This document shows, piece after piece, positions 1-64,000 of a stretch of DNA of 64,000 bases; position 1 is the stretch's first letter, and the number at the start of each line of letters is the position of its first letter. Location: NCBI GenBank assembly GCA_902799555.1, contig CADCBB010000011.1:1-64000 (forward strand), given 5' to 3'. The notes beneath the pieces were generated by a model. That model was given only the letters and a program-made list of their open reading frames with translations. It was not told the DNA's origin and did no database searches. The translations under genes and the position numbers were made by a program. This DNA is from an uncultured Bacteroidales bacterium (lineage in GTDB: Bacteria > Bacteroidota > Bacteroidia > Bacteroidales > Paludibacteraceae).

Positions 1-1546
1 GAACGATGATGTCAGCGAACTTACCACGACCACCGGACTGTTTCTTATAAACCTCACGCAACTCAACCGGAGCACTGATTGCCTCACGGTAAGCCACTTG
101 CGGACGACCTTGGTTACACTCCACCTTGAACTCACGTTTCAGACGGTCGATGATGATCTCCAAGTGGAGCTCACCCATACCCGAGATAACGGTCTGACCC
201 GTTTGCTCGTCAGTCTTAACGGTGAACGTCGGGTCCTCTTCGGCCAACTTAGCCAAACCTACACCCAGCTTGTCGAGGTCCGCCTGGCTCTTCGGCTCAA
301 CGGAGATACCGATCACCGGTGCCGGGAACTCGATCGACTCGAGTACGATAGGCTTGTTCTCGTCGCACAACGTATCGCCCGTGCGTATATCCTTAAATCC
401 TACGCCCGCGCCTATATCGCCCGCGAGAATAGTCTCCACCGGATTCTGGTGGTTCGAGTGCATCTGGAAGATACGGCTGATACGCTCTTTCTTACCCGAA
501 CGCGGGTTGTAAACGTACGAACCTGCATCGAGGTGACCCGAGTAAACGCGGAAGTAGCACAGACGACCTACATACGGGTCGGTAGCGATCTTGAAGGCCA
601 ATGCGCAGAGCGGATCTGCATCATCCGGGTGACGCTCTTCTTCTGCGTCGGTGTTCGGGTTGGTACCGTTGATCACCGGAGTGTCGAGCGGACTCGGCAG
701 GTATGCACAGACAGCGTCGAGCATCGTCTGTACACCTTTATTCTTGAACGAAGAACCGCAGATTACCGGGAAGATCTTCATCGCCAGCGTACCCTTGCGG
801 ATAGCTACACGGATCTCATCCTCAGTGATGGTCGAAGGATCGTCGAAGTATTTCTCCATCAGCGTGTCGTCGAACTCCGATACCGTCTCCAGCATCTTAT
901 CGCGCCACTCCTCTGCTTCAGCTACCAAGTTCGCAGGGATCTCTTCCTCTACGTACTCAGCGCCCATCGTCTCGTCGTGCCACAGGATCGCTTTCATCTT
1001 CACGAGGTCAACGACACCCTTGAAGGTCTCCTCAGCACCGATAGGAATCTGGATAGGACACGGAGTCGCACCGAGTACTTCCTTGATCTGACGAACTACG
1101 TCGAAGAAGTTAGCACCACTACGGTCCATCTTGTTCACGTAGCACAAACGCGGTACATTATATTTATCAGCCTGACGCCAAACGGTCTCACTCTGCGGCT
1201 GTACACCACCTACCGAGCACAGTGCCATCACAGCACCATCCAAGATACGAAGCGAACGCTCTACCTCAACGGTAAAGTCCACGTGCCCCGGAGTGTCAAT
1301 CAGGTTGATCTTATATTTGTTACCTGCGTAGTTCCAGAAAGTCGTCGTTGCAGCGGAGGTGATAGTGATACCACGCTCTTGCTCCTGAACCATCCAGTCC
1401 ATCGTAGCCGCACCATCGTGCACCTCACCGATCTTGTGGGTCAGACCCGTGTAGAACAGGATACGCTCTGACGTCGTCGTCTTACCCGCATCGATGTGCG
1501 CCATAATACCGATGTTACGGTTTAATTTCAAATCATGTTTTGCCAT
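1..1546 (-). CDS. fusA: Elongation factor G, C-terminus cut by window edge
   Basis: EF-G is the GTPase that drives ribosomal translocation and, with RRF, ribosome recycling in the cytoplasm. About 515 N-terminal residues are visible, reading from an ATG at 1546 that opens [20 protein letters not shown]. The P-loop AHIDAGKTT lies at residues 16-24, followed by the DTPGHVD and NKMD G-motifs and then domain II and III sequence, with high identity to standard bacterial EF-G. The reading frame is still open at base 1, so the gene is partial here only because of the window. It is the last of three genes in the order rpsL-rpsG-fusA, the classical str operon. A heptad repeat array separates it from rpsG. 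Identification is secure. Confidence 0.97.
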
Positions 1547-1571
1547 AATTGTCTTTCCAATCTTTTTTGTA

Positions 1572-1611
1572 AAATCTCAAATCTTAAATCTTAAATTTGA
1601 AATTTGAAATC
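1572..1611. repeat. Heptad repeat between fusA and rpsG
   Basis: Degenerate 7-nt tandem units (aaatctc, aaatctt, aaatctt, aaatttg, aaatttg) run up to and into the stop codon of rpsG. The last 19 bases (1593-1611) are identical to 2018-2036 on the other side of rpsG. Confidence 0.85.
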
Positions 1612-2011
1612 AGAAGCGGAAATGAGCGAAAGCTCTGTTCGCTTCTGCCATTCTATGCATATCCTCTTTACGCTTGAACGCACCACCTTGGTTGTTGAAC
1701 GCATCCATGATCTCTGCAGCGAGTTTCTCAGCCATCGAGTGGCCACCGCGCTTGCGTGCGAATGCGATCATGTTCTTCATTGCGATGCTCTCCTTGCGGT
1801 CAGCACGGATCTCGGTCGGCACCTGGAAGGTTGCACCACCGATACGCTTCGATTTAACCTCTACCAACGGGGTGATGTTATCGAGAGCCTGCTTCCAGAT
1901 ATCCAGAGCAGCCTTCTCCTCACCCTTCATTTTGTTCTCTACTACGCCGAGTGCGCTGTAGAACACACCATATGCGGTGTTTTTCTTACCATCGAGCATC
2001 AGGTGGTTCAC
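1610..2011 (-). CDS. rpsG: 30S ribosomal protein S7, N-terminally shortened, GTG start
   Basis: S7 nucleates assembly of the 30S head and contacts the mRNA exit and E site. The visible 133 residues match bacterial S7 from the conserved [13 protein letters not shown] through the C-terminal [14 protein letters not shown]. Bacterial S7 is normally about 156-158 residues, and the usual basic start with its RKAKPKKR-like segment and about 25 residues is absent. The first possible start is a GTG at 2011 coding the V of the normal VNHLM. An in-frame stop lies at 2036-2038, and no other frame upstream to about 2130 encodes the missing part. The lost segment is replaced by a heptad repeat. This may be real truncation, a non-standard start, or an assembly error. 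The family call is certain and the 5' structure is not. Confidence 0.9.
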
Positions 2012-2036
2012 AATTTGAAATTTGAAATTTGAAATC
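2012..2036. repeat. Heptad repeat abutting the rpsG start
   Basis: Units of aaatttg sit directly upstream of the GTG start, where the S7 N-terminus should be encoded. The stretch 2018-2036 is a 19-bp exact direct copy of 1593-1611. Confidence 0.85.
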
Positions 2037-2137
2037 TACGATCCGCTTACTCAACCCTCAACCCATTTCTCGTCCCAAATATGGAACATTTAGTTAATAA
2101 AATTCAGAGCTTAACTGATTTTTGTTGATTGTTTGTT

Positions 2138-2206
2138 GCGACTTTGAAACTTTCTACTTTAAACTTTCGAACTTCTCTCAACTCTCAACTTTCAACCCTC
2201 AACTTA
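2138..2206. repeat. Heptad repeats between rpsG and rpsL
   Basis: Two phrases follow each other: actttga/aactttc-like units, then ctctcaa, ctctcaa, ctttcaa, ccctcaa. They fill the spacer up to the rpsL stop codon. Conserved str operons usually have a short spacer at this junction. Confidence 0.75.
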
Positions 2207-2584
2207 TTTCTTAGCTTTCGGACGCTTAGCTCCGTATTTGGAGCGGCGTTGGAGACGGTTTGCTACACCGGCGGTATCAAGTGTACCACGTACGATGTGA
2301 TAACGTACACCCGGCAGGTCTTTCACACGACCGCCACGTACCATTACGATGCTGTGCTCTTGCAAGTTGTGTCCCTCTCCCGGGATGTAAGCGTTCACCT
2401 CCTTGGTGTTCGTCAGGCGCACACGGGCAACCTTACGCATCGCGGAGTTAGGTTTCTTCGGGGTCGTTGTGTAAACACGTACACAAACGCCACGACGCTG
2501 CGGACAGCTGTCGAGCGCAGGGCTCTTCGATTTGTCCACCAGTTCTGCTCTTCCTTTTCTAACTAATTGTTGAATTGTAGGCAT
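2204..2584 (-). CDS. rpsL: 30S ribosomal protein S12
   Basis: S12 lies at the decoding centre of the small subunit and controls accuracy. The 126-residue protein opens [12 protein letters not shown] and has full family length. The loop [12 protein letters not shown] carries the lysine equivalent to E. coli Lys43, and [13 protein letters not shown] carries the equivalent of Lys88. Both are the streptomycin-sensitive residues. It is the first gene of the str operon, with a good promoter about 95 nt upstream. Nothing in the protein is unusual. Confidence 0.97.
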
Positions 2585-2681
2585 TTTGTTGTTTTAATTT
2601 TTGATGTTTGTTAATTAAATATTCCATGCTTTTTCTATTATATACGCGTGCATGTTGGCACGGTTCGGACGAAAAAGCTTG

Positions 2682-2712
2682 CAAAATTACTACTTTTTTT
2701 TGACATGACCAA
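2682..2712 (-). promoter_or_regulatory. Promoter of the str operon
   Basis: On the minus strand TAATTTTG (2689-2682) lies 20 nt downstream of TTG (2712-2710), matching the Bacteroidota sigma-ABfr form TTG-N20-TAnnTTTG. It leaves a leader of about 95 nt before rpsL. Confidence 0.8.
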
Positions 2713-2782
2713 ATATTTTCTAAAGAAAATGCAAAAAATCTTCATTTTTTTTGATTTTGCAATCTTTGAGTAGCAATTTCAC

Positions 2783-2813
2783 TTGCACATCTCGCAAAAA
2801 AGTTGTACCTTTG
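2783..2813 (+). promoter_or_regulatory. Promoter of the cytidylate kinase-like gene
   Basis: TTG (2783-2785), 20 nt, TACCTTTG (2806-2813). A start codon at 2803 would fall inside the -7 box, which supports the ATG at 2842. The 26 bases 2802-2827 recur exactly, inverted, at 44005-44030. Confidence 0.85.
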
Positions 2814-2841
2814 CGTCAGAATTCCAGTAAAAGCAAAAATC

Positions 2842-3402
2842 ATGGAAAAAAGATTTATTGTTACGATAGGCCGGGAGTTTGGTACCGGCGGACGTAAGAT
2901 AGCCACAGAGTTGGCTCAGTTGTTAGGCGTCAAGTTATACGACCGCCAGTTGTTGGAACCTATCCGCGAGGAACATAACCTGACGCAGGAAGAGGTGGAT
3001 CACATCAAAGCCGTCAAACCGAGTTGGTGGTACGAGAATGTATCGCAAGATTTGTACGACGAGGAGGAAGCTTTGGTGCGCGAGTTGGCGGAGAAAGAAT
3101 CGTGCGTCATCCTCGGCCGTACGGGTTTCCATATCTTCCGCGAGGACGAGCGTGCGTTCAAGGTCTTTCTGATGGCAGAAAAGCCCTTCCGCCGTGACAA
3201 AGTGGCAAGGCGTCTGAACATCAATGAAGGGAGCGCGGATCTGCTGATTGACGAGGTTGATCGCGCCCGCGAGAATTTCACCAAAACCTTCAGCGGCAAG
3301 ACTCGTTACGATGCCCGCAACTACGACCTCGTACTCAACGTCACAGGCTTGGATCCCCTTCAAGTCGCCCGCTTCATCGCTCAGTGCGTCCAAAGCCGTT
3401 AG
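2842..3402 (+). CDS. Cytidylate kinase-like P-loop protein
   Basis: The 186-residue protein opens MEKRFIVTIGREFGTGGRKIA. Its glycine-rich P-loop GREFGTGGRKI at residues 9-19 is typical of the cytidylate-kinase-like family found widely in Bacteroidota next to canonical Cmk. Members resemble nucleoside monophosphate kinases, but their substrate is not well established. A central ESCVILGRTGFHIF segment and the basic KPFRRDKVARR lid-like helix also fit the family. The ATG at 2842 is preferred over an in-frame TTG at 2803 because the promoter overlaps the latter. The gene is monocistronic and ends before a hairpin-rich gap. Fold confidence is high; the precise substrate is an inference. Confidence 0.85.
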   Translation: MEKRFIVTIGREFGTGGRKIATELAQLLGVKLYDRQLLEPIREEHNLTQEEVDHIKAVKPSWWYENVSQDLYDEEEALVRELAEKESCVILGRTGFHIFREDERAFKVFLMAEKPFRRDKVARRLNINEGSADLLIDEVDRARENFTKTFSGKTRYDARNYDLVLNVTGLDPLQVARFIAQCVQSR

Positions 3403-3418
3403 ACTCGCAACAAACTAT

Positions 3419-3591
3419 CGATTTGGCTGAGTTTGAATATCGAAATTCAGCCAAATTGAAGAAAAAATCGCCGATTTGGCTGAGTTTGGGTTCTTTAATC
3501 AGCGGATTTTAGGCAAAACAATACAATTTCCGCTGATTAAGGAATACATTGCCCGCGAAACCAATAGGTTTTTCGCACTTTTCGCGGGCAA
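3419..3591. repeat. Array of three perfect inverted repeats
   Basis: Three stems stand in a row: ATTTGGCTGA 3421-3430 with 3447-3456, TTAATCAGCGGA 3495-3506 with 3529-3540, and TTGCCCGCGAAA 3549-3560 with 3580-3591. The 17-bp string starting CGATTTGGCTGAG is directly repeated at 3419-3435 and 3472-3488. The first stem could end cytidylate kinase transcripts. No gene is visible in this gap. Confidence 0.8.
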
Positions 3592-3595
3592 AGTC

Positions 3596-3625
3596 TTGCA
3601 TATGTCAGATTTTTTAGTACCTTTG
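3596..3625 (+). promoter_or_regulatory. Orphan promoter in the gap
   Basis: TTG (3596-3598), 19 nt, TACCTTTG (3618-3625) with the extended TTGCATATGTCA context seen at other strong promoters here. No plus-strand gene follows; the next plus-strand gene starts at 6435. Confidence 0.7.
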
Positions 3626-3629
3626 CGCC

Positions 3630-3749
3630 CGATTTCAGTTATTTCCATTTTGGAAAGTACTCGAAATCCAACCTGTGCAAAAAATGCACAAGTTCGAACT
3701 CTTGCAAAAAATGCAACAGAAAAATCGCTCAAATCGGGCGATTTTTCTG
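3630..3749 (+). ncRNA. Candidate small RNA with terminal hairpin
   Basis: Starting just after the orphan promoter, about 120 nt fold into small stems: TGTGCA 3674-3679 with TGCACA 3685-3690, the palindrome AGTTCGAACT 3691-3700, and TTGCA 3702-3706 with TGCAA 3712-3716. The last stem is 12 bp, CAGAAAAATCGC 3717-3728 with 3738-3749, and overlaps the 3' end of the amylase gene on the other strand. No ORF of note is present. Transcription is inferred from the promoter. No known RNA family was recognised. Confidence 0.45.
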
Positions 3750-6290
3750 TGTTTGGTTGCCATGCATGTCGTAGATGGTGCCGTCGGGAAGCGCGATGTA
3801 TAGGATTCCGTTGATGAGCATCTTGCGATTCTGCTGTAGTTCGTTCGGTGTCTCGATGGACATAGGCTCGCAGAGCGTGGTGACGGGAGAGGTGGGTTGG
3901 ATCGATCCTTTGTTGGCGCCGGCATAGAGATATTGGTTGCGATAGACGAGGTCGGGCGTCTGGTTGCCGCTGCCGTCATTCCAGATGATTTTCCATGAGT
4001 CGTCTATCTCTGCCGCCTCAGCCGGTACGACGAACTTATAGGTATCGTTGCCAAGCGCCGTGGCTTTCTTGCCGGGCCAGCCGCCGCATACCTGCACGGT
4101 ATGACCGGTTCCGGTATGCCAGATGTAACAGTTGATCGCATTGCCGAAATCACTCGATTTGGTGAAGAACACCGCCCGTTCGTCGGCGTCCGTCAGACAA
4201 GGCGCAACAGGGTCGGTCGGATCGGTGCCGCCAGGATTACCCGGATCATCGGTCAGTTCCATCTCCGTGCCGTCCCATGTGGGGTTGGGGATGGTGCGCG
4301 GCGTAGCGGTGTAGAGGTATTTGCCGTCCTCGCCTATCTTACCGGGCGCAGGCGTCAGGTCCGTGGAGAGGACATAGACGCGCAGGTTACCCTTACCGGA
4401 GCATGTGGCGGACAGTTTGCCGTTCGTGACGGTTTGGATGTCGCCCGTCACGCAATCGGTATAGGTGCCGTTGGGGATGCCGGAGAAAGTGGCATTGCCG
4501 CTGATGCAGACGAGGGCATAGCTGTCGGTCGTGGCATCGGTGTAGCGGCGCTTGAAAGCAAACGAGCCGGAACAGCCTTCGACCGAATACTGCCCTTTGC
4601 GCAGCGCGGGAACGGCCATACGGATCTTGCTCAAGCGCTGTATATGTTGCGCAAGCGGATGGGAGAGAGACGCCGCCAAATTGCCCGTAGCGTCGCTGTA
4701 TTCGGCAAAATCGGTCGTCTGGACCGAACCTTTGATATACCCGCCGAAATAAGCCCGGCCGGATTCCTGCAAAGCGATATTCGTTCCTTGGTCAATGAGC
4801 TTACCCTTCTGAAACTCGACCTCCGAACCGTAGTAGAGACAAGGGATGCCGCGGTGGGTGAACATGAGCGAGAGGTTCTCCGCCCAGGTGTCCTGCGGCT
4901 TGTTAAATCGCTCTCTTTGCACCTCATCCGGCGCATAGTCATGCGAATCGACATAGACCACATTCCATGTCGCATCGTTGTAGTACTTGTCGTTCGCCGG
5001 TTTGGCGATGTTCCATGCGCCCGAAGCACTGGCGAAATTCCAATGCACGGGAAAATCGATCACATGCAGCCCGGAGGCGTTGGTATAGTCGGGCGTGTGG
5101 TAGTCATTACCGCTAAGCAAGGCGTTCTGCGAAGTAGGTTGTCCGGACAAGCCGCCGAAATCGTCGGTTGCCTGCTGCCAGCACGATTGCCAGTTGGTAT
5201 GCGAGGTGCAGCCGGATCCCTCCATCTCGACGAGGTTATCCCACGAGGCAGGGTTATCGTCCCACGGATAATCGGTAGACTCCGCCCAGGTGTAGTAGAA
5301 AGGCGAGAGGTTGGCATGCTCGCGATAGAGGATGGAGCTATACCGCGCGCACACCTCCGCGAACATATAGAATGGCGTACCGCCGCGCTTGCTGCTGGCC
5401 GCTTCGCCTGCGGCGATGAAAGCCGGGATGAAGGCCTTGTTGAAGGTCAAGCGGGGTATATGGCCGCCGGTATCGATACGGAAACCGTCCACGCCCATAT
5501 TGATGAAGGTGGTGTAGCATTGGATGAGGTAGTTATAGACGGCAGGGTTCTCCGTATTGAGGTCCACACAGTCGCCGGCTATCTGGGCGAACCAGCGGTT
5601 GGGTTCATCCCAGTTGAAGTTCCCGTAATGGTGCCAGTAGTTATGCGTGTCGTAGTTGACACCGGTGGTGTTCTTCATCTGCGAGAGGCGCGCCGAGTAC
5701 TGCTGCGAACCGGCCAGGTCGGCGTAGTTATCGGGCAGTTTGCCGCCTTGCGACTGCGTGAACGGCACCATACAATCGTCGGCGGAACGCTGGTCGGCCG
5801 ACCAATCGCGCTCAAACAACTTACACAAGTTGCCTTCGCCGAAATTGCCGGTATGGTTCAGCACGATATCCAAGATGATCTTCATCCCGCGTGCATGCGC
5901 CTCGTCAATCACCGTTTGGAAACTCACGCCTTCGGACTCGTGGCGATGATCGACCTTGGAGAAATCCGAAGCGTGATAGCCATGATAGTCATAGCCCAAA
6001 GCGTTCTCCACGATGGGCGTGATCCAGATGGCGGTGAAGCCCAAGGCTTTGATATAATCCATTTTCTCGATGAGGCCCTTGAAGTCCCCGCGCCAAGCGG
6101 GATCGCCGGCGTTGCGCGATTGGTTATCCCAACACTGCGTATTATTCGTCGGATCGCCGTCGTAGAAGCGCGTAGGCAGCAGGAAATAGATCTGCTCATC
6201 GCGGAAATCGGTTCGCGAGGGATAGAAGGTGACGGCCATCAAATGGATCGAAGCCAGCAGGCTAAGGGAAAGAAGAAGGTACTTTTTCAT
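3729..6290 (-). CDS. Secreted alpha-amylase, GH13 family
   Basis: An endo-acting starch hydrolase, probably exported to the cell surface or outside. The start at 6290 gives a signal peptide (MKKYLLLSLSLLASIHLMA); an upstream in-frame ATG at 6359 lies beyond the promoter. GH13 landmarks appear in order: GFTAIWITPIVENA, DIVLNHTGNF (region I), DGFRIDTGGH (region II with the nucleophile Asp), FAEV (region III, Glu) and YVDSHDY (region IV). After the barrel come a beta-sandwich and a starch-binding-like module near residues 715-800 with aromatic residues (CYIWHTGTGH, GGWPG, WKIIWNDGSG). The C-terminal ILYIALPDGTIYDMHG resembles short surface-sorting tails of Bacteroidales proteins. No sus-type genes are adjacent. 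The 3' end overlaps the small-RNA candidate. Confidence 0.92.
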   Translation of the reverse strand: MKKYLLLSLSLLASIHLMAVTFYPSRTDFRDEQIYFLLPTRFYDGDPTNNTQCWDNQSRNAGDPAWRGDFKGLIEKMDYIKALGFTAIWITPIVENALGYDYHGYHASDFSKVDHRHESEGVSFQTVIDEAHARGMKIILDIVLNHTGNFGEGNLCKLFERDWSADQRSADDCMVPFTQSQGGKLPDNYADLAGSQQYSARLSQMKNTTGVNYDTHNYWHHYGNFNWDEPNRWFAQIAGDCVDLNTENPAVYNYLIQCYTTFINMGVDGFRIDTGGHIPRLTFNKAFIPAFIAAGEAASSKRGGTPFYMFAEVCARYSSILYREHANLSPFYYTWAESTDYPWDDNPASWDNLVEMEGSGCTSHTNWQSCWQQATDDFGGLSGQPTSQNALLSGNDYHTPDYTNASGLHVIDFPVHWNFASASGAWNIAKPANDKYYNDATWNVVYVDSHDYAPDEVQRERFNKPQDTWAENLSLMFTHRGIPCLYYGSEVEFQKGKLIDQGTNIALQESGRAYFGGYIKGSVQTTDFAEYSDATGNLAASLSHPLAQHIQRLSKIRMAVPALRKGQYSVEGCSGSFAFKRRYTDATTDSYALVCISGNATFSGIPNGTYTDCVTGDIQTVTNGKLSATCSGKGNLRVYVLSTDLTPAPGKIGEDGKYLYTATPRTIPNPTWDGTEMELTDDPGNPGGTDPTDPVAPCLTDADERAVFFTKSSDFGNAINCYIWHTGTGHTVQVCGGWPGKKATALGNDTYKFVVPAEAAEIDDSWKIIWNDGSGNQTPDLVYRNQYLYAGANKGSIQPTSPVTTLCEPMSIETPNELQQNRKMLINGILYIALPDGTIYDMHGNQTQKNRPI

Positions 6291-6314
6291 GATCGGTATT
6301 AGCTTTTTAGGCTG

Positions 6315-6345
6315 CAAAATTACAAAAAAGAAATGATATCTGCAA
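6315..6345 (-). promoter_or_regulatory. Amylase promoter
   Basis: Minus strand TAATTTTG (6322-6315) with TTG at 6345-6343, spacer 20 nt. It leaves a leader of about 20 nt before the ATG at 6290. Confidence 0.8.
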
Positions 6346-6351
6346 ATTTTT

Positions 6352-6382
6352 TTGCACATGTCCTAAAATTTTTGTATCTTTG
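6352..6382 (+). promoter_or_regulatory. Efflux operon promoter
   Basis: TTG (6352-6354), 20 nt, TATCTTTG (6375-6382). It is back-to-back with the amylase promoter, so the two units share a compact divergent control region. No obvious repressor operator or repressor gene is adjacent. Confidence 0.8.
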
Positions 6383-6402
6383 CACGCAAAATCGTGCAAT
6401 AA

Positions 6403-6432
6403 AGTGAAAAGTGAAAAATAAAAAGTGAAAGG
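6403..6432. repeat. Heptad repeat in the efflux operon leader
   Basis: Units gtgaaaa, gtgaaaa, ataaaaa, gtgaaag lie immediately before the start codon of the adaptor gene. Confidence 0.75.
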
Positions 6433-6434
6433 AT

Positions 6435-7514
6435 ATGAAAAACAAACATCTCTATTTTCTTTTGGCTGCAGCGCTTCTCACAGGCTGCGGCGGCGATGTA
6501 CCGCAGGCGGTACAGACCTCGTATCAGACGATGACAATCAGCAAGAGCGACATCTCCGTGCCGCTGAAGTACAGTGCGACCTTGAAGGGCACGTCGGACG
6601 TGACGATCACGCCGCAGGTGAGCGGGCAGTTGATGGAGGTATGCATCACGGAGGGTCAGCAGGTGAAGAAAGGCGACGTGCTCTTCCGTATCGACAGCCG
6701 TAACGCGGAGTTGGAGTTGGAGTCCGCCGAGGCGAACCTGCTGGCGGCTTTAGCGCAAGAAAGCAGCGCCAAACTGGAGTACGAGAGTAACAAGAACCTG
6801 TACGAGAAGAAGATCGTGAGCAAGTATCTGCTGGACAACGCCGAGAACCAGTACAAGCAGGCGCAAGCCTCCGCGGCGCAGGCCAGAGCAGCGGCGAACC
6901 GCGCGCGTGTGAACTTGGGTTTCTGCACCATCACTTCGCCCGTGAACGGCGTGATCGGTTCGATCCCCGTCTATGCCGGTGATCAGGTGTCGTTGGGCAC
7001 GTATCTGACGATGGTGAGCGGCAACGCGAAGATGCACGCCGAGTTCTCCGTCAGCGAGTCGGTCCTGGAGGAGCGTGCTAACGGGGAGGCAGATGACTCG
7101 CTGGATAATCTCCCTGATGTCACGTTCTTCTTCAAGAACGGATCGGAGTACCCCTTGAAAGGTCGCATCACGAGTGTCACCGGCACGGTGGACCGTACGA
7201 CGGGTACGCTGACCTGCAAGGCCACCTTCCCCAACCCCGACGGCGGACTCTATTCGGGTGTGCAAGGCATGGTGGTGATTCCGTTTGACGTGCAGGACGT
7301 GATGGTCGTTCCGCAGAACGCCGTCGTACGTCTGCAGAGCAAGAGCCTGGTGTACAAAGTAGGTGCAGACAGCTGTGCGTACAGCACGATCGTAGAGACG
7401 GTTAATTTCAGTTCGGAGCGCGACCTGATCGTCACCAAGGGTCTCGAAGTAGGCGACGTGATCGTCACAGAGGGAGCAAACAACTTAGTTGAAGGACAGC
7501 GTGTTCTTTTTTAA
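6435..7514 (+). CDS. RND efflux periplasmic adaptor lipoprotein (AcrA/MexA type)
   Basis: The membrane-fusion subunit that couples an inner-membrane RND pump to the outer-membrane channel. The 359-residue protein starts with a lipoprotein signal ending in the lipobox LTGC, so Cys19 is probably lipidated. A biotinyl-lipoyl-like half motif (VSGQLMEVCITEGQQVKKGDVLF, here split) is followed by a long alpha hairpin rich in Ala, Glu and Gln (residues about 95-155), the second lipoyl half (SPVNGVIGSIPVYAGDQV) and beta-barrel domains. It is first in a three-gene operon whose pump and channel follow. The substrate cannot be read from sequence; multidrug, bile or detergent export is typical of the family. 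Confidence 0.93.
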   Translation: MKNKHLYFLLAAALLTGCGGDVPQAVQTSYQTMTISKSDISVPLKYSATLKGTSDVTITPQVSGQLMEVCITEGQQVKKGDVLFRIDSRNAELELESAEANLLAALAQESSAKLEYESNKNLYEKKIVSKYLLDNAENQYKQAQASAAQARAAANRARVNLGFCTITSPVNGVIGSIPVYAGDQVSLGTYLTMVSGNAKMHAEFSVSESVLEERANGEADDSLDNLPDVTFFFKNGSEYPLKGRITSVTGTVDRTTGTLTCKATFPNPDGGLYSGVQGMVVIPFDVQDVMVVPQNAVVRLQSKSLVYKVGADSCAYSTIVETVNFSSERDLIVTKGLEVGDVIVTEGANNLVEGQRVLF

Positions 7515-7552
7515 TCGTCATGACGTCATGACGTTATAACGTTATAACGAAA
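7515..7552. repeat. Octamer-like repeat between adaptor and pump genes
   Basis: Overlapping tgacgtca/tgacgtta and cgttataa units form a near-palindromic spacer. A related phrase occurs at 12957-12991. Confidence 0.7.
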
Positions 7553-7556
7553 TAAG

Positions 7557-10500
7557 ATGAAAAACATTTTCATAGATAAGAACGTGATGGCGATCTCGAT
7601 AGCTATCGTCATCATGATGATCGGTTTTATCTGCCTGAACACCTTACCGGTGGAGCAGTACCCGAATATCGCACCTCCGACGGTCGATGTATCCACATCG
7701 TATACGGGTGCAGATGCCAATACCTGTATGAAATCGGTGATCCAGCCATTAGAGGAGCAGATCAACGGTGTACAGGACATGACGTATATGACCGCAACCG
7801 CCTCCTCGACAGGCGACGTGTCCATCACCGTGTATTTCAAGCAGGGTACGGACCCAGATTTGGCGGCAGTGAACGTTCAGAACCGTGTATCGCAAGCGGA
7901 GGCTTTGCTGCCGGCAGACGTGCTGCAAACCGGTGTAACAGTGAGCAAACGTCAGAATAGTATCTTACAGATAGCCGGCTTGAAATCGACCGACGGCAAG
8001 TACGATGCAGATTTCATATCGAACTATATCGACATCAACGTCAAGCCTCGTCTGCTGCGTATCACAGGTGTAGGTAACGTAAGTAACTTAGGAAACACGT
8101 ACGCGCTGCGCGTATGGATGAAGCCGGATCAGATGGCGCAGTATGGCCTCGAACCGAGCGACATATCCAATGCCATCTCGTCGCAGAGTTTCGTGACCTC
8201 GACCGGTACCCTCGGCCAGCAGTCCGAGAACGCGTATCAGTACCCGATGGAGTACAAGGGAACGCTCAAGAGCATCGAGGAATTTGAGAATATCGTACTT
8301 CGTACGACAGAGGGCGGAAACGTACTGTATCTGAAGGATGTAGCGACCGTTGAGATCGGCGCGAAGAGCTACACCATGACCTCGAATATCGACGGTATGC
8401 CGGGTGTGTTCTACCTCGTCAATCAGTCCCCGGGCGCGAATGCCACCCTGGTGAACCAGCAGATCGATGAGCTCTATAAGCAACTCGAACCTACCCTGCC
8501 GGCAGGACTGGAGTTCGTGACTCTGGAGACGAGTAATGACTTCCTTTTTGCCGCGATCCATAATGTGGTAGAGACGCTGGTCATCGCGATCCTGCTGGTG
8601 ATCCTGGTGGTTTATTTCTTCCTGCAGAACTGGAAAGCGACCCTCATCCCGTCTATCTCGATCATCGTGTCGCTACTCGGTACATTCGCCATCGTGCGTA
8701 TGGCCGGTTTCTCGCTGAATATCCTGACGCTCTTCGCCCTCGTCCTTGCCATCGGTACGGTCGTCGATGATGCGATCGTCGTCGTCGAAGCCGTGATGGC
8801 GAAGTTGGAGACGGGTAAGATGAAAGGCAACCCGAAAGAGCAAGCTATTCAGGCGACGCGCGAGGCGATGAGTGAAGTGTCTGTAGCCGTTATCTCCTGT
8901 ACGCTGGTCTTCATGGCGGTGTTCATCCCGGTGACCTTCATGGGCGGAACGAGCGGTACGTTCTTCACCCAGTTCGGTATCACGATTGCCGGTTCGGTAG
9001 GCCTATCCTGTGTCTGCGCGTTGGTACTCTGTCCGGCGCTGTGCGCGATCCTGATGCGTCCGAATGAACCGGGTACTGCCCAACGGAAGGGTATTGACTA
9101 TTATACCAAACTGGCGTATGAGGCCAGTTATACGGCGATCTTAGGTAAGTACAAAAGAGCAGTGGAGAAATACCTGAAACGTCCGTGGTTGTCGTTTGCG
9201 CTGTTAGGCGGCGCGATTGTACTGATGGTGCTCTTTATGAAGATCCTGCCTTCGGGTCTGGTGCCGCAAGAGGACCAGGGTGTGATCATGTGCGAGGTGC
9301 TTATGCCGGAAGGCGCGACGCTCCATGAGAACACAGAGATCATGAAGCAGGTGGAGGAGAAAGTGAAAGCGATCCCGGAGTTGGAGAGTTACGGTCTTTG
9401 TAGCGGTTATGGTCTGCTATCCTCTGCCGGATCGAGCTACGCCACCCTCATCATTCGTCTGAAGAATTGGGACGACCGTCCGGGCTTCAAGCACTATATC
9501 GACCGGGTGATGTATATGTTCTACCTCGACTGCCAGAGCATCAAGAACGCGCAAGTGATGCCGTTCCAGATGCCGCAGATCCCGGGCTACGGTACATCGA
9601 ACGGTATCGACCTGCAGGTGCAGGACAAGAGCGACGGCGATTTGAGTGATTTCGGCAACAAGACGAATACTTTCTTGGCGAAGTTACAAGAGCGTCCGGA
9701 GATCAGCAATGCGATGTCCACGTACTCGGAGCGTTTCCCGAAATACAAGGTACATGTCGATCCGATCCAGTGTGAGCGTGCCGGTACGACCGCCAGAGCG
9801 GTGCTTAACCTGTTGGGCTCGTACTGCGGCGGTTCGTATGTGGGTAACTTCAACCAGTTCAGTAAGGTCTATCAGATCCTGCTGGGCGCCGCGCCGGAGT
9901 ACCGGCTCGATCCCTCGTCGCTGAACAACATGTATATCAGGGTGAAGGGAAACAAGATGGCGCCTCTCTCGCAATTCATCACGCTGGAGGAAGTAGTCGG
10001 TTCGTCGTCCACCAAGCATTTCAACCTCTATCAGTCGATCTCCTGTTCTGTAACGCCGGGTAACGGTTATTCGGAAGCAGAGGCGCACCAAGTGATCGCA
10101 GAGGTCTTTAAAGAGACGATGCCTACCTACTGCACCTACGAGTACGGCTCGATGTCGCGTGAGGTAGAGGAGAGCGCGAAGAGCAATATGACCGTACTGA
10201 TCTACCTGATCTGTATCATCCTGATTTACTTAATTTTAGGTTCGCTCTATAATAGTTGGTTAACGCCATTCGCCGTCCTGCTGAGTGTACCGTTCGGCCT
10301 AATGGGTTCGTTCCTTTTCTCCTGGGTAGGCAATAAGATAGGTCTACCGGGCATGGAGAATAACATCTACCTGCAGACTGGTGTGATCATGCTGATCGGT
10401 CTATTGGCGAAGACAGCGATCCTGATCACCGAGTTCGCGGCAGAGCGTCGCAAGCAAGGACTGAGCATTGTCGATGCCGCACTCGAGGCATGTAAAGACC

Positions 10501-10763
10501 GTCTGCGTCCGATTCTGATGACCGTCATTACGATGATCGTCGGTATGATTCCGCTGGTTATCGCCGGTGGTGCCGGTGCGAACGGAAACCGCGCGCTCGC
10601 CCTCGGTGTTGTAGGCGGTATGAGTATCGGAACGCTGGCACTCGTGTTCGTCGTTCCCGCCTTCTTCATCGTCTTCCAGACGCTGGAGGAGAAGGTGAAA
10701 GGAAAGCCAATAGTCGAAAGTCAAAAGTCAAAAGTCGAAAGCGGAGAGGAGGAAGAGCAATGA
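7557..10763 (+). CDS. RND multidrug efflux pump, HAE1 family (AcrB/MexB type)
   Basis: Inner-membrane proton/drug antiporter of 1068 residues, normal family length. It opens MKNIFIDKNVMAISIAIVIM, the first transmembrane helix, followed by the PVEQYPNIAPP and YTGADANT porter motifs. The helix-4 proton relay is intact as GTVVDDAIVVVEAV, with two adjacent Asp residues near 405. The six-helix repeat architecture with two large periplasmic loops is clear, including a terminal block GTLALVFVVPAFFIVFQTLEE. The last about 19 residues (IVESQKSKVESGEEEEQ) come from a heptad repeat at 10708-10742 rather than from family-conserved sequence. The gene overlaps the channel gene by 4 nt. Confidence 0.96.
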   Translation: MKNIFIDKNVMAISIAIVIMMIGFICLNTLPVEQYPNIAPPTVDVSTSYTGADANTCMKSVIQPLEEQINGVQDMTYMTATASSTGDVSITVYFKQGTDPDLAAVNVQNRVSQAEALLPADVLQTGVTVSKRQNSILQIAGLKSTDGKYDADFISNYIDINVKPRLLRITGVGNVSNLGNTYALRVWMKPDQMAQYGLEPSDISNAISSQSFVTSTGTLGQQSENAYQYPMEYKGTLKSIEEFENIVLRTTEGGNVLYLKDVATVEIGAKSYTMTSNIDGMPGVFYLVNQSPGANATLVNQQIDELYKQLEPTLPAGLEFVTLETSNDFLFAAIHNVVETLVIAILLVILVVYFFLQNWKATLIPSISIIVSLLGTFAIVRMAGFSLNILTLFALVLAIGTVVDDAIVVVEAVMAKLETGKMKGNPKEQAIQATREAMSEVSVAVISCTLVFMAVFIPVTFMGGTSGTFFTQFGITIAGSVGLSCVCALVLCPALCAILMRPNEPGTAQRKGIDYYTKLAYEASYTAILGKYKRAVEKYLKRPWLSFALLGGAIVLMVLFMKILPSGLVPQEDQGVIMCEVLMPEGATLHENTEIMKQVEEKVKAIPELESYGLCSGYGLLSSAGSSYATLIIRLKNWDDRPGFKHYIDRVMYMFYLDCQSIKNAQVMPFQMPQIPGYGTSNGIDLQVQDKSDGDLSDFGNKTNTFLAKLQERPEISNAMSTYSERFPKYKVHVDPIQCERAGTTARAVLNLLGSYCGGSYVGNFNQFSKVYQILLGAAPEYRLDPSSLNNMYIRVKGNKMAPLSQFITLEEVVGSSSTKHFNLYQSISCSVTPGNGYSEAEAHQVIAEVFKETMPTYCTYEYGSMSREVEESAKSNMTVLIYLICIILIYLILGSLYNSWLTPFAVLLSVPFGLMGSFLFSWVGNKIGLPGMENNIYLQTGVIMLIGLLAKTAILITEFAAERRKQGLSIVDAALEACKDRLRPILMTVITMIVGMIPLVIAGGAGANGNRALALGVVGGMSIGTLALVFVVPAFFIVFQTLEEKVKGKPIVESQKSKVESGEEEEQ
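10708..10742. repeat. Heptad repeat inside the RND pump C-terminus
   Basis: Units of gtcaaaa/gtcgaaa, read in frame, give the peptide IVESQKSKVES at the extreme C-terminus of the pump, in the cytoplasmic tail. Confidence 0.75.
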
Positions 10764-12142
10764 AAAAGGTTTTATGTATCGCGCTATGCGCGATGATGTG
10801 TTCGTGCGGCGTGTATAAGAAATACCAATCGCAGACGGAGGCGCCGAAGGACCTGTACGGCACGGGAGACTCGATCGCGCAAGCAATGAACGAATCGTCA
10901 ATCGCTTCGATCTCCTGGCGGGAGTTCTTCGCGGATCCGATCTTACAGCAACTCATCGACTCGGCTTTGGCGCGTAATACGGACATGGCTTCCGCACGTC
11001 TGGCCGTAGAGCAGGCGCAAGCGAGCCTGACAGCTGCCAAGTGGGCGTTTGTTCCTTCGCTGAGTCTCAATCCGCAGGGAAACATCTCGACAACGATGTT
11101 CGGTGCTGCCGGTAAGGGCACGGGCCCGGGGTATTCGTACAGCGTGCCGTTGCAGCTGGACTGGAACATCGGCATATCCGGTTCGCTGATCGTCAATAAG
11201 CGTAAGACGCAAGCCATCCTGGAGCAGGCGAAAGCCTCCCGGGAAGCGACGCAAGCGAACCTGATCTCGACTGTGGCGCAGGAGTATTTCCAGCTATTGA
11301 TGCTGGATAAGCAATTGGAGATCCTGGTGAAGACCGATAGCCTGTGGGACGTGTCGTTAGAGACCGAGAAAGCGCTGTGGGAGAACGGCCAGGCCTACTC
11401 GACGGCGGTGAACCAGATGGAGAGTTCGAACCTGAGCGTGAAGACGCAGATCATTGATACGCGTCGTAGTATCCTATCCACGGAGAACGAGATCTGCAAG
11501 TTGCTGCACATGACGCCGCAGGCTATCCAACGCAATAAATGGGGCGATTACACCCTACCCGAGCGCTTCAGCACCGGTGTGCCGGCGGTTCTGCTGGAGA
11601 ATCGTCCGGACATCAAAGCGGCGGATCAGGCTTTGGCCGAAGCGTTCTATAACACCGCAGCAGCCCGCGCGCAGTTCTATCCGTCTTTCTCCTTGGCGGG
11701 CTTGTTAGGATGGACAAACAACGCCGGTGTAATCGCTAACCCGGGTGCGTTGCTGATGCAACTCGCCGCATCGCTCACCCAACCGATCTTCGCGGCCGGT
11801 AAGTTAACCGCCCAACTCAAGATCGCCAAGTACAACCAAGAGGACAAGTTGAACCAGTACGTACAGACGGTACTGGAGGCCGGAAACCAAGTGAATGAAG
11901 CGCTGGCGGACTGCCAAACGGCACGCGACAAGGATGCGCTGTACAAGCGTCAAGTGGAGGTGCTGCAAGATGCGTACGACGGCACGCACGAGCTGATGAA
12001 CAACGGCAAGGCCAGCTATCTGGAGGTGTTGACCGCACAGGAATCGCTGCTGTCGGCACAGCTGAATGAAGCATCGAACCTGTACAACGGAGCGATCTCG
12101 TTGATCGGTCTATATATCGCCTTAGGCGGCGCAGTGCAATAA
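10760..12142 (+). CDS. Outer-membrane efflux channel lipoprotein (TolC/OprM, NodT family)
   Basis: The exit duct of the tripartite pump. The 460-residue protein begins with a lipoprotein signal ending MMCSC, so Cys16 is the likely lipidation site. Two homologous OEP repeats are visible, each with the helical coiled-coil signature: LARNTDMASARLAVEQAQASL in the first half and RPDIKAADQALAEAFYNTAAAR in the second (each quoted as landmarks). The start codon overlaps the pump stop as ATGA, implying translational coupling. It ends 2 nt before the converging tyrosine phosphatase gene with no clear terminator between them. Confidence 0.94.
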   Translation: MKKVLCIALCAMMCSCGVYKKYQSQTEAPKDLYGTGDSIAQAMNESSIASISWREFFADPILQQLIDSALARNTDMASARLAVEQAQASLTAAKWAFVPSLSLNPQGNISTTMFGAAGKGTGPGYSYSVPLQLDWNIGISGSLIVNKRKTQAILEQAKASREATQANLISTVAQEYFQLLMLDKQLEILVKTDSLWDVSLETEKALWENGQAYSTAVNQMESSNLSVKTQIIDTRRSILSTENEICKLLHMTPQAIQRNKWGDYTLPERFSTGVPAVLLENRPDIKAADQALAEAFYNTAAARAQFYPSFSLAGLLGWTNNAGVIANPGALLMQLAASLTQPIFAAGKLTAQLKIAKYNQEDKLNQYVQTVLEAGNQVNEALADCQTARDKDALYKRQVEVLQDAYDGTHELMNNGKASYLEVLTAQESLLSAQLNEASNLYNGAISLIGLYIALGGAVQ

Positions 12143-12144
12143 GA

Positions 12145-12951
12145 TCAGAGTAAATACCGCTTGCGGAGGATTTGGATATCGTCCGGCGTGAGGCACAGGA
12201 TCTCGTGCAGATAATTGGTCATTCCTCCGTATTCGCGGTCGATGAGGTCGAGCGTGGAGATGAAGTTCGGTGTGGAGACGCCCATAAAAGCCTGGATCAC
12301 CGCCATCTCTTTCTCGCCACCGCCTCGCGCAAGGATGTCGTTATTGAGTTTGGTGACGATCGGCAGGTAGGCTTCGTTACTTAGGTCAAAATCCGCGATG
12401 ACGGTCTCCCGTTCAACCCCCAAGGCAAACATCAGAAAGGCTGCACCCCAACCGGTGCGGTCTTTTCCTTGCGCGCAATGCCATAAGATGCCGCCATCTT
12501 CCGGCGCCTCGATGATCAGGCGCAGGAAAGCGGCGTACTGCAGTTGGCTGAACTCCGACTGAATGAGCGAGGGGTACATATTCCGCGCCATGACCTGCAC
12601 CTCAGGATAGAAGGAGTAATTGACGATATGCCGGTCCAGCTCGAGGAAGGCCTCGTCCGGTATGGGTTTACCCGTCTGCTGCTCGGCGCGCATGTCGATG
12701 GTAGGCAACAGATGGTGCTGCACGCCCTCTATCTCGCGATCCGGCACCGCTTGGAACTCACCCAAGGAACGGAAATCGAAGATGCGGCAGAGGTTATACT
12801 CCGCCTTCAGCCGTGCCACATCCGCATCCGAGGCATCGTGCAGGTGGGCCGTACGCAAGAGACGATGCGGACGAATAGCCCGTCCACCCGCCGCCGGTAT
12901 ACCACCCAGATCACGGGCGTTGTCTATATGTTCGAAGATGATCTTAGCCAT
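12145..12951 (-). CDS. Tyrosine-protein phosphatase, Y_phosphatase3 family
   Basis: A 268-residue cysteine phosphatase. The N-terminal NARDLGGIPAAGGRAIRPHRLLRT-type block (DxGG and the RxxRLLR-like turn) is typical of PF13350 tyrosine/serine phosphatases. The catalytic loop is HCAQGKDRTGW near residue 157, carrying CxxGKDRTG with the nucleophile Cys and the phosphate-binding Arg. No signal peptide is seen, so it is cytoplasmic. It is the distal gene of a six-gene operon whose other members form a partner switch and an alarmone synthetase/hydrolase pair. Its substrate is unknown; a signalling protein or small phosphorylated ligand of the same operon is a reasonable inference. Confidence 0.88.
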   Translation of the reverse strand: MAKIIFEHIDNARDLGGIPAAGGRAIRPHRLLRTAHLHDASDADVARLKAEYNLCRIFDFRSLGEFQAVPDREIEGVQHHLLPTIDMRAEQQTGKPIPDEAFLELDRHIVNYSFYPEVQVMARNMYPSLIQSEFSQLQYAAFLRLIIEAPEDGGILWHCAQGKDRTGWGAAFLMFALGVERETVIADFDLSNEAYLPIVTKLNNDILARGGGEKEMAVIQAFMGVSTPNFISTLDLIDREYGGMTNYLHEILCLTPDDIQILRKRYLL

Positions 12952-12956
12952 ATGGG

Positions 12957-12991
12957 TCGTTATGACGTCATGACGTTATGACGTAATTACG
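12957..12991. repeat. Repeat phrase between phosphatase and HD genes
   Basis: Alternating tgacgtca and tgacgtta-like units, related to 7515-7552. It fills the 35-nt spacer and reaches the stop codon of the HD gene. Confidence 0.7.
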
Positions 12992-13562
12992 AGAAAACTT
13001 CATTAATCAATTTCACAAATTCCTGATAAGCGAAGGTGTCCTTGAGGTCGGAAAGGGATGCGGCGAGGCCGCGGTAGTGCCACTCGTGGGAGGCTTTGTC
13101 TTTGACATGGAAGATAGACCATAGTGCATCGCCTTGGATCTGATAATCGCGCCAGATCGCCCGCATGTTACTCAACTTGTCTCCCATGGCTACGATCTTC
13201 GCATCATGGGAAGCGGCCGCGAGACGGTCAATGGCCGCCTGTTTGCGGTCATGCCAACTGTCCTCTTCGCTCACGCCTTCGGTGAACTGATCGCTCTCCG
13301 CATGCACTAAGTCTGCCACGCGGTCGCCGAACGCTTCGCGGATCTGCTCGACGGTAACATCGGTATCTTCAATCGTATCGTGCAAAGCCGCAGCCGCCAG
13401 GAGCTCCTGGTCCGGCGTGATGGTAGCGACGATCTCTACGGCTTCCATCGGATGGACGATATAGGGAAAACCTTTCCCGCGGCGCTCCGTGTTATGGTGC
13501 GCGTTTACCGCGAAAATGATCGCGCGGTCCAATAAATCAGAGTCTAAATATTTATTTGCCAT
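12987..13562 (-). CDS. HD-domain alarmone hydrolase-like protein (MESH1/SpoT-HD type)
   Basis: A single HD domain of 191 residues matching the hydrolase half of RelA/SpoT proteins. Metal and substrate signatures are intact: GKGFPYIVHP at residues 29-38, LHDTIEDTD at 60-68 (HD plus ED), and DKLSNMR near residue 148. No synthetase or TGS/ACT domain is present, so it resembles small alarmone hydrolases that remove the 3' pyrophosphate of (p)ppGpp. An apparent synthetase partner lies two genes upstream in the same operon. The assignment to (p)ppGpp is from the family; other nucleotide substrates are possible. Confidence 0.85.
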   Translation of the reverse strand: MANKYLDSDLLDRAIIFAVNAHHNTERRGKGFPYIVHPMEAVEIVATITPDQELLAAAALHDTIEDTDVTVEQIREAFGDRVADLVHAESDQFTEGVSEEDSWHDRKQAAIDRLAAASHDAKIVAMGDKLSNMRAIWRDYQIQGDALWSIFHVKDKASHEWHYRGLAASLSDLKDTFAYQEFVKLINEVFS

Positions 13563-13576
13563 TCTTCAATCTTCAA

Positions 13577-14416
13577 TTAATACACCGTTCCTTCGAGCAT
13601 GGCACGGAATTGCGGCATCGGACAATGCGTATCGCGTTCGATCATGATGGTCTTCAGGCCGGCGTAGATCTTGACCTCTTTCATCACGGCTTCCATGTCC
13701 GCATCGGGACCGAAATACTCTGCCGCAAATCCATCCCAGAACTTAGCCGCCGTCGCATTGGACATATGATTCACCTCCATCGTCCAACTCTCATCGTTGA
13801 GGCAGCAGCAGAGGTACACCATGCCGATATCGAACATCGGATAACCGTAACAGAAATCGCCTAAGTCAATGAAATACAGCGTCCGCACGCCATCCTTCTC
13901 GGTGAAGATGCCGTTTCCGAACTGCAGATCCCCGTGGATAGCGGTGTCGGCATCCGGCGCAGCGGCAATGAAATCACGGAGTTTCTGTTTCTGCTCGGGC
14001 GTAAAATCGGGGTTGTTGTCCAGCATCTTATACAGGCGGTCCTTCACATTCTCGAACTGGGTCGTATCCACATGGGTCGCATGCAGTTTCTTGCATAACT
14101 GCGCGAATTCGCGACCGTACTCCGGTGCTTTCTCGGGGTTGTCTCCGCAGGCACGGGAATAGGATTTCTTACCCTCTACCCGACGGAAACGGATACCCAT
14201 TCGTTCGCCGTCGGTAACTAAATCACCGGGTTCAGGTGTCGGGATGCCGAGCGCATATACTTTCTTGGCCAACTCCAATTCCAAAGCGGCTGCCTCGAAA
14301 TTACGGAAGTACATCTTCATCATGATGTTCGGGTCCGTTTTATGGTTGTAACTCGCGCCGTTGGCTCCTTCGCCCGTACGCACATAGTCATTAAGGTCGA
14401 TCTTAATCGGGTTCAT
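13577..14416 (-). CDS. APH-fold phosphotransferase, TIGR02172-like
   Basis: A 279-residue aminoglycoside-phosphotransferase/choline-kinase-fold protein. The catalytic loop IHGDLQFGN (Brenner motif HGDxxxxN, near residue 159) and the metal-binding IDLGDF are both present, as is an N-terminal nucleotide-binding region with the Lys of MMKMYF. It resembles the TIGR02172 family of uncharacterised phosphotransferases. The first codon overlaps the end of the alarmone synthetase gene by 4 nt (ATGA), so the two are translationally coupled. There is no reason to call it antibiotic resistance: the context is regulatory. The substrate is unknown. Confidence 0.8.
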   Translation of the reverse strand: MNPIKIDLNDYVRTGEGANGASYNHKTDPNIMMKMYFRNFEAAALELELAKKVYALGIPTPEPGDLVTDGERMGIRFRRVEGKKSYSRACGDNPEKAPEYGREFAQLCKKLHATHVDTTQFENVKDRLYKMLDNNPDFTPEQKQKLRDFIAAAPDADTAIHGDLQFGNGIFTEKDGVRTLYFIDLGDFCYGYPMFDIGMVYLCCCLNDESWTMEVNHMSNATAAKFWDGFAAEYFGPDADMEAVMKEVKIYAGLKTIMIERDTHCPMPQFRAMLEGTVY

Positions 14417-15450
14417 AGTTGAATACTTTTTGCTAAATTAAACGTCATGTCTGCGATCGCTTCGTTCTGCGTATTATGGCCGTTGATGGCATCAAAGAAA
14501 CGCACCAAGCCCATCTTACCGCCACCGGTGGCGAGGATGCAGACGATGCAGATGTTCTGCACGCCGACGGCCGACGAGATAATATCGAGGTCGGTGTTGC
14601 CCAACTGGTGCCGCGCCAGACGATACGCATCTTCGGAGTACTGCTTCACCAAGCGCTGCACATCGCCCAAGGTCTTGCAACCGAAGGCCACGAACACAGG
14701 TAAGTACCGAATGAGCGGTACTTCCTGGATCTCCGCCTGATTGATCGCCGCGATACGCTTGTTGAGCGAGTCGAACGGCCGTGCCTGCAGGTAACTGTTG
14801 AAGGTATCACCATCCAGCAGTACGTCGTCCAGTTTACCGTTCTGCACCAACTGTTGCACGCGCCGACGGTAGTCCGTGATCTCGGAACGGATACGACTGA
14901 ACTCATCGTCCGCCATCTCGAGGATACCGGCCAGACGGTTGATACGCCTCAGATACTCACGCGGGATCTCCACGCCGGTCTTGTACCCTATATCATGGTT
15001 GATCGATGCCCAAGCGTGCTGCAGCGTGGTACGGAGTTGCAGTTCAAAACGGAAAGGAAACTCCGGCATGCGGCAGATATAATGGAGCGAGTTGTAACCG
15101 AAACTATCCAGTTGGTGCAGCATGCGCTTATCGACCGAGTTGTCCCAGTCGATCTCGAACAGCTGCTCCACGATCGCCGCGATGCGGTCCACATCATCGG
15201 TGTAGAACGTGATGATACGCCCACCGAAGATGTCGGTAATATCGCTCAAGGTAGCGTATTTGTTGCCTTTGAGCTCGAGTTTGCCTCTGAGCGACTCTTC
15301 GGTCTTGATACGCGCATCGACGGCCGTCACGAGGATGCCGTTCTTGGCCAGCGCCTCACGCAGCAAAGCCGGTATCTCTACCAGCATGCGCTCCAGTATC
15401 GGTTTCGCTTCCCGGTACTCCTCCAGGATCATCTCGCAATGCAGATCCAT
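14413..15450 (-). CDS. RelA/SpoT-domain (p)ppGpp synthetase-like protein
   Basis: A 345-residue stand-alone RelA/SpoT nucleotidyltransferase. Catalytic landmarks are DIFGGRII (residues 73-80, metal-binding Asp), SFGYNSLHYIC (116-126) and FELQLRTTLQHAWASINHD (135-153), which carries the ExQxR motif. No HD hydrolase, TGS or ACT domain is fused. Residues 200-345 form an unassigned helical C-terminal region. Transfer of pyrophosphate from ATP to GDP or GTP is the family reaction; some relatives instead target other nucleotides or tRNA, so the product needs testing. It sits between the STAS gene (2-nt gap) and the kinase-like gene (4-nt overlap). Confidence 0.87.
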   Translation of the reverse strand: MDLHCEMILEEYREAKPILERMLVEIPALLREALAKNGILVTAVDARIKTEESLRGKLELKGNKYATLSDITDIFGGRIITFYTDDVDRIAAIVEQLFEIDWDNSVDKRMLHQLDSFGYNSLHYICRMPEFPFRFELQLRTTLQHAWASINHDIGYKTGVEIPREYLRRINRLAGILEMADDEFSRIRSEITDYRRRVQQLVQNGKLDDVLLDGDTFNSYLQARPFDSLNKRIAAINQAEIQEVPLIRYLPVFVAFGCKTLGDVQRLVKQYSEDAYRLARHQLGNTDLDIISSAVGVQNICIVCILATGGGKMGLVRFFDAINGHNTQNEAIADMTFNLAKSIQL

Positions 15451-15452
15451 AC

Positions 15453-15767
15453 TTATTCGATGGTAAACAGGCTGATGAAGCCGGTCATCATGAATACTTG
15501 GCGGATATCGGCGCTGATATTACGCACGATCACCTTACTGCCGTGAGGGGTGGCTTCCTTACGAATCGAAAGGAAGATACGCAAACCACTCGAAGAGATG
15601 TACTCCAATTCGGTGCAGTCGAGAACGATCTCTTTGTTCTCCGCTTCCAACAAGGGTTTAACATCTTCGGCAGTCTGCACAGCCGCAGCCGTGTCCAAAC
15701 GACCAGAGAACTTGGCAATCACTTGGTTGCCGTTTTCTACAATTTCTGTTTTCATATATTTTACCAA
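15453..15767 (-). CDS. STAS-domain anti-sigma factor antagonist
   Basis: A single STAS domain of 104 residues, like SpoIIAA/RsbV. The segment EYISSSGLRIFLS carries the conserved serine normally phosphorylated by an HATPase anti-sigma kinase and dephosphorylated by a PP2C phosphatase. Both partner domains are in the adjacent upstream gene, so a complete phospho-switch is encoded. An internal ATG at 15755 is an alternative start that removes four residues. No sigma factor gene is adjacent, so the regulated target is unknown. It could be a sigma factor elsewhere or one of the enzymes in this operon. Confidence 0.9.
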   Translation of the reverse strand: MVKYMKTEIVENGNQVIAKFSGRLDTAAAVQTAEDVKPLLEAENKEIVLDCTELEYISSSGLRIFLSIRKEATPHGSKVIVRNISADIRQVFMMTGFISLFTIE

Positions 15768-15791
15768 TTACAAATGACCAATTACAAATTC
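15764..15791. repeat. Heptad repeat between SpoIIE-like and STAS genes
   Basis: Units ccaatta, caaatga, ccaatta, caaattc span the 14-nt gene gap. They include the stop and last codons (VKNL) of the upstream phosphatase gene. Confidence 0.8.
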
Positions 15792-17788
15792 TTGACTAAA
15801 GTCAAGACGTTCTTATCTTCTGTGCGTTCGTAGATGACTTCGTCCATGATCTGCTTGACCAGATGGATACCTAAGCCGCCTATCGGACGCTCTTCGGCAC
15901 TGAGGGTCGTATCGACCTCTTCTTTCTTCGTCGGATCGAAGGGCACACCGCTGTCGGTGATCGTAAACGTCATCGGCGGGGTGAACTCGACATAGACCTG
16001 CCCGCTACCACCCGGATAGGCGTACAGCATCACGTTCGTCACCGCTTCCTCCAGCGCCAGGTTCATCGGCATATTCAGTTCGTCGGGAATGCCTAAACCT
16101 TCTAACCATTCCGCTAAAGTCGGTATCTGCTGGATATCATTGCGCATCAGCAAAGCCGGCGTCTGGTAACGGATCGCCATCATCGTCAGGTCGTCGCTCT
16201 GTTCGGCTCCGCCGCGGAACTCCTCCACGCACGCACGCATATGCTCCACTAACTGACGCGGGCTCATATCGTTCAACTCCGCCATCATCCGCTCTTCGCC
16301 GAACAACGCATGCGTCGTGTTCTCCGCCTCGGTCAGGCCGTCGGTATAGAGGAAGAGCCGATCGTTATAATGCAGTTGGATCTGCTGGGCTTGGAACTCG
16401 AACTCGGGCTCGATACCCAGCGGCAGGTTCGGCACCACCGGTATCATCTGCCATTTGCCGTTCGTCATCAGCACCGGGGCGTTATGGCCGGCGTTGCAGT
16501 AACTCAACTCACCGGTCTTGCAGTCCAGCACACCGAGGAAGAGGGTGAGGAACATATTCTGTGCGTTCTGGTCCGCTAAAGCGCGGTTCATCTTATGCAT
16601 AATGAGCTCCGGCTGCTCCTCGTGCGCCGAAGTGCTGCGGAAAAGCGATCGAGTCATCGCCATTACCAACGCCGCCGGTACGCCCTTACCGCTGACGTCG
16701 CCGATACAGAAGAAGAGCTTATCGTGCCTTACATAGAAATCATACAAGTCCCCGCCTATCTCCTTCGCCGGTTCTACCATGCCGTGAATATTCAGGTCCA
16801 AACGGTCCATGAAAGGCGGGAAGACCTTCGGCAGCATCGCGTTCTGGATGGTATTGGCAATCTGCAGCTCATCCTCCATGCGTTGGTTCTTCGCCGTGGT
16901 CTCCAAGAGGCGTTTGTTATTGCGACCGGCGTGCCAAACGATGAAGATCAGCAAAGCCAAACCGAGCAGCATCAGGATACCGACGATGCGGCCGATGCGG
17001 TTCAGGTCCTTGAACAACTCATCCTCGGGAATGATGATCTCGATATGCCATCCCGTCGCATCGATCTCTTCATGGAACAGGTTATACTTGCCGCCACCGG
17101 TCGTGTCGATGAGCGAAACGATATCCATCCCTTTGCTCGAACGGATCGAATAGGAACTATTCGGATAGACCTGCAAGTTCTCCGAGAGCGCCTCTAAGTA
17201 ATCCAAGGACAGATCCACACAAACGACTGCCACCACCTTTCCTTGCGCATCATAGACGGGATGGGAACAACTCACCACCATCGTCTGCGAACCCGAGTCA
17301 TCGTAATACGGCTCACACCACCAACAACTATCGTGTACAAAACCGCATTGGTACCACTCCAAGTCCGTATAGTCGTGGTCCGCGCTACCGATATTTCGGG
17401 TAAAAATACTGTCGGCAGAGAACTTACTGCTGCAGATCTCAAAGAAGGGCTGACCGGGGAAATAATCGGGAATAAAAGCGACCGCAAGACTCGTGTTCTC
17501 GCGCATCGCACTCACCGCCAGACGCGTGTCCTCATAGATCATCTGCGGCTGGTTCAGGTGTTTCTGCACCATCAGCGCCAACGATTTGGCAGCCGTCTCC
17601 GCCTCGATGGTATGCAACTGTATCTCCAACTCCGCCTTACGCAATTCCGTCTGCGCACGACGCTTGGCTTCATCGCGGATAGCAGCACGACTCGTGAAGT
17701 ACATGGTGCACGAAATAGCCTCCAGCACTGCTGCCGCAACCAGTATCACCCACACTCCGGATCTCGATTTTTCTTTCGTTTTCATCAT
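15782..17788 (-). CDS. Membrane sensor with SpoIIE phosphatase and HATPase anti-sigma domain
   Basis: About 668 residues. A transmembrane helix at residues 10-30 and a second near 280-300 flank an extracytoplasmic dCache-like sensor, whose signature WWCEPYYDDSGSQ and GKVVAVVCVDLSLDYLE is clear. A SpoIIE/PP2C phosphatase follows (residues about 330-540) with EIGGDLYDF, GDVSGKGVPAAL and SDDLTMMAI supplying the metal Asp residues. The C-terminal 110 residues are an HATPase_c_2 kinase domain: N-box ALEEAVTNVMLYAY, DSGVPFDP and GGLGIHLVKQ. Phosphatase and kinase of a partner switch are thus fused in one protein next to their STAS substrate. It is first in the operon, behind a strong promoter. Confidence 0.9.
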   Translation of the reverse strand: MMKTKEKSRSGVWVILVAAAVLEAISCTMYFTSRAAIRDEAKRRAQTELRKAELEIQLHTIEAETAAKSLALMVQKHLNQPQMIYEDTRLAVSAMRENTSLAVAFIPDYFPGQPFFEICSSKFSADSIFTRNIGSADHDYTDLEWYQCGFVHDSCWWCEPYYDDSGSQTMVVSCSHPVYDAQGKVVAVVCVDLSLDYLEALSENLQVYPNSSYSIRSSKGMDIVSLIDTTGGGKYNLFHEEIDATGWHIEIIIPEDELFKDLNRIGRIVGILMLLGLALLIFIVWHAGRNNKRLLETTAKNQRMEDELQIANTIQNAMLPKVFPPFMDRLDLNIHGMVEPAKEIGGDLYDFYVRHDKLFFCIGDVSGKGVPAALVMAMTRSLFRSTSAHEEQPELIMHKMNRALADQNAQNMFLTLFLGVLDCKTGELSYCNAGHNAPVLMTNGKWQMIPVVPNLPLGIEPEFEFQAQQIQLHYNDRLFLYTDGLTEAENTTHALFGEERMMAELNDMSPRQLVEHMRACVEEFRGGAEQSDDLTMMAIRYQTPALLMRNDIQQIPTLAEWLEGLGIPDELNMPMNLALEEAVTNVMLYAYPGGSGQVYVEFTPPMTFTITDSGVPFDPTKKEEVDTTLSAEERPIGGLGIHLVKQIMDEVIYERTEDKNVLTLVKNL

Positions 17789-17806
17789 TCCAAACCTTTG
17801 CGGCTG

Positions 17807-17837
17807 CAAAGGTACAAAAAAAAATCCGAACACGCAA
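17807..17837 (-). promoter_or_regulatory. Promoter of the partner-switch/alarmone operon
   Basis: Minus strand TACCTTTG (17814-17807), spacer 20 nt, TTG (17837-17835). About 20 nt upstream of the SpoIIE-like gene start. Confidence 0.82.
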
Positions 17838-17874
17838 ACAAATCATGATTTTTTTCATAAAAACGCGCGCGGGC

Positions 17875-17905
17875 TTGCGTATATAAAAAAAAAGTTGTAA
17901 CTTTG
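17875..17905 (+). promoter_or_regulatory. Promoter of the 17.9 kb plus-strand run
   Basis: TTG (17875-17877), 20 nt, TAACTTTG (17898-17905), only 8 nt before the ATG at 17914, so the mRNA leader is nearly absent. It is divergent from the promoter at 17807-17837. Confidence 0.82.
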
Positions 17906-17913
17906 CAGCCGAT

Positions 17914-18375
17914 ATGAAAAAATGGATAGGTATCTGCGGAGTCGTGGTGTTGCTGATGGGGGCTTGCAACAGGCCCTCTCGCGTAGAGCAGTACCGTGCT
18001 GAGAAGCATCGAATGGACAGCGTACGGCTCGAAGAGCAAGTACGCAGCATGGCGTATTACGAAGCACAGTTGGATAGCCTGATGCCTGTTGCCGATAGCT
18101 TGATCGCGCTCTTTACCTACGAGCGGAACGAGAAATATCAGGACCACGGGTACTATGTAGCCAACGGTCGAAACGGTTTACGGATCCTTGTGCGGGATGA
18201 CGGCAAAGAGATCCTACTCTACCAGAACGGCAAACGGATTCCGCAGAGCGATGATGACAAGATGGATCGCGCCGAGCACCTTCAAGTGGTCATTCGCGAC
18301 ATCAAAGAACTGGAAAAACGAATCTTCAAGACCTCCTTGGAGATCAGCAAATACGAGAAACGTTTAACGAAATAA
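17914..18375 (+). CDS. Uncharacterised lipoprotein
   Basis: A 153-residue protein with a lipoprotein signal ending LMGAC (Cys18). The rest is charged and probably helical: an N-terminal coiled-coil-like stretch (residues 22-55), a short beta region (YYVANGRNGLRILVRDDGKEI, quoted as landmark), and a C-terminal helix rich in Lys and Glu. I recognise no named domain. It is first in a run with an SRPBCC protein and psd, with 4-nt spacers, suggesting a role at the envelope. The function is unknown. Confidence 0.8.
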   Translation: MKKWIGICGVVVLLMGACNRPSRVEQYRAEKHRMDSVRLEEQVRSMAYYEAQLDSLMPVADSLIALFTYERNEKYQDHGYYVANGRNGLRILVRDDGKEILLYQNGKRIPQSDDDKMDRAEHLQVVIRDIKELEKRIFKTSLEISKYEKRLTK

Positions 18376-18379
18376 TACT

Positions 18380-18811
18380 ATGAGCGAAAGCAAATACGAA
18401 AGTAAGATCACTTCGGCGCCTTGTTCGGCAGCGCAAGTGTATCGCGTACTGAGCAACATGGAGAACCTGAATCGCGTGAAGGACATGATCCCGAAAGACA
18501 AGATTCAGGAGATGGAGATAGAGCCGGATCGCGTACGCCTCAAAGTGGACGGCTTGGCGCAGAAAATCACCATCGCTATCGTCGATCGCATGGAGAACGA
18601 TACGATTAAGTTCGGTGCGGAGGGCATTCCTATGCAGGCGAATTTCTGGATTCAGATGAAAGAAGTGAGTCCGGTAGATACCCGCCTCAAATTAACTATC
18701 AAGGCAGACATCCCGTTTATGTTCAAGATGATGCTGGAAAAAAAGCTACAAACGGGACTCGATCAGGCAGCCGAGATGCTCGCCCAATTCCCTTACGCAC
18801 AATGGCAATAA
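18380..18811 (+). CDS. SRPBCC-fold (START/polyketide cyclase-like) protein
   Basis: A 143-residue protein with the helix-grip layout: an N-terminal strand (YESKITSAPCSAAQVYRVL), a helix, a curved beta sheet and a long C-terminal helix (LQTGLDQAAEMLAQF). Such proteins bind hydrophobic ligands; no catalytic residue can be assigned. The gene follows the lipoprotein by 4 nt and precedes psd by 4 nt, so a link to lipid handling is possible, but this is inference only. Confidence 0.75.
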   Translation: MSESKYESKITSAPCSAAQVYRVLSNMENLNRVKDMIPKDKIQEMEIEPDRVRLKVDGLAQKITIAIVDRMENDTIKFGAEGIPMQANFWIQMKEVSPVDTRLKLTIKADIPFMFKMMLEKKLQTGLDQAAEMLAQFPYAQWQ

Positions 18812-18815
18812 GCAT

Positions 18816-19499
18816 ATGAAAACACCCAGAATACACAGAGAAGGACGCGGATTGATCGTGGGTACCGTACTGCTCCTTTTTATCATCAATGTCCCCATTT
18901 ATTTGTTTGTGCAACCGCATTGGATCTTCGCCGTCACGCTGATCCTGACGGCGATGCTGCTGGTCTTCGTCACCTATTTCTTCCGCAACCCTGTGCGTGT
19001 GATCGAGATCGATGATCCGAATTTTATCATCGCGCCGGCAGACGGTCGTGTGGTGGTGGTAGAGCCGACCGAAGAGAACGAGTATTTCCATGAGAAAAAG
19101 CTGCAGGTATCGATCTTCATGTCGCCCTTTAACGTCCATGCCAATTGGTATCCGATCGAAGGCACAGTACTGGTGAGCGAGCATCAGAAAGGCCGTCATC
19201 AAGGCGCTTGGCTGCCTAAGTCCAGTATCGAGAATGAGCGTTCGTTGGTGGTCATCGAGACGCCTAATAAAGTGCAGATTGCCCTTCGTCAGGTAGCCGG
19301 AGCCATGGCTCGTCGTATCGTGACCTATGCTAAACCCGGCCATCAGGCGCACCGGAATACGCACCTCGGATTCATCAAATTAGGTTCGCGCGTGGATATG
19401 TACCTGCCGCTGAACACCGAGATGTTTGTCGAAGTAGGCGAAGCCGTTCGCGGAAATGAGACCATCATCGGTCGTCTTGCAGACGAAATTGAAAATTGA
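18816..19499 (+). CDS. psd: Phosphatidylserine decarboxylase, short form
   Basis: It converts phosphatidylserine to phosphatidylethanolamine at the inner membrane, using a pyruvoyl group made by self-cleavage. The 227-residue protein is the short Psd form common in Bacteroidota. Two N-terminal transmembrane helices (residues 12-50) are followed by APADGRVVVVEP, SIFMSPFNVHANWYP and the cleavage region IKLGSRVDMYLP, whose Gly-Ser supplies the pyruvoyl serine. The usual neighbour pssA is absent. The last residues (DEIEN) are encoded by the start of a heptad repeat. Confidence 0.93.
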   Translation: MKTPRIHREGRGLIVGTVLLLFIINVPIYLFVQPHWIFAVTLILTAMLLVFVTYFFRNPVRVIEIDDPNFIIAPADGRVVVVEPTEENEYFHEKKLQVSIFMSPFNVHANWYPIEGTVLVSEHQKGRHQGAWLPKSSIENERSLVVIETPNKVQIALRQVAGAMARRIVTYAKPGHQAHRNTHLGFIKLGSRVDMYLPLNTEMFVEVGEAVRGNETIIGRLADEIEN

Positions 19500-19516
19500 A
19501 AATTGAAGATTTAAAA
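19487..19516. repeat. Heptad repeat at the psd 3' end
   Basis: gaaaatt-type units begin in the last codons of psd and continue into the spacer before deoC. The same unit occurs at 47799-47823 and 58071-58100. Confidence 0.75.
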
Positions 19517-19527
19517 ATTATAATACT

Positions 19528-20406
19528 ATGAACTTTGAAGAATTATTTGCGCAGTACCCCTGCCCGTTTACCGATGAGCAAGTAAAGGCTCAAGTGGCTG
19601 ACATCGAAGCGAAACATTTCGCAGAGAACAATAACATCGAGGTATGGAAAGAGTGCCTCCATCAGATCGACTACACGACGCTCAGCGCCGATGACACAAT
19701 CGCTAAAGTAGAGTTCATGGCCAATGCGGTCAATAACTTCGAAAAGGACTTCCCGGGTATCCCGAACGTAGCTGCTATCTGCGTTTATCCGGCCATGGCT
19801 GAGTACACCCGCAAAGCCCTCAAGGATCCGAAATTTAATATCGCGTGCTGCTGTGCCGGTTTCCCTGCAGCACAGACTTTCCCGGAGATCAAAGTGGCAG
19901 AGACCGCTTTGGCATTGAAGGCCGGTGCTACCGAGGTAGATATCGTGCTGAGTGTAGGAAAATTCCTCGAAGGCCGTTACCAGGAGTGCTTCGACGAGAT
20001 CGCTGAGATCAAAGCTGTGTGCGGTGAGCACCACCTCAAAGTAATTCTCGAGACCGGACTCCTCAAAACCGCAGAAAACATCTGGAAAGCATCGATTCTC
20101 GCCATGGCAGCAGGTTGCGATTTCATCAAGACCTCTACCGGTAAGATCAGCGTGAACGCTACACCGGAGGCTACCTTCATCATGTGCAACGCTATTAAGG
20201 CTTGGCGTGAGAAGACCGGCATCAAGATGGGTTACAAACCTGCCGGTGGTGTATCGACGACCGAAGAGGCCGTTCAACACTTCACCCTCGTCAAAGAGAT
20301 CTTGGGCGAAGAGTGGCTCAACAACGAGTGGTTCCGTTTCGGTGCTTCCCGTCTGGCGAACAACTTACTTTCTTCTATCGTAGGTAAAGAAACAAAATAT
20401 TTCTAA
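19528..20406 (+). CDS. deoC: Deoxyribose-phosphate aldolase
   Basis: It cleaves 2-deoxy-D-ribose 5-phosphate to glyceraldehyde 3-phosphate and acetaldehyde in nucleoside catabolism. The 292-residue protein carries the Schiff-base lysine in FIKTSTGKI (near residue 213) and the second active-site lysine in GYKPAGGVST (near residue 236). ATEVDIVLSVGKF is also conserved. The length matches the longer eukaryote-like DeoC family. The stop codon overlaps the start of the next gene by one base. No other nucleoside-catabolism gene is nearby. Confidence 0.93.
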   Translation: MNFEELFAQYPCPFTDEQVKAQVADIEAKHFAENNNIEVWKECLHQIDYTTLSADDTIAKVEFMANAVNNFEKDFPGIPNVAAICVYPAMAEYTRKALKDPKFNIACCCAGFPAAQTFPEIKVAETALALKAGATEVDIVLSVGKFLEGRYQECFDEIAEIKAVCGEHHLKVILETGLLKTAENIWKASILAMAAGCDFIKTSTGKISVNATPEATFIMCNAIKAWREKTGIKMGYKPAGGVSTTEEAVQHFTLVKEILGEEWLNNEWFRFGASRLANNLLSSIVGKETKYF

Positions 20407-22736
20407 TGAACAAGATTCTATCCAAAAGATTCTTTTCGGACAATGTAGCGGAGCTTGTAGTTGAAGCTCCGCTTATTGCCCGTAGTCGTCGTGCCGGTCA
20501 TTTCGTGATCATCCGCGTAGATGATCATTCGGAGCGTGTGCCCCTAACGATCGCCGACGCAGATATCGAAAAGGGTACGATCACGCTGGTCGTACAACAG
20601 ATCGGTGCCTCGACCCATAAGCTGCTGGCACTCAATCCCGGAGACGCTATCCATGACGTGGTAGGTCCGCTCGGTCGTGCGACCCGTATCGAGAACTACG
20701 GTACGGTCGTTTGTGCCTGCGGTGGTGTCGGTGCAGCACCTATGCTGCCGATCGCCGAAGCCCTCAAGAAAGCCGGCAACAAAGTGATCACGGTCCTGGC
20801 AGCCCGTAACAAAGACCTGCTGATCCTTCAAGAAGAGTTGGCCAAGTGGTCCGATGAGGTCATCATCATGACCGATGATGGTTCAGCGGGTCAACAGGGT
20901 GTGGTCACCGTAGGTGTGGAGCAAGTCATTAACCGCGAGCAGGTCGATAAATGTATCACCATCGGCCCGGCTATCATGATGAAATTCGTCGCCCTCACGA
21001 CCGCCAAGTATAACATTCCTACCGAAGCCAGCCTCAACACGATCATGGTCGATGGTACCGGTATGTGCGGCGCGTGCCGTGTCACCGTAGGCGGTAAGAC
21101 CAAGTTCGTCTGCGTTGATGGCCCGGAGTTCGATGCCCATGCGGTCGATTGGAACGAGATGCTCAGCCGAATGAAAGCTTTCAAAGCCGAAGAGGCAGAA
21201 GCCCTGCGGGCTTATAATGAGCGCTCGCAAAGCGAGCTCAATGATGAAATGAGCGCGGCCAAGCCGCTCAATGATGTGCAAGTAGGCACCGTTGAGCCCT
21301 TTGAGGGCAAGCCAAAAGATCGGGTAGCCATCCCCCGTGTTCAGATGCCTGAACTGCGTCCGGAAGTGCGCGTCAAGAGTCTGCACGAAGAGGTTAACCA
21401 AGGCCTGACATTCGAACAAGCCATCACCGAATCACATCGTTGTCTCAACTGCAAGAACCCGACCTGCGTACAAGGTTGTCCGGTGAATATCAACATCCCG
21501 GGATTCATCAAGACCCTTGAGACGGGCGACGTTCTCGGCGCCGCAGCGGTCATCAAAGAGAGTTCGTCTCTGCCTGCTGTCTGCGGTCGTGTCTGCCCGC
21601 AAGAGAAACAGTGCGAGAGTCAGTGTATCCATCTTAAGATGGGTCATCCCGCTGTAGCGATCGGTTACCTCGAGCGTTTCTGCGCCGACTATGCGAATAG
21701 TCAATCGACCAATAATGACAATCGTCAATCAATCGTAAATCGTCAATCGTCCAATCGTCAATTGAAAATCGCCGTTGTGGGCTCCGGTCCTGCCGGACTG
21801 ACTTTCGCCGGAGATGCCGCCAAATACGGCTACGAGGTGCATGTATTCGAAGCGCTGCACGAGATCGGCGGCGTACTCAAGTACGGCATCCCGGAGTTCC
21901 GTTTGCCGAACCGCATCGTGGACATCGAGATAGATGGTCTGCGTGCGCTTGGCGTACAATTCCACACAGATACCATCATCGGTAAGACGATCACGGTCAA
22001 AGAGCTCGAAGAGCAAGGCTTTAAGGGCATCTTCGTCGGTTCAGGAGCCGGACTACCTCGCTTCATGAACATTCCGGGCGAGAACCTCAACGGTGTCATG
22101 TCGTCCAATGAGTACCTGACCCGCGTGAACCTTATGGACGCGTCCAACCCTGCTACCGACACGCCGATCTTATACGGTAAGAACGTTGCCATCATCGGTG
22201 GCGGTAACACGGCCATGGATGCCGTACGTACCGCTAAGCGCCTCGGTGCAGAGCGTGCGATGATCATCTACCGCCGTTCGGAAGACGAGATGCCGGCACG
22301 TATCGAAGAGGTGCATCACGCCAAACAGGAAGGTATCGAGTTCATGACGCTCCACAACCCGATTGAGTACCACGCGGACGAGAACGGACGTGTCAACGAA
22401 GCGGTGCTGCAAGTGATGGAACTCGGCGAACCCGACGAGTCAGGTCGTCGCAGTCCGGTACCGGTAGAAGGCAAGACGGTCACGATCCCGGTTGACCTCG
22501 TCATTGTGGCCGTAGGCGTATCCCCTAACCCACTAATCCCCTCATCGGTAGCCGGATTAGAGATCAGCAAGAAAGGTACGATCGTCGTCAACGAAGGCAT
22601 GCAATCGGCCATCCCGACCATCTTCGCCGGAGGCGATATCGTTCGCGGCGGTGCAACCGTCATTTTGGCCATGTCCGACGGCCGCAAAGCCGCTAAAGCA
22701 ATGCATGAGTACTTAAGTGCTTCGCACGTTAAATAG
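20406..22736 (+). CDS. Fused ferredoxin-NADP reductase alpha and glutamate synthase-like subunit (NfnAB-like)
   Basis: A 776-residue fusion. Residues 1-280 match the FAD/NAD(P)-binding sulfide dehydrogenase/NfnA subunit, with GVGAAPMLPIAEALK and an iron-sulfur motif GTGMCGACRV near 217-226. Residues 320-776 match the glutamate-synthase small-subunit/NfnB family, with two cysteine clusters (CLNCKNPTCVQGCP, then CGRVCPQEKQCESQC), Rossmann motifs GSGPAGLTFAGDAA and GGGNTAMDAVRTAKR, and FAGGDIVRGG near the end. Members transfer electrons between NAD(H), NADPH and ferredoxin, sometimes by bifurcation; which reaction applies here is not shown. Between the cluster domain and the Rossmann domain, residues 431-453 (ending NRQSIVNRQSSNRQ) come from a heptad repeat. 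The C-terminal SASHVK is also repeat-derived. Confidence 0.88.
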   Translation: MNKILSKRFFSDNVAELVVEAPLIARSRRAGHFVIIRVDDHSERVPLTIADADIEKGTITLVVQQIGASTHKLLALNPGDAIHDVVGPLGRATRIENYGTVVCACGGVGAAPMLPIAEALKKAGNKVITVLAARNKDLLILQEELAKWSDEVIIMTDDGSAGQQGVVTVGVEQVINREQVDKCITIGPAIMMKFVALTTAKYNIPTEASLNTIMVDGTGMCGACRVTVGGKTKFVCVDGPEFDAHAVDWNEMLSRMKAFKAEEAEALRAYNERSQSELNDEMSAAKPLNDVQVGTVEPFEGKPKDRVAIPRVQMPELRPEVRVKSLHEEVNQGLTFEQAITESHRCLNCKNPTCVQGCPVNINIPGFIKTLETGDVLGAAAVIKESSSLPAVCGRVCPQEKQCESQCIHLKMGHPAVAIGYLERFCADYANSQSTNNDNRQSIVNRQSSNRQLKIAVVGSGPAGLTFAGDAAKYGYEVHVFEALHEIGGVLKYGIPEFRLPNRIVDIEIDGLRALGVQFHTDTIIGKTITVKELEEQGFKGIFVGSGAGLPRFMNIPGENLNGVMSSNEYLTRVNLMDASNPATDTPILYGKNVAIIGGGNTAMDAVRTAKRLGAERAMIIYRRSEDEMPARIEEVHHAKQEGIEFMTLHNPIEYHADENGRVNEAVLQVMELGEPDESGRRSPVPVEGKTVTIPVDLVIVAVGVSPNPLIPSSVAGLEISKKGTIVVNEGMQSAIPTIFAGGDIVRGGATVILAMSDGRKAAKAMHEYLSASHVK
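21696..21765. repeat. In-frame heptad repeat inside the NfnAB-like gene
   Basis: Units of aatcgtc and variants encode NRQSIVNRQSSNRQ at the domain border. The same 14-residue peptide, in the same frame, is encoded at 45430-45470 in prmC. Confidence 0.9.
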
Positions 22737-22790
22737 TTAAATGGTTAAAATGGTTTTGATTGCATCAAAACGTTAAACGGTTAGTTGAAA
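22716..22790. repeat. Repeat spanning the NfnAB stop and the dacB start
   Basis: The first 37 bases (22716-22752) match 27246-27282 with only three differences: a GTGCTTCGCAC hairpin followed by gttaaa units. The gttaaa phrase resumes just before the TTG start of dacB. Confidence 0.8.
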
Positions 22791-24167
22791 GTCCTTTTTG
22801 CGATATTACTATCTGTCAATTTCCTGACGTCTCACCCGCTCACCGGGCAGGCGAATATCTCCGTGTTGGTGCAAAACCTCAACACGGGTGAGGTCATTGA
22901 CAGTTATCGGCCGGACCATGTCGTGCCGCCGGCTTCGGTGATGAAGTTGCTCACGACCGGTGCAGCCCTTGAGACCATGGGACCGGGATTTCGTTTCCCT
23001 ACCATCCTCGAGTACACCGGCACGATTGAGAACGGCGTGCTGCATGGCGATCTGTACATCAAAGGCAGTTGTGACCCCTCCTTGGGATGGAAAGGACGCA
23101 CGGCTTTTCTCGACAAATGGATCAAAGCCATCCGAGAAGCCGGTATTCAGAAGATCGACGGAGCGGTTATCGCCGACATGACGATGCTGGACGCCGAGGC
23201 GCAAAACCCCAATTGGCTCTGTGAGGACGCCGGTAACTACTACGCGCCGGGTATCTTCGCGCTCAATTATTACGGCAACACGATGAATATCGTGCTGCAG
23301 AGCGGTGAACCGGGCAGCGTAGCGAAAGTGCTGAAGACCGAACCCGCCGTAGAGGATATCTATTTCATTAACCATGTTCGCTGTGACAAGATCACGTACG
23401 ACGGCGCGTTTGTGAGCGGTCTACCGTATAGTCGCGAACGCTACCTGACCGGCGCTGTGCCTTCAAACTTAGGTACGTTCGGTGTCAAAGGCGACTTGCC
23501 CAACCCGGGTTTGCTATTAGCACGACATCTGACAAATCGTCTTCGCGAAGCAGGTATCACAGTCAAACGCGATGCTACGTACATCGCGGATTATAACCCG
23601 CTAACGCCGCCTCGGACGGTTATTTATACGCACTACTCCGAACCGCTGTCGGAGATCATCAAAGAGACGAATGTCAATAGTAACAACCTCTACGCAGAGG
23701 CCTTGTTCCGTTACCTCGGCACGCGGTATACCCTACCCGGTACGATCCATAACAGCCAAGATCTGCTACGGGACTACTGGCGACGCAGAGGTGTGAATAT
23801 CCAGAACGCTATCATCAAAGACGGTTGCGGTTTGGCTCCGCAAGATGCGGTCAGCGCCAAGACTTTCGTTCAACTGCTGACCATCATGTCGCGCAGTGAG
23901 AACAAAGAGGCATGGCTCGCCTCGCTGCCTGTCAGCGGACAGAGCGGCACGCTCAAGAGCCTATGTCCCCAAACCGAACTGGAAGGACGTATTCACGCCA
24001 AGAGCGGTACAATCGCCGGAACAAAGAATTTCGCCGGTTATATCGACATGCCCAACGGCGATACATGGGTCTTTGCAATCCTTATCAATTCTGCCCCGGG
24101 TAAAGCTAAAAACGTGCAAACAGTGATCCAACAATACTTATTGGATGTTTATCGAGCAAACAAATAG
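22785..24167 (+). CDS. dacB: D-alanyl-D-alanine carboxypeptidase/endopeptidase (PBP4 family), TTG start
   Basis: A periplasmic class-C low-mass penicillin-binding protein that trims peptidoglycan stem peptides and cross-links. The 460-residue protein has the triad in order: SVMK (SxxK, near residue 52), SNN in NVNSNNLYAE, and KSGT in HAKSGTIAGTKNF. Its signal peptide is KVLFAILLSVNFLTSHPLTG. The only start in front of the signal is TTG at 22785, because an in-frame stop (22782-22784) lies directly upstream. The region upstream is repeat DNA, which may have replaced the original start. The 3' end overlaps birA by 23 nt. Confidence 0.92.
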   Translation: MKVLFAILLSVNFLTSHPLTGQANISVLVQNLNTGEVIDSYRPDHVVPPASVMKLLTTGAALETMGPGFRFPTILEYTGTIENGVLHGDLYIKGSCDPSLGWKGRTAFLDKWIKAIREAGIQKIDGAVIADMTMLDAEAQNPNWLCEDAGNYYAPGIFALNYYGNTMNIVLQSGEPGSVAKVLKTEPAVEDIYFINHVRCDKITYDGAFVSGLPYSRERYLTGAVPSNLGTFGVKGDLPNPGLLLARHLTNRLREAGITVKRDATYIADYNPLTPPRTVIYTHYSEPLSEIIKETNVNSNNLYAEALFRYLGTRYTLPGTIHNSQDLLRDYWRRRGVNIQNAIIKDGCGLAPQDAVSAKTFVQLLTIMSRSENKEAWLASLPVSGQSGTLKSLCPQTELEGRIHAKSGTIAGTKNFAGYIDMPNGDTWVFAILINSAPGKAKNVQTVIQQYLLDVYRANK

Positions 24168-24825
24168 TACCAACACGCTCCTCAAAGAGCTCATTGCCAA
24201 GGGTCAAGAACCGGAGTTCATCTACGCCGGCTACCAAACTGCCGGGCGTGGACAAACGGGTAACAGTTGGGAAAGCGAGAAAGGCAAGAACCTCATCTGC
24301 TCGATCTTGTTGCCGCCTAACAAGAACCTCTATTTCCTGAACATAGCCGTTAGTGTGGCCATCTTGAGGCTCTTTGACGAACCATTGACAATCAAATGGC
24401 CGAACGATATCTATTGGAAAGATAAAAAGCTGGCAGGCATCTTACTGGAGAATGCGATTATTGGCAATGAAGTAAAGTATACGATTGCCGGCATTGGATT
24501 GAATGTAAATCAAACGGAGTTTGTATCTGACGCGCCGAACCCTGTTTCGTTGAAACAGATCAGCGGCAAGGAATATGCGATTGATCCATTGATGCAGGAC
24601 CTGCTTGAGGCCGTTCACACGGTGCTTAACGAACCCGAAGAGGCTGTTTGGTCGGAATACAAAGCGCACTTATACCGCCGGGAAGGTTATTGGCCTTTTG
24701 CCGATCAGAACGGCACTTTTGAGGCGCAGATAGAAGATGTTCTGCCCTCCGGAGAGATCGTTCTCCGCGATAAGAACGGTCAACTACACACCTATGGATT
24801 TAAACAAATAAAATATATTTTATGA
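24145..24825 (+). CDS. birA: Biotin--[acetyl-CoA-carboxylase] ligase
   Basis: It attaches biotin to the carboxyl-carrier domain of biotin-dependent enzymes. The 226-residue form lacks the N-terminal DNA-binding domain of E. coli BirA, so it is a ligase only. Motifs seen are TNSTN at the start, AGRGQTGNSWES (the biotinyl-AMP loop), KWPNDIYW with the catalytic Lys, and AGIGLNVN. It overlaps dacB by 23 nt and rfbB by 4 nt (ATGA), so these three genes are likely co-translated. Confidence 0.93.
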   Translation: MFIEQTNSTNTLLKELIAKGQEPEFIYAGYQTAGRGQTGNSWESEKGKNLICSILLPPNKNLYFLNIAVSVAILRLFDEPLTIKWPNDIYWKDKKLAGILLENAIIGNEVKYTIAGIGLNVNQTEFVSDAPNPVSLKQISGKEYAIDPLMQDLLEAVHTVLNEPEEAVWSEYKAHLYRREGYWPFADQNGTFEAQIEDVLPSGEIVLRDKNGQLHTYGFKQIKYIL

Positions 24826-25955
24826 AATCTATCATCATCACCGGCGGAGCCGGATTTATCGGAAGTCATGTCGTTCGCTTGTTTGTGAACAAGTACCCGG
24901 ACTACCGGATCATCAATGTGGACAAGTTAACTTATGCCGGTAACTTGGCGAACCTCAAAGATATCGAGGACAAACCGAACTACCGCTTCGTGCGTGCCGA
25001 CATCTGCGATTTCGACACCATCTATGCGTTGATGCAAGAGGAACATGTGACCGGCGTTATTCATCTCGCTGCAGAGAGTCACGTCGATCGCTCTATCAAG
25101 GATCCGTTCACTTTCGCCCGCACCAATGTCATGGGTACGCTCTCCATGCTGCAGGCAGCCAAACTGTACTGGGAGAGCCTGCCGGAAAAATGGGAAGGCA
25201 AGCGTTTCTACCATATCTCGACCGATGAGGTCTATGGTGCGCTCCAGTTGACGCATCCCGAAGGAATCGAACCGCCCTTCACAACCAAAGCATCGTCCGG
25301 CGAGCATCACCTCGCCTATGGCGAAGATTTCTTCTATGAGACGACGAAGTACAATCCGCATTCGCCCTATTCGGCATCCAAAGCATCAAGCGATCATTTC
25401 GTGCGTGCTTTCCATGACACCTACGGCATGCCGACCATCGTCACCAACTGCTCGAACAACTACGGTCCATACCAATTCCCGGAGAAACTCATCCCGCTCT
25501 TCATCAATAATATCCGTCATCGCAAACCTCTGCCGGTGTACGGTAAGGGTGAGAACGTGCGCGACTGGTTATATGTCGTAGATCACGCACGCGCGATCGA
25601 TATGATCTTCCATAACGGCAAGATCGCCGAGACCTATAACATCGGCGGCTTCAACGAGTGGAAAAACATCGACATCATCAAGACCATCATAAAGACCGTC
25701 GATCGTCTGCTCGGGCGTCCCGAAGGTGCAGATCTCGACCTTATCACCTATGTCACCGACCGTGCCGGACACGATATGCGTTATGCCATCGATTCGACCA
25801 AGCTGCAACGTGAGTTAGGCTGGGAGCCGAGTCTCCAGTTCGAAGAAGGTATCGAGAAAACCGTTCAGTGGTACCTTGATAACCAAGAATGGCTCGATAA
25901 CATCACCTCCGGTGAGTACGAGAAATACTACGACGATATGTACAAGAATCGTTAA
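24822..25955 (+). CDS. rfbB: dTDP-glucose 4,6-dehydratase
   Basis: Second step of dTDP-L-rhamnose synthesis. The 377-residue extended SDR enzyme has GGAGFIGSHV at the NAD site, STDEVYG with the catalytic Thr-Asp-Glu, and YSASKASSD with Tyr-x3-Lys. A segment with TTKASSGEHHLAYGEDF is longer than in E. coli RfbB but usual in Bacteroidales. rfbC and rfbD lie 20 kb away at 46.4 kb, and rfbA is not in the window, so the pathway genes are scattered. A clear terminator follows. Confidence 0.95.
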   Translation: MKSIIITGGAGFIGSHVVRLFVNKYPDYRIINVDKLTYAGNLANLKDIEDKPNYRFVRADICDFDTIYALMQEEHVTGVIHLAAESHVDRSIKDPFTFARTNVMGTLSMLQAAKLYWESLPEKWEGKRFYHISTDEVYGALQLTHPEGIEPPFTTKASSGEHHLAYGEDFFYETTKYNPHSPYSASKASSDHFVRAFHDTYGMPTIVTNCSNNYGPYQFPEKLIPLFINNIRHRKPLPVYGKGENVRDWLYVVDHARAIDMIFHNGKIAETYNIGGFNEWKNIDIIKTIIKTVDRLLGRPEGADLDLITYVTDRAGHDMRYAIDSTKLQRELGWEPSLQFEEGIEKTVQWYLDNQEWLDNITSGEYEKYYDDMYKNR

Positions 25956-25959
25956 AAAG

Positions 25960-25983
25960 AAAGGACGCTCGAAAGCGTCCTTT
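25960..25983. terminator. Bidirectional terminator between rfbB and the AraC gene
   Basis: AAAGGACGCT (25960-25969) and AGCGTCCTTT (25974-25983) form a strong stem with A-rich and T-rich flanks, so it can stop transcription from both sides. Confidence 0.9.
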
Positions 25984-25985
25984 TC

Positions 25986-26831
25986 TTATGCATTCCGATA
26001 AGCCTTCGGCGTCACGCCGACACGGGATTTGAAGAAGCGGTTAAAGAAAGCCACATTATCAAAGCCCAGATTCAACGCGATCTCTTTGACCTGCAGGTTC
26101 GTGATCTTCAACTGACTCTTGGCGTCCGTGATGATGGCCTCGATGATGATATCACCGGCCGTCCGGTCACCCACCGCTTTGATGGTCGAGCAGAGGTGCG
26201 GCAAGGTAAGACGCATCGCTTCGGCGTACTGACTCACATGATGCCATTCGTGGTAGTGCTTGAGCACCAACTGACAATAATCCTGATAGATCTCCGTCTT
26301 ACGATCCAGCGGTTTCACCAAATATTCATCTTGCTCATGGGCATACTTGGCATAACTCGTCCGCAGCAAATTAAACACATGCACCATCTTCTCGGTATCC
26401 AGCATCGTCGGTTCGGCATTAAGCGCCGCAACAATGGTGTCGTACATCGAGCACAAGACTTTCACATGGTTTTCACAGATACTCAATTTCGGCGAATGCA
26501 ACTGCAACGCCGAAAGGGACATCTTGTTATTCACCGTGTATTTCTCCAGGAAATTACTGCTGAATACGATCCAATACACCAAGGCATCGTCCGAGAACTC
26601 GCGGATAAACAAGAAGCTACCCGGCTCCAAGAGCAAAATATCGTTCTGCTTGAATTCATAATCGGTCACATTGATCGTTGCACGCGCGGTACCACGAACC
26701 AATAACGCGTATACACCACACTTGATTTTACACGGATAACGACCGTACTCGTTCATCAACTTACCACTCGCATCGCCGATCATATAGTCCCCGTACGGAC
26801 AATCCACAATAGGGATATTATTTTCTTTCAT
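25986..26831 (-). CDS. AraC family transcriptional regulator
   Basis: A 281-residue regulator with an N-terminal cupin-like ligand domain (residues 1-150, with DILLLEPGSFLFI) and a C-terminal pair of helix-turn-helix motifs ending VKEIALNLGFDNVAFFNRFFKSRVG and TPKAYR (quoted as landmarks), the AraC signature. The ATG at 26831 is preferred because the promoter lies just upstream; an in-frame ATG at 26900 lies upstream of that promoter. No adjacent operon suggests a target, since both neighbours (rfbB, rpsT) are housekeeping genes. The ligand is unknown. Confidence 0.88.
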   Translation of the reverse strand: MKENNIPIVDCPYGDYMIGDASGKLMNEYGRYPCKIKCGVYALLVRGTARATINVTDYEFKQNDILLLEPGSFLFIREFSDDALVYWIVFSSNFLEKYTVNNKMSLSALQLHSPKLSICENHVKVLCSMYDTIVAALNAEPTMLDTEKMVHVFNLLRTSYAKYAHEQDEYLVKPLDRKTEIYQDYCQLVLKHYHEWHHVSQYAEAMRLTLPHLCSTIKAVGDRTAGDIIIEAIITDAKSQLKITNLQVKEIALNLGFDNVAFFNRFFKSRVGVTPKAYRNA

Positions 26832-26857
26832 CTTAATAATTGTATCAAAATTCGGTG

Positions 26858-26888
26858 CAAAGGTACGGCTTTTTTTTGAATTATGCAA
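26858..26888 (-). promoter_or_regulatory. AraC gene promoter
   Basis: Minus strand TACCTTTG (26865-26858), 20-nt spacer, TTG (26888-26886), about 27 nt before the ATG. Confidence 0.8.
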
Positions 26889-26920
26889 ATATTCGTGCAT
26901 AATTCTTAAATTTTATGCAT

Positions 26921-26952
26921 AAAAAAAAGAAGAACCTCTTGCGAGATTCTTC
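26921..26952 (-). terminator. rpsT terminator
   Basis: GAAGAA...CTC and GAG...TTCTTC pair around a TTGC loop (26929-26952), followed on the minus strand by eight Ts (26928-26921). Confidence 0.8.
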
Positions 26953-26975
26953 CGTTTGACCTAAATGCGTATCGA

Positions 26976-27230
26976 TTACGCCATTTTGTTGATCATGCGA
27001 GCGAGCTTCGACTTGAGGTTAGAAGCTTTGTTCACATGAATGATGTGACGCTTAGCCAGCTTGTCCAGCATAGATGCTACCTTCGGCAGAGCTGCAGCTG
27101 CAGCGGCTTTGTCAGTAGTCTTACGCAAGTCACGTACAGCATTACGTGTGGTTTTTGCGTAGTAGTGGTTGTGTGCTTTGCGTGCTGCCGTTTGGCGGAT
27201 ACGCTTCAAAGAGCTTTTATGATTTGCCAT
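26976..27230 (-). CDS. rpsT: 30S ribosomal protein S20
   Basis: An 84-residue basic three-helix protein that binds 16S rRNA early in assembly. It opens [21 protein letters not shown] and ends [14 protein letters not shown] (landmarks), full family length. The ATG at 27230 is chosen over an in-frame start at 27257 because the MANHKS start is conserved. No promoter is seen directly upstream, where a repeat block lies. It may be co-transcribed with tRNA-Glu from 27465-27495. Confidence 0.95.
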
Positions 27231-27245
27231 CTTTGTTAATTTTTT

Positions 27246-27306
27246 AGTGCTTCGCACGTTAAACAGTTAAACTGTTAAAATGGTGTTTCGCACGTTAAGT
27301 TGTTAA
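27246..27306. repeat. Repeat block upstream of rpsT
   Basis: A near-copy of 22716-22752 (GTGCTTCGCAC stem plus gttaaa units), followed by a second TTTCGCACGTTAA copy. AACAGTT and AACTGTT inside it form a 7-bp palindrome. Confidence 0.8.
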
Positions 27307-27362
27307 TATCCGTTGGCTTTGAGAGGATCAGCCTCAGGACTTGACTTTAGGGAAGGTCTTTG

Positions 27363-27434
27363 TAGTGCCAAGGGGAATCGAACCCCTATTGCAAGAATGA
27401 AAATCTTGAGTACTAACCGTTATACGATGGCACC
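27363..27434 (-). tRNA. tRNA-Glu (anticodon TTC)
   Basis: A full cloverleaf on the minus strand. The acceptor GGTGCCA pairs with TGGCACT, the anticodon arm is CAAGA-TTTTCAT-TCTTG, and the T arm is AGGGGTTCGATTCCCCT. The discriminator is A, and CCA is not encoded. Confidence 0.95.
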
Positions 27435-27464
27435 GCGCTTTGCGCTACTAGGCGAAAAAGCTTG

Positions 27465-27495
27465 CAAAAGTACTGCTTTTTTTTGAATTGTGCAA
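27465..27495 (-). promoter_or_regulatory. tRNA-Glu promoter
   Basis: Minus strand TACTTTTG (27472-27465), 20-nt spacer, TTG (27495-27493), about 30 nt before the tRNA 5' end. Confidence 0.8.
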
Positions 27496-27520
27496 ATATT
27501 TTTGCATTTTTTTGCAAAAT

Positions 27521-28477
27521 TTACTGCATTTTGTTATGTAAAGTCGCCAAATACTCCTGTTCCGGCTGTCCGGGTGTAGGAATCAACTCCGCTTTATCCA
27601 TTAGCCCAAGCGCCTCCAGATCCATGATCGTTGAATAACCCGAACGGGCAATGATATGGTTTGCTCCCAAGAGAACCGATACCAATTCATTATCCCCCAT
27701 GTATGGCACGATCGTCAAATTACCTCGTTTGATACGCGTGTTCGGACGATGCATCAGTCCCTGTACGATCAACACCTGCTCTGCGGAATCCTGATACCGC
27801 ACAATGATCTCATTCTCCAATAGCGTGCGGTGCGGCTCCAAACCCGATAGCACCGCTACCACATCATAACTCAGATTATTCAGATTTTTCAGATTATTCT
27901 GAAACCGGCTTAGTGGACCGATATATTGTACATTGTACATTGTACATTGTACATTTTGAGGGTGGCTTAGTTCCCCGGCAAGGCTCTGCTGCGGGTCTTC
28001 ATAGTCCGGCACCCATACCTTATTATATCGCGCATAGATACGCGCGTGCATACGCGATGCAATACCTTCCGCCCATCTCCATCCATTCGGCAGCATGATA
28101 TGCAGTTGATGCGTCACATAGACGCACTCCGTTTGCTTATTGTATAGTCCGAAGCGGTTATCCGATATCACCTGATCAATGTGTTCTTCGCGCAATAGGG
28201 CTTTGAGCATCAGATGATCTTGAATGGCCCATTTAAGTAATCGGGGCATCGCTTTGATCATCGCCCATACTTGCCGTTGCCCCTTGCTATAGCGAAGGTT
28301 CAGCGGCGCCAGATAGGTGTATCTCAGCTTTGGAAAATGTTTGCGTAACAAGGTCAAACTCTCGCCGTCTCCACCCAAAATGACCTCATGTCCCTCGTTC
28401 AACAGACGCTGAACAAGCGGCACACATCGACTCGCATGACCGAGTCCCCAGTTCAATGGTGCAACGAGAATCTTCAT
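27521..28477 (-). CDS. Predicted glycosyltransferase, GT-B/MurG-like
   Basis: A 318-residue protein opening MKILVAPLNWGLGHASRCVP, the glycine-rich loop typical of MurG-like GT-B enzymes. The second half has the donor-site pattern VPYMGDNELVSVLLGANHIIARSGYSTIMDLEALG (landmark positions 245-285), which resembles the nucleotide-sugar region of GT28 enzymes. Between the two halves, two repeat-encoded inserts interrupt it (residues about 173-184 and 191-203: NVQCTMYNVQY and NNLKNLNNLSYD). It is last in the long 35.6-27.5 kb operon. The acceptor is unknown. Confidence 0.75.
   Translation of the reverse strand: MKILVAPLNWGLGHASRCVPLVQRLLNEGHEVILGGDGESLTLLRKHFPKLRYTYLAPLNLRYSKGQRQVWAMIKAMPRLLKWAIQDHLMLKALLREEHIDQVISDNRFGLYNKQTECVYVTHQLHIMLPNGWRWAEGIASRMHARIYARYNKVWVPDYEDPQQSLAGELSHPQNVQCTMYNVQYIGPLSRFQNNLKNLNNLSYDVVAVLSGLEPHRTLLENEIIVRYQDSAEQVLIVQGLMHRPNTRIKRGNLTIVPYMGDNELVSVLLGANHIIARSGYSTIMDLEALGLMDKAELIPTPGQPEQEYLATLHNKMQ
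27869..27957. repeat. Two in-frame repeat arrays inside the glycosyltransferase gene
   Basis: 27924-27957 holds four units of tgtacat, a pure 7-nt array. 27869-27903 holds 9-nt cagattatt/cagattttt units. Both fall in the linker between the two GT-B lobes. Confidence 0.85.
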
Positions 28478-28479
28478 AC

Positions 28480-29235
28480 TTATGCAGACACGATGACGTC
28501 GTATCCTTTGGCGCGTAGCGGAGCAGCTATCGTTTCCATCTCTTCGCGGGAGATTTTCGTCAGGTTCTCTTCCGGCGTTTTGCGGTCAATGACATAGATC
28601 ATGATCTGCTTGGGATGCATGGTGTCTACCGCTTTATACCATGCCTCTAACTCTTCCGGCGTCGTGTTATCAATGCGCTGACCTGCATGTTCGCCTCGCA
28701 AGAAACAAGTCTGCAGCGTGAAGTCGCCATTGAACTGCGCCAACCACTCGATGATCTGCTTCACCGTCAAATGCTCATTCACCGGCAGGTCAATCCGTCG
28801 CATCATCTCATCCGTTGCTGCATCGAGCTTCAAGATCCGGTTATCGCAAAGCCTCAGCGCCTGCACGACATCAGGCCGCCCCAACTGGGTCGAGTTACTC
28901 AGCACACTCACTTTCGCTTTCGGACAGTACTGATCCCGCAAGGCACAGGTATCTTCGATGATGCCTAAGAAATCCGGATGTAATGTCGGTTCGCCATTCC
29001 CGGAGAAGGTAATCACATCTAAGTCCAAGCCCTCTTTAAGTCTTGCCTCCAGTGCCATCTTTACTTCCTCTCTGGTAGGCAGTTTGGGGTGGCTTACCGG
29101 TGTATTCCATCCGCACTCACAATAAACGCAATTGAAGGTGCAGAGTTTATGCGCCAACGGCATCAACTCCATTCCCAAGCTCGTGCCCAGACGACGGCTG
29201 TGAATCGGACCATATGCAATTTGACCAAATAACAT
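28480..29235 (-). CDS. Radical SAM protein (COG0731-like)
   Basis: A 251-residue radical S-adenosylmethionine enzyme. The cluster motif is CTFNCVYCECG (CxxxCxxC) near residues 32-42, followed by FSGNGEPTLHPDF, the GGEP-like SAM site. The opening IAYGPIHSRRLGTSLGMEL is shared by a group of uncharacterised radical SAM proteins related to wybutosine-type enzymes. The start is 1 nt from dnaG and the stop is 3 nt before the glycosyltransferase. The reaction is unknown. Confidence 0.85.
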   Translation of the reverse strand: MLFGQIAYGPIHSRRLGTSLGMELMPLAHKLCTFNCVYCECGWNTPVSHPKLPTREEVKMALEARLKEGLDLDVITFSGNGEPTLHPDFLGIIEDTCALRDQYCPKAKVSVLSNSTQLGRPDVVQALRLCDNRILKLDAATDEMMRRIDLPVNEHLTVKQIIEWLAQFNGDFTLQTCFLRGEHAGQRIDNTTPEELEAWYKAVDTMHPKQIMIYVIDRKTPEENLTKISREEMETIAAPLRAKGYDVIVSA

Positions 29236-31205
29236 CAGATTGTGACTACTCGGTTTCCTAAAATCTTACATATCTCATTGCGGCGCGAGATGAGTTCGGG
29301 CTGGGTAGCCAATAACTGCATCTGAAGGTTTACATCCTTCGCCGCCTGTGCCTCTTTTAGACGCTGCTCTAACTCACTGATCTGCATATCGATAACGGTC
29401 AACTTGATCTCATACAGCAACTGAGTCACCAACTCACCCAACTGCACGTCTTTCTCCGTCTTGGTGAATTGATATTTCTCAGCAATCATATCGATTGCGA
29501 CCGCACTGATAAGCGGATCGGGATGGAACTTAAAGAACTGCTCCGCCTTAAAGCCTTCGTCTTGATAATGATTTTTGAACTCATCCATAATGTTGCGGAA
29601 CACCTCAAACGGCGGTTTGATCTCATCGCTCTCCAGCGTATAGATGATAACCTCGCCGATGGTATAGACCGTGCCGTCCACATCTATCGGGCTCTCGCCG
29701 TACCGCACGATGAGTTGCATCAGGTTGTAGTAGTTCTTCTCCAATCGTGTCTGCGGCGTCACCTGCGGCCGTGGAGGATGAACCGGTCGTACCGGCATCT
29801 GCACCACCGGCGTACTCTCTGCCGGCGTCTCCGGCATTATCTCTTGCGCCTGTTCCTCTTGCTTGCGCTGCTCCTCCATCTTCTTCCGACGCAGTTTGAT
29901 CACCTCGTTCGTCAGTACCTGCTCACCCATATGCAAACGATCGGCGCAGTCCTTAATATACACCTGACGGGTGATCATATCCGGGATGATAGCAATCGAA
30001 GCCGTGATATCTTTGATGAGCGCAGCGCGTTTCTGCGGGTCATCGCCTGCATCTTTGCTCAGCAGCGCTGATTTAAACCGAATAAAATCGGTCTTATGGT
30101 CCGCAATATATTGGATGAACTCCGTCGAGTCATGGTTCTGCGCAAAACTATCCGGATCTTCGCCGTCCGGGAGTAAGACCACATTGACGTTAAAGCCCTC
30201 TTCGAGGAACATATCGATACCACGAAGCGCCGCATGGATACCGGCGGCATCGCCGTCATAGAGCACCGTAATATTATTTGTGAACCGTTGGATAAGGCGT
30301 ATCTGCGGTTTGGTCAAGGCCGTACCGCCGCTGGCCACCACATTCTCAATACCCGATTGGAACATGGAGATGACATCCATCTGTCCCTCGACCAGATAAC
30401 ACATATCGGCCCGGGAGATAGCCTGTTTGGCTTGGAAAAGACCATATAACTCATTCGTCTTGGAGTAGATGATGGAGTCCGGCGAATTGACGTATTTGCC
30501 TACGTTCTCTTTCTTCTTCAAGATACGTCCGGCAAAGGCCACGGGCTTACCGCTGACGGTGAAGATAGGGAAGATGACACGGTCACGGAAACGGTCATAC
30601 AATCGGCCGTCTTCGCTCTTACCGACCACCCCTACACCGATTTTCGTATCCACATCATTGACGATGAACTTCTCTTGGAAACCCTTCTCTTGCAGGGCTT
30701 TAGCCAACGGATTTCCTTTCTCCGGCGAGTAGCCCAACTGGAACTTGCGGATAATATCGTCTCGCAAGCCTCGTTCACGGAAGTACCCCAAACCGATTGC
30801 CTGCCCTTCACGCGTCTCCCATAGTTGTTGCTGAAACCATTTATTGGCGAAGTCATTGACCACAAACATCGACTCGCGGTCATCTTGCCGTTGTTGCTCC
30901 TCCGGGGTCATCTCGCGTTCCTCCACCTCAATGTGGTATTTCTTACCGAGCTGTTTGATAGCCTCCACGAAGGTGCACTGCTCGATCTCCATGATGAACT
31001 TCACCGCATGGCCGCTGGCGCCGCAACCGAAACATTTATAGATGCCTTTGGACGGACTGACGGTGAACGAACCGGTCTTCTCCGAATGGAAAGGACAGAG
31101 CCCGATCAGGTTCGCTCCGCGTTTGCGCAGCGTCACATAGTCACCGACGACCTCTTCTATCTTCGCCGCCGCATGGATACGTTCTATGGTCTCTCTGGGT
31201 ATCAT
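29235..31205 (-). CDS. dnaG: DNA primase
   Basis: It makes RNA primers for replication. The start MIPRETIERIHAAAKIEEVV at 31205 overlaps the upstream stop (TAATG). The zinc ribbon is C37-x2-H40 and C58-x2-C61. The RNA polymerase domain has YFRERGL and the Toprim part VEGQMDVISMFQSG and LYDGDAAG, carrying the metal-binding acidic residues. A low-complexity Pro/Gln/Glu linker (residues about 425-480) precedes the C-terminal helicase-binding region. It sits in an envelope-biogenesis operon instead of the rpsU-dnaG-rpoD arrangement of E. coli. Confidence 0.95.
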   Translation of the reverse strand: MIPRETIERIHAAAKIEEVVGDYVTLRKRGANLIGLCPFHSEKTGSFTVSPSKGIYKCFGCGASGHAVKFIMEIEQCTFVEAIKQLGKKYHIEVEEREMTPEEQQRQDDRESMFVVNDFANKWFQQQLWETREGQAIGLGYFRERGLRDDIIRKFQLGYSPEKGNPLAKALQEKGFQEKFIVNDVDTKIGVGVVGKSEDGRLYDRFRDRVIFPIFTVSGKPVAFAGRILKKKENVGKYVNSPDSIIYSKTNELYGLFQAKQAISRADMCYLVEGQMDVISMFQSGIENVVASGGTALTKPQIRLIQRFTNNITVLYDGDAAGIHAALRGIDMFLEEGFNVNVVLLPDGEDPDSFAQNHDSTEFIQYIADHKTDFIRFKSALLSKDAGDDPQKRAALIKDITASIAIIPDMITRQVYIKDCADRLHMGEQVLTNEVIKLRRKKMEEQRKQEEQAQEIMPETPAESTPVVQMPVRPVHPPRPQVTPQTRLEKNYYNLMQLIVRYGESPIDVDGTVYTIGEVIIYTLESDEIKPPFEVFRNIMDEFKNHYQDEGFKAEQFFKFHPDPLISAVAIDMIAEKYQFTKTEKDVQLGELVTQLLYEIKLTVIDMQISELEQRLKEAQAAKDVNLQMQLLATQPELISRRNEICKILGNRVVTI

Positions 31206-31915
31206 TATTTCTCGTACCAAAGGTACATACCGAGCTTAATTGACCATTGGTCCAAACGTCCGCGGGTATGGATGCCGTTGGTAAAATCGGCATTCGCATA
31301 CGGAACGATCATACCGAAATCATATCCGCCGCGCACGAAATAGCGTTTGTACTGAAATCCTGCACCTACTCCCCAGGTGACGTTAATACGCTTAAAGGCC
31401 TGGTTCGGGTCTTCGGATTTATAACCGCTATAGTATTTCGGCGTATATTCTTCACCCTCGAAAGCCTGACGATCCTGCCGCATACGCCATTCCAAACCAC
31501 ATTGGATCGTCGGACCTGTATAGAGCATCAAATACGTCTCTTTGGCTATCTCGAACTTATACTGCCAATCCACGAACAACTCCAATTCGTTATACGTGAT
31601 CATCTGACGGCTACGGGGATAGGACATACCATATGCATTTTGTGTCTGCCATCCGCCGTTATAAGCGCCGAAAGTGTAGTTCAGTCCGATCGATGTACCA
31701 AAACCGGCTATAATACTACCGTCGTACACTACGCCCACCTTAAAACCGTTCATCTTAATGTGGTTATTCAACGTGTCCATGTGATTGGGATCGTTGATGC
31801 GCAAGATCGGCTGTGCCCATCCTATCTGCAGACCAAAACCCTGCTTCGGCATATCCTTTGCCCAAGCGCTCATGGTCACAAAAAACAATACTACTGCTAA
31901 AATTCCTTTTTTCAT
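31205..31915 (-). CDS. Outer-membrane beta-barrel protein
   Basis: A protein of about 236 residues with signal peptide MKKGILAVVLFFVTMSAWA and alternating hydrophobic strands (LQIGWAQP, GVVYDGSIIAGFG, LFVDWQYKFE, GVGAGFQYKRYFVRGGYDFG) ending in an aromatic LGMYLWYEK, all typical of small porin-like barrels. I cannot assign a specific family. It lies between OstA and dnaG. The upstream spacer is a repeat of ttcattc/ttcactc units. Confidence 0.75.
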   Translation of the reverse strand: MKKGILAVVLFFVTMSAWAKDMPKQGFGLQIGWAQPILRINDPNHMDTLNNHIKMNGFKVGVVYDGSIIAGFGTSIGLNYTFGAYNGGWQTQNAYGMSYPRSRQMITYNELELFVDWQYKFEIAKETYLMLYTGPTIQCGLEWRMRQDRQAFEGEEYTPKYYSGYKSEDPNQAFKRINVTWGVGAGFQYKRYFVRGGYDFGMIVPYANADFTNGIHTRGRLDQWSIKLGMYLWYEK

Positions 31916-31957
31916 ATCATTCATTCTTTCACTCTTTCATTCTTTCACTCTTCACTT
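31916..31957. repeat. Repeat between OstA and the barrel gene
   Basis: Alternating ttcattc and ttcactc units of 7-9 nt cover the 13-nt gap and enter the 3' end of the OstA gene, where they encode the tail KSERMKE. Confidence 0.7.
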
Positions 31958-33461
31958 TTCGAAACACATCTTCCGGTCCAGTCGGTCGCACGTCATCTGC
32001 CCAGAAGAACGTACTTAGTTTCTCCGTTCCCTCCGGAATCTGATCCATCGGATAGAGGATGCCTGTCGTCTCTTTGGTAAAACGGATATGATGTATCTGC
32101 CGGTTCTCCACATACATGCGGATAAAACTGCTCTCCGTCGTATTCAGCCCCACATAGTCTCCGCCGTCTTCTTTGGCATAATAGACAGTCAAGGCATTAC
32201 CGCTCATATCGACATAGTCCACCTCGCCGTCTTTCATATAGGCCGTCACCTCTTTGCCGCTCATCTGGTTAAAATAATCCAGCGAGTCCTCCATGATACA
32301 GAGCGCATTGCCGTTTCCAACCATATGCTCCACCACATCATCTACGATAAAGACCGTCATACTGTCCGCCGATATCTGCTGGTTATCGCTCCAACAGATG
32401 GGGTTAATATACAGATGCATCGTCGAGTCCGACCCCAGATAGACCATTGAGTCGCATATCATCTGGGCATCATCCCGATAGACCCGCACCCCATGATACG
32501 CGCGCACGCGCCGGTACGTGCTGTCCATTCGTGCACTGTCCGTGAAGGCTATCTCTTCTGTGAAGAGGGTGTCGGCATGGATATAAGCGACATGCAGCGA
32601 ATCGGACCAATCGACCATCAACGCACTGTCGGTTGCATAGCCGCGGCTGTCCTCCTCCCACATCTGACCGTAGTTTCCATAGAGTGTCGCATGGCGTGTG
32701 GAGTCGTGCATCTCCATCTGATGCAGCACCTCACCAAAACCGATCCGCTTGTCATAAAAGATCGTATCGCCCGTCATCATCTTCCCGTCCACATGGTGTA
32801 CTACCGACCGATCGAGCAACATCGACCGTTCCGTGGACGTGTTATACCACCCGCGGGAAGTGGTAATCTCCGTCTCCTGCTCATAGACGATCAAGGTCGG
32901 ACTCACGATATCCGCCACCTTCGTCTCTGTGTTATAGAGTAAGGTGTCACTCGTCAACACGAACTTCGGATTGGTCAGACGCACATCCTTGCTGAAGATC
33001 GCCTGATTGGAATTCGGACGGTAGTTGCCGCGAACGGAGACCAAGGTATTCAATGAGTCACGAACGGTACCGCCATGAAAATAATACGCCACCTCCGCCA
33101 TTCGGTCATAGTTCAGACTGTCCGTGGTCAAGATCGTCGGGTTCTCCTTCGCTCGCCCATGTACCAACTTCACCCGTTGACGCAAGCGGGCTAACTTCGT
33201 ATTCCCGTCATAGAAAAGCTTATCGCCATACCCGAACAACGTATCCCCTTGCACAAAACGCACATGGCCGAACGCATCCAGCGAGTTCGTCTTCTCATAG
33301 AAATAGGCACTGTCGCAGTACATCAGCGCATCCTCATGACGAAAGATCACATCGCCCTTCAAGATCTGCGCGTCTGCTATCCGCTCCTGGTCGAACTGGA
33401 GATTCCTTGCCTGCTCCAGATAGACCATGGTTTGCAATAATATGAGGATTAATGTACCCAT
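31929..33461 (-). CDS. OstA-like organic solvent tolerance / LptA-type protein
   Basis: A 510-residue protein whose first third is an OstA/LptA beta-jellyroll (ADAQILKGDVIFRHEDALMYCDSAYF, landmark), followed by repeated DTLFYDxR and DSLxY-like strands. Bacteroidota encode such long OstA proteins, thought to take part in lipopolysaccharide transport across the periplasm. The N-terminal helix LILILLQTMVYLE could be an uncleaved or short signal. It overlaps surA by 13 nt and precedes an outer-membrane barrel gene, consistent with an envelope assembly operon. Confidence 0.8.
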   Translation of the reverse strand: MGTLILILLQTMVYLEQARNLQFDQERIADAQILKGDVIFRHEDALMYCDSAYFYEKTNSLDAFGHVRFVQGDTLFGYGDKLFYDGNTKLARLRQRVKLVHGRAKENPTILTTDSLNYDRMAEVAYYFHGGTVRDSLNTLVSVRGNYRPNSNQAIFSKDVRLTNPKFVLTSDTLLYNTETKVADIVSPTLIVYEQETEITTSRGWYNTSTERSMLLDRSVVHHVDGKMMTGDTIFYDKRIGFGEVLHQMEMHDSTRHATLYGNYGQMWEEDSRGYATDSALMVDWSDSLHVAYIHADTLFTEEIAFTDSARMDSTYRRVRAYHGVRVYRDDAQMICDSMVYLGSDSTMHLYINPICWSDNQQISADSMTVFIVDDVVEHMVGNGNALCIMEDSLDYFNQMSGKEVTAYMKDGEVDYVDMSGNALTVYYAKEDGGDYVGLNTTESSFIRMYVENRQIHHIRFTKETTGILYPMDQIPEGTEKLSTFFWADDVRPTGPEDVFRKVKSERMKE

Positions 33462-34792
33462 CCCGGATATTCAAAGTCACAGTTTCGCCATTCGGGATCG
33501 ATCTGCACGAACGTCGTTTTTTGCTTCTTGAGGATCCAATCATGAATAAACTCCGCGCTCAACTTCCGCTCCAGCCTCCCTTTTATCTCCTGAAAATCAT
33601 CGGTCAGGTTCGCACGATGGATATCCGTTTTTTTCTTCACCCGCACGATAGCACACACCTCGCGATTCTTGGTCTGATCCATCATCACAAACGGCTGCGA
33701 CACATCGCCTTCTTTCAAGTTATAGATCTGCTTCGCGATCTCGGGCGCCAGATCCTGGTACTCGAACCGACTGCTACCCGTATTGGGGTTGATCATCAGG
33801 CCGGCGTTCATCACCGTGTTCTTATCTTGCGAGAAACGGATAACCGCTTGCTCGAAAAGCAAACTATCGGCTATAATACGCTGCCTAATCGAATCCAGGC
33901 GTTGCAGCGCATTCACCTTATCCGTTGCGCTGATGCGCGGACGCATCAGGATGTGGCGGCAGTTGATACGCTCCCCTTTCTTCTCGATGAGTTGGATGAT
34001 ATGATAGCCGTACTCCGTCTGCACGATACGACTCACGCGCTTGGGGTCATTGAGGTTAAACGCCACATCTGCAAATTCCGGCACCAACTGGCCGCGACCG
34101 ACAAAGCCTAACTCACCGCCGCGTTTCGCACTCTCCGTGTCTTCCGAATACAGGCGCGCCAACATGCTAAAGTCCGCCTTCCCGCTCTGCACACGCTCCG
34201 TGAACTCACGCAGACGCGATTTGACACGCTCGGTCTCTTCCACCGGTACCGGAGGCTCAAAACTCAAGATCTGCACCTCTACCTGCGCCGGCATCATCGG
34301 CAGCGAATCCATCGGCAAAGCGTTATAATAACGGCGTATCTCGGCCGGCGTCGGTTTGATATCTGCCGTCAACTTTTGCTGCATCTGCTGGATGATCATC
34401 TGGTTGCGCACCGTCGTCATCATCTCCTCGCGGATCTCCGTACTCGTCTTACGGAAATATTCCTCCATCTTCTCTTTGCTACCGATCTGGTTGATGTAAT
34501 AGTTCAGACGCATATCCACCTGGTGACTCACACTCGATTCGTTCGCCTCCACCGAGTCAATGATCGCTTGATGCAGAAAAAGCTTCTGCACCGCCAGCTG
34601 CTCCGGGATCACACAATACGGATCGCCGTTGATCGGCTGCCCCTCATACTGCGCACGCAGACGCTCTTCCTCTACCTCGCTACGCAAGATAGCCTCGTCG
34701 CCTACCACCCAAATCACCTCATCGATAATGCCCTGCGCTTGTGCTGTGAGGGCGAAGAGGAATAATATACCTATTAGTTTTATCTTATTCAT
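33449..34792 (-). CDS. surA: SurA-like periplasmic peptidyl-prolyl isomerase
   Basis: A chaperone and parvulin isomerase for outer-membrane proteins. From the ATG at 34792 the signal peptide is MNKIKLIGILFLFALTAQAQ. An N-terminal SurA_N region (VIWVVGDEAILRSEVEEER) and two parvulin domains follow: the first with ARLYSEDTESAKRGGELGFVGRGQLVPEF, the second around ILMRPRISATDKVNAL and FSQDKNTVMNAGL (landmarks). About 447 residues, normal for the family. It overlaps both neighbours by 8-13 nt. Confidence 0.9.
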   Translation of the reverse strand: MNKIKLIGILFLFALTAQAQGIIDEVIWVVGDEAILRSEVEEERLRAQYEGQPINGDPYCVIPEQLAVQKLFLHQAIIDSVEANESSVSHQVDMRLNYYINQIGSKEKMEEYFRKTSTEIREEMMTTVRNQMIIQQMQQKLTADIKPTPAEIRRYYNALPMDSLPMMPAQVEVQILSFEPPVPVEETERVKSRLREFTERVQSGKADFSMLARLYSEDTESAKRGGELGFVGRGQLVPEFADVAFNLNDPKRVSRIVQTEYGYHIIQLIEKKGERINCRHILMRPRISATDKVNALQRLDSIRQRIIADSLLFEQAVIRFSQDKNTVMNAGLMINPNTGSSRFEYQDLAPEIAKQIYNLKEGDVSQPFVMMDQTKNREVCAIVRVKKKTDIHRANLTDDFQEIKGRLERKLSAEFIHDWILKKQKTTFVQIDPEWRNCDFEYPGWVH

Positions 34793-35618
34793 AGAATTTA
34801 ATTTTCTGATCTTGTATTGCTTCGTTATACAGTTTCTCACGTTCTTTATTCAAGAAATCCACCTGCCGTTCGTACAGCACGATCTTCTCTATCTCCGGTC
34901 GCGCGTACTCCATCGGCATCTGTTCGCCGCACAAGTGCTTCTCCGTCACCTGCAGCACATAGGTCTTCAGACTGTCCGTCACCTCGATCTGATTCTTGGC
35001 TTTCAGTTGGTTCTCCATCTCCGCGCGCTCTGCCGGTATATGCGCCAGCAGGTCTGTCGTCGTTAACCATTTATCGGCAAACAACTCATAGCCGCTTGCG
35101 TTCTGATAGGCATATTTCTCGATCTCGTCGAGTTTCTCCTTGGCCATCCATCCGCGTAACTTAGCGATATCCCGTGCATCTTTCGGTACCACTACCAAGA
35201 TGCCTTTGACGATGCTCTCGTCCAGCAGAAAACGGTTCGGCATCTGCTCGTACACCTGCGCCACCACCGAGTCCGGCACGGCCTTGGGCATATGCCGTTC
35301 TATCAACTGCTGCTCATATGCCTGCACATACAGCGCCCGACGGTATTCCTCCACCAATTTTTCGAGATCACTCTTCGTACGGGCTTTCGCTTTATCATAC
35401 TCCAAGACATCTTTGGTCCATTGACTTATATACTGCTGCACCATACGCAGGCTATCCTCCGAACTGAGCCCAACGGTCAACGAATCCAAGGTCGAACGAT
35501 ACAAATACTGCCCGTTCACCTCCACCGCTGCGCCTACTTTCTGCTGCTTCTCCAGCGCCGTACAACTACCCAACAAAAGGCCTGCCGCGATACATCCTAT
35601 GATTCCTATTTTTTTCAT
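34785..35618 (-). CDS. SurA/PrsA-N-like lipoprotein
   Basis: A 277-residue lipoprotein with lipobox LGSC (Cys19). The following AAVEVNGQYLYRSTLDSL and the helical arm rich in Lys/Glu resemble the N-terminal chaperone segment of SurA/PrsA-like proteins, but no complete parvulin domain is evident. It overlaps surA by 8 nt and is first in the operon, so it probably also handles outer-membrane clients. This role is inference from context. Confidence 0.72.
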   Translation of the reverse strand: MKKIGIIGCIAAGLLLGSCTALEKQQKVGAAVEVNGQYLYRSTLDSLTVGLSSEDSLRMVQQYISQWTKDVLEYDKAKARTKSDLEKLVEEYRRALYVQAYEQQLIERHMPKAVPDSVVAQVYEQMPNRFLLDESIVKGILVVVPKDARDIAKLRGWMAKEKLDEIEKYAYQNASGYELFADKWLTTTDLLAHIPAERAEMENQLKAKNQIEVTDSLKTYVLQVTEKHLCGEQMPMEYARPEIEKIVLYERQVDFLNKEREKLYNEAIQDQKIKFYE

Positions 35619-35637
35619 AATTCACACAAATCGGCTG

Positions 35638-35668
35638 CAAAGGTACAACAAAAAAATGACATATGCAA
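35638..35668 (-). promoter_or_regulatory. Promoter of the surA-dnaG operon
   Basis: Minus strand TACCTTTG (35645-35638), 20-nt spacer, TTG (35668-35666). The context TTGCATATGTCATTTTTTTG is nearly identical to the promoters at 46366 and 55310. Confidence 0.85.
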
Positions 35669-35714
35669 GCATATGCCATTCTTTTGGCGATTTTTTTCAA
35701 ATCGCTGCCGCCAT

Positions 35715-36104
35715 TTAGGCGTGCTCTTGGTCGTAGGCTTGACCTTCAACCATCCAATACCACGCTTTGAGGGTCTTCTTACCACCCGGCAGGTTCTTCT
35801 GCGCCATGAACGCAGCCTCATCCTCGGTGACGCGCATCAGATCAGCCTTGCGGGTCTTGATCGCAGCGGCTACTGCGGTGAAGCGTGCGCGAACTGCGAG
35901 CTCCTTGCTAGTCGGCTGAGTGGAACGTTCGTAGCGGTTCGCCTCAAACGAGTACACGCGCTGACAATTGGGGTTGGTCGTTGCAGCGACACGGTGCGTC
36001 GCTACCAAATAGTTTCCGTGACTGTGACCGTTCTGTTTCTTCGGTCGTTTCAATGCGCCCGAGATCGTCTCGATTCCCGCAGCGCCTACTTTCATTACTG
36101 CCAT
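35715..36104 (-). CDS. Uncharacterised 129-residue protein
   Basis: A basic protein opening MAVMKVGAAGIETISGALKR with a conserved-looking core HGNYLVATHRVAATTNPNCQRVY and an Ala-rich helix (ELAVRARFTAVAAAIKTRKADL), quoted as landmarks. I associate this composition with small proteins of unknown function in Bacteroidales accessory regions but cannot name a domain. No signal peptide or membrane helix is seen. It stands alone, with a heptad repeat in front. Confidence 0.65.
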   Translation of the reverse strand: MAVMKVGAAGIETISGALKRPKKQNGHSHGNYLVATHRVAATTNPNCQRVYSFEANRYERSTQPTSKELAVRARFTAVAAAIKTRKADLMRVTEDEAAFMAQKNLPGGKKTLKAWYWMVEGQAYDQEHA

Positions 36105-36120
36105 TTCTCTTTTCCTTTCT

Positions 36121-36161
36121 TAAAAATTGTTGGTTAATTGATAATTGTTAATTGTAAAAAT
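36121..36161. repeat. Heptad repeat upstream of the 35.7 kb gene
   Basis: Units resembling attgata, attgtta and attgtaa, continuous for about 40 nt. Confidence 0.65.
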
Positions 36162-36241
36162 GTTCTAAATCACCATCGGGTGCAAGTACTGGTTAAGTAA
36201 GGGGCAAGTACTATGCATTACCTACCCAAGAATGTTCCATT

Positions 36242-36457
36242 TCACCGTAGGAAGTTGGAGATCCGCTCCGTGGCGTCGTAGGACTCGGTGGTCTTGGTCT
36301 GGATCATGACGGCCGTGTCGCCCCGTTGGTAGTACTCACTCTTGTTGGTGATGGTCCGGACAACGTTGCAGGAACTGAGTCCGAAAGCCGCTCCGAGTGC
36401 GGTCAATGCCGCAATCAGCACGGAGATGACGATTTTGATGATTTTTGTTTTGGTCAT
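36242..36457 (-). CDS. Small lipoprotein of unknown function
   Basis: A 71-residue protein with a long hydrophobic signal and lipobox LSSC (Cys30), then NVVRTITNKSEYYQRGDTAV and TKTTESYDA (landmarks). Similar one-domain lipoproteins occur in Bacteroidales accessory loci. TATCTTTG on the minus strand (36491-36484) may be its promoter, although no -33 TTG is visible. The function is unknown. Confidence 0.6.
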   Translation of the reverse strand: MTKTKIIKIVISVLIAALTALGAAFGLSSCNVVRTITNKSEYYQRGDTAVMIQTKTTESYDATERISNFLR

Positions 36458-36501
36458 AATACGTTTGTTTTTAAATTCGACTGCAAAGATAATAGTAAAA
36501 C

Positions 36502-36837
36502 CTACTTTAGTGTTCCATCAGGAGTGAAAAATTTTTCGCAAAAATCATATTTTCTTCGTTTTTGTGCCTCTCGATAGAAGCAAACAAAGATATTATGAAA
36601 CCGTCCGGGTTTTAGGTGATGTTTCTCTACCACCTGCCTCCGTGCTTCACGCGCCGAAAGCCCCTTGTCCCTCGCCACAAAGTAGTCATCCACCACAGCT
36701 TGGTTCCTGACTTCAATCTCATGCCGTTTCTTCGACATCCGGAAATCATTCGCATCGCGCACCAAGTACGGAACATCATATAAAGGATAACTGACATCCG
36801 CATGGCGCCCACCTTTGTTTATTTCCTGAGATTTCAT
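36502..36837 (-). CDS. Uncharacterised basic protein
   Basis: About 111 residues from the ATG at 36837, which overlaps the upstream gene stop as ATGA. It is rich in Arg, Lys and His (MSKKRHEIEVRNQAVVDDYF, REARRQVVEKHHLKPGRF). The LSAREARRQVVEKHHL part could be a DNA-binding helix pair, but that is speculation. Part of the small-gene operon 38.3-36.5 kb. Confidence 0.55.
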   Translation of the reverse strand: MKSQEINKGGRHADVSYPLYDVPYLVRDANDFRMSKKRHEIEVRNQAVVDDYFVARDKGLSAREARRQVVEKHHLKPGRFHNIFVCFYREAQKRRKYDFCEKFFTPDGTLK

Positions 36838-37163
36838 CCTGGACCTCCTTTTACATAAATCACCTTGTTTCCCGTCGGATTCACCATCTTCCATCCGTCC
36901 CGCTCCTCCGTCGTGCCATACAGGGAGTAATAATCTGCATAAGACATCGTCTGTTGTCGCGGCGCCGATGAGTTCTTTTCTATAGCGAACTTAGGATTAT
37001 AATCAACAAATTCTTTTCTTTTCTTTTTCTCTTCTATTCTCGAATAAATATAGTCTTGTTTATCCGGAGAAAAAGATTCCCAAAGAATGCGACATTTGCC
37101 TTTTAGTTGCTCGTATTCCACTTTAGGTGCAAGTAGCGTCCATATATCATTAAAAGTCTTCAT
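36834..37163 (-). CDS. Uncharacterised 109-residue protein
   Basis: Opens MKTFNDIWTLLAPKVEYEQL, with a lysine-rich middle and a C-terminal MSYADYYSLYGTTEERDGWK. No domain was recognised. It is coupled by ATGA to the downstream basic protein gene, and a 70-nt T-rich spacer separates it from the upstream gene. The low codon bias and small size fit accessory DNA. Confidence 0.55.
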   Translation of the reverse strand: MKTFNDIWTLLAPKVEYEQLKGKCRILWESFSPDKQDYIYSRIEEKKKRKEFVDYNPKFAIEKNSSAPRQQTMSYADYYSLYGTTEERDGWKMVNPTGNKVIYVKGGPG

Positions 37164-37235
37164 AAGAATAGAATAGAATTTTTTTTCTTTATTCTTTTTT
37201 GCTTCTTTTTTCTGTTTCTTTTATGCTATTTTCTT

Positions 37236-37676
37236 TTAGTCGATGCACTTAACGGTGATGTCGTCACGTTCGGGGGTAATCTTCGGGTGCAATGCAGGGA
37301 AGGCGTCCATGATGGCTTTCATGGCCTTCGTGAGGACGGAAGATTGCTTCTTGTGCTCCTTCTGATCGAGTGCTTTCTTGCGATACTCGGCAGCATCTTT
37401 CGAGTTGTACTTCTTCGGATCGCCGATGAGGTCGTAGAACACATCTCGCTGACCTTCGTAGGTGTGACCTTCGTGGGTGAACTCACCGGAAGTGATACCT
37501 TGCTTAGCCATTTCCTCTTTGGCGAGGGCTTTAGCAGCGGGTGTGAGGGTTTTGATACGGTCTTCCGCGGACGCGATGAGTTGGCGGAGTGCGCGGGTTT
37601 CGACGAGAGCGTCGGCAGTATTCAGGTTAACGTCATTTGCCTCAATGAGGGCTTGTCTTAAATCTATAGCTTTCAT
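37236..37676 (-). CDS. Uncharacterised 146-residue protein
   Basis: From the ATG at 37676 the protein is charged and helical. Features include ALVETRALRQLIASAEDRI and a central FTHEGHTYEGQRDVFYDLIG, followed by a lysine-rich stretch. The arrangement resembles small structural or packaging proteins of phage-like elements, but there is no decisive match. Upstream an HNH nuclease gene ends 34 nt away. Confidence 0.55.
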   Translation of the reverse strand: MKAIDLRQALIEANDVNLNTADALVETRALRQLIASAEDRIKTLTPAAKALAKEEMAKQGITSGEFTHEGHTYEGQRDVFYDLIGDPKKYNSKDAAEYRKKALDQKEHKKQSSVLTKAMKAIMDAFPALHPKITPERDDITVKCID

Positions 37677-37710
37677 ATAAATTTCAAAAATTAAGCAAAT
37701 TGAACAAATT

Positions 37711-38322
37711 TTAACATTCACAATGATGGGTCATGTCGTACTCCATAGGATCGTGGGAGGGGTCGCGGTGGTACTGGGCAAGCATGGCTTTGAAATCGGG
37801 TTCGGGCATGGCATGCCAGCGGTCGAAATCGGACCGTTCGAAGATCTGGAGGTTACCGAGCAGTTCACGTAGGGCTTTTTGGCGTGCGTCATAGCGTTTG
37901 TGGTTGGCACGGGAGAGCCAGATGAGGTTAGATGCTCGGTTATCGAAGGTGACACCGTTGAGGTGGTGGCACTGGAAAGGACGACCCTCTTCGTCGGTTT
38001 GCTGTTCGCCAATCCATGCGAGTGCGACGGCGTGAGCGAGGTAGATGCCACCGAAGTGAACCATCTTGAAGTATCGCTGCACGCGATTGCCGTTGAAGCG
38101 GTTACAAGGGCATGTATCCACCGTAGGCACTTGCAGGCGGTAGATGGATTTGTAACCGCCATGCACGTGGTCGCGCAGGAGGATGTGGGAGTACGGTGCA
38201 CCATCGAAGGTGGTGTACAGGGGTCGGTTGCCGGTGCGTTTCATGTCAGGCACGCGGCGAATTTCGGTTCCATCCGGTAACCAGTCCTGGAGAGGATGGA
38301 GAAGGATTGTTGTTGTCGCCAT
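37711..38322 (-). CDS. HNH homing-type endonuclease
   Basis: A 203-residue protein with an HNH core CHHLNGVTFDNRASNLIWLS near residues 134-153, continuing RANHKRYDARQ. The N-terminal region (LHPLQDWLPDGTEIRRV and DHVHGGYKSIYRLQVP) is a NUMOD4-like binding module. Such nucleases are common in phage and mobile introns and nick or cut at specific sites. It is first in a small operon behind a promoter that carries two perfect palindromes. No integrase or portal genes accompany it here. Confidence 0.82.
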   Translation of the reverse strand: MATTTILLHPLQDWLPDGTEIRRVPDMKRTGNRPLYTTFDGAPYSHILLRDHVHGGYKSIYRLQVPTVDTCPCNRFNGNRVQRYFKMVHFGGIYLAHAVALAWIGEQQTDEEGRPFQCHHLNGVTFDNRASNLIWLSRANHKRYDARQKALRELLGNLQIFERSDFDRWHAMPEPDFKAMLAQYHRDPSHDPMEYDMTHHCEC

Positions 38323-38350
38323 TTTAATACGTTTTAATGGTTACTAAAAT

Positions 38351-38387
38351 GGCTACCGGTAGCCGTTGATTATCGTTCAACGTTGAA
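38351..38387. promoter_or_regulatory. Two perfect palindromes, candidate operators
   Basis: GGCTACCGGTAGCC (38351-38364) and TTCAACGTTGAA (38376-38387) lie between the -7 box and the HNH start codon. Position and symmetry fit dimeric repressor sites. No adjacent repressor was recognised. Confidence 0.5.
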
Positions 38388-38396
38388 ATTTCGGTG

Positions 38397-38425
38397 CAAA
38401 GGTATAAGAAAAAATGCAGCCACAA
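38397..38425 (-). promoter_or_regulatory. HNH operon promoter
   Basis: Minus strand TACCTTTG (38404-38397) with TTG at 38425-38423; the spacer is 18 nt, slightly short. Confidence 0.65.
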
Positions 38426-38501
38426 AAATGTTGACTGCATTTTGGTAATGAATGGTACCAAAGTGTGTTATTTTGGTATTAATCAGTGATTTTAGTTGGT
38501 A

Positions 38502-38915
38502 CTAATTGGTACTGAGTTTGTTGCGGTACTTAGTGAAGTTCCGCTGTTTGAACGGGAGGTGATAGTGATCGTCGAGAAGATGGTATAGTTCGGACGATTG
38601 GAGATTGGTCGTATCAAGATCGCCAAGGGCTTCGTTGGTGCGAATCGCTTTGATGAGGGAAGGCGCATGGATGGACGCGAGGCGGAGTCCGTCTTCGACG
38701 GATTGGGCACGTCCTTCGGCGTAGGCTTTGGGTGTGATACGGGAGAAGAGAGGAGTCTCCGGCCTGACGTTCGGAGCACTTGACAAAGATTCCGGTTTGG
38801 GCGATGCCGCGGAAGAAGAGATAATGATGATGGTGTGGTCGGAACAAGAGATTTGTTCGAGCAGTTGGGCGAGAAATGCTTTCGTGTCGGTGTTCTCATC
38901 AGAGAGAACGTTCAC
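38502..38915 (-). CDS. Uncharacterised 137-residue protein
   Basis: Opens MNVLSDENTDTKAFLAQLLE; the C-terminal third (SLIKAIRTNEALGDLD, LPFKQRNFTKYRNKL) is the most ordered part. It is chosen over an overlapping frame (38492-38899) because its composition is protein-like and a promoter with a 20-nt spacer lies about 75 nt upstream. No domain was recognised. Confidence 0.6.
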   Translation of the reverse strand: MNVLSDENTDTKAFLAQLLEQISCSDHTIIIISSSAASPKPESLSSAPNVRPETPLFSRITPKAYAEGRAQSVEDGLRLASIHAPSLIKAIRTNEALGDLDTTNLQSSELYHLLDDHYHLPFKQRNFTKYRNKLSTN

Positions 38916-38965
38916 ATTTTTTTAACATACGTGAATCAGTTTTAGTTGTTAGTAATAAATTAAAG

Positions 38966-38984
38966 TGGCATCCTTTGGATGCCA
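38966..38984. promoter_or_regulatory. Inverted repeat in the leader of the 38.9 kb gene
   Basis: TGGCATCC (38966-38973) and GGATGCCA (38977-38984) form a perfect 8-bp stem with a TTT loop, just after the -7 box. It could be an operator or an RNA hairpin. Confidence 0.5.
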
Positions 38985-38993
38985 AACGGGGCG

Positions 38994-39024
38994 CAAAATT
39001 ACAAAAAAAATCTGAAATCGGCAA
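38994..39024 (-). promoter_or_regulatory. Promoter of the 38.9 kb gene
   Basis: Minus strand TAATTTTG (39001-38994), 20-nt spacer, TTG (39024-39022). Confidence 0.75.
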
Positions 39025-39062
39025 GTTTATTGAGGGATTTTTATGAAACAATTCATAAATTT

Positions 39063-39093
39063 TTGCATATATGGAATTTTTTTTGTAATTTTG
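39063..39093 (+). promoter_or_regulatory. Promoter of the AlbA_2/ATPase gene
   Basis: TTG (39063-39065), 20 nt, TAATTTTG (39086-39093), 28 nt before the ATG. It is divergent from the promoter at 38994-39024. Confidence 0.8.
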
Positions 39094-39121
39094 CAGGCGA
39101 TTTTGAATAATTGAAGTTGAA

Positions 39122-40786
39122 ATGGAAGATTATTTGAGCATATACCATTCACTCATTACGCAAGTGGAGCATGAGGTGATAGAGTTTAAGACTGCCGAGA
39201 ATCAGTATGATAAGGATAAACTCGGTAAGTATTTCTCAGCTTTGAGTAATGAGGCCAATTTACGCAATATCGAGTTTGCGTGGATTGTGATGGGTGTGGA
39301 TAATAATCGGAAGCCGGTAGGTACATCCTTTTTGATGGATGAGGCCAAACGACAATTGCTCAAACATGAGATAGCGGTTAATACGACCAATGGTTTGACT
39401 TTCCGTGACATAGAGCCTATAGAAGTGGATGGAAACAGGGTATTGCTCTTTAAGATTCCTGCGGCACCAAAGAATACGGTTATCAAATGGAAGGGCATTG
39501 CTTACGGACGCAGCGGAGAGAGTCTAGAACCATTGTCGCAAGATAAGTTCGATGAGATTCGAAATCAGCGACCTTTGGACGATTGGTCGGCGCATGTGGT
39601 CGAAGATGCAACTATAAAGGGCGATTTGGATGAGTTAGCTTTGGCTAAAGCGCGTATTATGTACAAGAAAGTGCACGATCGGACACCTGCTGAATTGGTT
39701 GATGGATGGACGGTTGAAGAGTTCTTGACGCATAGCGGATTGCTGAATAAGGGAAAGGTGACGCGTGCGGCGATGTTGCTGTTGGGTAAGAGCGAGTCTG
39801 CCTATAAGTTATCCCCGGCCGTTCCACAAATCACATGGACGTTGCTCAATGAAGTTGGACGGAAGATAGACTATCAACATTTTACTATACCATATATCAT
39901 CACAGTGGATGAGATATTGGGCAAGATTCGCAATTTGACCATGCGCGAGATGCCGGGAGGGACACTCTTTCCGGATAAGTTGATGCAGTACGATGATTTT
40001 GTAATCCGAGAGGTGTTGCATAATGCGATAGCGCACCAGGATTATACGCTTCGCCAGCGCATTAATTTCATGGAAGCGCCGGATTACTTGTATTATTCGA
40101 ATGCGGGTACGTTCTTCCCGGGTACGATTGAAGATGCGTTGGAGGTGAACAAACAGCAAAAATTCTACCGCAATGAGAGTTTGTGCAAGGGAATGGTGAA
40201 CTTCAACATGATTGATACGGTTAGTAGCGGTATTCAAACGATTTTTTATAAGCAGATGGAGCGTCATTTTCCGATGCCTGACTATGAGATTAATGGCGAT
40301 GTGCCGGAGGTAAATGTGAAAATCTACGGGCGCGTAATTGACGAGCGGTATGTGGAATTGCTGAAGCGTGAGACGACGCTGTCTCTGAAGGAGTGCCTGT
40401 GGTTGGATGCTGTTCAGAAGAAGCGCCCGATCACGGAAGAGGCACTGAATATTCTGAGGAGTAAGAAGTTAATTGAGGGTCGTAAGCCGAATTTTATTAT
40501 ATCGCAAGTGGTTGCACAGAAGACGAAGCAGGTACCGGAATATACGAAACAAAAAGGATTGGATAAGAAGAAACTTTTGACGATGCTTCAGCAAGTGGTT
40601 GAGAATGCCGGTGAGGCTGGTATTAAGTTGAATGATATCTATGAGTATATGGAAGTGACGTTGCCGGCTGGGAAGAGCATGGGGGAAAAGAAACGGCAGT
40701 TGCGATATTTGCTGAATCTATTGAAAGATGATGGAATTGTTTCCCGCGAAGGAATGAGATGGATATTTGTAATGGATACTCAATAG
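39122..40786 (+). CDS. AlbA_2 (Schlafen-like) and RecG-type ATPase-domain protein
   Basis: A 554-residue protein of the COG2865 group. The N-terminal half holds an AlbA_2/Schlafen domain: VEHEVIEFKTAENQYDKDKLG and AWIVMGVDNNRKPVGT, then KIPAAPKNTVIKWKGIAYGR (landmarks). The middle carries an HATPase-like box, VIREVLHNAIAHQDYT, followed by LYYSNAGTFFPGTI. The C-terminus is a winged-helix-like region. Such proteins are often described as transcriptional regulators or defence-associated nucleic-acid-binding proteins; the exact role is not established. It lies next to an MmeI-type restriction enzyme gene, so a defence role is possible. An 11-nt phased repeat starts 5 nt after its stop. Confidence 0.82.
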   Translation: MEDYLSIYHSLITQVEHEVIEFKTAENQYDKDKLGKYFSALSNEANLRNIEFAWIVMGVDNNRKPVGTSFLMDEAKRQLLKHEIAVNTTNGLTFRDIEPIEVDGNRVLLFKIPAAPKNTVIKWKGIAYGRSGESLEPLSQDKFDEIRNQRPLDDWSAHVVEDATIKGDLDELALAKARIMYKKVHDRTPAELVDGWTVEEFLTHSGLLNKGKVTRAAMLLLGKSESAYKLSPAVPQITWTLLNEVGRKIDYQHFTIPYIITVDEILGKIRNLTMREMPGGTLFPDKLMQYDDFVIREVLHNAIAHQDYTLRQRINFMEAPDYLYYSNAGTFFPGTIEDALEVNKQQKFYRNESLCKGMVNFNMIDTVSSGIQTIFYKQMERHFPMPDYEINGDVPEVNVKIYGRVIDERYVELLKRETTLSLKECLWLDAVQKKRPITEEALNILRSKKLIEGRKPNFIISQVVAQKTKQVPEYTKQKGLDKKKLLTMLQQVVENAGEAGIKLNDIYEYMEVTLPAGKSMGEKKRQLRYLLNLLKDDGIVSREGMRWIFVMDTQ

Positions 40787-40790
40787 ATAT

Positions 40791-40910
40791 TTTGTCGCTT
40801 TTTTGTCGCTTTTTTGTCGCAATTTTGTCGCTTTTTTGTTACAATTTTGGCTAGTTTTTGGTTACTTTTGGCGATTATTTAGGTAAATTTTAGGTAAATT
40901 TTGTCGATTT
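40791..40910. repeat. 11-nt phased T-tract array
   Basis: Eleven consecutive units (tttgtcgcttt, tttgtcgcaat, tttgttacaat, tttggctagtt, tttaggtaaat and similar) keep TTT in phase every 11 nt apart from one 10-nt unit. Helically phased T-tracts should bend the DNA. It occupies the first part of the 438-nt gap 40787-41224. Confidence 0.85.
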
Positions 40911-41057
40911 TGAGATCACAATTTGTGATGTTGAAAATATCGTCCCATCCATGACGTAAAACCGGATCGCAGAGAAGTGTCTCTGTGGACATATTGAATA
41001 TTAATTAGCGTTTGCTATTTATTCGAGATTTCTGAGAAATTTGGCCGTTTTAAAGAA

Positions 41058-41179
41058 CATCTTACGTCGAATAAGTTCGAAACGCCTGCGCTCGGCGTGG
41101 GTGGAACTTATGTAAGATGGGTTAGGCCAAATACCTTCAGAATCATAAGCGAAACCCTCGCTTTTTGTTATAGGTATTT
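41058..41179. other. Two large stem-loops in the MmeI gene leader
   Basis: CATCTTAC+ATAAGTTC (41058-41078, with GTCGA bulged) pairs with GAACTTAT+GTAAGATG (41104-41119), enclosing a smaller CGCC/GGCG hairpin. A second stem AAATACC 41129-41135 with GGTATTT 41173-41179 encloses AAGCGA 41147-41152 with TCGCTT 41158-41163. Their order suggests a structured leader RNA or a small palindromic element. No protein is convincing here. Confidence 0.55.
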
Positions 41180-41198
41180 GACCTCCCGTCTCTCGATA

Positions 41199-41224
41199 GG
41201 TAGCGAACATAAACAAACGCTACC
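41199..41224 (+). promoter_or_regulatory. Hairpin directly before the MmeI start codon
   Basis: GGTAGCG (41199-41205) pairs with CGCTACC (41218-41224), placing the 3' arm next to the ATG at 41225. It may limit ribosome access. Confidence 0.5.
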
Positions 41225-44041
41225 ATGACACCTATACAGCAATCCAAGGCTGCCGCATTGTTTGTGGCGCATTGGGCAGGCAAAGGTTACGAGAAAGGGG
41301 AGAGTCAGATTTTCTGGACAACCCTTCTTAACCAAATCTTCGGCATTGAGCACCCGGAGCAGTTCATAGTCTTTGAACAGCAGGTGCAACTAGACCACAC
41401 TTCTTTTGTGGACGCCCGTATTCCCTCGACCAAAGTGATGATCGAGCAGAAGTCGCTTGGTAAGAACCTCGGTGAAGGCATCAAGCAGAGCGACGGGAGT
41501 GTGCTCAATCCTTTTCAGCAAGCCAAACGATACGCGGACACGTTGCCGAATAGTCAACGTCCGAGATGGATTGTAACCTGCAATTTTGCGGAGTTTTGGG
41601 TGTATGATTTGGAGCACCCGAATGATGAGCCGCAGAAGATACTGCTGGCAAATCTAGAGAAGGAGTACGAGCGGTTGTCGTTTCTGGTAGAAGCCGGTAA
41701 CGAGCATATCAAACGCGAGATGGAAGTGTCCGTTAAAGCCGGACAGTTGGTGGGAAAGATCTATGATTTGTTGCTTAAGCAATACCTTGAACCGGATGCA
41801 CCGGAAACGCTTCGTAGCCTGAATATTCTTTGTGTGCGTATGGTGTTCTGCCTTTATGCAGAGGACGCACATTTGTTCGGCAAGAAGACAGCTTTCCACG
41901 ACTACCTCGCACAATATCCCGCTAAGGATATGCGTCGTGCGCTGATCGACCTCTTTGCGGTACTTGACACGCCTATCCATGAGCGAGATCCGTATATGGA
42001 TGAGGTGCTGAAGGCTTTTCCGTATGTGAATGGCGGGTTGTTCAGTAACGATACACGATTGATCATTCCGCAGTTCACAGATGAGTTGAAGGAGTTGATC
42101 TTGACGAATGCCTCCGATGACTTCGATTGGAGTGAGATCAGTCCTACCATCTTCGGTGCGGTGTTTGAGAGCACATTGAACCCTGAAACACGTCGCAGCG
42201 GCGGTATGCACTATACGAGTATCGAGAATATCCATAAGGTCATTGACCCGCTTTTCTTGGACTCTCTTAAGGATGAGTTCGAAGCGATAAAAGGTATTGC
42301 GCAAGAAAAACAGCAACGCCAGAAACTCGATGCCTTCCAAGACAAACTGGCGAGCCTGACTTTCTTTGACCCGGCTTGCGGTAGCGGTAACTTCTTGACA
42401 GAGAGTTACGTGAGTCTGCGACGGTTGGAGAATGAGGTGATTGCACTGCGGAACAAAGGTCAGGCGGTGATTGGTGATTTTGCCAATCCGGTGAAGGTGG
42501 ATATCCACCAGTTCTACGGCATTGAGATCAATGATTTTGCGGTGTCGGTAGCAACTACCGCCCTTTGGATTGCCGAACAGCAGATGCTCCAAGAGACTGC
42601 CCGTTTGGTGCAGTTTAATATCGAACCGCTGCCCCTCAAAGCCTATCATAACATCCGTGAAGGCAATGCCCTCCGTCTCGATTGGTCTGAGGTCATCGCA
42701 CCCGACAAACTCCACTATATCATGGGTAACCCGCCGTTTGTAGGTGGTATGATGATGAGTCGTGAGCAGAAACAAGAAATGCTTGATATATTTGGTAAAA
42801 AACTAAAAGGTGTTGGCGAATTGGACTATGTAGGTGCTTGGTATAAAAAAGCGGCTGTATTAATAGAGCAAAACCCGTCCATTCGTGCTGCGCTTGTTTC
42901 TACCAACTCCATTACGCAAGGAGAGCAAGTCGCAATTCTTTGGGAACCGTTAATGAAAGAGCACAATATCCATATAGATTTTGCCTATCGCACTTTCCGT
43001 TGGGATAGCGAAGCAGATATTAAAGCTCACGTGCATTGCGTCATCATTGGTTTCTCAAAAGCACAGGGCAATAGTGCAAAGAGAATATACATCTCTGACC
43101 TCCAATCTATTCCTGCTACCAATATCAATGGTTATTTAGCTGACGCGCCAGATGTGTTTATTGTAAATCGCGGTGCTCCCTTGTGCGAAGCGCCTGCGAT
43201 GAATTTTGGAAACATGCCACGTGATGGAGGAGGATTCATCCTTTCCGAAGAAGAGAAAGAAGAGTTGATTACCAAGGAGCCTCTTTCTGCAAAATGGATA
43301 CACTTATTTTTGGGAGCAGCAGAGTTTATTAACAATAAAAAGCGGTATTGTTTATGGTTACAAGGAGCAAGTCCTGCGGAGATTCGTCAATGTCCAACAG
43401 TCTTGCAACGCGTTAACGAAGTACGAGAAATGCGCTTAGCAAGTTCTGCAGCATCCACTCGCCAAATGGCAGAAACGCCTACATTATTTGCTCAGATAAC
43501 TCAGCCTGTAGGAATTCCATACATCTTAGTACCTCGTGTATCATCTGAGAGACGTCGCTATGTCCCAATGGGATTTGTGGATGGGAATGTTATAGCGAGT
43601 GATGCTGTCCAAATTATCCCTAACGCTTCTCTCTATCACTTCGGTGTCCTTACTTCTAACGTCCACATGTCGTGGATGAGGGTGGTCTGCGGACGACTTA
43701 AATCGGACTATCGCTATTCGAAGGATATTGTTTACAATAACTTCCCATGGCCGGAGGTGACAGAAGAACAGAAAGCAAAGATAGAGCAAACGGCACAGGC
43801 TATTTTGGATGCTCGTGCCAAGTATCCGGATTGTTCGTTGGCGGATCTCTACGACGAAGTGACTATGCCTCCGGAGCTTCGACGTGCTCATCAGGACAAC
43901 GATCGTGCGGTGATACAGGCATATGGTTTTGTACCTGGCAAAACGACCGAATCGGAATGTGTGGCAAAGCTGTTTGAGAGGTATCAGGAATTAACAAAAG
44001 TTTGCTGGAATTCTGACGCAAAGGTACAACAAATTAATTGA
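41225..44041 (+). CDS. MmeI-type fused restriction endonuclease/N6-adenine methyltransferase
   Basis: A single-chain type IIG/IIL enzyme of 938 residues. The N-terminal nuclease motif is D63-x10-E74-Q-K76 (VDARIPSTKVMIEQKS), intact. A helical spacer is followed by the gamma-class methyltransferase domain, with DPACGSGNF near residue 382 (SAM-binding) and NPPF near 501 (catalytic). A target-recognition region and C-terminal helices follow. It should cut DNA and methylate one strand at a specific site; the site cannot be predicted here. The last about 13 residues (VCWNSDAKVQQIN) are encoded by a reversed copy of the cytidylate kinase promoter. No separate methylase or specificity gene is present. 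Confidence 0.9.
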   Translation: MTPIQQSKAAALFVAHWAGKGYEKGESQIFWTTLLNQIFGIEHPEQFIVFEQQVQLDHTSFVDARIPSTKVMIEQKSLGKNLGEGIKQSDGSVLNPFQQAKRYADTLPNSQRPRWIVTCNFAEFWVYDLEHPNDEPQKILLANLEKEYERLSFLVEAGNEHIKREMEVSVKAGQLVGKIYDLLLKQYLEPDAPETLRSLNILCVRMVFCLYAEDAHLFGKKTAFHDYLAQYPAKDMRRALIDLFAVLDTPIHERDPYMDEVLKAFPYVNGGLFSNDTRLIIPQFTDELKELILTNASDDFDWSEISPTIFGAVFESTLNPETRRSGGMHYTSIENIHKVIDPLFLDSLKDEFEAIKGIAQEKQQRQKLDAFQDKLASLTFFDPACGSGNFLTESYVSLRRLENEVIALRNKGQAVIGDFANPVKVDIHQFYGIEINDFAVSVATTALWIAEQQMLQETARLVQFNIEPLPLKAYHNIREGNALRLDWSEVIAPDKLHYIMGNPPFVGGMMMSREQKQEMLDIFGKKLKGVGELDYVGAWYKKAAVLIEQNPSIRAALVSTNSITQGEQVAILWEPLMKEHNIHIDFAYRTFRWDSEADIKAHVHCVIIGFSKAQGNSAKRIYISDLQSIPATNINGYLADAPDVFIVNRGAPLCEAPAMNFGNMPRDGGGFILSEEEKEELITKEPLSAKWIHLFLGAAEFINNKKRYCLWLQGASPAEIRQCPTVLQRVNEVREMRLASSAASTRQMAETPTLFAQITQPVGIPYILVPRVSSERRRYVPMGFVDGNVIASDAVQIIPNASLYHFGVLTSNVHMSWMRVVCGRLKSDYRYSKDIVYNNFPWPEVTEEQKAKIEQTAQAILDARAKYPDCSLADLYDEVTMPPELRRAHQDNDRAVIQAYGFVPGKTTESECVAKLFERYQELTKVCWNSDAKVQQIN

Positions 44042-44050
44042 TTTGAGCAA
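44005..44050 (-). promoter_or_regulatory. Copy of the cytidylate kinase promoter inside the MmeI 3' end
   Basis: 44005-44030 is an exact inverted copy of 2802-2827 (26 bp). On the minus strand it has TACCTTTG (44026-44019) and TTG (44050-44048, spacer 21 nt). It would fire antisense into the MmeI gene. Confidence 0.7.
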
Positions 44051-44075
44051 ATAATTTTGCTATAAATTGCTGAAA

Positions 44076-45092
44076 TTAGTGAATCTTTCTTCGTTTCAGC
44101 ACTTTTTGGTGTGCATATAACCGATGCCCATCTACCTCCTCAAAGGTGTCCGGTAAGGTGATCTGCGGAGCTTGGACGCCATCACCTATCGTCAACTCGG
44201 GTGCTACCTCCACATGGATCTCATCCCAGATGCCGGTCTCCAAGATATGGTTCAGCAGTGTCGTGCCGCCTTCTACCAAGATCGAATGGATATTTCGCTT
44301 TGCCAAATCCTCCAAGATAAACGGCCAATCGGTACGGTCACGATAGACAATAGTCTCGGATTCATCGGAGAAAATGCGTGCATCAGCCGGTATCCGTCCA
44401 TGCCTGTCTATCGTCACACGGATGGGGTTTCTGCCCTGCCAATGCGTATTCAAAAGACGCGGGTTATCGAGCAGCACCGTATTCGTTCCTACCATAATCG
44501 CCATGTTCTCCGCCCGCATCCGATGGACGATCTCTTTGGTCTTAGGCGTTGATATTTTCAGCGGAGAACCGCCGGTACGCTTGATATCGATGAAGCCATC
44601 GGCTGTCTGTGCCCACTTGAGGATGACATACGGCCGATGTTGCTCATGCAGGCATAGGAATCGCTTGTTCAACTCCCGACATTCCTTCTCCATCACGCCC
44701 ACAATCACTTCGATGCCTGCGTCACGCAACATCCGCACCCCTTTACCGGCTACCAGCGGATTCGGGTCCAGCATGCCAACAACCACTCTACCCACTCCTT
44801 TCTCAATGATCAGTTTGGCGCAAGGAGGTGTCTTGCCGTAATGAGAGCAGGGTTCGAGACTCACGAATAGCGTGCATTTCGACATTTCGAGATCTCGATA
44901 TTTCGAAGTTTCAAGATGTCGAAAGCAATTAACTTCGGCATGTCCTTCGCCGTATTTCTCATGCCAGCCTTCGGCAAGAATCGTACCATCTGCATCTACG
45001 AGAACGGCCCCTACCATCGGGTTCGGCGCCACAAAATACTCCCCTCGACGAGCAATTTCGATACAATGTGCAATATAATTTGCGTATTCCAT
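44076..45092 (-). CDS. ribD: Bifunctional riboflavin deaminase/reductase RibD
   Basis: It catalyses two early steps of riboflavin synthesis: deamination of the pyrimidine and reduction of its ribosyl side chain. The start MEYANYIAHCIEIARRGEYF is at 45092. The deaminase zinc site is HAEVNCF and LEPCSHYGKTPPC. Between them sits a repeat-derived insert with RHLETSKYRDLEMSK (residues about 56-72), which lengthens the loop. The reductase half has FIDIKRTGGSPLKIS, RRILVEGGTTLL-like ILVEGGTTLLN and a full C-terminus. The promoter appears to lie inside the divergent prmC gene at 45246-45276. Confidence 0.93.
   Translation of the reverse strand: MEYANYIAHCIEIARRGEYFVAPNPMVGAVLVDADGTILAEGWHEKYGEGHAEVNCFRHLETSKYRDLEMSKCTLFVSLEPCSHYGKTPPCAKLIIEKGVGRVVVGMLDPNPLVAGKGVRMLRDAGIEVIVGVMEKECRELNKRFLCLHEQHRPYVILKWAQTADGFIDIKRTGGSPLKISTPKTKEIVHRMRAENMAIMVGTNTVLLDNPRLLNTHWQGRNPIRVTIDRHGRIPADARIFSDESETIVYRDRTDWPFILEDLAKRNIHSILVEGGTTLLNHILETGIWDEIHVEVAPELTIGDGVQAPQITLPDTFEEVDGHRLYAHQKVLKRRKIH
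44876..44923. repeat. In-frame repeat inside ribD
   Basis: Units such as cgaaata, tcgagat, ctcgaaa and tgtcgaaa encode LETSKYRDLEMSK within the zinc-site loop of the deaminase domain. Confidence 0.8.
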
Positions 45093-45110
45093 ATTTTTTT
45101 TGTAATTTTG
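45080..45110 (+). promoter_or_regulatory. prmC promoter overlapping the ribD start
   Basis: TTG (45080-45082) lies within the first codons of ribD; TAATTTTG (45103-45110) follows after 20 nt. It ends 4 nt before the prmC GTG, so the mRNA may be leaderless. Confidence 0.75.
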
Positions 45111-45114
45111 CAGC

Positions 45115-45966
45115 GTGAAAGAACTAATCAACCATATTACCGCCCAATTGGCGACCGTTTATCCCGAAGACGAAGCGCAAGCTTTGGCTTGGTGGATCAT
45201 GGAAGAAGAAACCGGTCTTTCCCGCTCACAAATGCTAACAGGGTGCAAAGGTACTACAAATTTTTCAAATTTGCAAGCAAAGATAGAAAGAATCTTGCAT
45301 TTTGAGCCGATTCAGTATATTTTCGGGCACACTTTATGGAACGGTCTCGATCTGAAAGTCACTCCCGCGACCCTTATCCCTCGTCCCGAAACGGCCGAGT
45401 TAGTGGAAACAATCGTCAATAAGTTCAATCGTCAATCAATTGTAAATCGTCAATCGTCAAATCGTCAATTCCGCGTGCTCGACATCGGTACCGGCTCGGG
45501 TTGTATCGCGATCGCTCTCAAGAAAGCGCATCCCGAATGGCAAGTGACGGGAATCGATATTTCGGAAGAGGCGATAGAGGTTGCGAAAGAGAATGCGAAG
45601 AGAAATGGTATAGAGGTGGAGTTCTTGGTGGCTGATATATTCAATCTTCAATCTCCAATCTTCAATCTCCAATACGATATCATCGTCTCCAATCCGCCTT
45701 ATATCTGCGAAAGCGAGAAAGCAGACATGCGCCCCAACGTACTGAACTACGAACCGGCCACTGCTCTTTTTGTGCCGGACAATGATCCGTTGAAGTTCTA
45801 TCGTCGTATAGCAGAATTGAAATTAGGTAAGCATCTCTTCTTCGAGATCAATGAAGCCTATCCCGACGAACTATCCGCCATGCTGAGCGAATTAGGTTAT
45901 TCCTCTATCCAAATAACGAATGACATCTATGGTAAACCGCGAATTATCGAAGCGCGAATGGCTTGA
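45115..45966 (+). CDS. prmC: Peptide chain release factor glutamine methyltransferase, GTG start
   Basis: It methylates the GGQ glutamine of release factors RF1/RF2. The 283-residue protein has an N-terminal helical domain, LDIGTGSGCIAIALKKAHP (SAM-binding) and the catalytic NPPY motif IIVSNPPYICESE. The GTG at 45115 is needed to keep the N-terminal domain. Two repeat inserts interrupt it: residues about 101-118 (NRQSIVNRQSSNRQ, before the methyltransferase fold) and residues 176-186 (IFNLQSPIFNLQYD). Near residue 45 a segment TGCKGTTNFSNLQAK is encoded by an antisense promoter. It overlaps recX by 47 nt. Confidence 0.93.
   Translation: MKELINHITAQLATVYPEDEAQALAWWIMEEETGLSRSQMLTGCKGTTNFSNLQAKIERILHFEPIQYIFGHTLWNGLDLKVTPATLIPRPETAELVETIVNKFNRQSIVNRQSSNRQFRVLDIGTGSGCIAIALKKAHPEWQVTGIDISEEAIEVAKENAKRNGIEVEFLVADIFNLQSPIFNLQYDIIVSNPPYICESEKADMRPNVLNYEPATALFVPDNDPLKFYRRIAELKLGKHLFFEINEAYPDELSAMLSELGYSSIQITNDIYGKPRIIEARMA
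45246..45276 (-). promoter_or_regulatory. Putative ribD promoter inside prmC
   Basis: Minus strand TACCTTTG (45253-45246), 20-nt spacer, TTG (45276-45274). It points toward ribD, whose ATG is about 150 nt downstream. It lies wholly within prmC coding sequence. Confidence 0.7.
45413..45470. repeat. In-frame heptad repeat in prmC (first)
   Basis: Units of aatcgtc and variants encode FNRQSIVNRQSSNRQ. The DNA is nearly identical to 21721-21765 in the NfnAB-like gene. Confidence 0.9.
45640..45674. repeat. In-frame heptad repeat in prmC (second)
   Basis: Alternating caatctt and caatctc units encode FNLQSPIFNLQ between the acidic SAM loop and the NPPY motif. Confidence 0.85.
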
Positions 45967-46363
45967 CAAGGCCGAGGCCTATTGTGCGAAATCCGAACAT
46001 TGCGCAGCCGATGTGCGGCGTAAGTTATATGAGTGGGGCGCACCCACGGATTTTTCCGATGAAATCGAGGAAAATCTCTATGCCAATGACTTCCTCAACG
46101 ATGCCCGGTTCTGCCATGCCTACGTTCATGATAAGGTAGCATACCAATCATGGGGACGAGTGAAGATTCAAGCCGGTCTCAGAGCCCTTGGATTACCCGA
46201 ATCGGAAATTCAGAAAAGTCTCGATGAAATCGACGAAAAACAGTACAGAACGAACTTAGAAGCACTCATTAAACAACGCAAGTCCGATGGCGAAGAAAAA
46301 CGGCTCCGGTTCTTACTACAACGCGGCTTTACGTATGATGAAATAAAAAAAATATGCAAATAA
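45920..46363 (+). CDS. recX: Regulatory protein RecX
   Basis: RecX binds RecA filaments and limits recombination. The 147-residue protein has the three-helix repeat pattern: KAEAYCAKSEHCAADVRRKL, NDARFCHAYVHDKVAYQSWGRVKIQAGLRALGL and RLRFLLQRGFTYDEIKKI (landmarks). The start is either 45920 or 45929 and lies inside the end of prmC (47-nt overlap). recA is not in the window. Confidence 0.88.
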   Translation: MTSMVNRELSKREWLDKAEAYCAKSEHCAADVRRKLYEWGAPTDFSDEIEENLYANDFLNDARFCHAYVHDKVAYQSWGRVKIQAGLRALGLPESEIQKSLDEIDEKQYRTNLEALIKQRKSDGEEKRLRFLLQRGFTYDEIKKICK

Positions 46364-46373
46364 TCTTGCATAT
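46352..46373 (+). terminator. Possible recX terminator overlapping the rfbC promoter
   Basis: ATATGCAA (46352-46359) and TTGCATAT (46366-46373) form an 8-bp stem followed by a T-run. Its 3' arm is also the -33 element of the rfbC promoter. Confidence 0.5.
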
Positions 46374-46396
46374 GTCATTTTTTTGTAGTAATTTTG
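46366..46396 (+). promoter_or_regulatory. rfbC promoter
   Basis: TTG (46366-46368), 20 nt, TAATTTTG (46389-46396), with TTGCATATGTCATTTTTTTG context; 21 nt before the ATG. Confidence 0.83.
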
Positions 46397-46417
46397 TGCG
46401 CTTTTTACAAAACGGAT

Positions 46418-46966
46418 ATGGAAATAATAAAAACACCGATTGAGGGATTGCTGGTTATTGAGCCGCAGGTATTTAAAGACGCACGCGGTTATTTCGTAGA
46501 GACCTATAATGAGGAGCGGTATCGTGCGGCGGGTATTGATGCGCAATTCGTGCAGGACAACCAGAGTTGTTCGTCTTATGGCGTAGTACGCGGGTTGCAT
46601 TTTCAGCGTCCGCCTTATACGCAAGCAAAGTTAGTATGCTGCACCGTAGGTCGCGTATTGGATGTAGCGGTGGATCTGCGCAAGGACAGCCCTACCTACG
46701 GGCAGTGGTTCGGCGTAGAGTTGAGCGAAGAGAACAAGCGGCAGTTCTATATTCCGCGCGGATTTGCGCACGGATTCTCGGTGCTGAGCAACCAGGCTAT
46801 CTTCACCTACAAATGCGATAACCTCTATCATCCGGAGGCGGACGGCGGTATTTTGTTGAATGATCCCGATCTGGCCATCGATTGGCAAGTCCCGGAGGAT
46901 CTGCGGATCATCAGCGCCAAAGATACCAAACATCCTTTATTAAAAGATCTGGACAATCCTTTCTGA
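46418..46966 (+). CDS. rfbC: dTDP-4-dehydrorhamnose 3,5-epimerase
   Basis: Third step of dTDP-L-rhamnose synthesis. The 182-residue cupin enzyme has the active-site block VVRGLHFQRPPYTQAKLV with the catalytic His, and FYIPRGFAHGFSVLS. The start at 46418 follows the promoter by 21 nt. It is 1 nt from rfbD, forming a two-gene unit separate from rfbB at 24.8 kb. Confidence 0.95.
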   Translation: MEIIKTPIEGLLVIEPQVFKDARGYFVETYNEERYRAAGIDAQFVQDNQSCSSYGVVRGLHFQRPPYTQAKLVCCTVGRVLDVAVDLRKDSPTYGQWFGVELSEENKRQFYIPRGFAHGFSVLSNQAIFTYKCDNLYHPEADGGILLNDPDLAIDWQVPEDLRIISAKDTKHPLLKDLDNPF

Positions 46967-46967
46967 T

Positions 46968-47819
46968 ATGAATATTCTTGTAACCGGTGCAAACGGACAG
47001 TTGGGCAATGAGATGCGGGTATTGAGTGAGACGCATCCCAAACATACCTATTTCTTCACGGATATCGCGGAGTTGGACATTACCGACAAAGCGGCGGTAT
47101 CGGCTTTTGTGGCGGACAACGCCATTGATTTAATTGTCAATTGTGCCGCCTATACAAACGTCGATAAGGCCGAGGAAGATGAGGCGACGGCGATGAAGAT
47201 CAATGCCGATGCCGTAGCGATCTTAGGTGGTCAAGGGGTGAAGGTGATCCATGTGAGCACCGACTACGTTTTCTCGGGCGACGAGCATGTGCCGTGCAAG
47301 GAGTCCGATCCGGTGGCTCCGCGTACTGCGTACGGGCGCACGAAATACGAAGGAGAGAAACGGCTCTTGGCCGCATGTCCGGAGGCGGTGATCCTACGTA
47401 CCGCGTGGCTCTATTCGGAATATGGCAATAATTTCGTGAAGACGATGATCCGCTTGGGCCATGAGAAAGAGAAACTCGGCGTCGTGTTCGACCAGATCGG
47501 TACACCGACTTATGCAGCCGACTTGGCAGCGGCTATCTTCACCGTGATCGAGACGCCATGCTGGCATCCGGGCATCTATCATTTTACGAATGAAGGTGTC
47601 TGCTCGTGGTTCGATTTCACGATCGCTATCCATGAATTGGCAGGCATCCAAAACTGCAAGGTTTCCCCGATTTTATCGGAAGAATATCAATACAAGACAC
47701 CCCGTCCCCACTATAGCGTACTCGATAAGTCGAAATTCAAAAAGACGTTCGGGGTCGAGATCCCGTATTGGATGGATGGATTGAAGCGATGCGTGGGCAA
47801 ATTGAAAATTGAAAATTGA
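46968..47819 (+). CDS. rfbD: dTDP-4-dehydrorhamnose reductase
   Basis: Final step of dTDP-L-rhamnose synthesis. The 283-residue SDR enzyme has TGANGQLGNEM at the NAD(P) site, STDYVFSG, and YGRTKYEGEK with the Tyr-x3-Lys pair. The C-terminal KLKIEN comes from the heptad repeat that follows. rfbA (thymidylyltransferase) is not seen in the window. Confidence 0.95.
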   Translation: MNILVTGANGQLGNEMRVLSETHPKHTYFFTDIAELDITDKAAVSAFVADNAIDLIVNCAAYTNVDKAEEDEATAMKINADAVAILGGQGVKVIHVSTDYVFSGDEHVPCKESDPVAPRTAYGRTKYEGEKRLLAACPEAVILRTAWLYSEYGNNFVKTMIRLGHEKEKLGVVFDQIGTPTYAADLAAAIFTVIETPCWHPGIYHFTNEGVCSWFDFTIAIHELAGIQNCKVSPILSEEYQYKTPRPHYSVLDKSKFKKTFGVEIPYWMDGLKRCVGKLKIEN

Positions 47820-47823
47820 AGAT
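47799..47823. repeat. Heptad repeat between rfbD and tRNA-Arg
   Basis: gaaaatt units cover the rfbD stop codon and run to the base before the tRNA. Confidence 0.8.
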
Positions 47824-47824
47824 T

Positions 47825-47896
47825 GACTTGCTAGTTCAATGGATAGAACAGGGCTCTCCTAAAGCTCAGATCCGGGTTCGATTCCCGGGCGAGTCA
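47825..47896 (+). tRNA. tRNA-Arg (anticodon CCT)
   Basis: The acceptor GACTTGC pairs with GCGAGTC, the anticodon arm is GGGCT-CTCCTAA-AGCTC, and the T arm is CCGGGTTCGATTCCCGG. The discriminator is A, and CCA is not encoded. It lies 1-2 nt after the repeat, with no separate promoter seen, so it may be co-transcribed with rfbCD. Confidence 0.94.
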
Positions 47897-47906
47897 CTGA
47901 TAAAGA

Positions 47907-48617
47907 ATGAAAGAAGTATTAGATTTTCTCGCAGAGTTGGCGGTGAACAATAACCGCGAGTGGTTTGCCGAACACAAGGATTGGTACCAACGATGCTATG
48001 TCAAGTTCGTGGATTTCAGCGAACAATACATCCTGCGTCTATCAGAGATAGATCCCACCTTAAAAGGGCTGCAAGCGAAAGATTGTATCTGGCGTATCTA
48101 CCGCGATGTACGGTTCTCGAAAAACAAAGACCCGTATAAGAACTGGATGGGTGTTTTTCCGGCAACAGGCGTTCCTGGGCAACCGAAGACATGGGGTCGC
48201 AAATCGCTTCGCGGCGGTTATTACATGCATTTCCAACCCGGACAGTGTATGTTCGCCGGCGGAATCTGGGAGCCGAGCAAAGAATTGCTGACGGCCTTGC
48301 GCAAAGAGGTGGAAGCCAACTACGAGGAAGTAGAAGCCATCATGGCGAAGCCGAGTTGGAAGAAGTATTTTGGCAATGATTTCGATTCCTATTGGGGTGT
48401 ATTGAAGAAAGTGCCGGCGGGTTTTGATCCGGATTTTGTGCATCCCGATTGGTTGAAGCATAAGGACTATACCTTCTCTACCCCGCTTACCGATGCGCAA
48501 GTCAGTGCGCCCGATTTTCTCGATCATCTTGTGGAGATAGCAAAGGCCGCCAAGCCGATGAATGATTTCCTCAACTACACCTTTGAGGAATACGGCGAGT
48601 TTCCGGATCGATGCTAA
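47907..48617 (+). CDS. DUF2461 domain protein
   Basis: A 236-residue protein opening MKEVLDFLAELAVNNNREWF, typical of DUF2461, with FSKNKDPYKNWMGVFPA and GGYYMHFQPGQCMFAGGIW at the conserved core (landmarks). The biochemical function of the family is not established as far as I know. It lies 10 nt after tRNA-Arg and 21 nt before the RNase H gene. Confidence 0.88.
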   Translation: MKEVLDFLAELAVNNNREWFAEHKDWYQRCYVKFVDFSEQYILRLSEIDPTLKGLQAKDCIWRIYRDVRFSKNKDPYKNWMGVFPATGVPGQPKTWGRKSLRGGYYMHFQPGQCMFAGGIWEPSKELLTALRKEVEANYEEVEAIMAKPSWKKYFGNDFDSYWGVLKKVPAGFDPDFVHPDWLKHKDYTFSTPLTDAQVSAPDFLDHLVEIAKAAKPMNDFLNYTFEEYGEFPDRC

Positions 48618-48651
48618 ATGACCAATGAGCAATGACCAATGAGCAATAATA
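48617..48651. repeat. Heptad repeat containing the RNase H start codon
   Basis: Alternating aatgacc and aatgagc units; the ATG of the next gene (48639) is one of the ATGs of the array, and several in-phase or out-of-phase ATGs precede it. Confidence 0.85.
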
Positions 48652-49058
48652 AACCCATATTACCTGCGCTGGCCGTTGATGCGGCATGTAGCGGCAACCC
48701 CGGCGTGATGGAGTTTCGCGGGGTGATTGCCGATACCGGTACCGAGGTTTTCCACCGCGGCCCCTTCAAGCAGGGCACGAATAACATCGGTGAGTTCCTC
48801 GCGCTGGTCCTTGGTCTGGCATATATCAAGAAATACAACTTGCCGTGGGTGATTTATACGGATAGCGTGACCGCACTCGCATGGGTGCGCGCCAAACGAT
48901 GCAAGACGAAGATGGAGTGGACGATGGAGAGTCAGGACCTCTTTTTGATGGTTCGAAAAGCAGAGATGTGGCTCCATGACAACACCTGGAACACCCCCAT
49001 CTATAAGTGGGACACGAAGGCTTGGGGCGAGATTCCTGCTGATTTTGGTCGAAAATGA
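48639..49058 (+). CDS. Ribonuclease HI-like protein
   Basis: It cleaves the RNA strand of RNA-DNA hybrids. The 139-residue protein keeps the acidic set: Asp in VDAACSGNPG, Glu in NNIGEFLALVLGL, Asp in YTDSVTALAWVR, and Asp in WDTKAWGEIP. It lacks the N-terminal hybrid-binding domain found in many Bacteroidales RNases HI. The first residues MSNNKP come from the repeat, so the true start could be slightly different. Confidence 0.85.
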   Translation: MSNNKPILPALAVDAACSGNPGVMEFRGVIADTGTEVFHRGPFKQGTNNIGEFLALVLGLAYIKKYNLPWVIYTDSVTALAWVRAKRCKTKMEWTMESQDLFLMVRKAEMWLHDNTWNTPIYKWDTKAWGEIPADFGRK

Positions 49059-49121
49059 CAAAAAAAGATAGCAAAATTTAATTTTTTATATGAATTATTT
49101 TCGTATATAAAAAAAATATTG

Positions 49122-49129
49122 TAACTTTG
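49122..49129 (+). promoter_or_regulatory. -7 box of gapA
   Basis: TAACTTTG (49122-49129). At the -33 position there is TTTTCG instead of TTTTG, so the upstream half is degenerate. The leader before the ATG is about 50 nt. Confidence 0.6.
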
Positions 49130-49183
49130 CAGTCGCAATTGTAAAAACAATTTATACACAAATAATTTAAATTATTACACACT

Positions 49184-50210
49184 ATGACAAAAGTAGCAAT
49201 TAACGGCTTTGGCCGTATTGGTCGTCTGGCATTCCGTCAGATGTTCGAAGCTGAGGGTTATGAGGTAGTTGCAATCAACGACTTGACCAGCCCGAAGATG
49301 TTGGCTCACCTTCTCAAATACGACACCGCTCAGGGTGGTTTCGCAGGCAAGTTCGGTGAGGGCAAGCACACTGTAGCTTACAAAGACGCTCAACTCGCTG
49401 AGGATGGCAAGACCGTTCTCGTTCCGGGTTCGATCATCGTTGACGGCAAGGAGATCACTATCTACGCTATGCCGAACGCAGCTGAGCTGCCTTGGGGCAA
49501 ACTCGGTATCGATGTAGTGCTCGAGTGCACCGGTTTCTATACCAGCAAAGCAAAAGCTGAGGCACACATCCAGGCAGGTGCAAAGAAAGTTGTTATCTCC
49601 GCTCCGGCAGGTAACGATCTTCCGACCATCGTTTACAACGTAAACCACAAGACCCTGACTCCGGCAGATAAGGTTATCTCCGCAGCTTCTTGTACGACCA
49701 ACTGTCTCGCTCCGATGGCAGCTGCTCTGCACAAATACGCTCCGATCCAGAGCGGTATCATGCGATGGTCCGCAACGTAAGGGTGACCTCCGTCGTAGCC
49801 GTGCAGGTGCACAGAACATCGTTCCGAACAGCACCGGTGCTGCAAAGGCTATCGGTCTCGTTATTCCGGAGCTGAACGGTAAGTTGATCGGTAGCGCACA
49901 GCGCGTTCCGACTCCGACCGGTTCTACCACTATCCTGGTTGCAGTTGTTAAGGGTAAAGACATCACGAAAGAGGGCATCAACGCTGCTATGAAGGCTGCT
50001 CAGACCGAGTCCTTCGGTTACACCGAGGATGAGATCGTTTCGAGCGATGTAATCGGTATGAAGTTCGGTTCGCTCTTCGATGCTACACAGACCATGGTTG
50101 CTAAGATCGACGAGGAGACCTATCAGGTACAGGTTGTTAGCTGGTACGACAACGAGAACAGCTACACCAGCCAGATGGTTCGTACGATCAAGTACTTGGC
50201 TGAGCTCTAA
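49184..50210 (+). pseudogene. gapA: Glyceraldehyde-3-phosphate dehydrogenase, reading frame broken by a deletion
   Basis: GAPDH oxidises glyceraldehyde 3-phosphate in glycolysis. The N-terminal part (to residue about 194) includes [13 protein letters not shown] and the catalytic [10 protein letters not shown]. After QSGIM at about 49762 the frame runs into RWSAT and a stop. The expected continuation, from [18 protein letters not shown] to the normal C-terminus [10 protein letters not shown] at 50210, is present in another frame. Compared with other GAPDHs, 13 codons including the catalytic His of the STIHAYTGDQM segment are missing and one extra base is present, a net loss of 38 nt. The rest is intact and shows strong translational codon bias, so this is either a very recent mutation or an assembly error. 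Confidence 0.88.
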
Positions 50211-50238
50211 TCATCATCAAGCACATATGCTTGAAAAA

Positions 50239-50268
50239 AAATGCAGGCCTTAGTGCCTGCATTTTTTT
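50239..50268 (+). terminator. gapA terminator
   Basis: AAATGCAGGC (50238-50247) pairs with GCCTGCATTT (50255-50264), followed by Ts. A smaller stem CAAGCA/TGCTTG lies just upstream. Confidence 0.88.
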
Positions 50269-50298
50269 AAAGTCAAACGATACGAAAGAAAAAACAGT

Positions 50299-52317
50299 AT
50301 GAAAAAAATTCTTTATACGCTGACCGCATTGATGCTTATGACCACAGCATGTACCAAACAACAACAGACAACGGGTATTCATCTTGAGAATCTGGATACG
50401 ACCGTAGTGGCACAGAATGATTTCTATCAGTACGCCTGCGGCGGATGGATGGCCAACAACCCCTTGACTCCCGAATACAGCCGCTTCGGTTCATTCGATA
50501 AATTAGGGCTGCAGAACTTAGAGCAAGTGAACGGCCTGATTCAGGAATTGGCCGCCGAGAAGCACGAGGCCGGTTCGGTAGCCCAGAAAATCGGCGATAT
50601 GTATAACCTCTCCATGGACACGGCACGTCGTGACGCAGAGGGTATTGCGCCGGTGGAGGCTTCGCTTAAGGCGATAGCGGCGATCTCATCCCGCGAGGAA
50701 TTGAGCGCACTGTTAGGCGCTTCGATGGACTATAGTCTTTGGGCGATGTATGTAGATGCGGACGCGATGAACAGCGCGATGAACATCCTCAATGAGTGCC
50801 AAGCCGGTTTCTCGTTGGGAGAGAAAGAGTATTATATTGATGAGGACGAGCACACGCGTTCCATACGTGCTGCGTATGTAGCGTACGTAGAGAAGATGTT
50901 TGGTCTTTTCGGTTTTGATCATGCGGCAGAACGTGCGCAGACTGTACTGCGAATGGAGACCCGTCTGGCCAAAGCGGCGTACTCGAATGTCGAACTGCGT
51001 GACCCGCAGCGTAACTACAACAAGATGAGTCTGGATGAACTGCAGGCCCTGGTGCCGCAAGTAGATTGGAAAATCTATTTCGCAGCCTTAGGTGTCGAGT
51101 TGGATAGTTTGTCGGTAGGTCAGATCCCGCACCTGCAGGAAGCAGGAAAGATGCTGGCCGATGAACCGCTGGAAGACCTGAAGACACTCTTCGCATGGCA
51201 AACCATCGAGGGTGCGGCTTCGTACCTGACAACAGAGATCTACATGACGAGTTTTGATTTCTACGGCAAGGTGCTGTCGGGTCGTGAAGAACCGAGTCCG
51301 CTGTGGAAACGTGCCGTAGGTATCGTGAACGGTACACTCGGAGAGGCGGTCGGACAGATGTATGTAGCCAAGTATTTCCCTGAGGAGAACAAAGCGCGTA
51401 TGTTAGCCCTCGTGAAGAACCTGCAAAAAGCCCTCGGCATCCGTATCGAGAACCTCGAATGGATGAGTCGTGAGACGAAAGATAAGGCGCTGGAGAAGCT
51501 GAATGCCATGACCATCAAGATCGGCTACCCCGACGAGTGGCGCGACTACAGCAAGCTCGATATCAATGCAGCCGACACCTATTATGCAAACCTGCAGCGT
51601 GCGGCGAAATTCGAGCAGGAGTACAGCCTCAGCTATCTCGGTAAACCGGTAGATAAGAAGAAATGGTACATGACGCCGCAGACGGTGAATGCGTACTATA
51701 ACCCGTCCAGCAATGAGATCTGTTTCCCGGCCGGTATCCTCCAATATCCGTTCTTCGATATGAGCGCTGACGATGCCTTCAACTACGGCGCTATCGGCGT
51801 GGTGATCGGTCATGAGATGACGCACGGATTCGACGATCAGGGTTGCCAATTCGATAAGGACGGCAATATGCTGAACTGGTGGACAGCCGAAGACAAAGCC
51901 GCCTTCGATGCCCGCACCAAAGTGATGGAGGAGGCATTCAATAAGATCGAGGTCGCTCCGGGTGTACACGCTAACGGTGCGTTCACCTTAGGCGAGAACA
52001 TCGCTGACCACGGTGGTTTGCAGGTATCTTATTTAGCCTTCACGCTGAACGAGGAGGCGAAAGCAGAGAAAGATCGTCTGCAGACCCGCGACGGCTTCAC
52101 TCCGGCGCAACGTTTCTTCTTGGCATACGCCAATGTATGGGCAGGCAACATCCGTCCGGAGGAGATTCTGAACCGCACGAAGAGTGATCCTCACTCGCTT
52201 GGTCGTTGGCGCGTTAACGGTGCATTACCGCAGATCAATGCCTGGTACGATGCATGGAACGTGACGCCGGAAAGTCCGATGTATGTCGCACCGGAAGAGC
52301 GCGTAAGCATTTGGTAA
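50299..52317 (+). CDS. M13 family zinc metallopeptidase (PepO/neprilysin-like) lipoprotein
   Basis: A 672-residue endopeptidase for small peptides, probably anchored on the periplasmic or outer face. The lipobox is TTAC (Cys18). The zinc motif is GVVIGHEMTHGFDDQG (HExxH) near residue 508, and the third ligand lies in LGENIADHGGLQ. CFPAGILQYPFFD and NAYYNPSSNEI precede it as usual. It is a single gene with its own terminator and no clear promoter box upstream. Confidence 0.94.
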   Translation: MKKILYTLTALMLMTTACTKQQQTTGIHLENLDTTVVAQNDFYQYACGGWMANNPLTPEYSRFGSFDKLGLQNLEQVNGLIQELAAEKHEAGSVAQKIGDMYNLSMDTARRDAEGIAPVEASLKAIAAISSREELSALLGASMDYSLWAMYVDADAMNSAMNILNECQAGFSLGEKEYYIDEDEHTRSIRAAYVAYVEKMFGLFGFDHAAERAQTVLRMETRLAKAAYSNVELRDPQRNYNKMSLDELQALVPQVDWKIYFAALGVELDSLSVGQIPHLQEAGKMLADEPLEDLKTLFAWQTIEGAASYLTTEIYMTSFDFYGKVLSGREEPSPLWKRAVGIVNGTLGEAVGQMYVAKYFPEENKARMLALVKNLQKALGIRIENLEWMSRETKDKALEKLNAMTIKIGYPDEWRDYSKLDINAADTYYANLQRAAKFEQEYSLSYLGKPVDKKKWYMTPQTVNAYYNPSSNEICFPAGILQYPFFDMSADDAFNYGAIGVVIGHEMTHGFDDQGCQFDKDGNMLNWWTAEDKAAFDARTKVMEEAFNKIEVAPGVHANGAFTLGENIADHGGLQVSYLAFTLNEEAKAEKDRLQTRDGFTPAQRFFLAYANVWAGNIRPEEILNRTKSDPHSLGRWRVNGALPQINAWYDAWNVTPESPMYVAPEERVSIW

Positions 52318-52324
52318 AAAAAGA

Positions 52325-52348
52325 AACGGAGGCTAGAAAGTCTCCGTT
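52325..52348. terminator. Terminator between the M13 peptidase and TerB-like genes
   Basis: AACGGAG (52325-52331) pairs with CTCCGTT (52342-52348), flanked by As and Ts; it can serve both converging genes. Confidence 0.82.
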
Positions 52349-52370
52349 CTTTTTTGTATCTTTTTCTATC

Positions 52371-52739
52371 TTAGAAACCCAGGATAGCTTTAGCCTCTGC
52401 AAGGTCCTCGATCGGCGGGAAGTTGCAGATCTCTTTCATCAGGCGGTAAGCACCTACCTCATGATCGCTAGCCTCACCGTCACCGCACATAGCGTAGATG
52501 GTCAGCGCGTGAGCCTCTTTACGAGCAGCCTCATCAGCCTGAGCGATGATGTTGATACCTTCGCGAACCGGCATCTTCTTGTAGTTAGCGACAGCCTCTT
52601 GGTACTGCTCCGGATCGTTAGCGAACTTGTAGGATTTGAGTTCCTTGATGAGCATAGCAGCTTCATCTTCCTTCAAACCGTCTACATTAGCCACGCCGTA
52701 AGCAACGGTCATAGCGGCAATAATCTCAGTCTTTGTCAT
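52371..52739 (-). CDS. TerB-like helical protein
   Basis: A 122-residue acidic all-helical protein (MTKTEIIAAMTVAYGVANVD, KEDEAAMLIKELKSY, ALTIYAMCGDGEASDHEVGAYRLMKEI as landmarks). The DGEASDHE motif resembles the acidic loop of TerB-fold proteins, which are linked with tellurite resistance and membrane stress, but most TerB-fold proteins have no proven role. It is not in a ter operon. Confidence 0.6.
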   Translation of the reverse strand: MTKTEIIAAMTVAYGVANVDGLKEDEAAMLIKELKSYKFANDPEQYQEAVANYKKMPVREGINIIAQADEAARKEAHALTIYAMCGDGEASDHEVGAYRLMKEICNFPPIEDLAEAKAILGF

Positions 52740-52789
52740 AATGGTTGTTGTTTAAAGTTAGTAAAAAAATTATTAACAGGCTTTAGCCT

Positions 52790-53200
52790 TTATTTTGCTT
52801 TTTCAACAGCCTCGGCAATCGAGTTGGCGATGAACGCCATCTCCTCAGCCGGCAGACTCAGTTTAGGGTTGGTAAAGAGCATATCCTTCTCGCTATTCAT
52901 CGGCACGAGATGTATATGCACATGGTTTACCTCCATGCCCAGCACCGCTACTCCTACCCGTTTGCATCCGGTAGCGGCTTTGATACCTACTGCTACTTTC
53001 TTGGCAAAGGTCATCAAGCTCTCCAACTGCTCATCCGAGAGATCGAAGATATAATCTGCCTCGGGTTCAGCCAACTTAGGGATAACCAATGTATGTCCCT
53101 TTACGATAGGATTGATATCGAGAAAGGCGTAGTTCTTCTCGTCCTCCGCTACTTTGTAACTCGGGATTTCCCCTTTGATGATGCGTGTAAAGATGGTCAT
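52790..53200 (-). CDS. HIT family nucleotide-binding protein
   Basis: A 136-residue histidine-triad hydrolase/transferase. The motif NHVHIHLVP (HxHxHxx) is near residues 96-104, and the N-terminal IFTRIIKGEIPSYKV is typical of HinT-like proteins that cleave nucleoside phosphoramidates. It overlaps greA by 4 nt (ATGA), so the two are coupled. This pairing of greA with a HIT gene is common in Bacteroidota. Confidence 0.92.
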   Translation of the reverse strand: MTIFTRIIKGEIPSYKVAEDEKNYAFLDINPIVKGHTLVIPKLAEPEADYIFDLSDEQLESLMTFAKKVAVGIKAATGCKRVGVAVLGMEVNHVHIHLVPMNSEKDMLFTNPKLSLPAEEMAFIANSIAEAVEKAK

Positions 53201-53667
53201 AAGCTAATCTCCAAAACCTCGAACTCAAGGAGTCCGATAGGTACTTTCACTTGTGCGATATCGCCCACTTTCTTTCCGAGCAAGCCTTTCGCGATCGGGG
53301 TAGAGATAGAGATCTTGCCCTCCGCGATGTTCGCTTCTCCTTCGGTAACGATCTGGAATGTCTTCTCCATATTGTTACTGAGTTGGCGCACTTTCACGCG
53401 CGTCAGGATCTGCACCTCGTCGGTATTAATCTCGGATGCATTGATGACGCGTGCATCCATGAGTCGTGCCTTAAGCTGTGCAATCTTGGTCTCAAGCGCT
53501 CCCTGCGCTTCTTTTGCGGCATCATACTCCGCATTTTCACTCAAATCCCCTTTCTCACGTGCCTCTGCGATAGCGGCAATGATACGTGGGCGCTCCACAG
53601 TCTCCAAGAACTGGAGTTCCTCTTTTAGTTTCTTCAGACCTTCTTCGGTCATGTACGTTACTGCCAT
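53197..53667 (-). CDS. greA: Transcription elongation factor GreA
   Basis: It rescues backtracked RNA polymerase by stimulating transcript cleavage. The 156-residue protein has the N-terminal coiled coil (MTEEGLKKLKEELQFLETVE, REKGDLSENAEYDAAKEAQ) with the acidic tip DLSENAEYDAAKE, and the C-terminal GLLGKKVGDIAQVKVP domain. A repeat (53669-53715) lies upstream, between a 32-codon ORF and greA. The promoter is most likely at 53896-53926. Confidence 0.95.
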   Translation of the reverse strand: MAVTYMTEEGLKKLKEELQFLETVERPRIIAAIAEAREKGDLSENAEYDAAKEAQGALETKIAQLKARLMDARVINASEINTDEVQILTRVKVRQLSNNMEKTFQIVTEGEANIAEGKISISTPIAKGLLGKKVGDIAQVKVPIGLLEFEVLEISL

Positions 53668-53668
53668 G

Positions 53669-53715
53669 TTTTATTTTTGATTTATGATTTCAAATTTATG
53701 ATTTAGTACTTGCGA
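53669..53715. repeat. Heptad repeat upstream of greA
   Basis: Units such as tttttga, tttatga, tttcaaa, tttatga and tttagta. It includes the stop codon of the small upstream ORF. Confidence 0.7.
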
Positions 53716-53801
53716 TTCAAAATTTCCGCGGCGATGATCGCTTTACGCAACTCATCGATGTCCGTTAAGTCCGGAATTGTGTTTTGTGTTTCGTCCTTCA
53801 T
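53703..53801 (-). CDS. Small 32-residue ORF upstream of greA
   Basis: ATG at 53801, TAA at 53703, product MKDETQNTIPDLTDIDELRK followed by AIIAAEILNRKY. The composition is protein-like (acidic start, amphipathic C-terminal helix) and the ORF is the first one behind a good promoter 95 nt upstream. I recognise no domain; the ending resembles small conserved peptides in Bacteroidales, but this is from memory. It may be co-transcribed with greA and the HIT gene. Confidence 0.55.
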   Translation of the reverse strand: MKDETQNTIPDLTDIDELRKAIIAAEILNRKY

Positions 53802-53895
53802 GCCGTTATGATTTTTTTTAAAAACGAAAGGAAACTTCACAGCCTCCTTTCGCCATTAAACCTAAACCTTAACTATGAAAATTTTGTTTTCGGTA

Positions 53896-53926
53896 CAAAA
53901 GTACTGCTTTTATTTGACATAGCCAA
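53896..53926 (-). promoter_or_regulatory. Promoter of the small ORF-greA-HIT unit
   Basis: Minus strand TACTTTTG (53903-53896), 20-nt spacer, TTG (53926-53924). The leader before the small ORF is about 90 nt. Confidence 0.8.
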
Positions 53927-53946
53927 ATATTTTGGCAAAAAAATGC

Positions 53947-55284
53947 TTATTTTGTGCATTTTTCCACGATTTCACCCCGTAATGTAGCAGCAGAGGCTTC
54001 TGAAACACGCACATAGACGATATCTCCCACTTTCTGGTCCGTACGTGGGAAAACGACCGTTTTGTACTGCGGTGTGCGGCCGTACATGTCATCGTGGCTG
54101 CGTTTGGAGAAACCTTCTACCAGCACCTCCACTGTCTTTCCTATCTCGCGTTGGTTGGACTCAAGGGATAGTTGGGTTTGAAGGGCGATGATCTCATTGA
54201 GTCGGCGCACTTTCTCCTCTTCGGGAATGTTATCCGGCAGATGTTTGGAGGCATAGGTGCCCGGACGTTCCGAGTACTTGAACATAAACGCAGAATCGAA
54301 TCCCACCTCCCGCATGAGGCTAAGCGTCTCGGAATGATCTTCCAACGTCTCGTCATGGAAACCGCATAAGATATCCGTACTGATGGCCGCATCGGGCAGG
54401 ATACGACGTATCGCTGCCACGCGTTCCAGATACCACTCCCGCGTATATTTGCGATTCATGAGTTTGAGCACATGGTTCGATCCCGACTGCACCGCCAGAT
54501 GGATAAAATTACAGAGGTTATCATGCCGACTGATAGCCTCTAAGGTCTTGTCGGACATATCCTTGGGGTGTGAGGTGGTGAAACGGATACGCATATCCGG
54601 TACAGCCTCTGCTACCCGTTCCAGCAAATCAGCAAAGTCAATATCCTCATACTTATACGAATTGACGTTCTGTCCGAGGAGCGTCACCTCTTTATAACCG
54701 CGCGCGCGTAGATCCCGCACTTCTGCGAGGATAGATTCCACATCCCGGCTGCGCTCACGTCCACGGGTATAAGGTACAACGCAGTAAGCACAAAAATTAT
54801 TACATCCGCGCATGATAGACACAAACCCGCTGATAGAGCGTCCGATACGCGCCGGAATGATATGGCGGTAGGTCTCTGTTGTACTCAGTTGTACGTTCAT
54901 GGCCTTATGTCCCTGTTCGCATTGTGCCAGCAGGTTCGGGATATCGAGGTACGCATCAGGACCGGCTACGAAATCTACGCCAAACGTATCAATCAACTCC
55001 TGCCCCATACGCTCCGCCATACAGCCGATGACACCGATGATCGGCTTTCCACTTTCCACTTTCCACTTTCCACCTTTAATATGCGCCTTCAGCTCTCGCA
55101 GACGCGAACCGACTTTCTGCTCGGCATTGTCACGGATAGAACAGGTGTTAAGCAGGATGATATCCGCATCCTCCCAACGCTCGGTCAACTCGGCATCAGC
55201 AGTCTGCAAAATAGCCGCCACCACCTCGCTATCCGCCACATTCATTTGGCATCCGTAGGTCTCAATATAGAATTTTTTACTCAT
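53947..55284 (-). CDS. miaB: tRNA-2-methylthio-N6-dimethylallyladenosine synthase (MiaB)
   Basis: A radical SAM methylthiotransferase that modifies A37 in tRNAs reading UNN codons. From the ATG at 55284 (MSKKFYIETYGCQMNVADSE) the 445-residue protein has the N-terminal cluster site (ETYGCQMN, LNTCSIRDNA, GVIGCMAER), the radical SAM site RGCNNFCAYCVVPYTRGRERSR, and a C-terminal TRAM domain (VEGFSKR...). A longer upstream frame exists but runs through the antisense of tRNA-Pro. Residues about 70-80 (GKWKVESGK) are encoded by a heptad repeat and lie just before the third cluster cysteine. Confidence 0.93.
   Translation of the reverse strand: MSKKFYIETYGCQMNVADSEVVAAILQTADAELTERWEDADIILLNTCSIRDNAEQKVGSRLRELKAHIKGGKWKVESGKPIIGVIGCMAERMGQELIDTFGVDFVAGPDAYLDIPNLLAQCEQGHKAMNVQLSTTETYRHIIPARIGRSISGFVSIMRGCNNFCAYCVVPYTRGRERSRDVESILAEVRDLRARGYKEVTLLGQNVNSYKYEDIDFADLLERVAEAVPDMRIRFTTSHPKDMSDKTLEAISRHDNLCNFIHLAVQSGSNHVLKLMNRKYTREWYLERVAAIRRILPDAAISTDILCGFHDETLEDHSETLSLMREVGFDSAFMFKYSERPGTYASKHLPDNIPEEEKVRRLNEIIALQTQLSLESNQREIGKTVEVLVEGFSKRSHDDMYGRTPQYKTVVFPRTDQKVGDIVYVRVSEASAATLRGEIVEKCTK
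55044..55075. repeat. In-frame heptad repeat in miaB
   Basis: Four tttccac units encode GGKWKVESGK. The same unit and peptide core GKWKVES occur in tsaB at 58243-58272. Confidence 0.88.
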
Positions 55285-55309
55285 TTTCGTTAAAAAAAGC
55301 GCAATAAAT

Positions 55310-55340
55310 TTGCGTATGTCATTTTTTTGTTGTACCTTTG
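55310..55340 (+). promoter_or_regulatory. tRNA-Pro promoter
   Basis: TTG (55310-55312), 20 nt, TACCTTTG (55333-55340), with TTGCGTATGTCATTTTTTTG context; 24 nt before the tRNA. Confidence 0.85.
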
Positions 55341-55364
55341 CACCCGCTTTTGAAAAATAAAGCG

Positions 55365-55438
55365 CGGGAAGTGGCGCAGCCCGGTAGCGCAACGGTCTGG
55401 GGGACCGGAGGTCGCGTGTTCGAATCACGTCTTCCCGA
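55365..55438 (+). tRNA. tRNA-Pro (anticodon GGG)
   Basis: The acceptor CGGGAAG pairs with CTTCCCG, the anticodon loop is CTGGGGG between ACGGT and ACCGG (top pair mismatched), and the T arm is CGTGTTCGAATCACG. The discriminator is A, and CCA is not encoded (the next bases are CA). An intrinsic terminator follows directly. Confidence 0.9.
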
Positions 55439-55440
55439 CA

Positions 55441-55462
55441 AAAGAGAACTTCGGTTCTCTTT
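55441..55462 (+). terminator. tRNA-Pro terminator
   Basis: AAAGAGAAC-TTCG-GTTCTCTTT with a T-run; a stable UUCG tetraloop hairpin. Confidence 0.9.
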
Positions 55463-55467
55463 TTTGT

Positions 55468-55520
55468 TGGGAAGAATGGCACGCTTTACTTCCCGACAAA
55501 AACAGCTTCGGCTGTTTTTT
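55468..55520 (+). other. Degenerate tRNA-Pro end with duplicated terminator
   Basis: TGGGAAG...CTTCCCGACAAAA (55468-55500) repeats the acceptor ends of tRNA-Pro with the body missing. It is followed by a second TTCG hairpin AAACAGC-TTCG-GCTGTTT and Ts (55498-55520). It looks like a deleted tRNA copy that kept its terminator. The second hairpin can also end the minus-strand porW gene. Confidence 0.55.
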
Positions 55521-58151
55521 TTATAACAGCGGCAGGTTCACTTCGGTGACTGCCTTTATTTGTATCTGCTCGAGTCGAGTTTGCATCTCGGCATTCTTCT
55601 GCATCAGGTCAATCCACCATTCAGCTTCATCCAGGTCGGCGAATCCGCTGACACGCAGCGCGCAAGTGGTTTTATATACCGGCATCTTCTGCAGGTCAAA
55701 ATCACGGATGAGGAATTGGCTGAAGTTAAACAGCGCCACTTCGTAGAGCAACTCATTCAGGGCTTGCTCATCTTCTTGCGGCAATATCAGCAGCACGACA
55801 GATGGTTGCTTACGGTCTTCGCTCCACTCCATCTGCATCTTCTGCTCTTCTTCGTCCGCTGTATCTTGGGTCTTACCACGCAAATCTTCCAGACTACCGG
55901 TCGCTCCGCCTTTCTGGCTCTCCATACCCTGCCCCATCATCGCAAGCATCTCTTTAGCCATCGTCCCCAGTTCGGTCGTACCATAGTCACGCACCATCTC
56001 CTGCAGTGCCTCCACAAACGCCTCCTGTCCTTCGGTACGTGCCACCGACACCGCATTGAGGAAGAGGAAACGGGGAGCGAGCGACCAATGGTCATTGGTC
56101 ATTTGAGATTTGTGATTTTTGATTTGTGATTTCACCTCAGTAAAGCGACCATGCTTGTAAGCATCGTACGTCAACGCATAGAGCGAGTCTTGCGTCGCTA
56201 ACATATGCCGCATGCGGGCGATATAGTCCGCATCGTGCCGCAAGGCCTGCAAGCGCATATCTTCGTAGATATCGGTCATGCAAGGATGGTTCGGGAAACG
56301 ACGCTCCAGTTCGTGCAGCGTCTCCTCGGCCTGCAGCGTATCATTGAGTCGGTCGCGATAGAGGAAATAGAGAGCTACCATCCCATCCCGCCATAAACTG
56401 TCGCTCAGCGCATAATCCTGATCGGTACGCGGTATCTGCTGCAGGTAATACTCCGGTTTATGGATATCGGTCTCCAGTTTAGAAGCAGATGCAGCGGTAG
56501 AGTCTTGTCCTATAGAATCAGACAAAGCCTCATTCTCCTCATCCGTTAATCCGTTCGTTCCATCATCCGCTATCAGCACCTGTTTGCTTTGGCGTCTCCA
56601 GTTATCTTCAAGCGGTCGGTTACCCCATTTGCGCCGCCATTCCTGCTGCCCCTGCTTGACGAGTTGCGGGTTGTAGAAATACCATTCGCCCTTCTGTCCG
56701 CCGCTACCGCCGAGCATATTGGCAGTATTGACACTTCGCAGTCCTTCATCGCCATGCGCCATTTCGCGGGCAGCCTCAGCCTGACGGATAGAATCTTGTT
56801 TCTCCGCTTCGATGAGCTCAGCGATGATCTTTTCCACTACGGCACGTTGCTCCTCTTCGCTCATATGGCCGAGGCGTTGGAGCGAGTCTTGAAGTTGGAC
56901 TTGGTTATATGATACAATCAGTTCATCCAGCACTTCGGATCGCTTAAGCATCCGCGCATACTCCTTATGTTCGGCCGTAAGAATCGTCACCGCTTCACGG
57001 TAACAAGGTTGGGCCTTGACGTAGTTATGCTGCTCAAAATAGATATCGCCTGCACGCATGAGGATAGCGGCTTTCACTGTACCGGCCTGCGTTGATTCGG
57101 CGATCGCTTTCTCGTACATCTCCAACGCCTTAACGGTATCTTTATACTGCAGATGGATATTTCCCATCGTGCCGTAGATCTGATCGAGCCGGTCTTTGAA
57201 CTTCGTCTGTTTGGTCATCGCGCGTAGTTGACGCAGGCTGTTCTTCCCACCCAGTTCCGCCATGCGGATACGGGCATTGAACTCCATCTCGTTGGGCGGC
57301 GCCATGCGTACGACATGCTTATAGGCTTGAAGGGCTTCGTCCTTGTTGCCCTCTTTCTCATATAGTTGTCCCAGCACGTAAGCAAACCGCGGACGGTAGA
57401 TCTTACGTTTCTCATACGGCAGGGCTATCTTCACGAACGGCAGGGCCTCGCGGTAATGCTCACCCTTGAGCAACACATCCGCTTTGACAGCCGAATAGAG
57501 TTTGGCATGCTTCTTACTGAGCGCATCGATCTGCACGCGGTTCAGCGCATCCTCCGCCTCGTACTGCCATCCCATCTCGGCATACGCACGCGCGATCCAT
57601 AGACGGCATTGCGCGATGATGTCAGGATCATTCTGATAGTGATTAATGATATAATTGAAGGTACTGACCGCACCTAAGAAATCGCCTTTATGGAACTCTG
57701 CCTGACCGAGTCGAAGCCATGCCAGATGCATCTCGGCATTGAACTCCTCGGATTGGAGCCATAACTTATATTTGGGATCGTTCGCCTTTTTCGGGTCACG
57801 TTTGGGTTTCGCTTTGATAGAATGCAACTTGATACACTTGCGGCATTTCTCGATGGTCTTATCCATCTGAGAACTCGCCGCCTCAGCTGCTTGATGGTTG
57901 GATACCGGGTAGAGATACAGCACCGTGCTGTAATCATCCGTATTGGCATCCCGTATGGCTTTGAGACCTTCTTCATAGGCCGCATTGCCATTAAAAAGAA
58001 TATTATATTTGACTTTCGTCTGATGGAACGACCGAGTCGCCCACGTATTTTTCTGCGTGGAGCAAGATATAATTGAAAATTGAAAATTGAAAATTGAAAG
58101 GATTATCAACCCTCTCACTATACCTCTATATGTCTTTCTTTCACTTTTCAC
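55521..58151 (-). CDS. PorW/SprE-like type IX secretion TPR lipoprotein, GTG start
   Basis: An essential lipoprotein of type IX secretion in relatives, linking the outer-membrane complex. The 876-residue protein has a lipobox ISC (SIISCSTQKNTW, Cys about 30) and many TPR-like helices (e.g. AYAEMGWQYEAEDALNRVQ, FAYVLGQLYEKEGNKDEALQAYKHVVRM as landmarks), then a SprE-type middle region (KGEWYFYNPQLVKQGQQEWRRKWG). Residues about 17-27 of the signal peptide (SIFNFQFSII) are encoded by a repeat, and the GTG start itself lies in another. A third array encodes residues 672-689. The C-terminus is short-repeat-rich. A large type IX cargo protein is three genes away. Confidence 0.82.
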   Translation of the reverse strand: MKSERKTYRGIVRGLIILSIFNFQFSIISCSTQKNTWATRSFHQTKVKYNILFNGNAAYEEGLKAIRDANTDDYSTVLYLYPVSNHQAAEAASSQMDKTIEKCRKCIKLHSIKAKPKRDPKKANDPKYKLWLQSEEFNAEMHLAWLRLGQAEFHKGDFLGAVSTFNYIINHYQNDPDIIAQCRLWIARAYAEMGWQYEAEDALNRVQIDALSKKHAKLYSAVKADVLLKGEHYREALPFVKIALPYEKRKIYRPRFAYVLGQLYEKEGNKDEALQAYKHVVRMAPPNEMEFNARIRMAELGGKNSLRQLRAMTKQTKFKDRLDQIYGTMGNIHLQYKDTVKALEMYEKAIAESTQAGTVKAAILMRAGDIYFEQHNYVKAQPCYREAVTILTAEHKEYARMLKRSEVLDELIVSYNQVQLQDSLQRLGHMSEEEQRAVVEKIIAELIEAEKQDSIRQAEAAREMAHGDEGLRSVNTANMLGGSGGQKGEWYFYNPQLVKQGQQEWRRKWGNRPLEDNWRRQSKQVLIADDGTNGLTDEENEALSDSIGQDSTAASASKLETDIHKPEYYLQQIPRTDQDYALSDSLWRDGMVALYFLYRDRLNDTLQAEETLHELERRFPNHPCMTDIYEDMRLQALRHDADYIARMRHMLATQDSLYALTYDAYKHGRFTEVKSQIKNHKSQMTNDHWSLAPRFLFLNAVSVARTEGQEAFVEALQEMVRDYGTTELGTMAKEMLAMMGQGMESQKGGATGSLEDLRGKTQDTADEEEQKMQMEWSEDRKQPSVVLLILPQEDEQALNELLYEVALFNFSQFLIRDFDLQKMPVYKTTCALRVSGFADLDEAEWWIDLMQKNAEMQTRLEQIQIKAVTEVNLPLL
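56085..56135. repeat. In-frame heptad repeats inside porW
   Basis: A caaatca/caaatct array joined to a tgaccaatgacc phrase encodes SQIKNHKSQMTNDH. Confidence 0.8.
58071..58100. repeat. Heptad repeat forming the porW signal core
   Basis: Four gaaaatt units (minus-strand reading) encode LSIFNFQFSII, most of the hydrophobic segment of the lipoprotein signal. Confidence 0.85.
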
Positions 58152-58163
58152 TTTTCTCCTTTC
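58133..58163. repeat. Repeat holding the porW start codon
   Basis: gtgaaaa/gtgaaag units on the minus strand supply the GTG start (58151) and the residues MKSERK. The same phrase occurs at 6403-6432. Confidence 0.75.
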
Positions 58164-58166
58164 ACT

Positions 58167-58820
58167 TTATTTGAGTCCTTTGACATGACTCTGTGCGGCA
58201 ATAAATTCTTTGAGATAGAAAGGCTCGTAATATGCAAGATCTACACTTTCCACTTTCCACTTTCCACTTTCTGCCAACGCTCCTACATACTGCGCTTCGG
58301 GTACGATATCGGGAATATAATGCCAGTTGGGTTTGGTAAGCACCGGTTGGCATTTGGCAGCTCCGTCACCGAAGTAATAGACATTCTCATCTCCGGCATA
58401 CAGGCTATCTTCATTCTCTACAACTACGGCTTTGGTTTCCCCATCCATCATCGTATAGACCTCCATGCGACGCGCGTCTATCATAGGAATCAAGCGGCCT
58501 TGCTTAACACCGGATGCCTCGCAGAGTACCTCCAATGTCGGTACGGGGATGAGGGGCACATTAAGGCCGTAGCAGAGGCCTTTGGCAGTAGAGGCACCTA
58601 TACGGAGGCCCGTATAACTGCCCGGTCCTTCGGAGAGCGCTACTGCATCGATAGACATATGCTGCTCCCGCGCGAACGAGAGCAGTTCCTCTATATACAT
58701 CGGCAGCAACCGCGCATGGTTACTTCCTTCGTAGTTAATACACTGCTTGATCAGCGAACCGTCTTTACAGACGGCCGCTGAACAAACAGATGTACTGGTT
58801 TCGATACATAGTATCGTCAT
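58167..58820 (-). CDS. tsaB: tRNA threonylcarbamoyladenosine biosynthesis protein TsaB
   Basis: TsaB is the scaffold partner of TsaD in making t6A37 of tRNA. The 217-residue protein opens MTILCIETSTSVCSAAVCKD (ASKHA phosphate-1-like) and has NHARLLP and SEGPGSYTGLRIGASTAKG. Residues about 183-192 (ESGKWKVES) are repeat-encoded near the C-terminus, where the family is variable. It precedes porW by 15 nt and is followed on its 5' side by an outer-membrane protein gene. Confidence 0.93.
   Translation of the reverse strand: MTILCIETSTSVCSAAVCKDGSLIKQCINYEGSNHARLLPMYIEELLSFAREQHMSIDAVALSEGPGSYTGLRIGASTAKGLCYGLNVPLIPVPTLEVLCEASGVKQGRLIPMIDARRMEVYTMMDGETKAVVVENEDSLYAGDENVYYFGDGAAKCQPVLTKPNWHYIPDIVPEAQYVGALAESGKWKVESVDLAYYEPFYLKEFIAAQSHVKGLK
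58243..58272. repeat. In-frame heptad repeat in tsaB
   Basis: Three to four tttccac units encode ESGKWKVES, shared with miaB. Confidence 0.88.
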
Positions 58821-58823
58821 GCC

Positions 58824-60224
58824 TTAGAAGAGTTTGGAATCTTTAAACTGTTTTTTCTTCGGGAAGTTGAAGTGGTATGCCACCTTAACACCGGCATCGA
58901 AGAAACTCAACTTATCGGTATAGGCATGCGTAGCAGACAAAACGTCCAATTTAGCCACGGACGAACCGTCTCCTGCCGGAGCTGTCAAGTTGAATAAGCC
59001 ATCGGCGTTCGGGGTGTTCTTGTAGGATAAGTTCCATCCGTAGTTGGCATACGCACCCAGGCCGAGCGAGTTACCGCTCTTCAGAACCCACTCATAACCG
59101 ATTTCAGCAGTCAGCATGAGGTTCATATTGAATTGGATACCGTTCTTCTCCGTTGGTTGTTGACCTTCGTACTTACCGGTTACCACATTATCACGCATGG
59201 TGACACCGGTCTCTTCGAAGTATGCAGAGATATGTGTCTGATCGATGTTAGCCGTTTGCTGATACGGAGTATACAACGGGATCATCAGTTTCGGACCCAC
59301 ATTGAAGAACACACCGTTATCAGCTATCAACGAGAATAATACCGGGATCTCCAATTGGAGTTGGTGGTCAGTCTCTTTGATATCCTTAACATCAACGGTA
59401 TAGTATACCTGAGAAGTACCTGCCGTTTGAGGAGGGAGGTTCTTATAGTCGGAATCCAGTTTCAGGCTACTCTGTTGATAACCGATACCAAGGCCTGCAA
59501 TGATACCGAGATCTACAGGACGACCGTCCTTAGCCCAATAGTGGGCATATTGCAGATCCAGCACAGCATCTCCACCGCAGAGCCAATTAGCATTCTCTGT
59601 ATGATGCATGAGGGACGAAGCACCTCCGCGCACTCCGATCGTGAAACGGTCGTAGTTATGCTTGAAGTTCTGCTGACTCATGATCGTTTCTTCGCTCTTG
59701 GCTTGCTCCGTCAACGGCTCCTCTTTCTGAGGCTCTTGAGCTTTCGGCTCTTCTACTACCGGTTCTTCTGCTACCGGAGCAGGTTGATCGATCTCCGGCT
59801 CTTCTGCTACCACCGGTTCGGATTCGGGTTTCGCCGGAGCAGGTTCTTCCACTACCGGTTCCTCTTTAACTACTACCGGTTCTTCAACTACCGGTTTCTC
59901 TTCTACCACCGGCTCTTGCTCACGCGGATGCACGGGAATCAAACACTCCTCGCAGATCCATGAATTGATGTTCATCAGCAACACACCTTCGGGGAAACGT
60001 TTCGTTCCTAATTGATATACGGTATGTACTTTATCCCATACCCAAACAGAAGGTCTCTCACCGGTGAGGTACTCTTGGCACTCGCGTTTGATCATCACGG
60101 AGTCGCCCTTCGCCACTTTCCATGTATGTTGGCTTGGTTCCGCAGCCTGCTGTGCCGACATAGTCGACACAACAGATGCGCTTATCATAGTGGCTGCAAT
60201 CAGAATAGTTTTAATAGTCTTCAT
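58824..60224 (-). CDS. Outer-membrane beta-barrel protein with acidic Pro-rich linker
   Basis: About 466 residues. The signal peptide is MKTIKTILIAATMISASVVS...SAQ, followed by a small globular region with two cysteines (WICEECLIP), a long linker of PVVEEP-like repeats (residues about 105-185), and a C-terminal barrel (YDRFTIGVRGGASSLM to DAGVKVAYHFNF). The layout fits an anchored surface protein with a flexible periplasmic or external arm. An AGGAGGT sequence 6 nt before the ATG at 60224 is a classical Shine-Dalgarno, rare in this genome. It follows the large cargo gene by 14 nt. Confidence 0.75.
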   Translation of the reverse strand: MKTIKTILIAATMISASVVSTMSAQQAAEPSQHTWKVAKGDSVMIKRECQEYLTGERPSVWVWDKVHTVYQLGTKRFPEGVLLMNINSWICEECLIPVHPREQEPVVEEKPVVEEPVVVKEEPVVEEPAPAKPESEPVVAEEPEIDQPAPVAEEPVVEEPKAQEPQKEEPLTEQAKSEETIMSQQNFKHNYDRFTIGVRGGASSLMHHTENANWLCGGDAVLDLQYAHYWAKDGRPVDLGIIAGLGIGYQQSSLKLDSDYKNLPPQTAGTSQVYYTVDVKDIKETDHQLQLEIPVLFSLIADNGVFFNVGPKLMIPLYTPYQQTANIDQTHISAYFEETGVTMRDNVVTGKYEGQQPTEKNGIQFNMNLMLTAEIGYEWVLKSGNSLGLGAYANYGWNLSYKNTPNADGLFNLTAPAGDGSSVAKLDVLSATHAYTDKLSFFDAGVKVAYHFNFPKKKQFKDSKLF

Positions 60225-60230
60225 AGTGCT

Positions 60231-60237
60231 ACCTCCT
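60231..60237 (-). promoter_or_regulatory. Shine-Dalgarno AGGAGGT
   Basis: Minus strand AGGAGGT, 6 nt before the ATG at 60224. It supports 60224 over the in-frame ATG at 60242. Most starts in the window lack any such site. Confidence 0.65.
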
Positions 60238-60238
60238 A

Positions 60239-63200
60239 TCATTTAACAATGTAACGTAAGGTTGTCTTCATCTCTTCACTGCTCAACTCAACCAGATAGA
60301 ATCCTAAGTCGTTAGCTGCCTTGATGGTGAAGGACTCTTCGCCATACGAGATGTATGTACGTTGGAGTAATCCATCGGCAGAGTAGATGCGGATCGTGGT
60401 CTGCTCCATCGGGTTAAGGTTGATCACTTGGATATCCTGACCCGGCTTGCTCAGCGACGGCACGAGTGCCGGAGCGGCAGCGGAATTACCGATGGTGATG
60501 ACTCTGGTGATACCTTGTGCACCGCAAGCATCTGCAGAGGTGGCCGGAATATCAATTACGGCGTAGTACTTATTGCCTGCCGGCAGCGGTTCACCGTTCG
60601 GTAAGGTATAGTAATAACCCTTCCATACTTCCTTATCATTATTGACATCCGGCGTTGCACCGAGCATCTGATACCAGGTTACATATTCCGGATGCTCCAG
60701 ATCCAGTGAATCAAGCTTCCAACCCAGTTCCTTAATCTGGTTACGGTTGATCATGATGACACGATAACCATAGTATGCTTTCACCTCAAGGGTATCTACA
60801 TACGGCATGTTAATAGTCAGATCGAGCGTACATATCGAGTCGCAATTATGGATCGTAGCCAGCGTATCGGAGTAGAGACCCGATTGCGTATAGCGAACAC
60901 CATGCCAATCGAAATAGTAGCAGTGTGTCTCTTTCTCGGTCGGAGCTTTCACGCTATTATGGATCGTGAGATGCAGCGTAAGCATCGAGTCACAACCTGC
61001 TGCATTCTTGAGCAGATGGTCGTAATCACCGGAAGCGGTATATTTCTGACCATACCAGGTGAACTCATCGCATTCTGCTGCGGTCGTATCGGTGACAGCC
61101 GATGCATGGTTGATCGTAAGCGTCAGACGGATGATTGAATCGCAACCTGCGATATTCGTTAATGAATCGTAGTATACACCACTCGCCGTGTAGGTATTAC
61201 CACGCCAATCGAACGACTCACACTCGGTAGCAGTCGTATCGGTGACAGCTGATGGATGGTTGATCGTAAGCGTCAGACGAATGATTGAATCGCAACCCGC
61301 GATATTTGTTAATGAATCGTAGTAAACACCACTCGCCGTGTAGGTCTCACCACGCCAATAGAACGACTCACACTCGGTAGCAGTCGTATCGGTGACAGCC
61401 GAGGAATGATTGATCTTTACATCGACGTAATAGATCTGGTCGCACAAAGAACCTTCTGATAACGGACCGTCGTTATAATAATAGATACCATCGGTATAGA
61501 TGATCGTATCATTATTTAATGCCCAAATGAAGCTATCGCATGCCACAATGATACCCATCACGTCTGCATGCGCCGGATCATAGGTCGTATCATTCTTACA
61601 CGGTGCTACCGGTTCAGCCGGAACAGTGATCATGATGTTCTCACTTGTATCCTTCACGCCGCACTCTGTATTGATCAGATAACGCATGTTCATCGTCGAA
61701 GCGGTAGCTTGCAGCGTCACGGTGTACGGCATCTTATGCCATGCGCCCAGCGCATCCTCGGCCTCCCACTCGATGAACTGCACATCCATGATTGTCTCGT
61801 CATCGTAAGTTACGAAGAGCGATTTGAGAGCACTTAGGGTGTAGGTCGTATCAATAACACCGTCTGTTCCCACAGTAGGCATAACGCCTATACCAGCCAA
61901 CTCGGTTTGATCAACGAGCGTCGGACGATCCAATGCTACGTACGTCACTACGGTATCAATATAACGCGAACGGTTGTAGTAGAGCGGCTCAACAGTCTTT
62001 ACGTTCGGAATCGTATCCGGGTTAACGGCAGGCAGCGGCGGACAAACGAGCTCGCTCTTCGGAGCGTATTTCCATTCCTCGAGCGGGAAGACGATGTCCT
62101 TGCGGTAAGTAACGCCGCACTCTCCACCCTTGATAACCAAGAGAAGTGTATCGAGTGCTCTCGTCTTCGGATAGTACGAAGTCAAATTGAGCGATGCCTC
62201 GTCTGTCACATCCAAGTCGCCTTCGTCGTAAACCGGTTTTGCCCAGTAAACGGTATCAACTTTGAAGATCGTATCAATAGCTAGAGCATGTGCACGGTAG
62301 ATATCCGTCAACTTGATGCTGGACGAATCGACGAACAGTTGCATACCTTGTACGAGTACAGGAGTTGCACCCAGTTTCTTCATCGAATCCACCGTCAACG
62401 CCTCCGGGGCTACCAGCGGGTGAACTTGGAATAAGGTGATCGAGTCTTTCATCATCGGACCGTCTTGGAACTCAACCGTATCACGCCACTCCAGCGAAGT
62501 ATTGATGGTGTACGGGATACCGGTGATTGTATCGGTGAAGGTTTCGCCCGCACATACATAAGCTACGATGGTATCGCGCAACGTATCACGCGGCACGTTC
62601 GGAATCAACTCAGCCCAGATATGAGAAGTGGTATCCGAATTATATTCGATGAACATATACGGAGGCCATCCGAGGTTAGCAATCAGGTCACGGTCGATAT
62701 CGATCGAGTCGCGAGACAACTGACCTTGCTTGTAGGTCTTAGTGATCGTCGCTTGTTCGCCGCATTCGAAGTAAACACTTGCGGATACTTTGACACTATC
62801 TGTAGCATCGCTCCAGTTATCTACGTGCAGACGCAAGTCACAGGTGTCAGGAATAGCTACAGAATCCAAACGAACCTGATACCAGGTCTTTTGGTTTGCC
62901 GGGTTCACATTACCATGCTCCCAGTCAAATACCATCGGATTCATACATGCATCACCGGTGGTCTGCGGAGTATTCAAACGAACCTTCAAATCCTTATCGG
63001 TCTTCACGCGAACATAGAGCGTGATAGAATCGTTGGTGATGAAACGATGCAGCAAACTATCCATAAACTCAGGATCCGTACCGGAGAAATCGAAAGTCTG
63101 ACCGGCTTTCTTAATCGCTTTCTCGATCAACTCACGAACCGGTTTGGTACCATGTCGGTGACCTCCGTTCTTATTGATTGTGCGTTTACGAACCGGCATC

Positions 63201-64000
63201 TGGCAATCCATCTCATCCTGGAAAGTAGCCGTCACTTCGATCGTAGCCTTACCGTTCAGATCATACTCGAAAGTACTTCCATCAACATAGATATAGTTAT
63301 TCTGAATATACGGTACGCAAGACATATACCAGTGTTCCTGATTATCTCCCGGTACCACATAATCTACGTTCGGCACAACAAGCATAGCCTCTTTCTGCTT
63401 CGGATCAACCGCTTGCGGAGCATACGTTCCGTTGAACTTTGTCTCAAATACAAGCGAATCCGTGGTGCGGAGCTTGATATACAACTCCACGTCACCTAAA
63501 GCATATACCGCCTGCGCCGGAATATTATGAGATTTGCTTAGGCCTTTCTTTACCGTACGTTTACGGTAGTCATTCAGGCCATACTCCTCCAGCAGATCGA
63601 CATCCGACAGCAGTCCTTCATATACAGACACTTGTACTTCAGCATCGCCCTTTCCGGCATTCTTACCCTTTACAAGCAAAGCCTTATTGAATAAGGTCTT
63701 GTCCTTCTTCAGATCCACCGTATTCACTTTATACCACATCTCCGTGTTCGGAGCTTGCGTATACAGCTCGCCCAGACGAATCGGAAGTGCATCATTACGC
63801 GTATTACCGGTAAAGGCACTCACAAGTTCAGCGCGGAATTGGAAGTCGCTGCTTCCTACCGGACGGGTCACACGGATGATGATCGAGTCTTTCTTGATGA
63901 TCTGATCGAATGTTCCGGAAGGAACGGTATCGGTGAAGTGCTGATTAGCTTTGAGCTTCTGGCTCTTAGTCATCATCTTCTTCGTGATCGGGAAAGCAAA
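60239..64000 (-). CDS. Large secreted type IX cargo protein, N-terminus cut by window edge
   Basis: At least 1253 residues; the frame is still open at base 64000. It has long Ig/beta-sandwich-like stretches with DTI/VT-rich strands, then four units of about 50 residues (ECESF.WRG..YTASGVYYDSLTNIAGCDSIIRL pattern, residues about 855-1055 counted from the visible edge), two of them nearly identical in DNA. The C-terminus QDIQVINLNP...GFYLVELSSEEMKTTLRYIVK (landmarks) is a type-A type IX sorting domain, so it should be secreted and anchored at the surface. The paired cysteines in each unit may form disulfides. A ligand or adhesin role is likely but unproven. Confidence 0.82.
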   Translation of the reverse strand, partial: FAFPITKKMMTKSQKLKANQHFTDTVPSGTFDQIIKKDSIIIRVTRPVGSSDFQFRAELVSAFTGNTRNDALPIRLGELYTQAPNTEMWYKVNTVDLKKDKTLFNKALLVKGKNAGKGDAEVQVSVYEGLLSDVDLLEEYGLNDYRKRTVKKGLSKSHNIPAQAVYALGDVELYIKLRTTDSLVFETKFNGTYAPQAVDPKQKEAMLVVPNVDYVVPGDNQEHWYMSCVPYIQNNYIYVDGSTFEYDLNGKATIEVTATFQDEMDCQMPVRKRTINKNGGHRHGTKPVRELIEKAIKKAGQTFDFSGTDPEFMDSLLHRFITNDSITLYVRVKTDKDLKVRLNTPQTTGDACMNPMVFDWEHGNVNPANQKTWYQVRLDSVAIPDTCDLRLHVDNWSDATDSVKVSASVYFECGEQATITKTYKQGQLSRDSIDIDRDLIANLGWPPYMFIEYNSDTTSHIWAELIPNVPRDTLRDTIVAYVCAGETFTDTITGIPYTINTSLEWRDTVEFQDGPMMKDSITLFQVHPLVAPEALTVDSMKKLGATPVLVQGMQLFVDSSSIKLTDIYRAHALAIDTIFKVDTVYWAKPVYDEGDLDVTDEASLNLTSYYPKTRALDTLLLVIKGGECGVTYRKDIVFPLEEWKYAPKSELVCPPLPAVNPDTIPNVKTVEPLYYNRSRYIDTVVTYVALDRPTLVDQTELAGIGVMPTVGTDGVIDTTYTLSALKSLFVTYDDETIMDVQFIEWEAEDALGAWHKMPYTVTLQATASTMNMRYLINTECGVKDTSENIMITVPAEPVAPCKNDTTYDPAHADVMGIIVACDSFIWALNNDTIIYTDGIYYYNDGPLSEGSLCDQIYYVDVKINHSSAVTDTTATECESFYWRGETYTASGVYYDSLTNIAGCDSIIRLTLTINHPSAVTDTTATECESFDWRGNTYTASGVYYDSLTNIAGCDSIIRLTLTINHASAVTDTTAAECDEFTWYGQKYTASGDYDHLLKNAAGCDSMLTLHLTIHNSVKAPTEKETHCYYFDWHGVRYTQSGLYSDTLATIHNCDSICTLDLTINMPYVDTLEVKAYYGYRVIMINRNQIKELGWKLDSLDLEHPEYVTWYQMLGATPDVNNDKEVWKGYYYTLPNGEPLPAGNKYYAVIDIPATSADACGAQGITRVITIGNSAAAPALVPSLSKPGQDIQVINLNPMEQTTIRIYSADGLLQRTYISYGEESFTIKAANDLGFYLVELSSEEMKTTLRYIVK
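61101..61400 (-). repeat. Two adjacent 150-bp near-identical repeat units
   Basis: 61101-61250 and 61251-61400 differ by a few bases only and encode the 50-residue cysteine-containing units. Two further diverged units follow toward the C-terminus. This is a recent in-frame duplication. Confidence 0.85.

What the first reader, a model, noticed from the sequence alone, without database searches (positions are those of the whole stretch)
1572..58272. Dispersed heptanucleotide tandem repeats fill junctions and enter genes
I counted about 25 arrays across the window, most with 7-nt period but different units (aaatttg, gaaaatt, aatcgtc, tttccac, tgtacat, aatgacc/aatgagc, caatctt/c, ctctcaa, gtgaaaa, ccaatta/caaatga). 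They often abut start or stop codons, and several lie in frame inside genes. They resemble in style the heptameric short tandem repeats described in some cyanobacteria. I am not aware of a named equivalent in Bacteroidota. The spread of unrelated unit sequences with one period suggests a common generating process rather than one transposed sequence.
Basis: seen in the sequence. Interest (0 to 1): 0.85.

Follow-up and report, generated by a model that had tools for sequence, protein, structure and literature searches.

The report
Heptamer arrays refill genome slots
In this group of gut bacteria, gaps between genes and loops inside conserved proteins are often filled with short DNA units repeated every seven letters, and related species can carry a different unit in the same place, so something keeps rewriting these spots by a route not yet known.

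Summary
Tandem Repeats Finder gives 25 period-7 rows in the window; 20 shuffles give a mean of 0.7 and a maximum of 3. A 462 kb sample of the genome has 53 period-7 arrays against 1.5 expected. Relatives are Bacteroidales MAGs, many titled Paludibacteraceae, and share the excess; samples from twelve other Bacteroidales families held 2 in 310 kb.

Local slippage alone does not explain the arrays. They recur at slots: gene junctions and protein loops, e.g. four in TsaB and two in MiaB. Related species often carry different units there. In some pairs 94-98% identical an island changed while its 40-nt flanks stayed 98.8-100% identical. Units are shared between distant slots of one genome more than between genomes, two sister genomes use different unit spectra, and 11-, 15- and 16-nt families recur at unrelated places. 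Strictly clean insertions are rare and flanks are not co-copied.

Best reading: slots are repeatedly refilled from a genome-specific stock of short units, then changed by slippage. The enzymology is unknown. Heptamer-rich genomes are known elsewhere, so this is a new variant of a known kind.

The parts
1572..1615 (.). 7-nt array AAATCTT/AAATTTG at a gene end
2012..2035 (.). 7-nt array AATTTGA, intergenic
2175..2204 (.). 7-nt array CTCTCAA
6401..6430 (.). 7-nt array AAAGTGA just before a start codon; array-free sequence in G001
7516..7549 (.). 8-nt array CGTCATGA/ACGTTATA at a stop-start junction; G001 has a 7-nt AATTGAA array there
10703..10741 (+). 7-nt array AAAGTCR in the 3' end of the AcrB-family gene 7557-10763
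12958..12984 (.). 8-nt array CGTTATGA at a junction; G001 has TTTCAAT (7 nt)
13563..13577 (.). two-copy TCTTCAA; G001 has a TTTTTAA array here
15761..15790 (.). 7/14-nt array CCAATTA/CAAATGA, nearly the same in G001
19486..19516 (+). 7-nt array AAATTGA across a stop codon; G001 has AATTGTA-type units
21216..21276 (+). 30-nt hairpin repeat in gene 20406-22736; in G001 the slot holds an 11-nt CCGACGGTCAA array
21702..21771 (+). AATCGTC dispersed element in gene 20406-22736; 20 of the 24 matches of this gene's DNA in the genome fall on it (40 of 75 candidates scored)
22728..22755 (.). 8-nt array GTTAAATG at a junction; G001 has a 7-nt array
27871..27899 (-). 9-nt array TCAGATTAT in gene 27521-28477; in G001 the slot holds a 16-nt array CTGTAAGACCGCTNCG
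27925..27955 (-). 7-nt array ATTGTAC in gene 27521-28477 (no Pfam match), identical in G001
45410..45470 (+). AATCGTC element in the PrmC-type gene; in G001 the slot holds ATTTCAA
45640..45673 (+). 7/14-nt array CAATCTT/CAATCTC in the same gene, nearly the same in G001
47799..47826 (+). 7-nt array AAATTGA from the gene end up to tRNA-Arg; G001 has AATTAAA
48617..48647 (+). 7/14-nt array AATGACC/AATGAGC joining a stop to a start
53673..53705 (.). degenerate 7-nt array ATTTATG at a junction, 14 nt longer than in L023 (the G001 sequence)
55045..55073 (-). 7-nt array CTTTCCA in the MiaB loop slot
56101..56132 (-). 7-nt array ATTTGTG in the TPR gene, nearly the same in G001
58071..58099 (-). 7-nt array AATTGAA at the N-terminal end of the TPR gene, identical in G001
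58139..58168 (.). 7-nt array TTTCACT between the TPR gene and tsaB, identical in G001 over the part compared
58244..58271 (-). 7-nt array CACTTTC in the last TsaB loop slot; G001 (L023) has TGATGTC there

Best explanation
The arrays are fillers of tolerated slots (gene junctions and protein loops) that this lineage keeps rewriting. Step 1 (inferred): at a slot, repair or replication synthesis switches by microhomology onto an array elsewhere in the same genome and copies a few units, displacing what was there. Step 2 (supported by unit statistics): the units come from a genome-specific stock, so distant slots in one genome share units while sister species differ. Step 3 (a few cases seen): arrays then change length in 7-nt or 14-nt steps by slippage; a 7-nt loop is, as I recall, too large for efficient MutS repair, and MutS is present. 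Step 4 (seen): inside genes only copies in a stop-free frame and mostly in a few tolerant loops survive. The arrays are probably nearly neutral or selfish rather than functional.
For: Recurrent slots: 81 of 85 in-gene arrays lie within 6 residues of arrays from at least 3 species, against a mean of 47.6 and maximum of 56 at random positions in the same proteins. TsaB slots hold arrays in 14, 7, 6 and 21 of 67 species, MiaB slots in 16 and 8 of 56, with many different units. In the TsaB model the four slots lie in turns between, or at the ends of, secondary-structure elements (mean pLDDT 76, low at the second slot and in the last 25 residues). Local change: L050/L053 (98.8% identical) at 15091 and 18294, 40-nt flanks 100% and 98.8%; L026/L027 at 17796 and L047/L052 at 13059, array against no array, flanks 98.8% each; L028/L062 (97.1%) at 13737, an 8-nt against a 7-nt array, flanks 98.8% then 95.0%. 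Genome-specific units: 46 of 190 same-genome pairs more than 400 nt apart differ by at most 1 base, against 8.9% in 2000 permutations (maximum 16.8%). Without L092-L097: 37 of 171 against a mean of 15.7 and maximum of 33; more than 4 kb apart, 27 of 107 against a maximum of 20. Own and G001 samples differ in unit use (TV 0.611, permutation maximum 0.550; AAAAATT 1 against 17, AAATCGT 6 against 1). Longer families recur: 11 nt at 10 sites, 16 nt at 9, 15 nt at 10 and 9 (sites shown). The unit is not clearly present at array-less orthologous sites: mean longest match 5.03 against 4.70 (sd 0.18, maximum 5.29), n=32. Length differences of 14 and 7 nt inside one array: L026/L027, 14 nt in window/L023 at 53680.
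Against: If whole tracts were copied from donor arrays, donor flanks should sometimes come along. They hardly do: in the 8 nt beyond the array, same-unit pairs match at 2.23/2.35 bases (left/right) against 2.12/2.04 for different-unit pairs in own (69 and 1701 pairs), and 2.15/2.14 against 2.16/2.17 in G001 (233 and 2252 pairs); one AAATCGT pair shares 12 nt. The unit sharing could also come from a genome-specific mutational bias. In the own genome alone it is modest: pairs on different stretches within one base 16%, pairs under 5 kb apart 24% (55 pairs), own against other genomes 11%. The own and G001 samples are mostly not orthologous. The slot clustering is partly inheritance: related species can share one old array, and one array can be counted under two periods. 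The seed test is weak (about 1.8 sd) and one site had an 11-nt match. Two close pairs, L056/L066 and L032/L038, had 10 length-variable islands, none with a clear 7- or 8-nt array. Which allele is ancestral was not determined. Around tsaB in L050/L053 and L028/L062 the flanks are below the pair average, so some changes may be imported.
Confidence: 0.45

Rival explanations
1. Purely local replication slippage. Any heptamer at a tolerated site is duplicated and expanded, with 7 nt favoured by polymerase geometry (the idea of Mrazek 2007, as reported in PMC4679880 and PMC4692102).
For: Period 7 dominates. Length differences of 7 and 14 nt occur. Alternating 14-nt higher-order arrays occur. At the L047/L052 island 15436 the L052 array repeats sequence at its own stop codon (read by eye). 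Flanks are not shared between same-unit arrays.
Against: Unit sharing between distant slots of one genome; 11-, 15- and 16-nt families at unrelated places; no clear trace of the unit at array-less orthologous sites; the shared anatomy of the AATCGTC element.
Confidence: 0.25
2. A family of MITE-like or Rickettsia-palindrome-like mobile elements moved by a transposase acting in trans.
For: Dispersed families, in-frame presence in conserved proteins, the AATCGTC element with recognisable anatomy, a 16-nt family with hairpin-like units.
Against: Of 6 strictly clean length events (20-199 nt against at most 3 nt) in 27 compared pairs, 1 was an array, with 6 nt of end homology. Two near-clean array differences exist (window 31191 and 15452 against G001), without a target duplication that I could see. 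Y1 transposase matches are not stronger in the genus.
Confidence: 0.13
3. Alternative array alleles are imported from other species by homologous recombination through the conserved flanks.
For: Flanks are below the pair average around tsaB in L050/L053 and L028/L062.
Against: Flanks at or near the pair average or above it in L050/L053 at 15091 and 18294, L026/L027 at 17796 and L047/L052 at 13059. It does not explain where arrays arise or why unlinked slots share units.
Confidence: 0.07
4. Functional regulatory elements (translation or transcription signals).
For: Enrichment at gene boundaries, 18 of 60 against 4.3 expected, as proposed for TAACTGA in Beggiatoaceae (PMC4679880).
Against: 33 of 60 lie inside genes. 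Both strand orientations occur in the coding sense (by eye). Units at several junctions differ between sister species.
Confidence: 0.1

Closest known systems
Long simple sequence repeats with heptamer excess in bacteria (Mrazek 2007, known here only through PMC4679880 and PMC4692102)
   Same: Period 7 dominates, in a phylogenetically scattered set of genomes
   Different: Here: several families, in-frame protein slots, genome-specific unit use, change of whole arrays between sister species
GGGAATC / GGGANTN heptamers of Xanthomonas and GGGGA(C/T)T of Nostoc (PMC4692102, passages read)
   Same: 2-26 units, mostly four in Xanthomonas; sequence and length vary between close species at the same intergenic places
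   Different: There one G-rich unit type able to form quadruplexes; here 26-27 distinct AT-rich units per genome sample, with about half of the arrays inside genes
TAACTGA direct repeats of Beggiatoaceae, Cyanobacteria and five Bacteroidetes (PMC4679880, abstract, sections 3 and 12 and passages read)
   Same: Heptamer arrays near start codons; other heptamers beside them in some Bacteroidetes
   Different: One unit there; related heptamers rarely repeated in the main genome studied
Borg tandem repeats (PMC9879509: abstract, outline, section 8 and part 1 of section 21 read; the protein hotspot is known from its section heading only)
   Same: Fast evolving, intergenic and in open reading frames, A-rich, a protein hotspot
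   Different: The units in the section read are 18-36 nt, in open reading frames nearly all multiples of 3, and essentially unique to each region; here 7 nt and shared between regions
Rickettsia palindromic elements (PMC2229807, passages read)
   Same: Repeats in frame in conserved proteins, and also intergenic
   Different: 105-146 bp stem-loop elements there; here tandem direct repeats

Membership tests
Heptamer-rich simple-sequence-repeat genomes (Mrazek-type long SSR) | Tandem repeats longer than expected from a random model, unit 5-11 nt, 7 most abundant | tested here: met
   25 against 0.7 in the window; 53 against 1.5 in 462 kb; G001: 68 period-7 arrays in 480 kb, next periods 14 (42) and 11 (14)
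TAACTGA direct repeats | Unit TAACTGA repeated | tested here: not met
   No such unit among the unit lists of the own and G001 samples
Xanthomonas/Nostoc G-rich heptamers | Unit GGGANTN or GGGGAYT | tested here: not met
   Mean unit GC 0.28 (own) and 0.18 (G001); no GGGA unit in the lists
MITE or Rickettsia palindromic element | Discrete element with terminal inverted repeats | tested here: inconclusive
   Heptamer arrays are direct repeats, and the AATCGTC copies aligned by eye end in direct repeats, but no inverted-repeat scan of the copies was run, and one pair of inverted arrays was seen in G001
MITE or Rickettsia palindromic element | Clean filled and empty sites, usually with target duplication | tested here: not met
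   1 array among 6 strictly clean events over 27 pairs; two near-clean ones
Rickettsia palindromic element | In-frame presence in conserved proteins | tested here: met
   TsaB, MiaB, PrmC-type, AcrB
Phase-variation repeats | Copy number switches gene expression within a population | not testable with these tools
   Needs reads or strains of one population

The most novel reading that the evidence does not exclude
A trans-acting writer: the cell holds a genome-specific template or enzyme that polymerises short units (7, 8, 11, 15 or 16 nt) into breaks at permissive slots, somewhat as a telomerase adds repeats. Sister species differ because the template differs. This fits the sharing of units without sharing of flanks, the replacement rather than clean insertion pattern and the unit grammar. 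No candidate enzyme has been found.
Probability: 0.12. Interest if true: 0.93.

Novelty: new variant of a known kind. Interest (0 to 1): 0.72.

Why it matters
Heptamer excess in scattered bacterial genomes was reported in 2007 with a slippage idea that, in the papers I saw, is still a hypothesis. This lineage offers dozens of public species, including pairs 92-98% identical, in which the same slot can be read in many states. That makes it possible to separate slippage, copying and template-driven writing. It also shows conserved proteins whose loops are repeatedly overwritten by repeat DNA, a possible source of new protein sequence.

Tried and rejected
Assembly artefact: thought unlikely because the same kind of array occurs in many independent MAGs and is short. 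Ku-dependent end joining as a filler: Ku was found in 0 of 31 genomes (the control rings in Bacillus subtilis). Loss of mismatch repair: a MutS domain was found in 30 of 31 (the miss is a 54% complete genome). Reverse transcriptases: 11 of 31 genomes, with no match in 13 of the 18 other same-genus genomes. Y1 transposases: 17 of 31 (15 over the cut-off), the stronger matches outside the genus. Link between arrays and kilobase differences from G001: two were looked at (W17824, W48596) and an array sits only at the second, on the window side. Orientation bias in genes: both orientations are used (by eye). Literature: nine searches listed no paper on such arrays in this lineage; of the hits only the listed ones were seen (for example 15 of 141, 10 of 8,744), and most subscription journals are not held. 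PMC4060949: two passages only, no heptamer data for Bacteroidetes in them.

Limits: genes were called by a simple script of my own. The period-7 threshold of 13 is a lag score with mismatch penalty 3; other calls used 10, 11 or 12. One search gave 330 array readings from 19 pairs in both directions; 241 had no alignable partner (mostly because the joined G001 contig is far longer than its partner) and were dropped; of the 89 left, 35 were same-unit, 2 identical, 13 another 7-nt array, 7 an 8- or 11-nt array and 32 no array. In one search, 5 of 67 TsaB hits lacked the anchors and were dropped, 6 of 56 MiaB hits. In one search the script stopped with an error after printing the result used. The comparison with other families rests on one genome each and 8-44 kb per genome. 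One search kept the best 80 of 99 matches.

Full report
Where the window lies. It is contig C11 of a 2.34 Mb, 82-contig genome, 86% complete. A scan of the species-genome collection with the TPR protein gave 75 loci (best 80 of 99 matches kept) from Bacteroidales MAGs, many titled Paludibacteraceae and many from ruminants; the nearest, L023, is 96% identical in that protein. The genome of L023 is G001 here.

The excess is real. TRF finds 25 period-7 rows in the window against a mean of 0.7 and maximum of 3 in 20 shuffles; periods 8 and 11 are also raised, at 9 rows each. In 462 kb of the genome, 53 period-7 arrays score 13 or more against 1.5 expected. G001 has 68 in 480 kb. The 68 loci L024-L091 have 116 in 1.31 Mb, the next periods being 14 (58), then 11 and 21 (21 each). 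One genome from each of twelve other Bacteroidales families gave 2 in 310 kb. Six more distant loci, four of them titled Prevotella or Prevotellaceae, gave 11 in 118 kb, so the trait is not confined to this genus.

Units are constrained. Aligning unit rotations and strands by EM gives T-Y-W-Y-M-M-A, far above phase-permuted controls (3.82 against a maximum of 2.67). In the strict form of three keto then four purine letters, 47% of own units fit against 16% when letters are shuffled within units; in the relatives it is 20% against 12%. The AATCGTC arrays are copies of a dispersed element of about 62 bp. One search shows 19 alignments in the 462 kb sample, the query itself and two overlapping pairs included; read by eye, the spacings between ATCGT words are near 11, 7, 7 and 8 nt in many copies, with one-base variations. 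In whole-genome searches 20 of 24 matches in the own genome and 28 of 31 in G001 fall on this element (40 candidates scored in each).

Slots. Inside genes, arrays of many species fall at the same few places. Of 85 in-gene arrays in orthologues of window proteins, 81 lie within 6 residues of arrays from at least three species; random placement in the same proteins gives 47.6 on average and 56 at most. Part of this is shared inheritance. TsaB has four such slots and MiaB two. The TsaB alignment of 24 sequences shows each slot empty or filled with different text, and the model puts the four slots in turns between, or at the ends of, secondary-structure elements (confidence is low at the second slot and in the last 25 residues). 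The TsaB loop before AYYEP holds a lag-7 array of score 10 or more in 20 of 63 sequences read, window included. The MiaB loop before IIGVIGCM holds arrays in 16 of 56 species, 13 of period 7 and 3 of period 16.

Turnover. Between the window and G001 (91% identical) some arrays are identical (58071, 58139, 27925) while others are replaced: tsaB CACTTTC by TGATGTC, the PrmC-type gene CAATCGT by ATTTCAA, and three 8-nt arrays by 7-nt arrays. By my count of the printed islands, 13 of 33 length-variable islands between window and G001 carry a period-7 or -8 array of score 10 or more in at least one of the two, and 14 of 44 islands in seven closer pairs do; two of those pairs, L056/L066 and L032/L038, have none among 10 islands. 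In several cases the flanks are about as alike as, or more alike than, the rest: L050/L053 at 15091 (flanks 100%, 99.4%, 99.5%; pair 98.8%) and 18294, L026/L027 at 17796, L047/L052 at 13059. Others, around tsaB in L050/L053 and in L028/L062, have less similar flanks and could be imported. Strictly clean presence-absence of an array is rare: 1 of 6 clean events in 27 pairs, with two near-clean cases between window and G001 (31191, 15452). So the usual event, or sum of events, is replacement of a tract.

Where the units come from. Same-genome arrays more than 400 nt apart are within one base of each other in 46 of 190 pairs, against 8.9% on permutation (with exclusions). In the own genome alone the effect is modest (16% for pairs on different stretches, 11% against other genomes). 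The own and G001 samples differ strongly in unit use, though they are mostly different parts of the genome. Longer units, where chance identity is negligible, recur at unrelated places: the 11-nt unit in the TsaB loop of five species and in the 20406-22736 slot of G001; the 16-nt unit, which contains GCGNAGC, in the MiaB loop of six species in the scan and in the 27521-28477 slot of G001. Some of the 20 sites of the 11-nt scan look like chance matches, since two mismatches per unit were allowed. That GCGAAGC forms an unusually stable DNA mini-hairpin is recalled, not tested. Flanks are not shared between same-unit heptamer arrays.

Interpretation. Local slippage explains length change and the 7-nt step but not shared units. 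Transposition explains dispersal but not replacement without clean junctions. I prefer capture of units from the genome's own stock by microhomology template switching at tolerated sites, followed by slippage; the lack of shared flanks leaves open a trans-acting writer. Ku was not found and MutS is present, so neither Ku-dependent end joining nor loss of mismatch repair explains it.

Known relatives. Heptamer-rich genomes are described for cyanobacteria, Xanthomonas, Nostoc and Beggiatoaceae, with a few Bacteroidetes (PMC4679880, PMC4692102). In-frame repeats in conserved proteins are known from Rickettsia (PMC2229807), and fast-changing repeats from Borgs (PMC9879509). What I did not see in the listings of the nine searches named is the combination: many units, shared protein slots, genome-specific unit use and change of arrays between sister species.

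Noticed in passing
61083-61415: A 150-nt unit in 2.2 copies (92% match) inside the large gene 60239-63976 on the minus strand; alignment between window and G001 breaks in this region.
   Followed up: no
G000 C16 24629-26673: Two reverse-transcriptase domains in neighbouring open frames; an arrangement that recalls two-RT defence systems (recalled, not tested).
   Followed up: no
L133:11021-11150 (G001): Two heptamer arrays in inverted orientation flank about 75 nt of other sequence; the whole block of about 150 nt is absent from the window, where the gap is 19-26 nt.
   Followed up: partly
L092:15304-16390: A more distant Bacteroidales locus with four TTGCAAA-type arrays within 1.1 kb.
   Followed up: no
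L027:12649-12800: A 152-nt block with 23 nt of end homology, hairpins included, present at the gene junction after the TPR gene and absent in L026; similar blocks differ in L066, L028 and L071.
   Followed up: no
48596-48698: The window has the AATGACC array where G001 has about 5.2 kb including a tRNA-like sequence; tRNA-Arg lies at 47825 in the window instead.
   Followed up: partly
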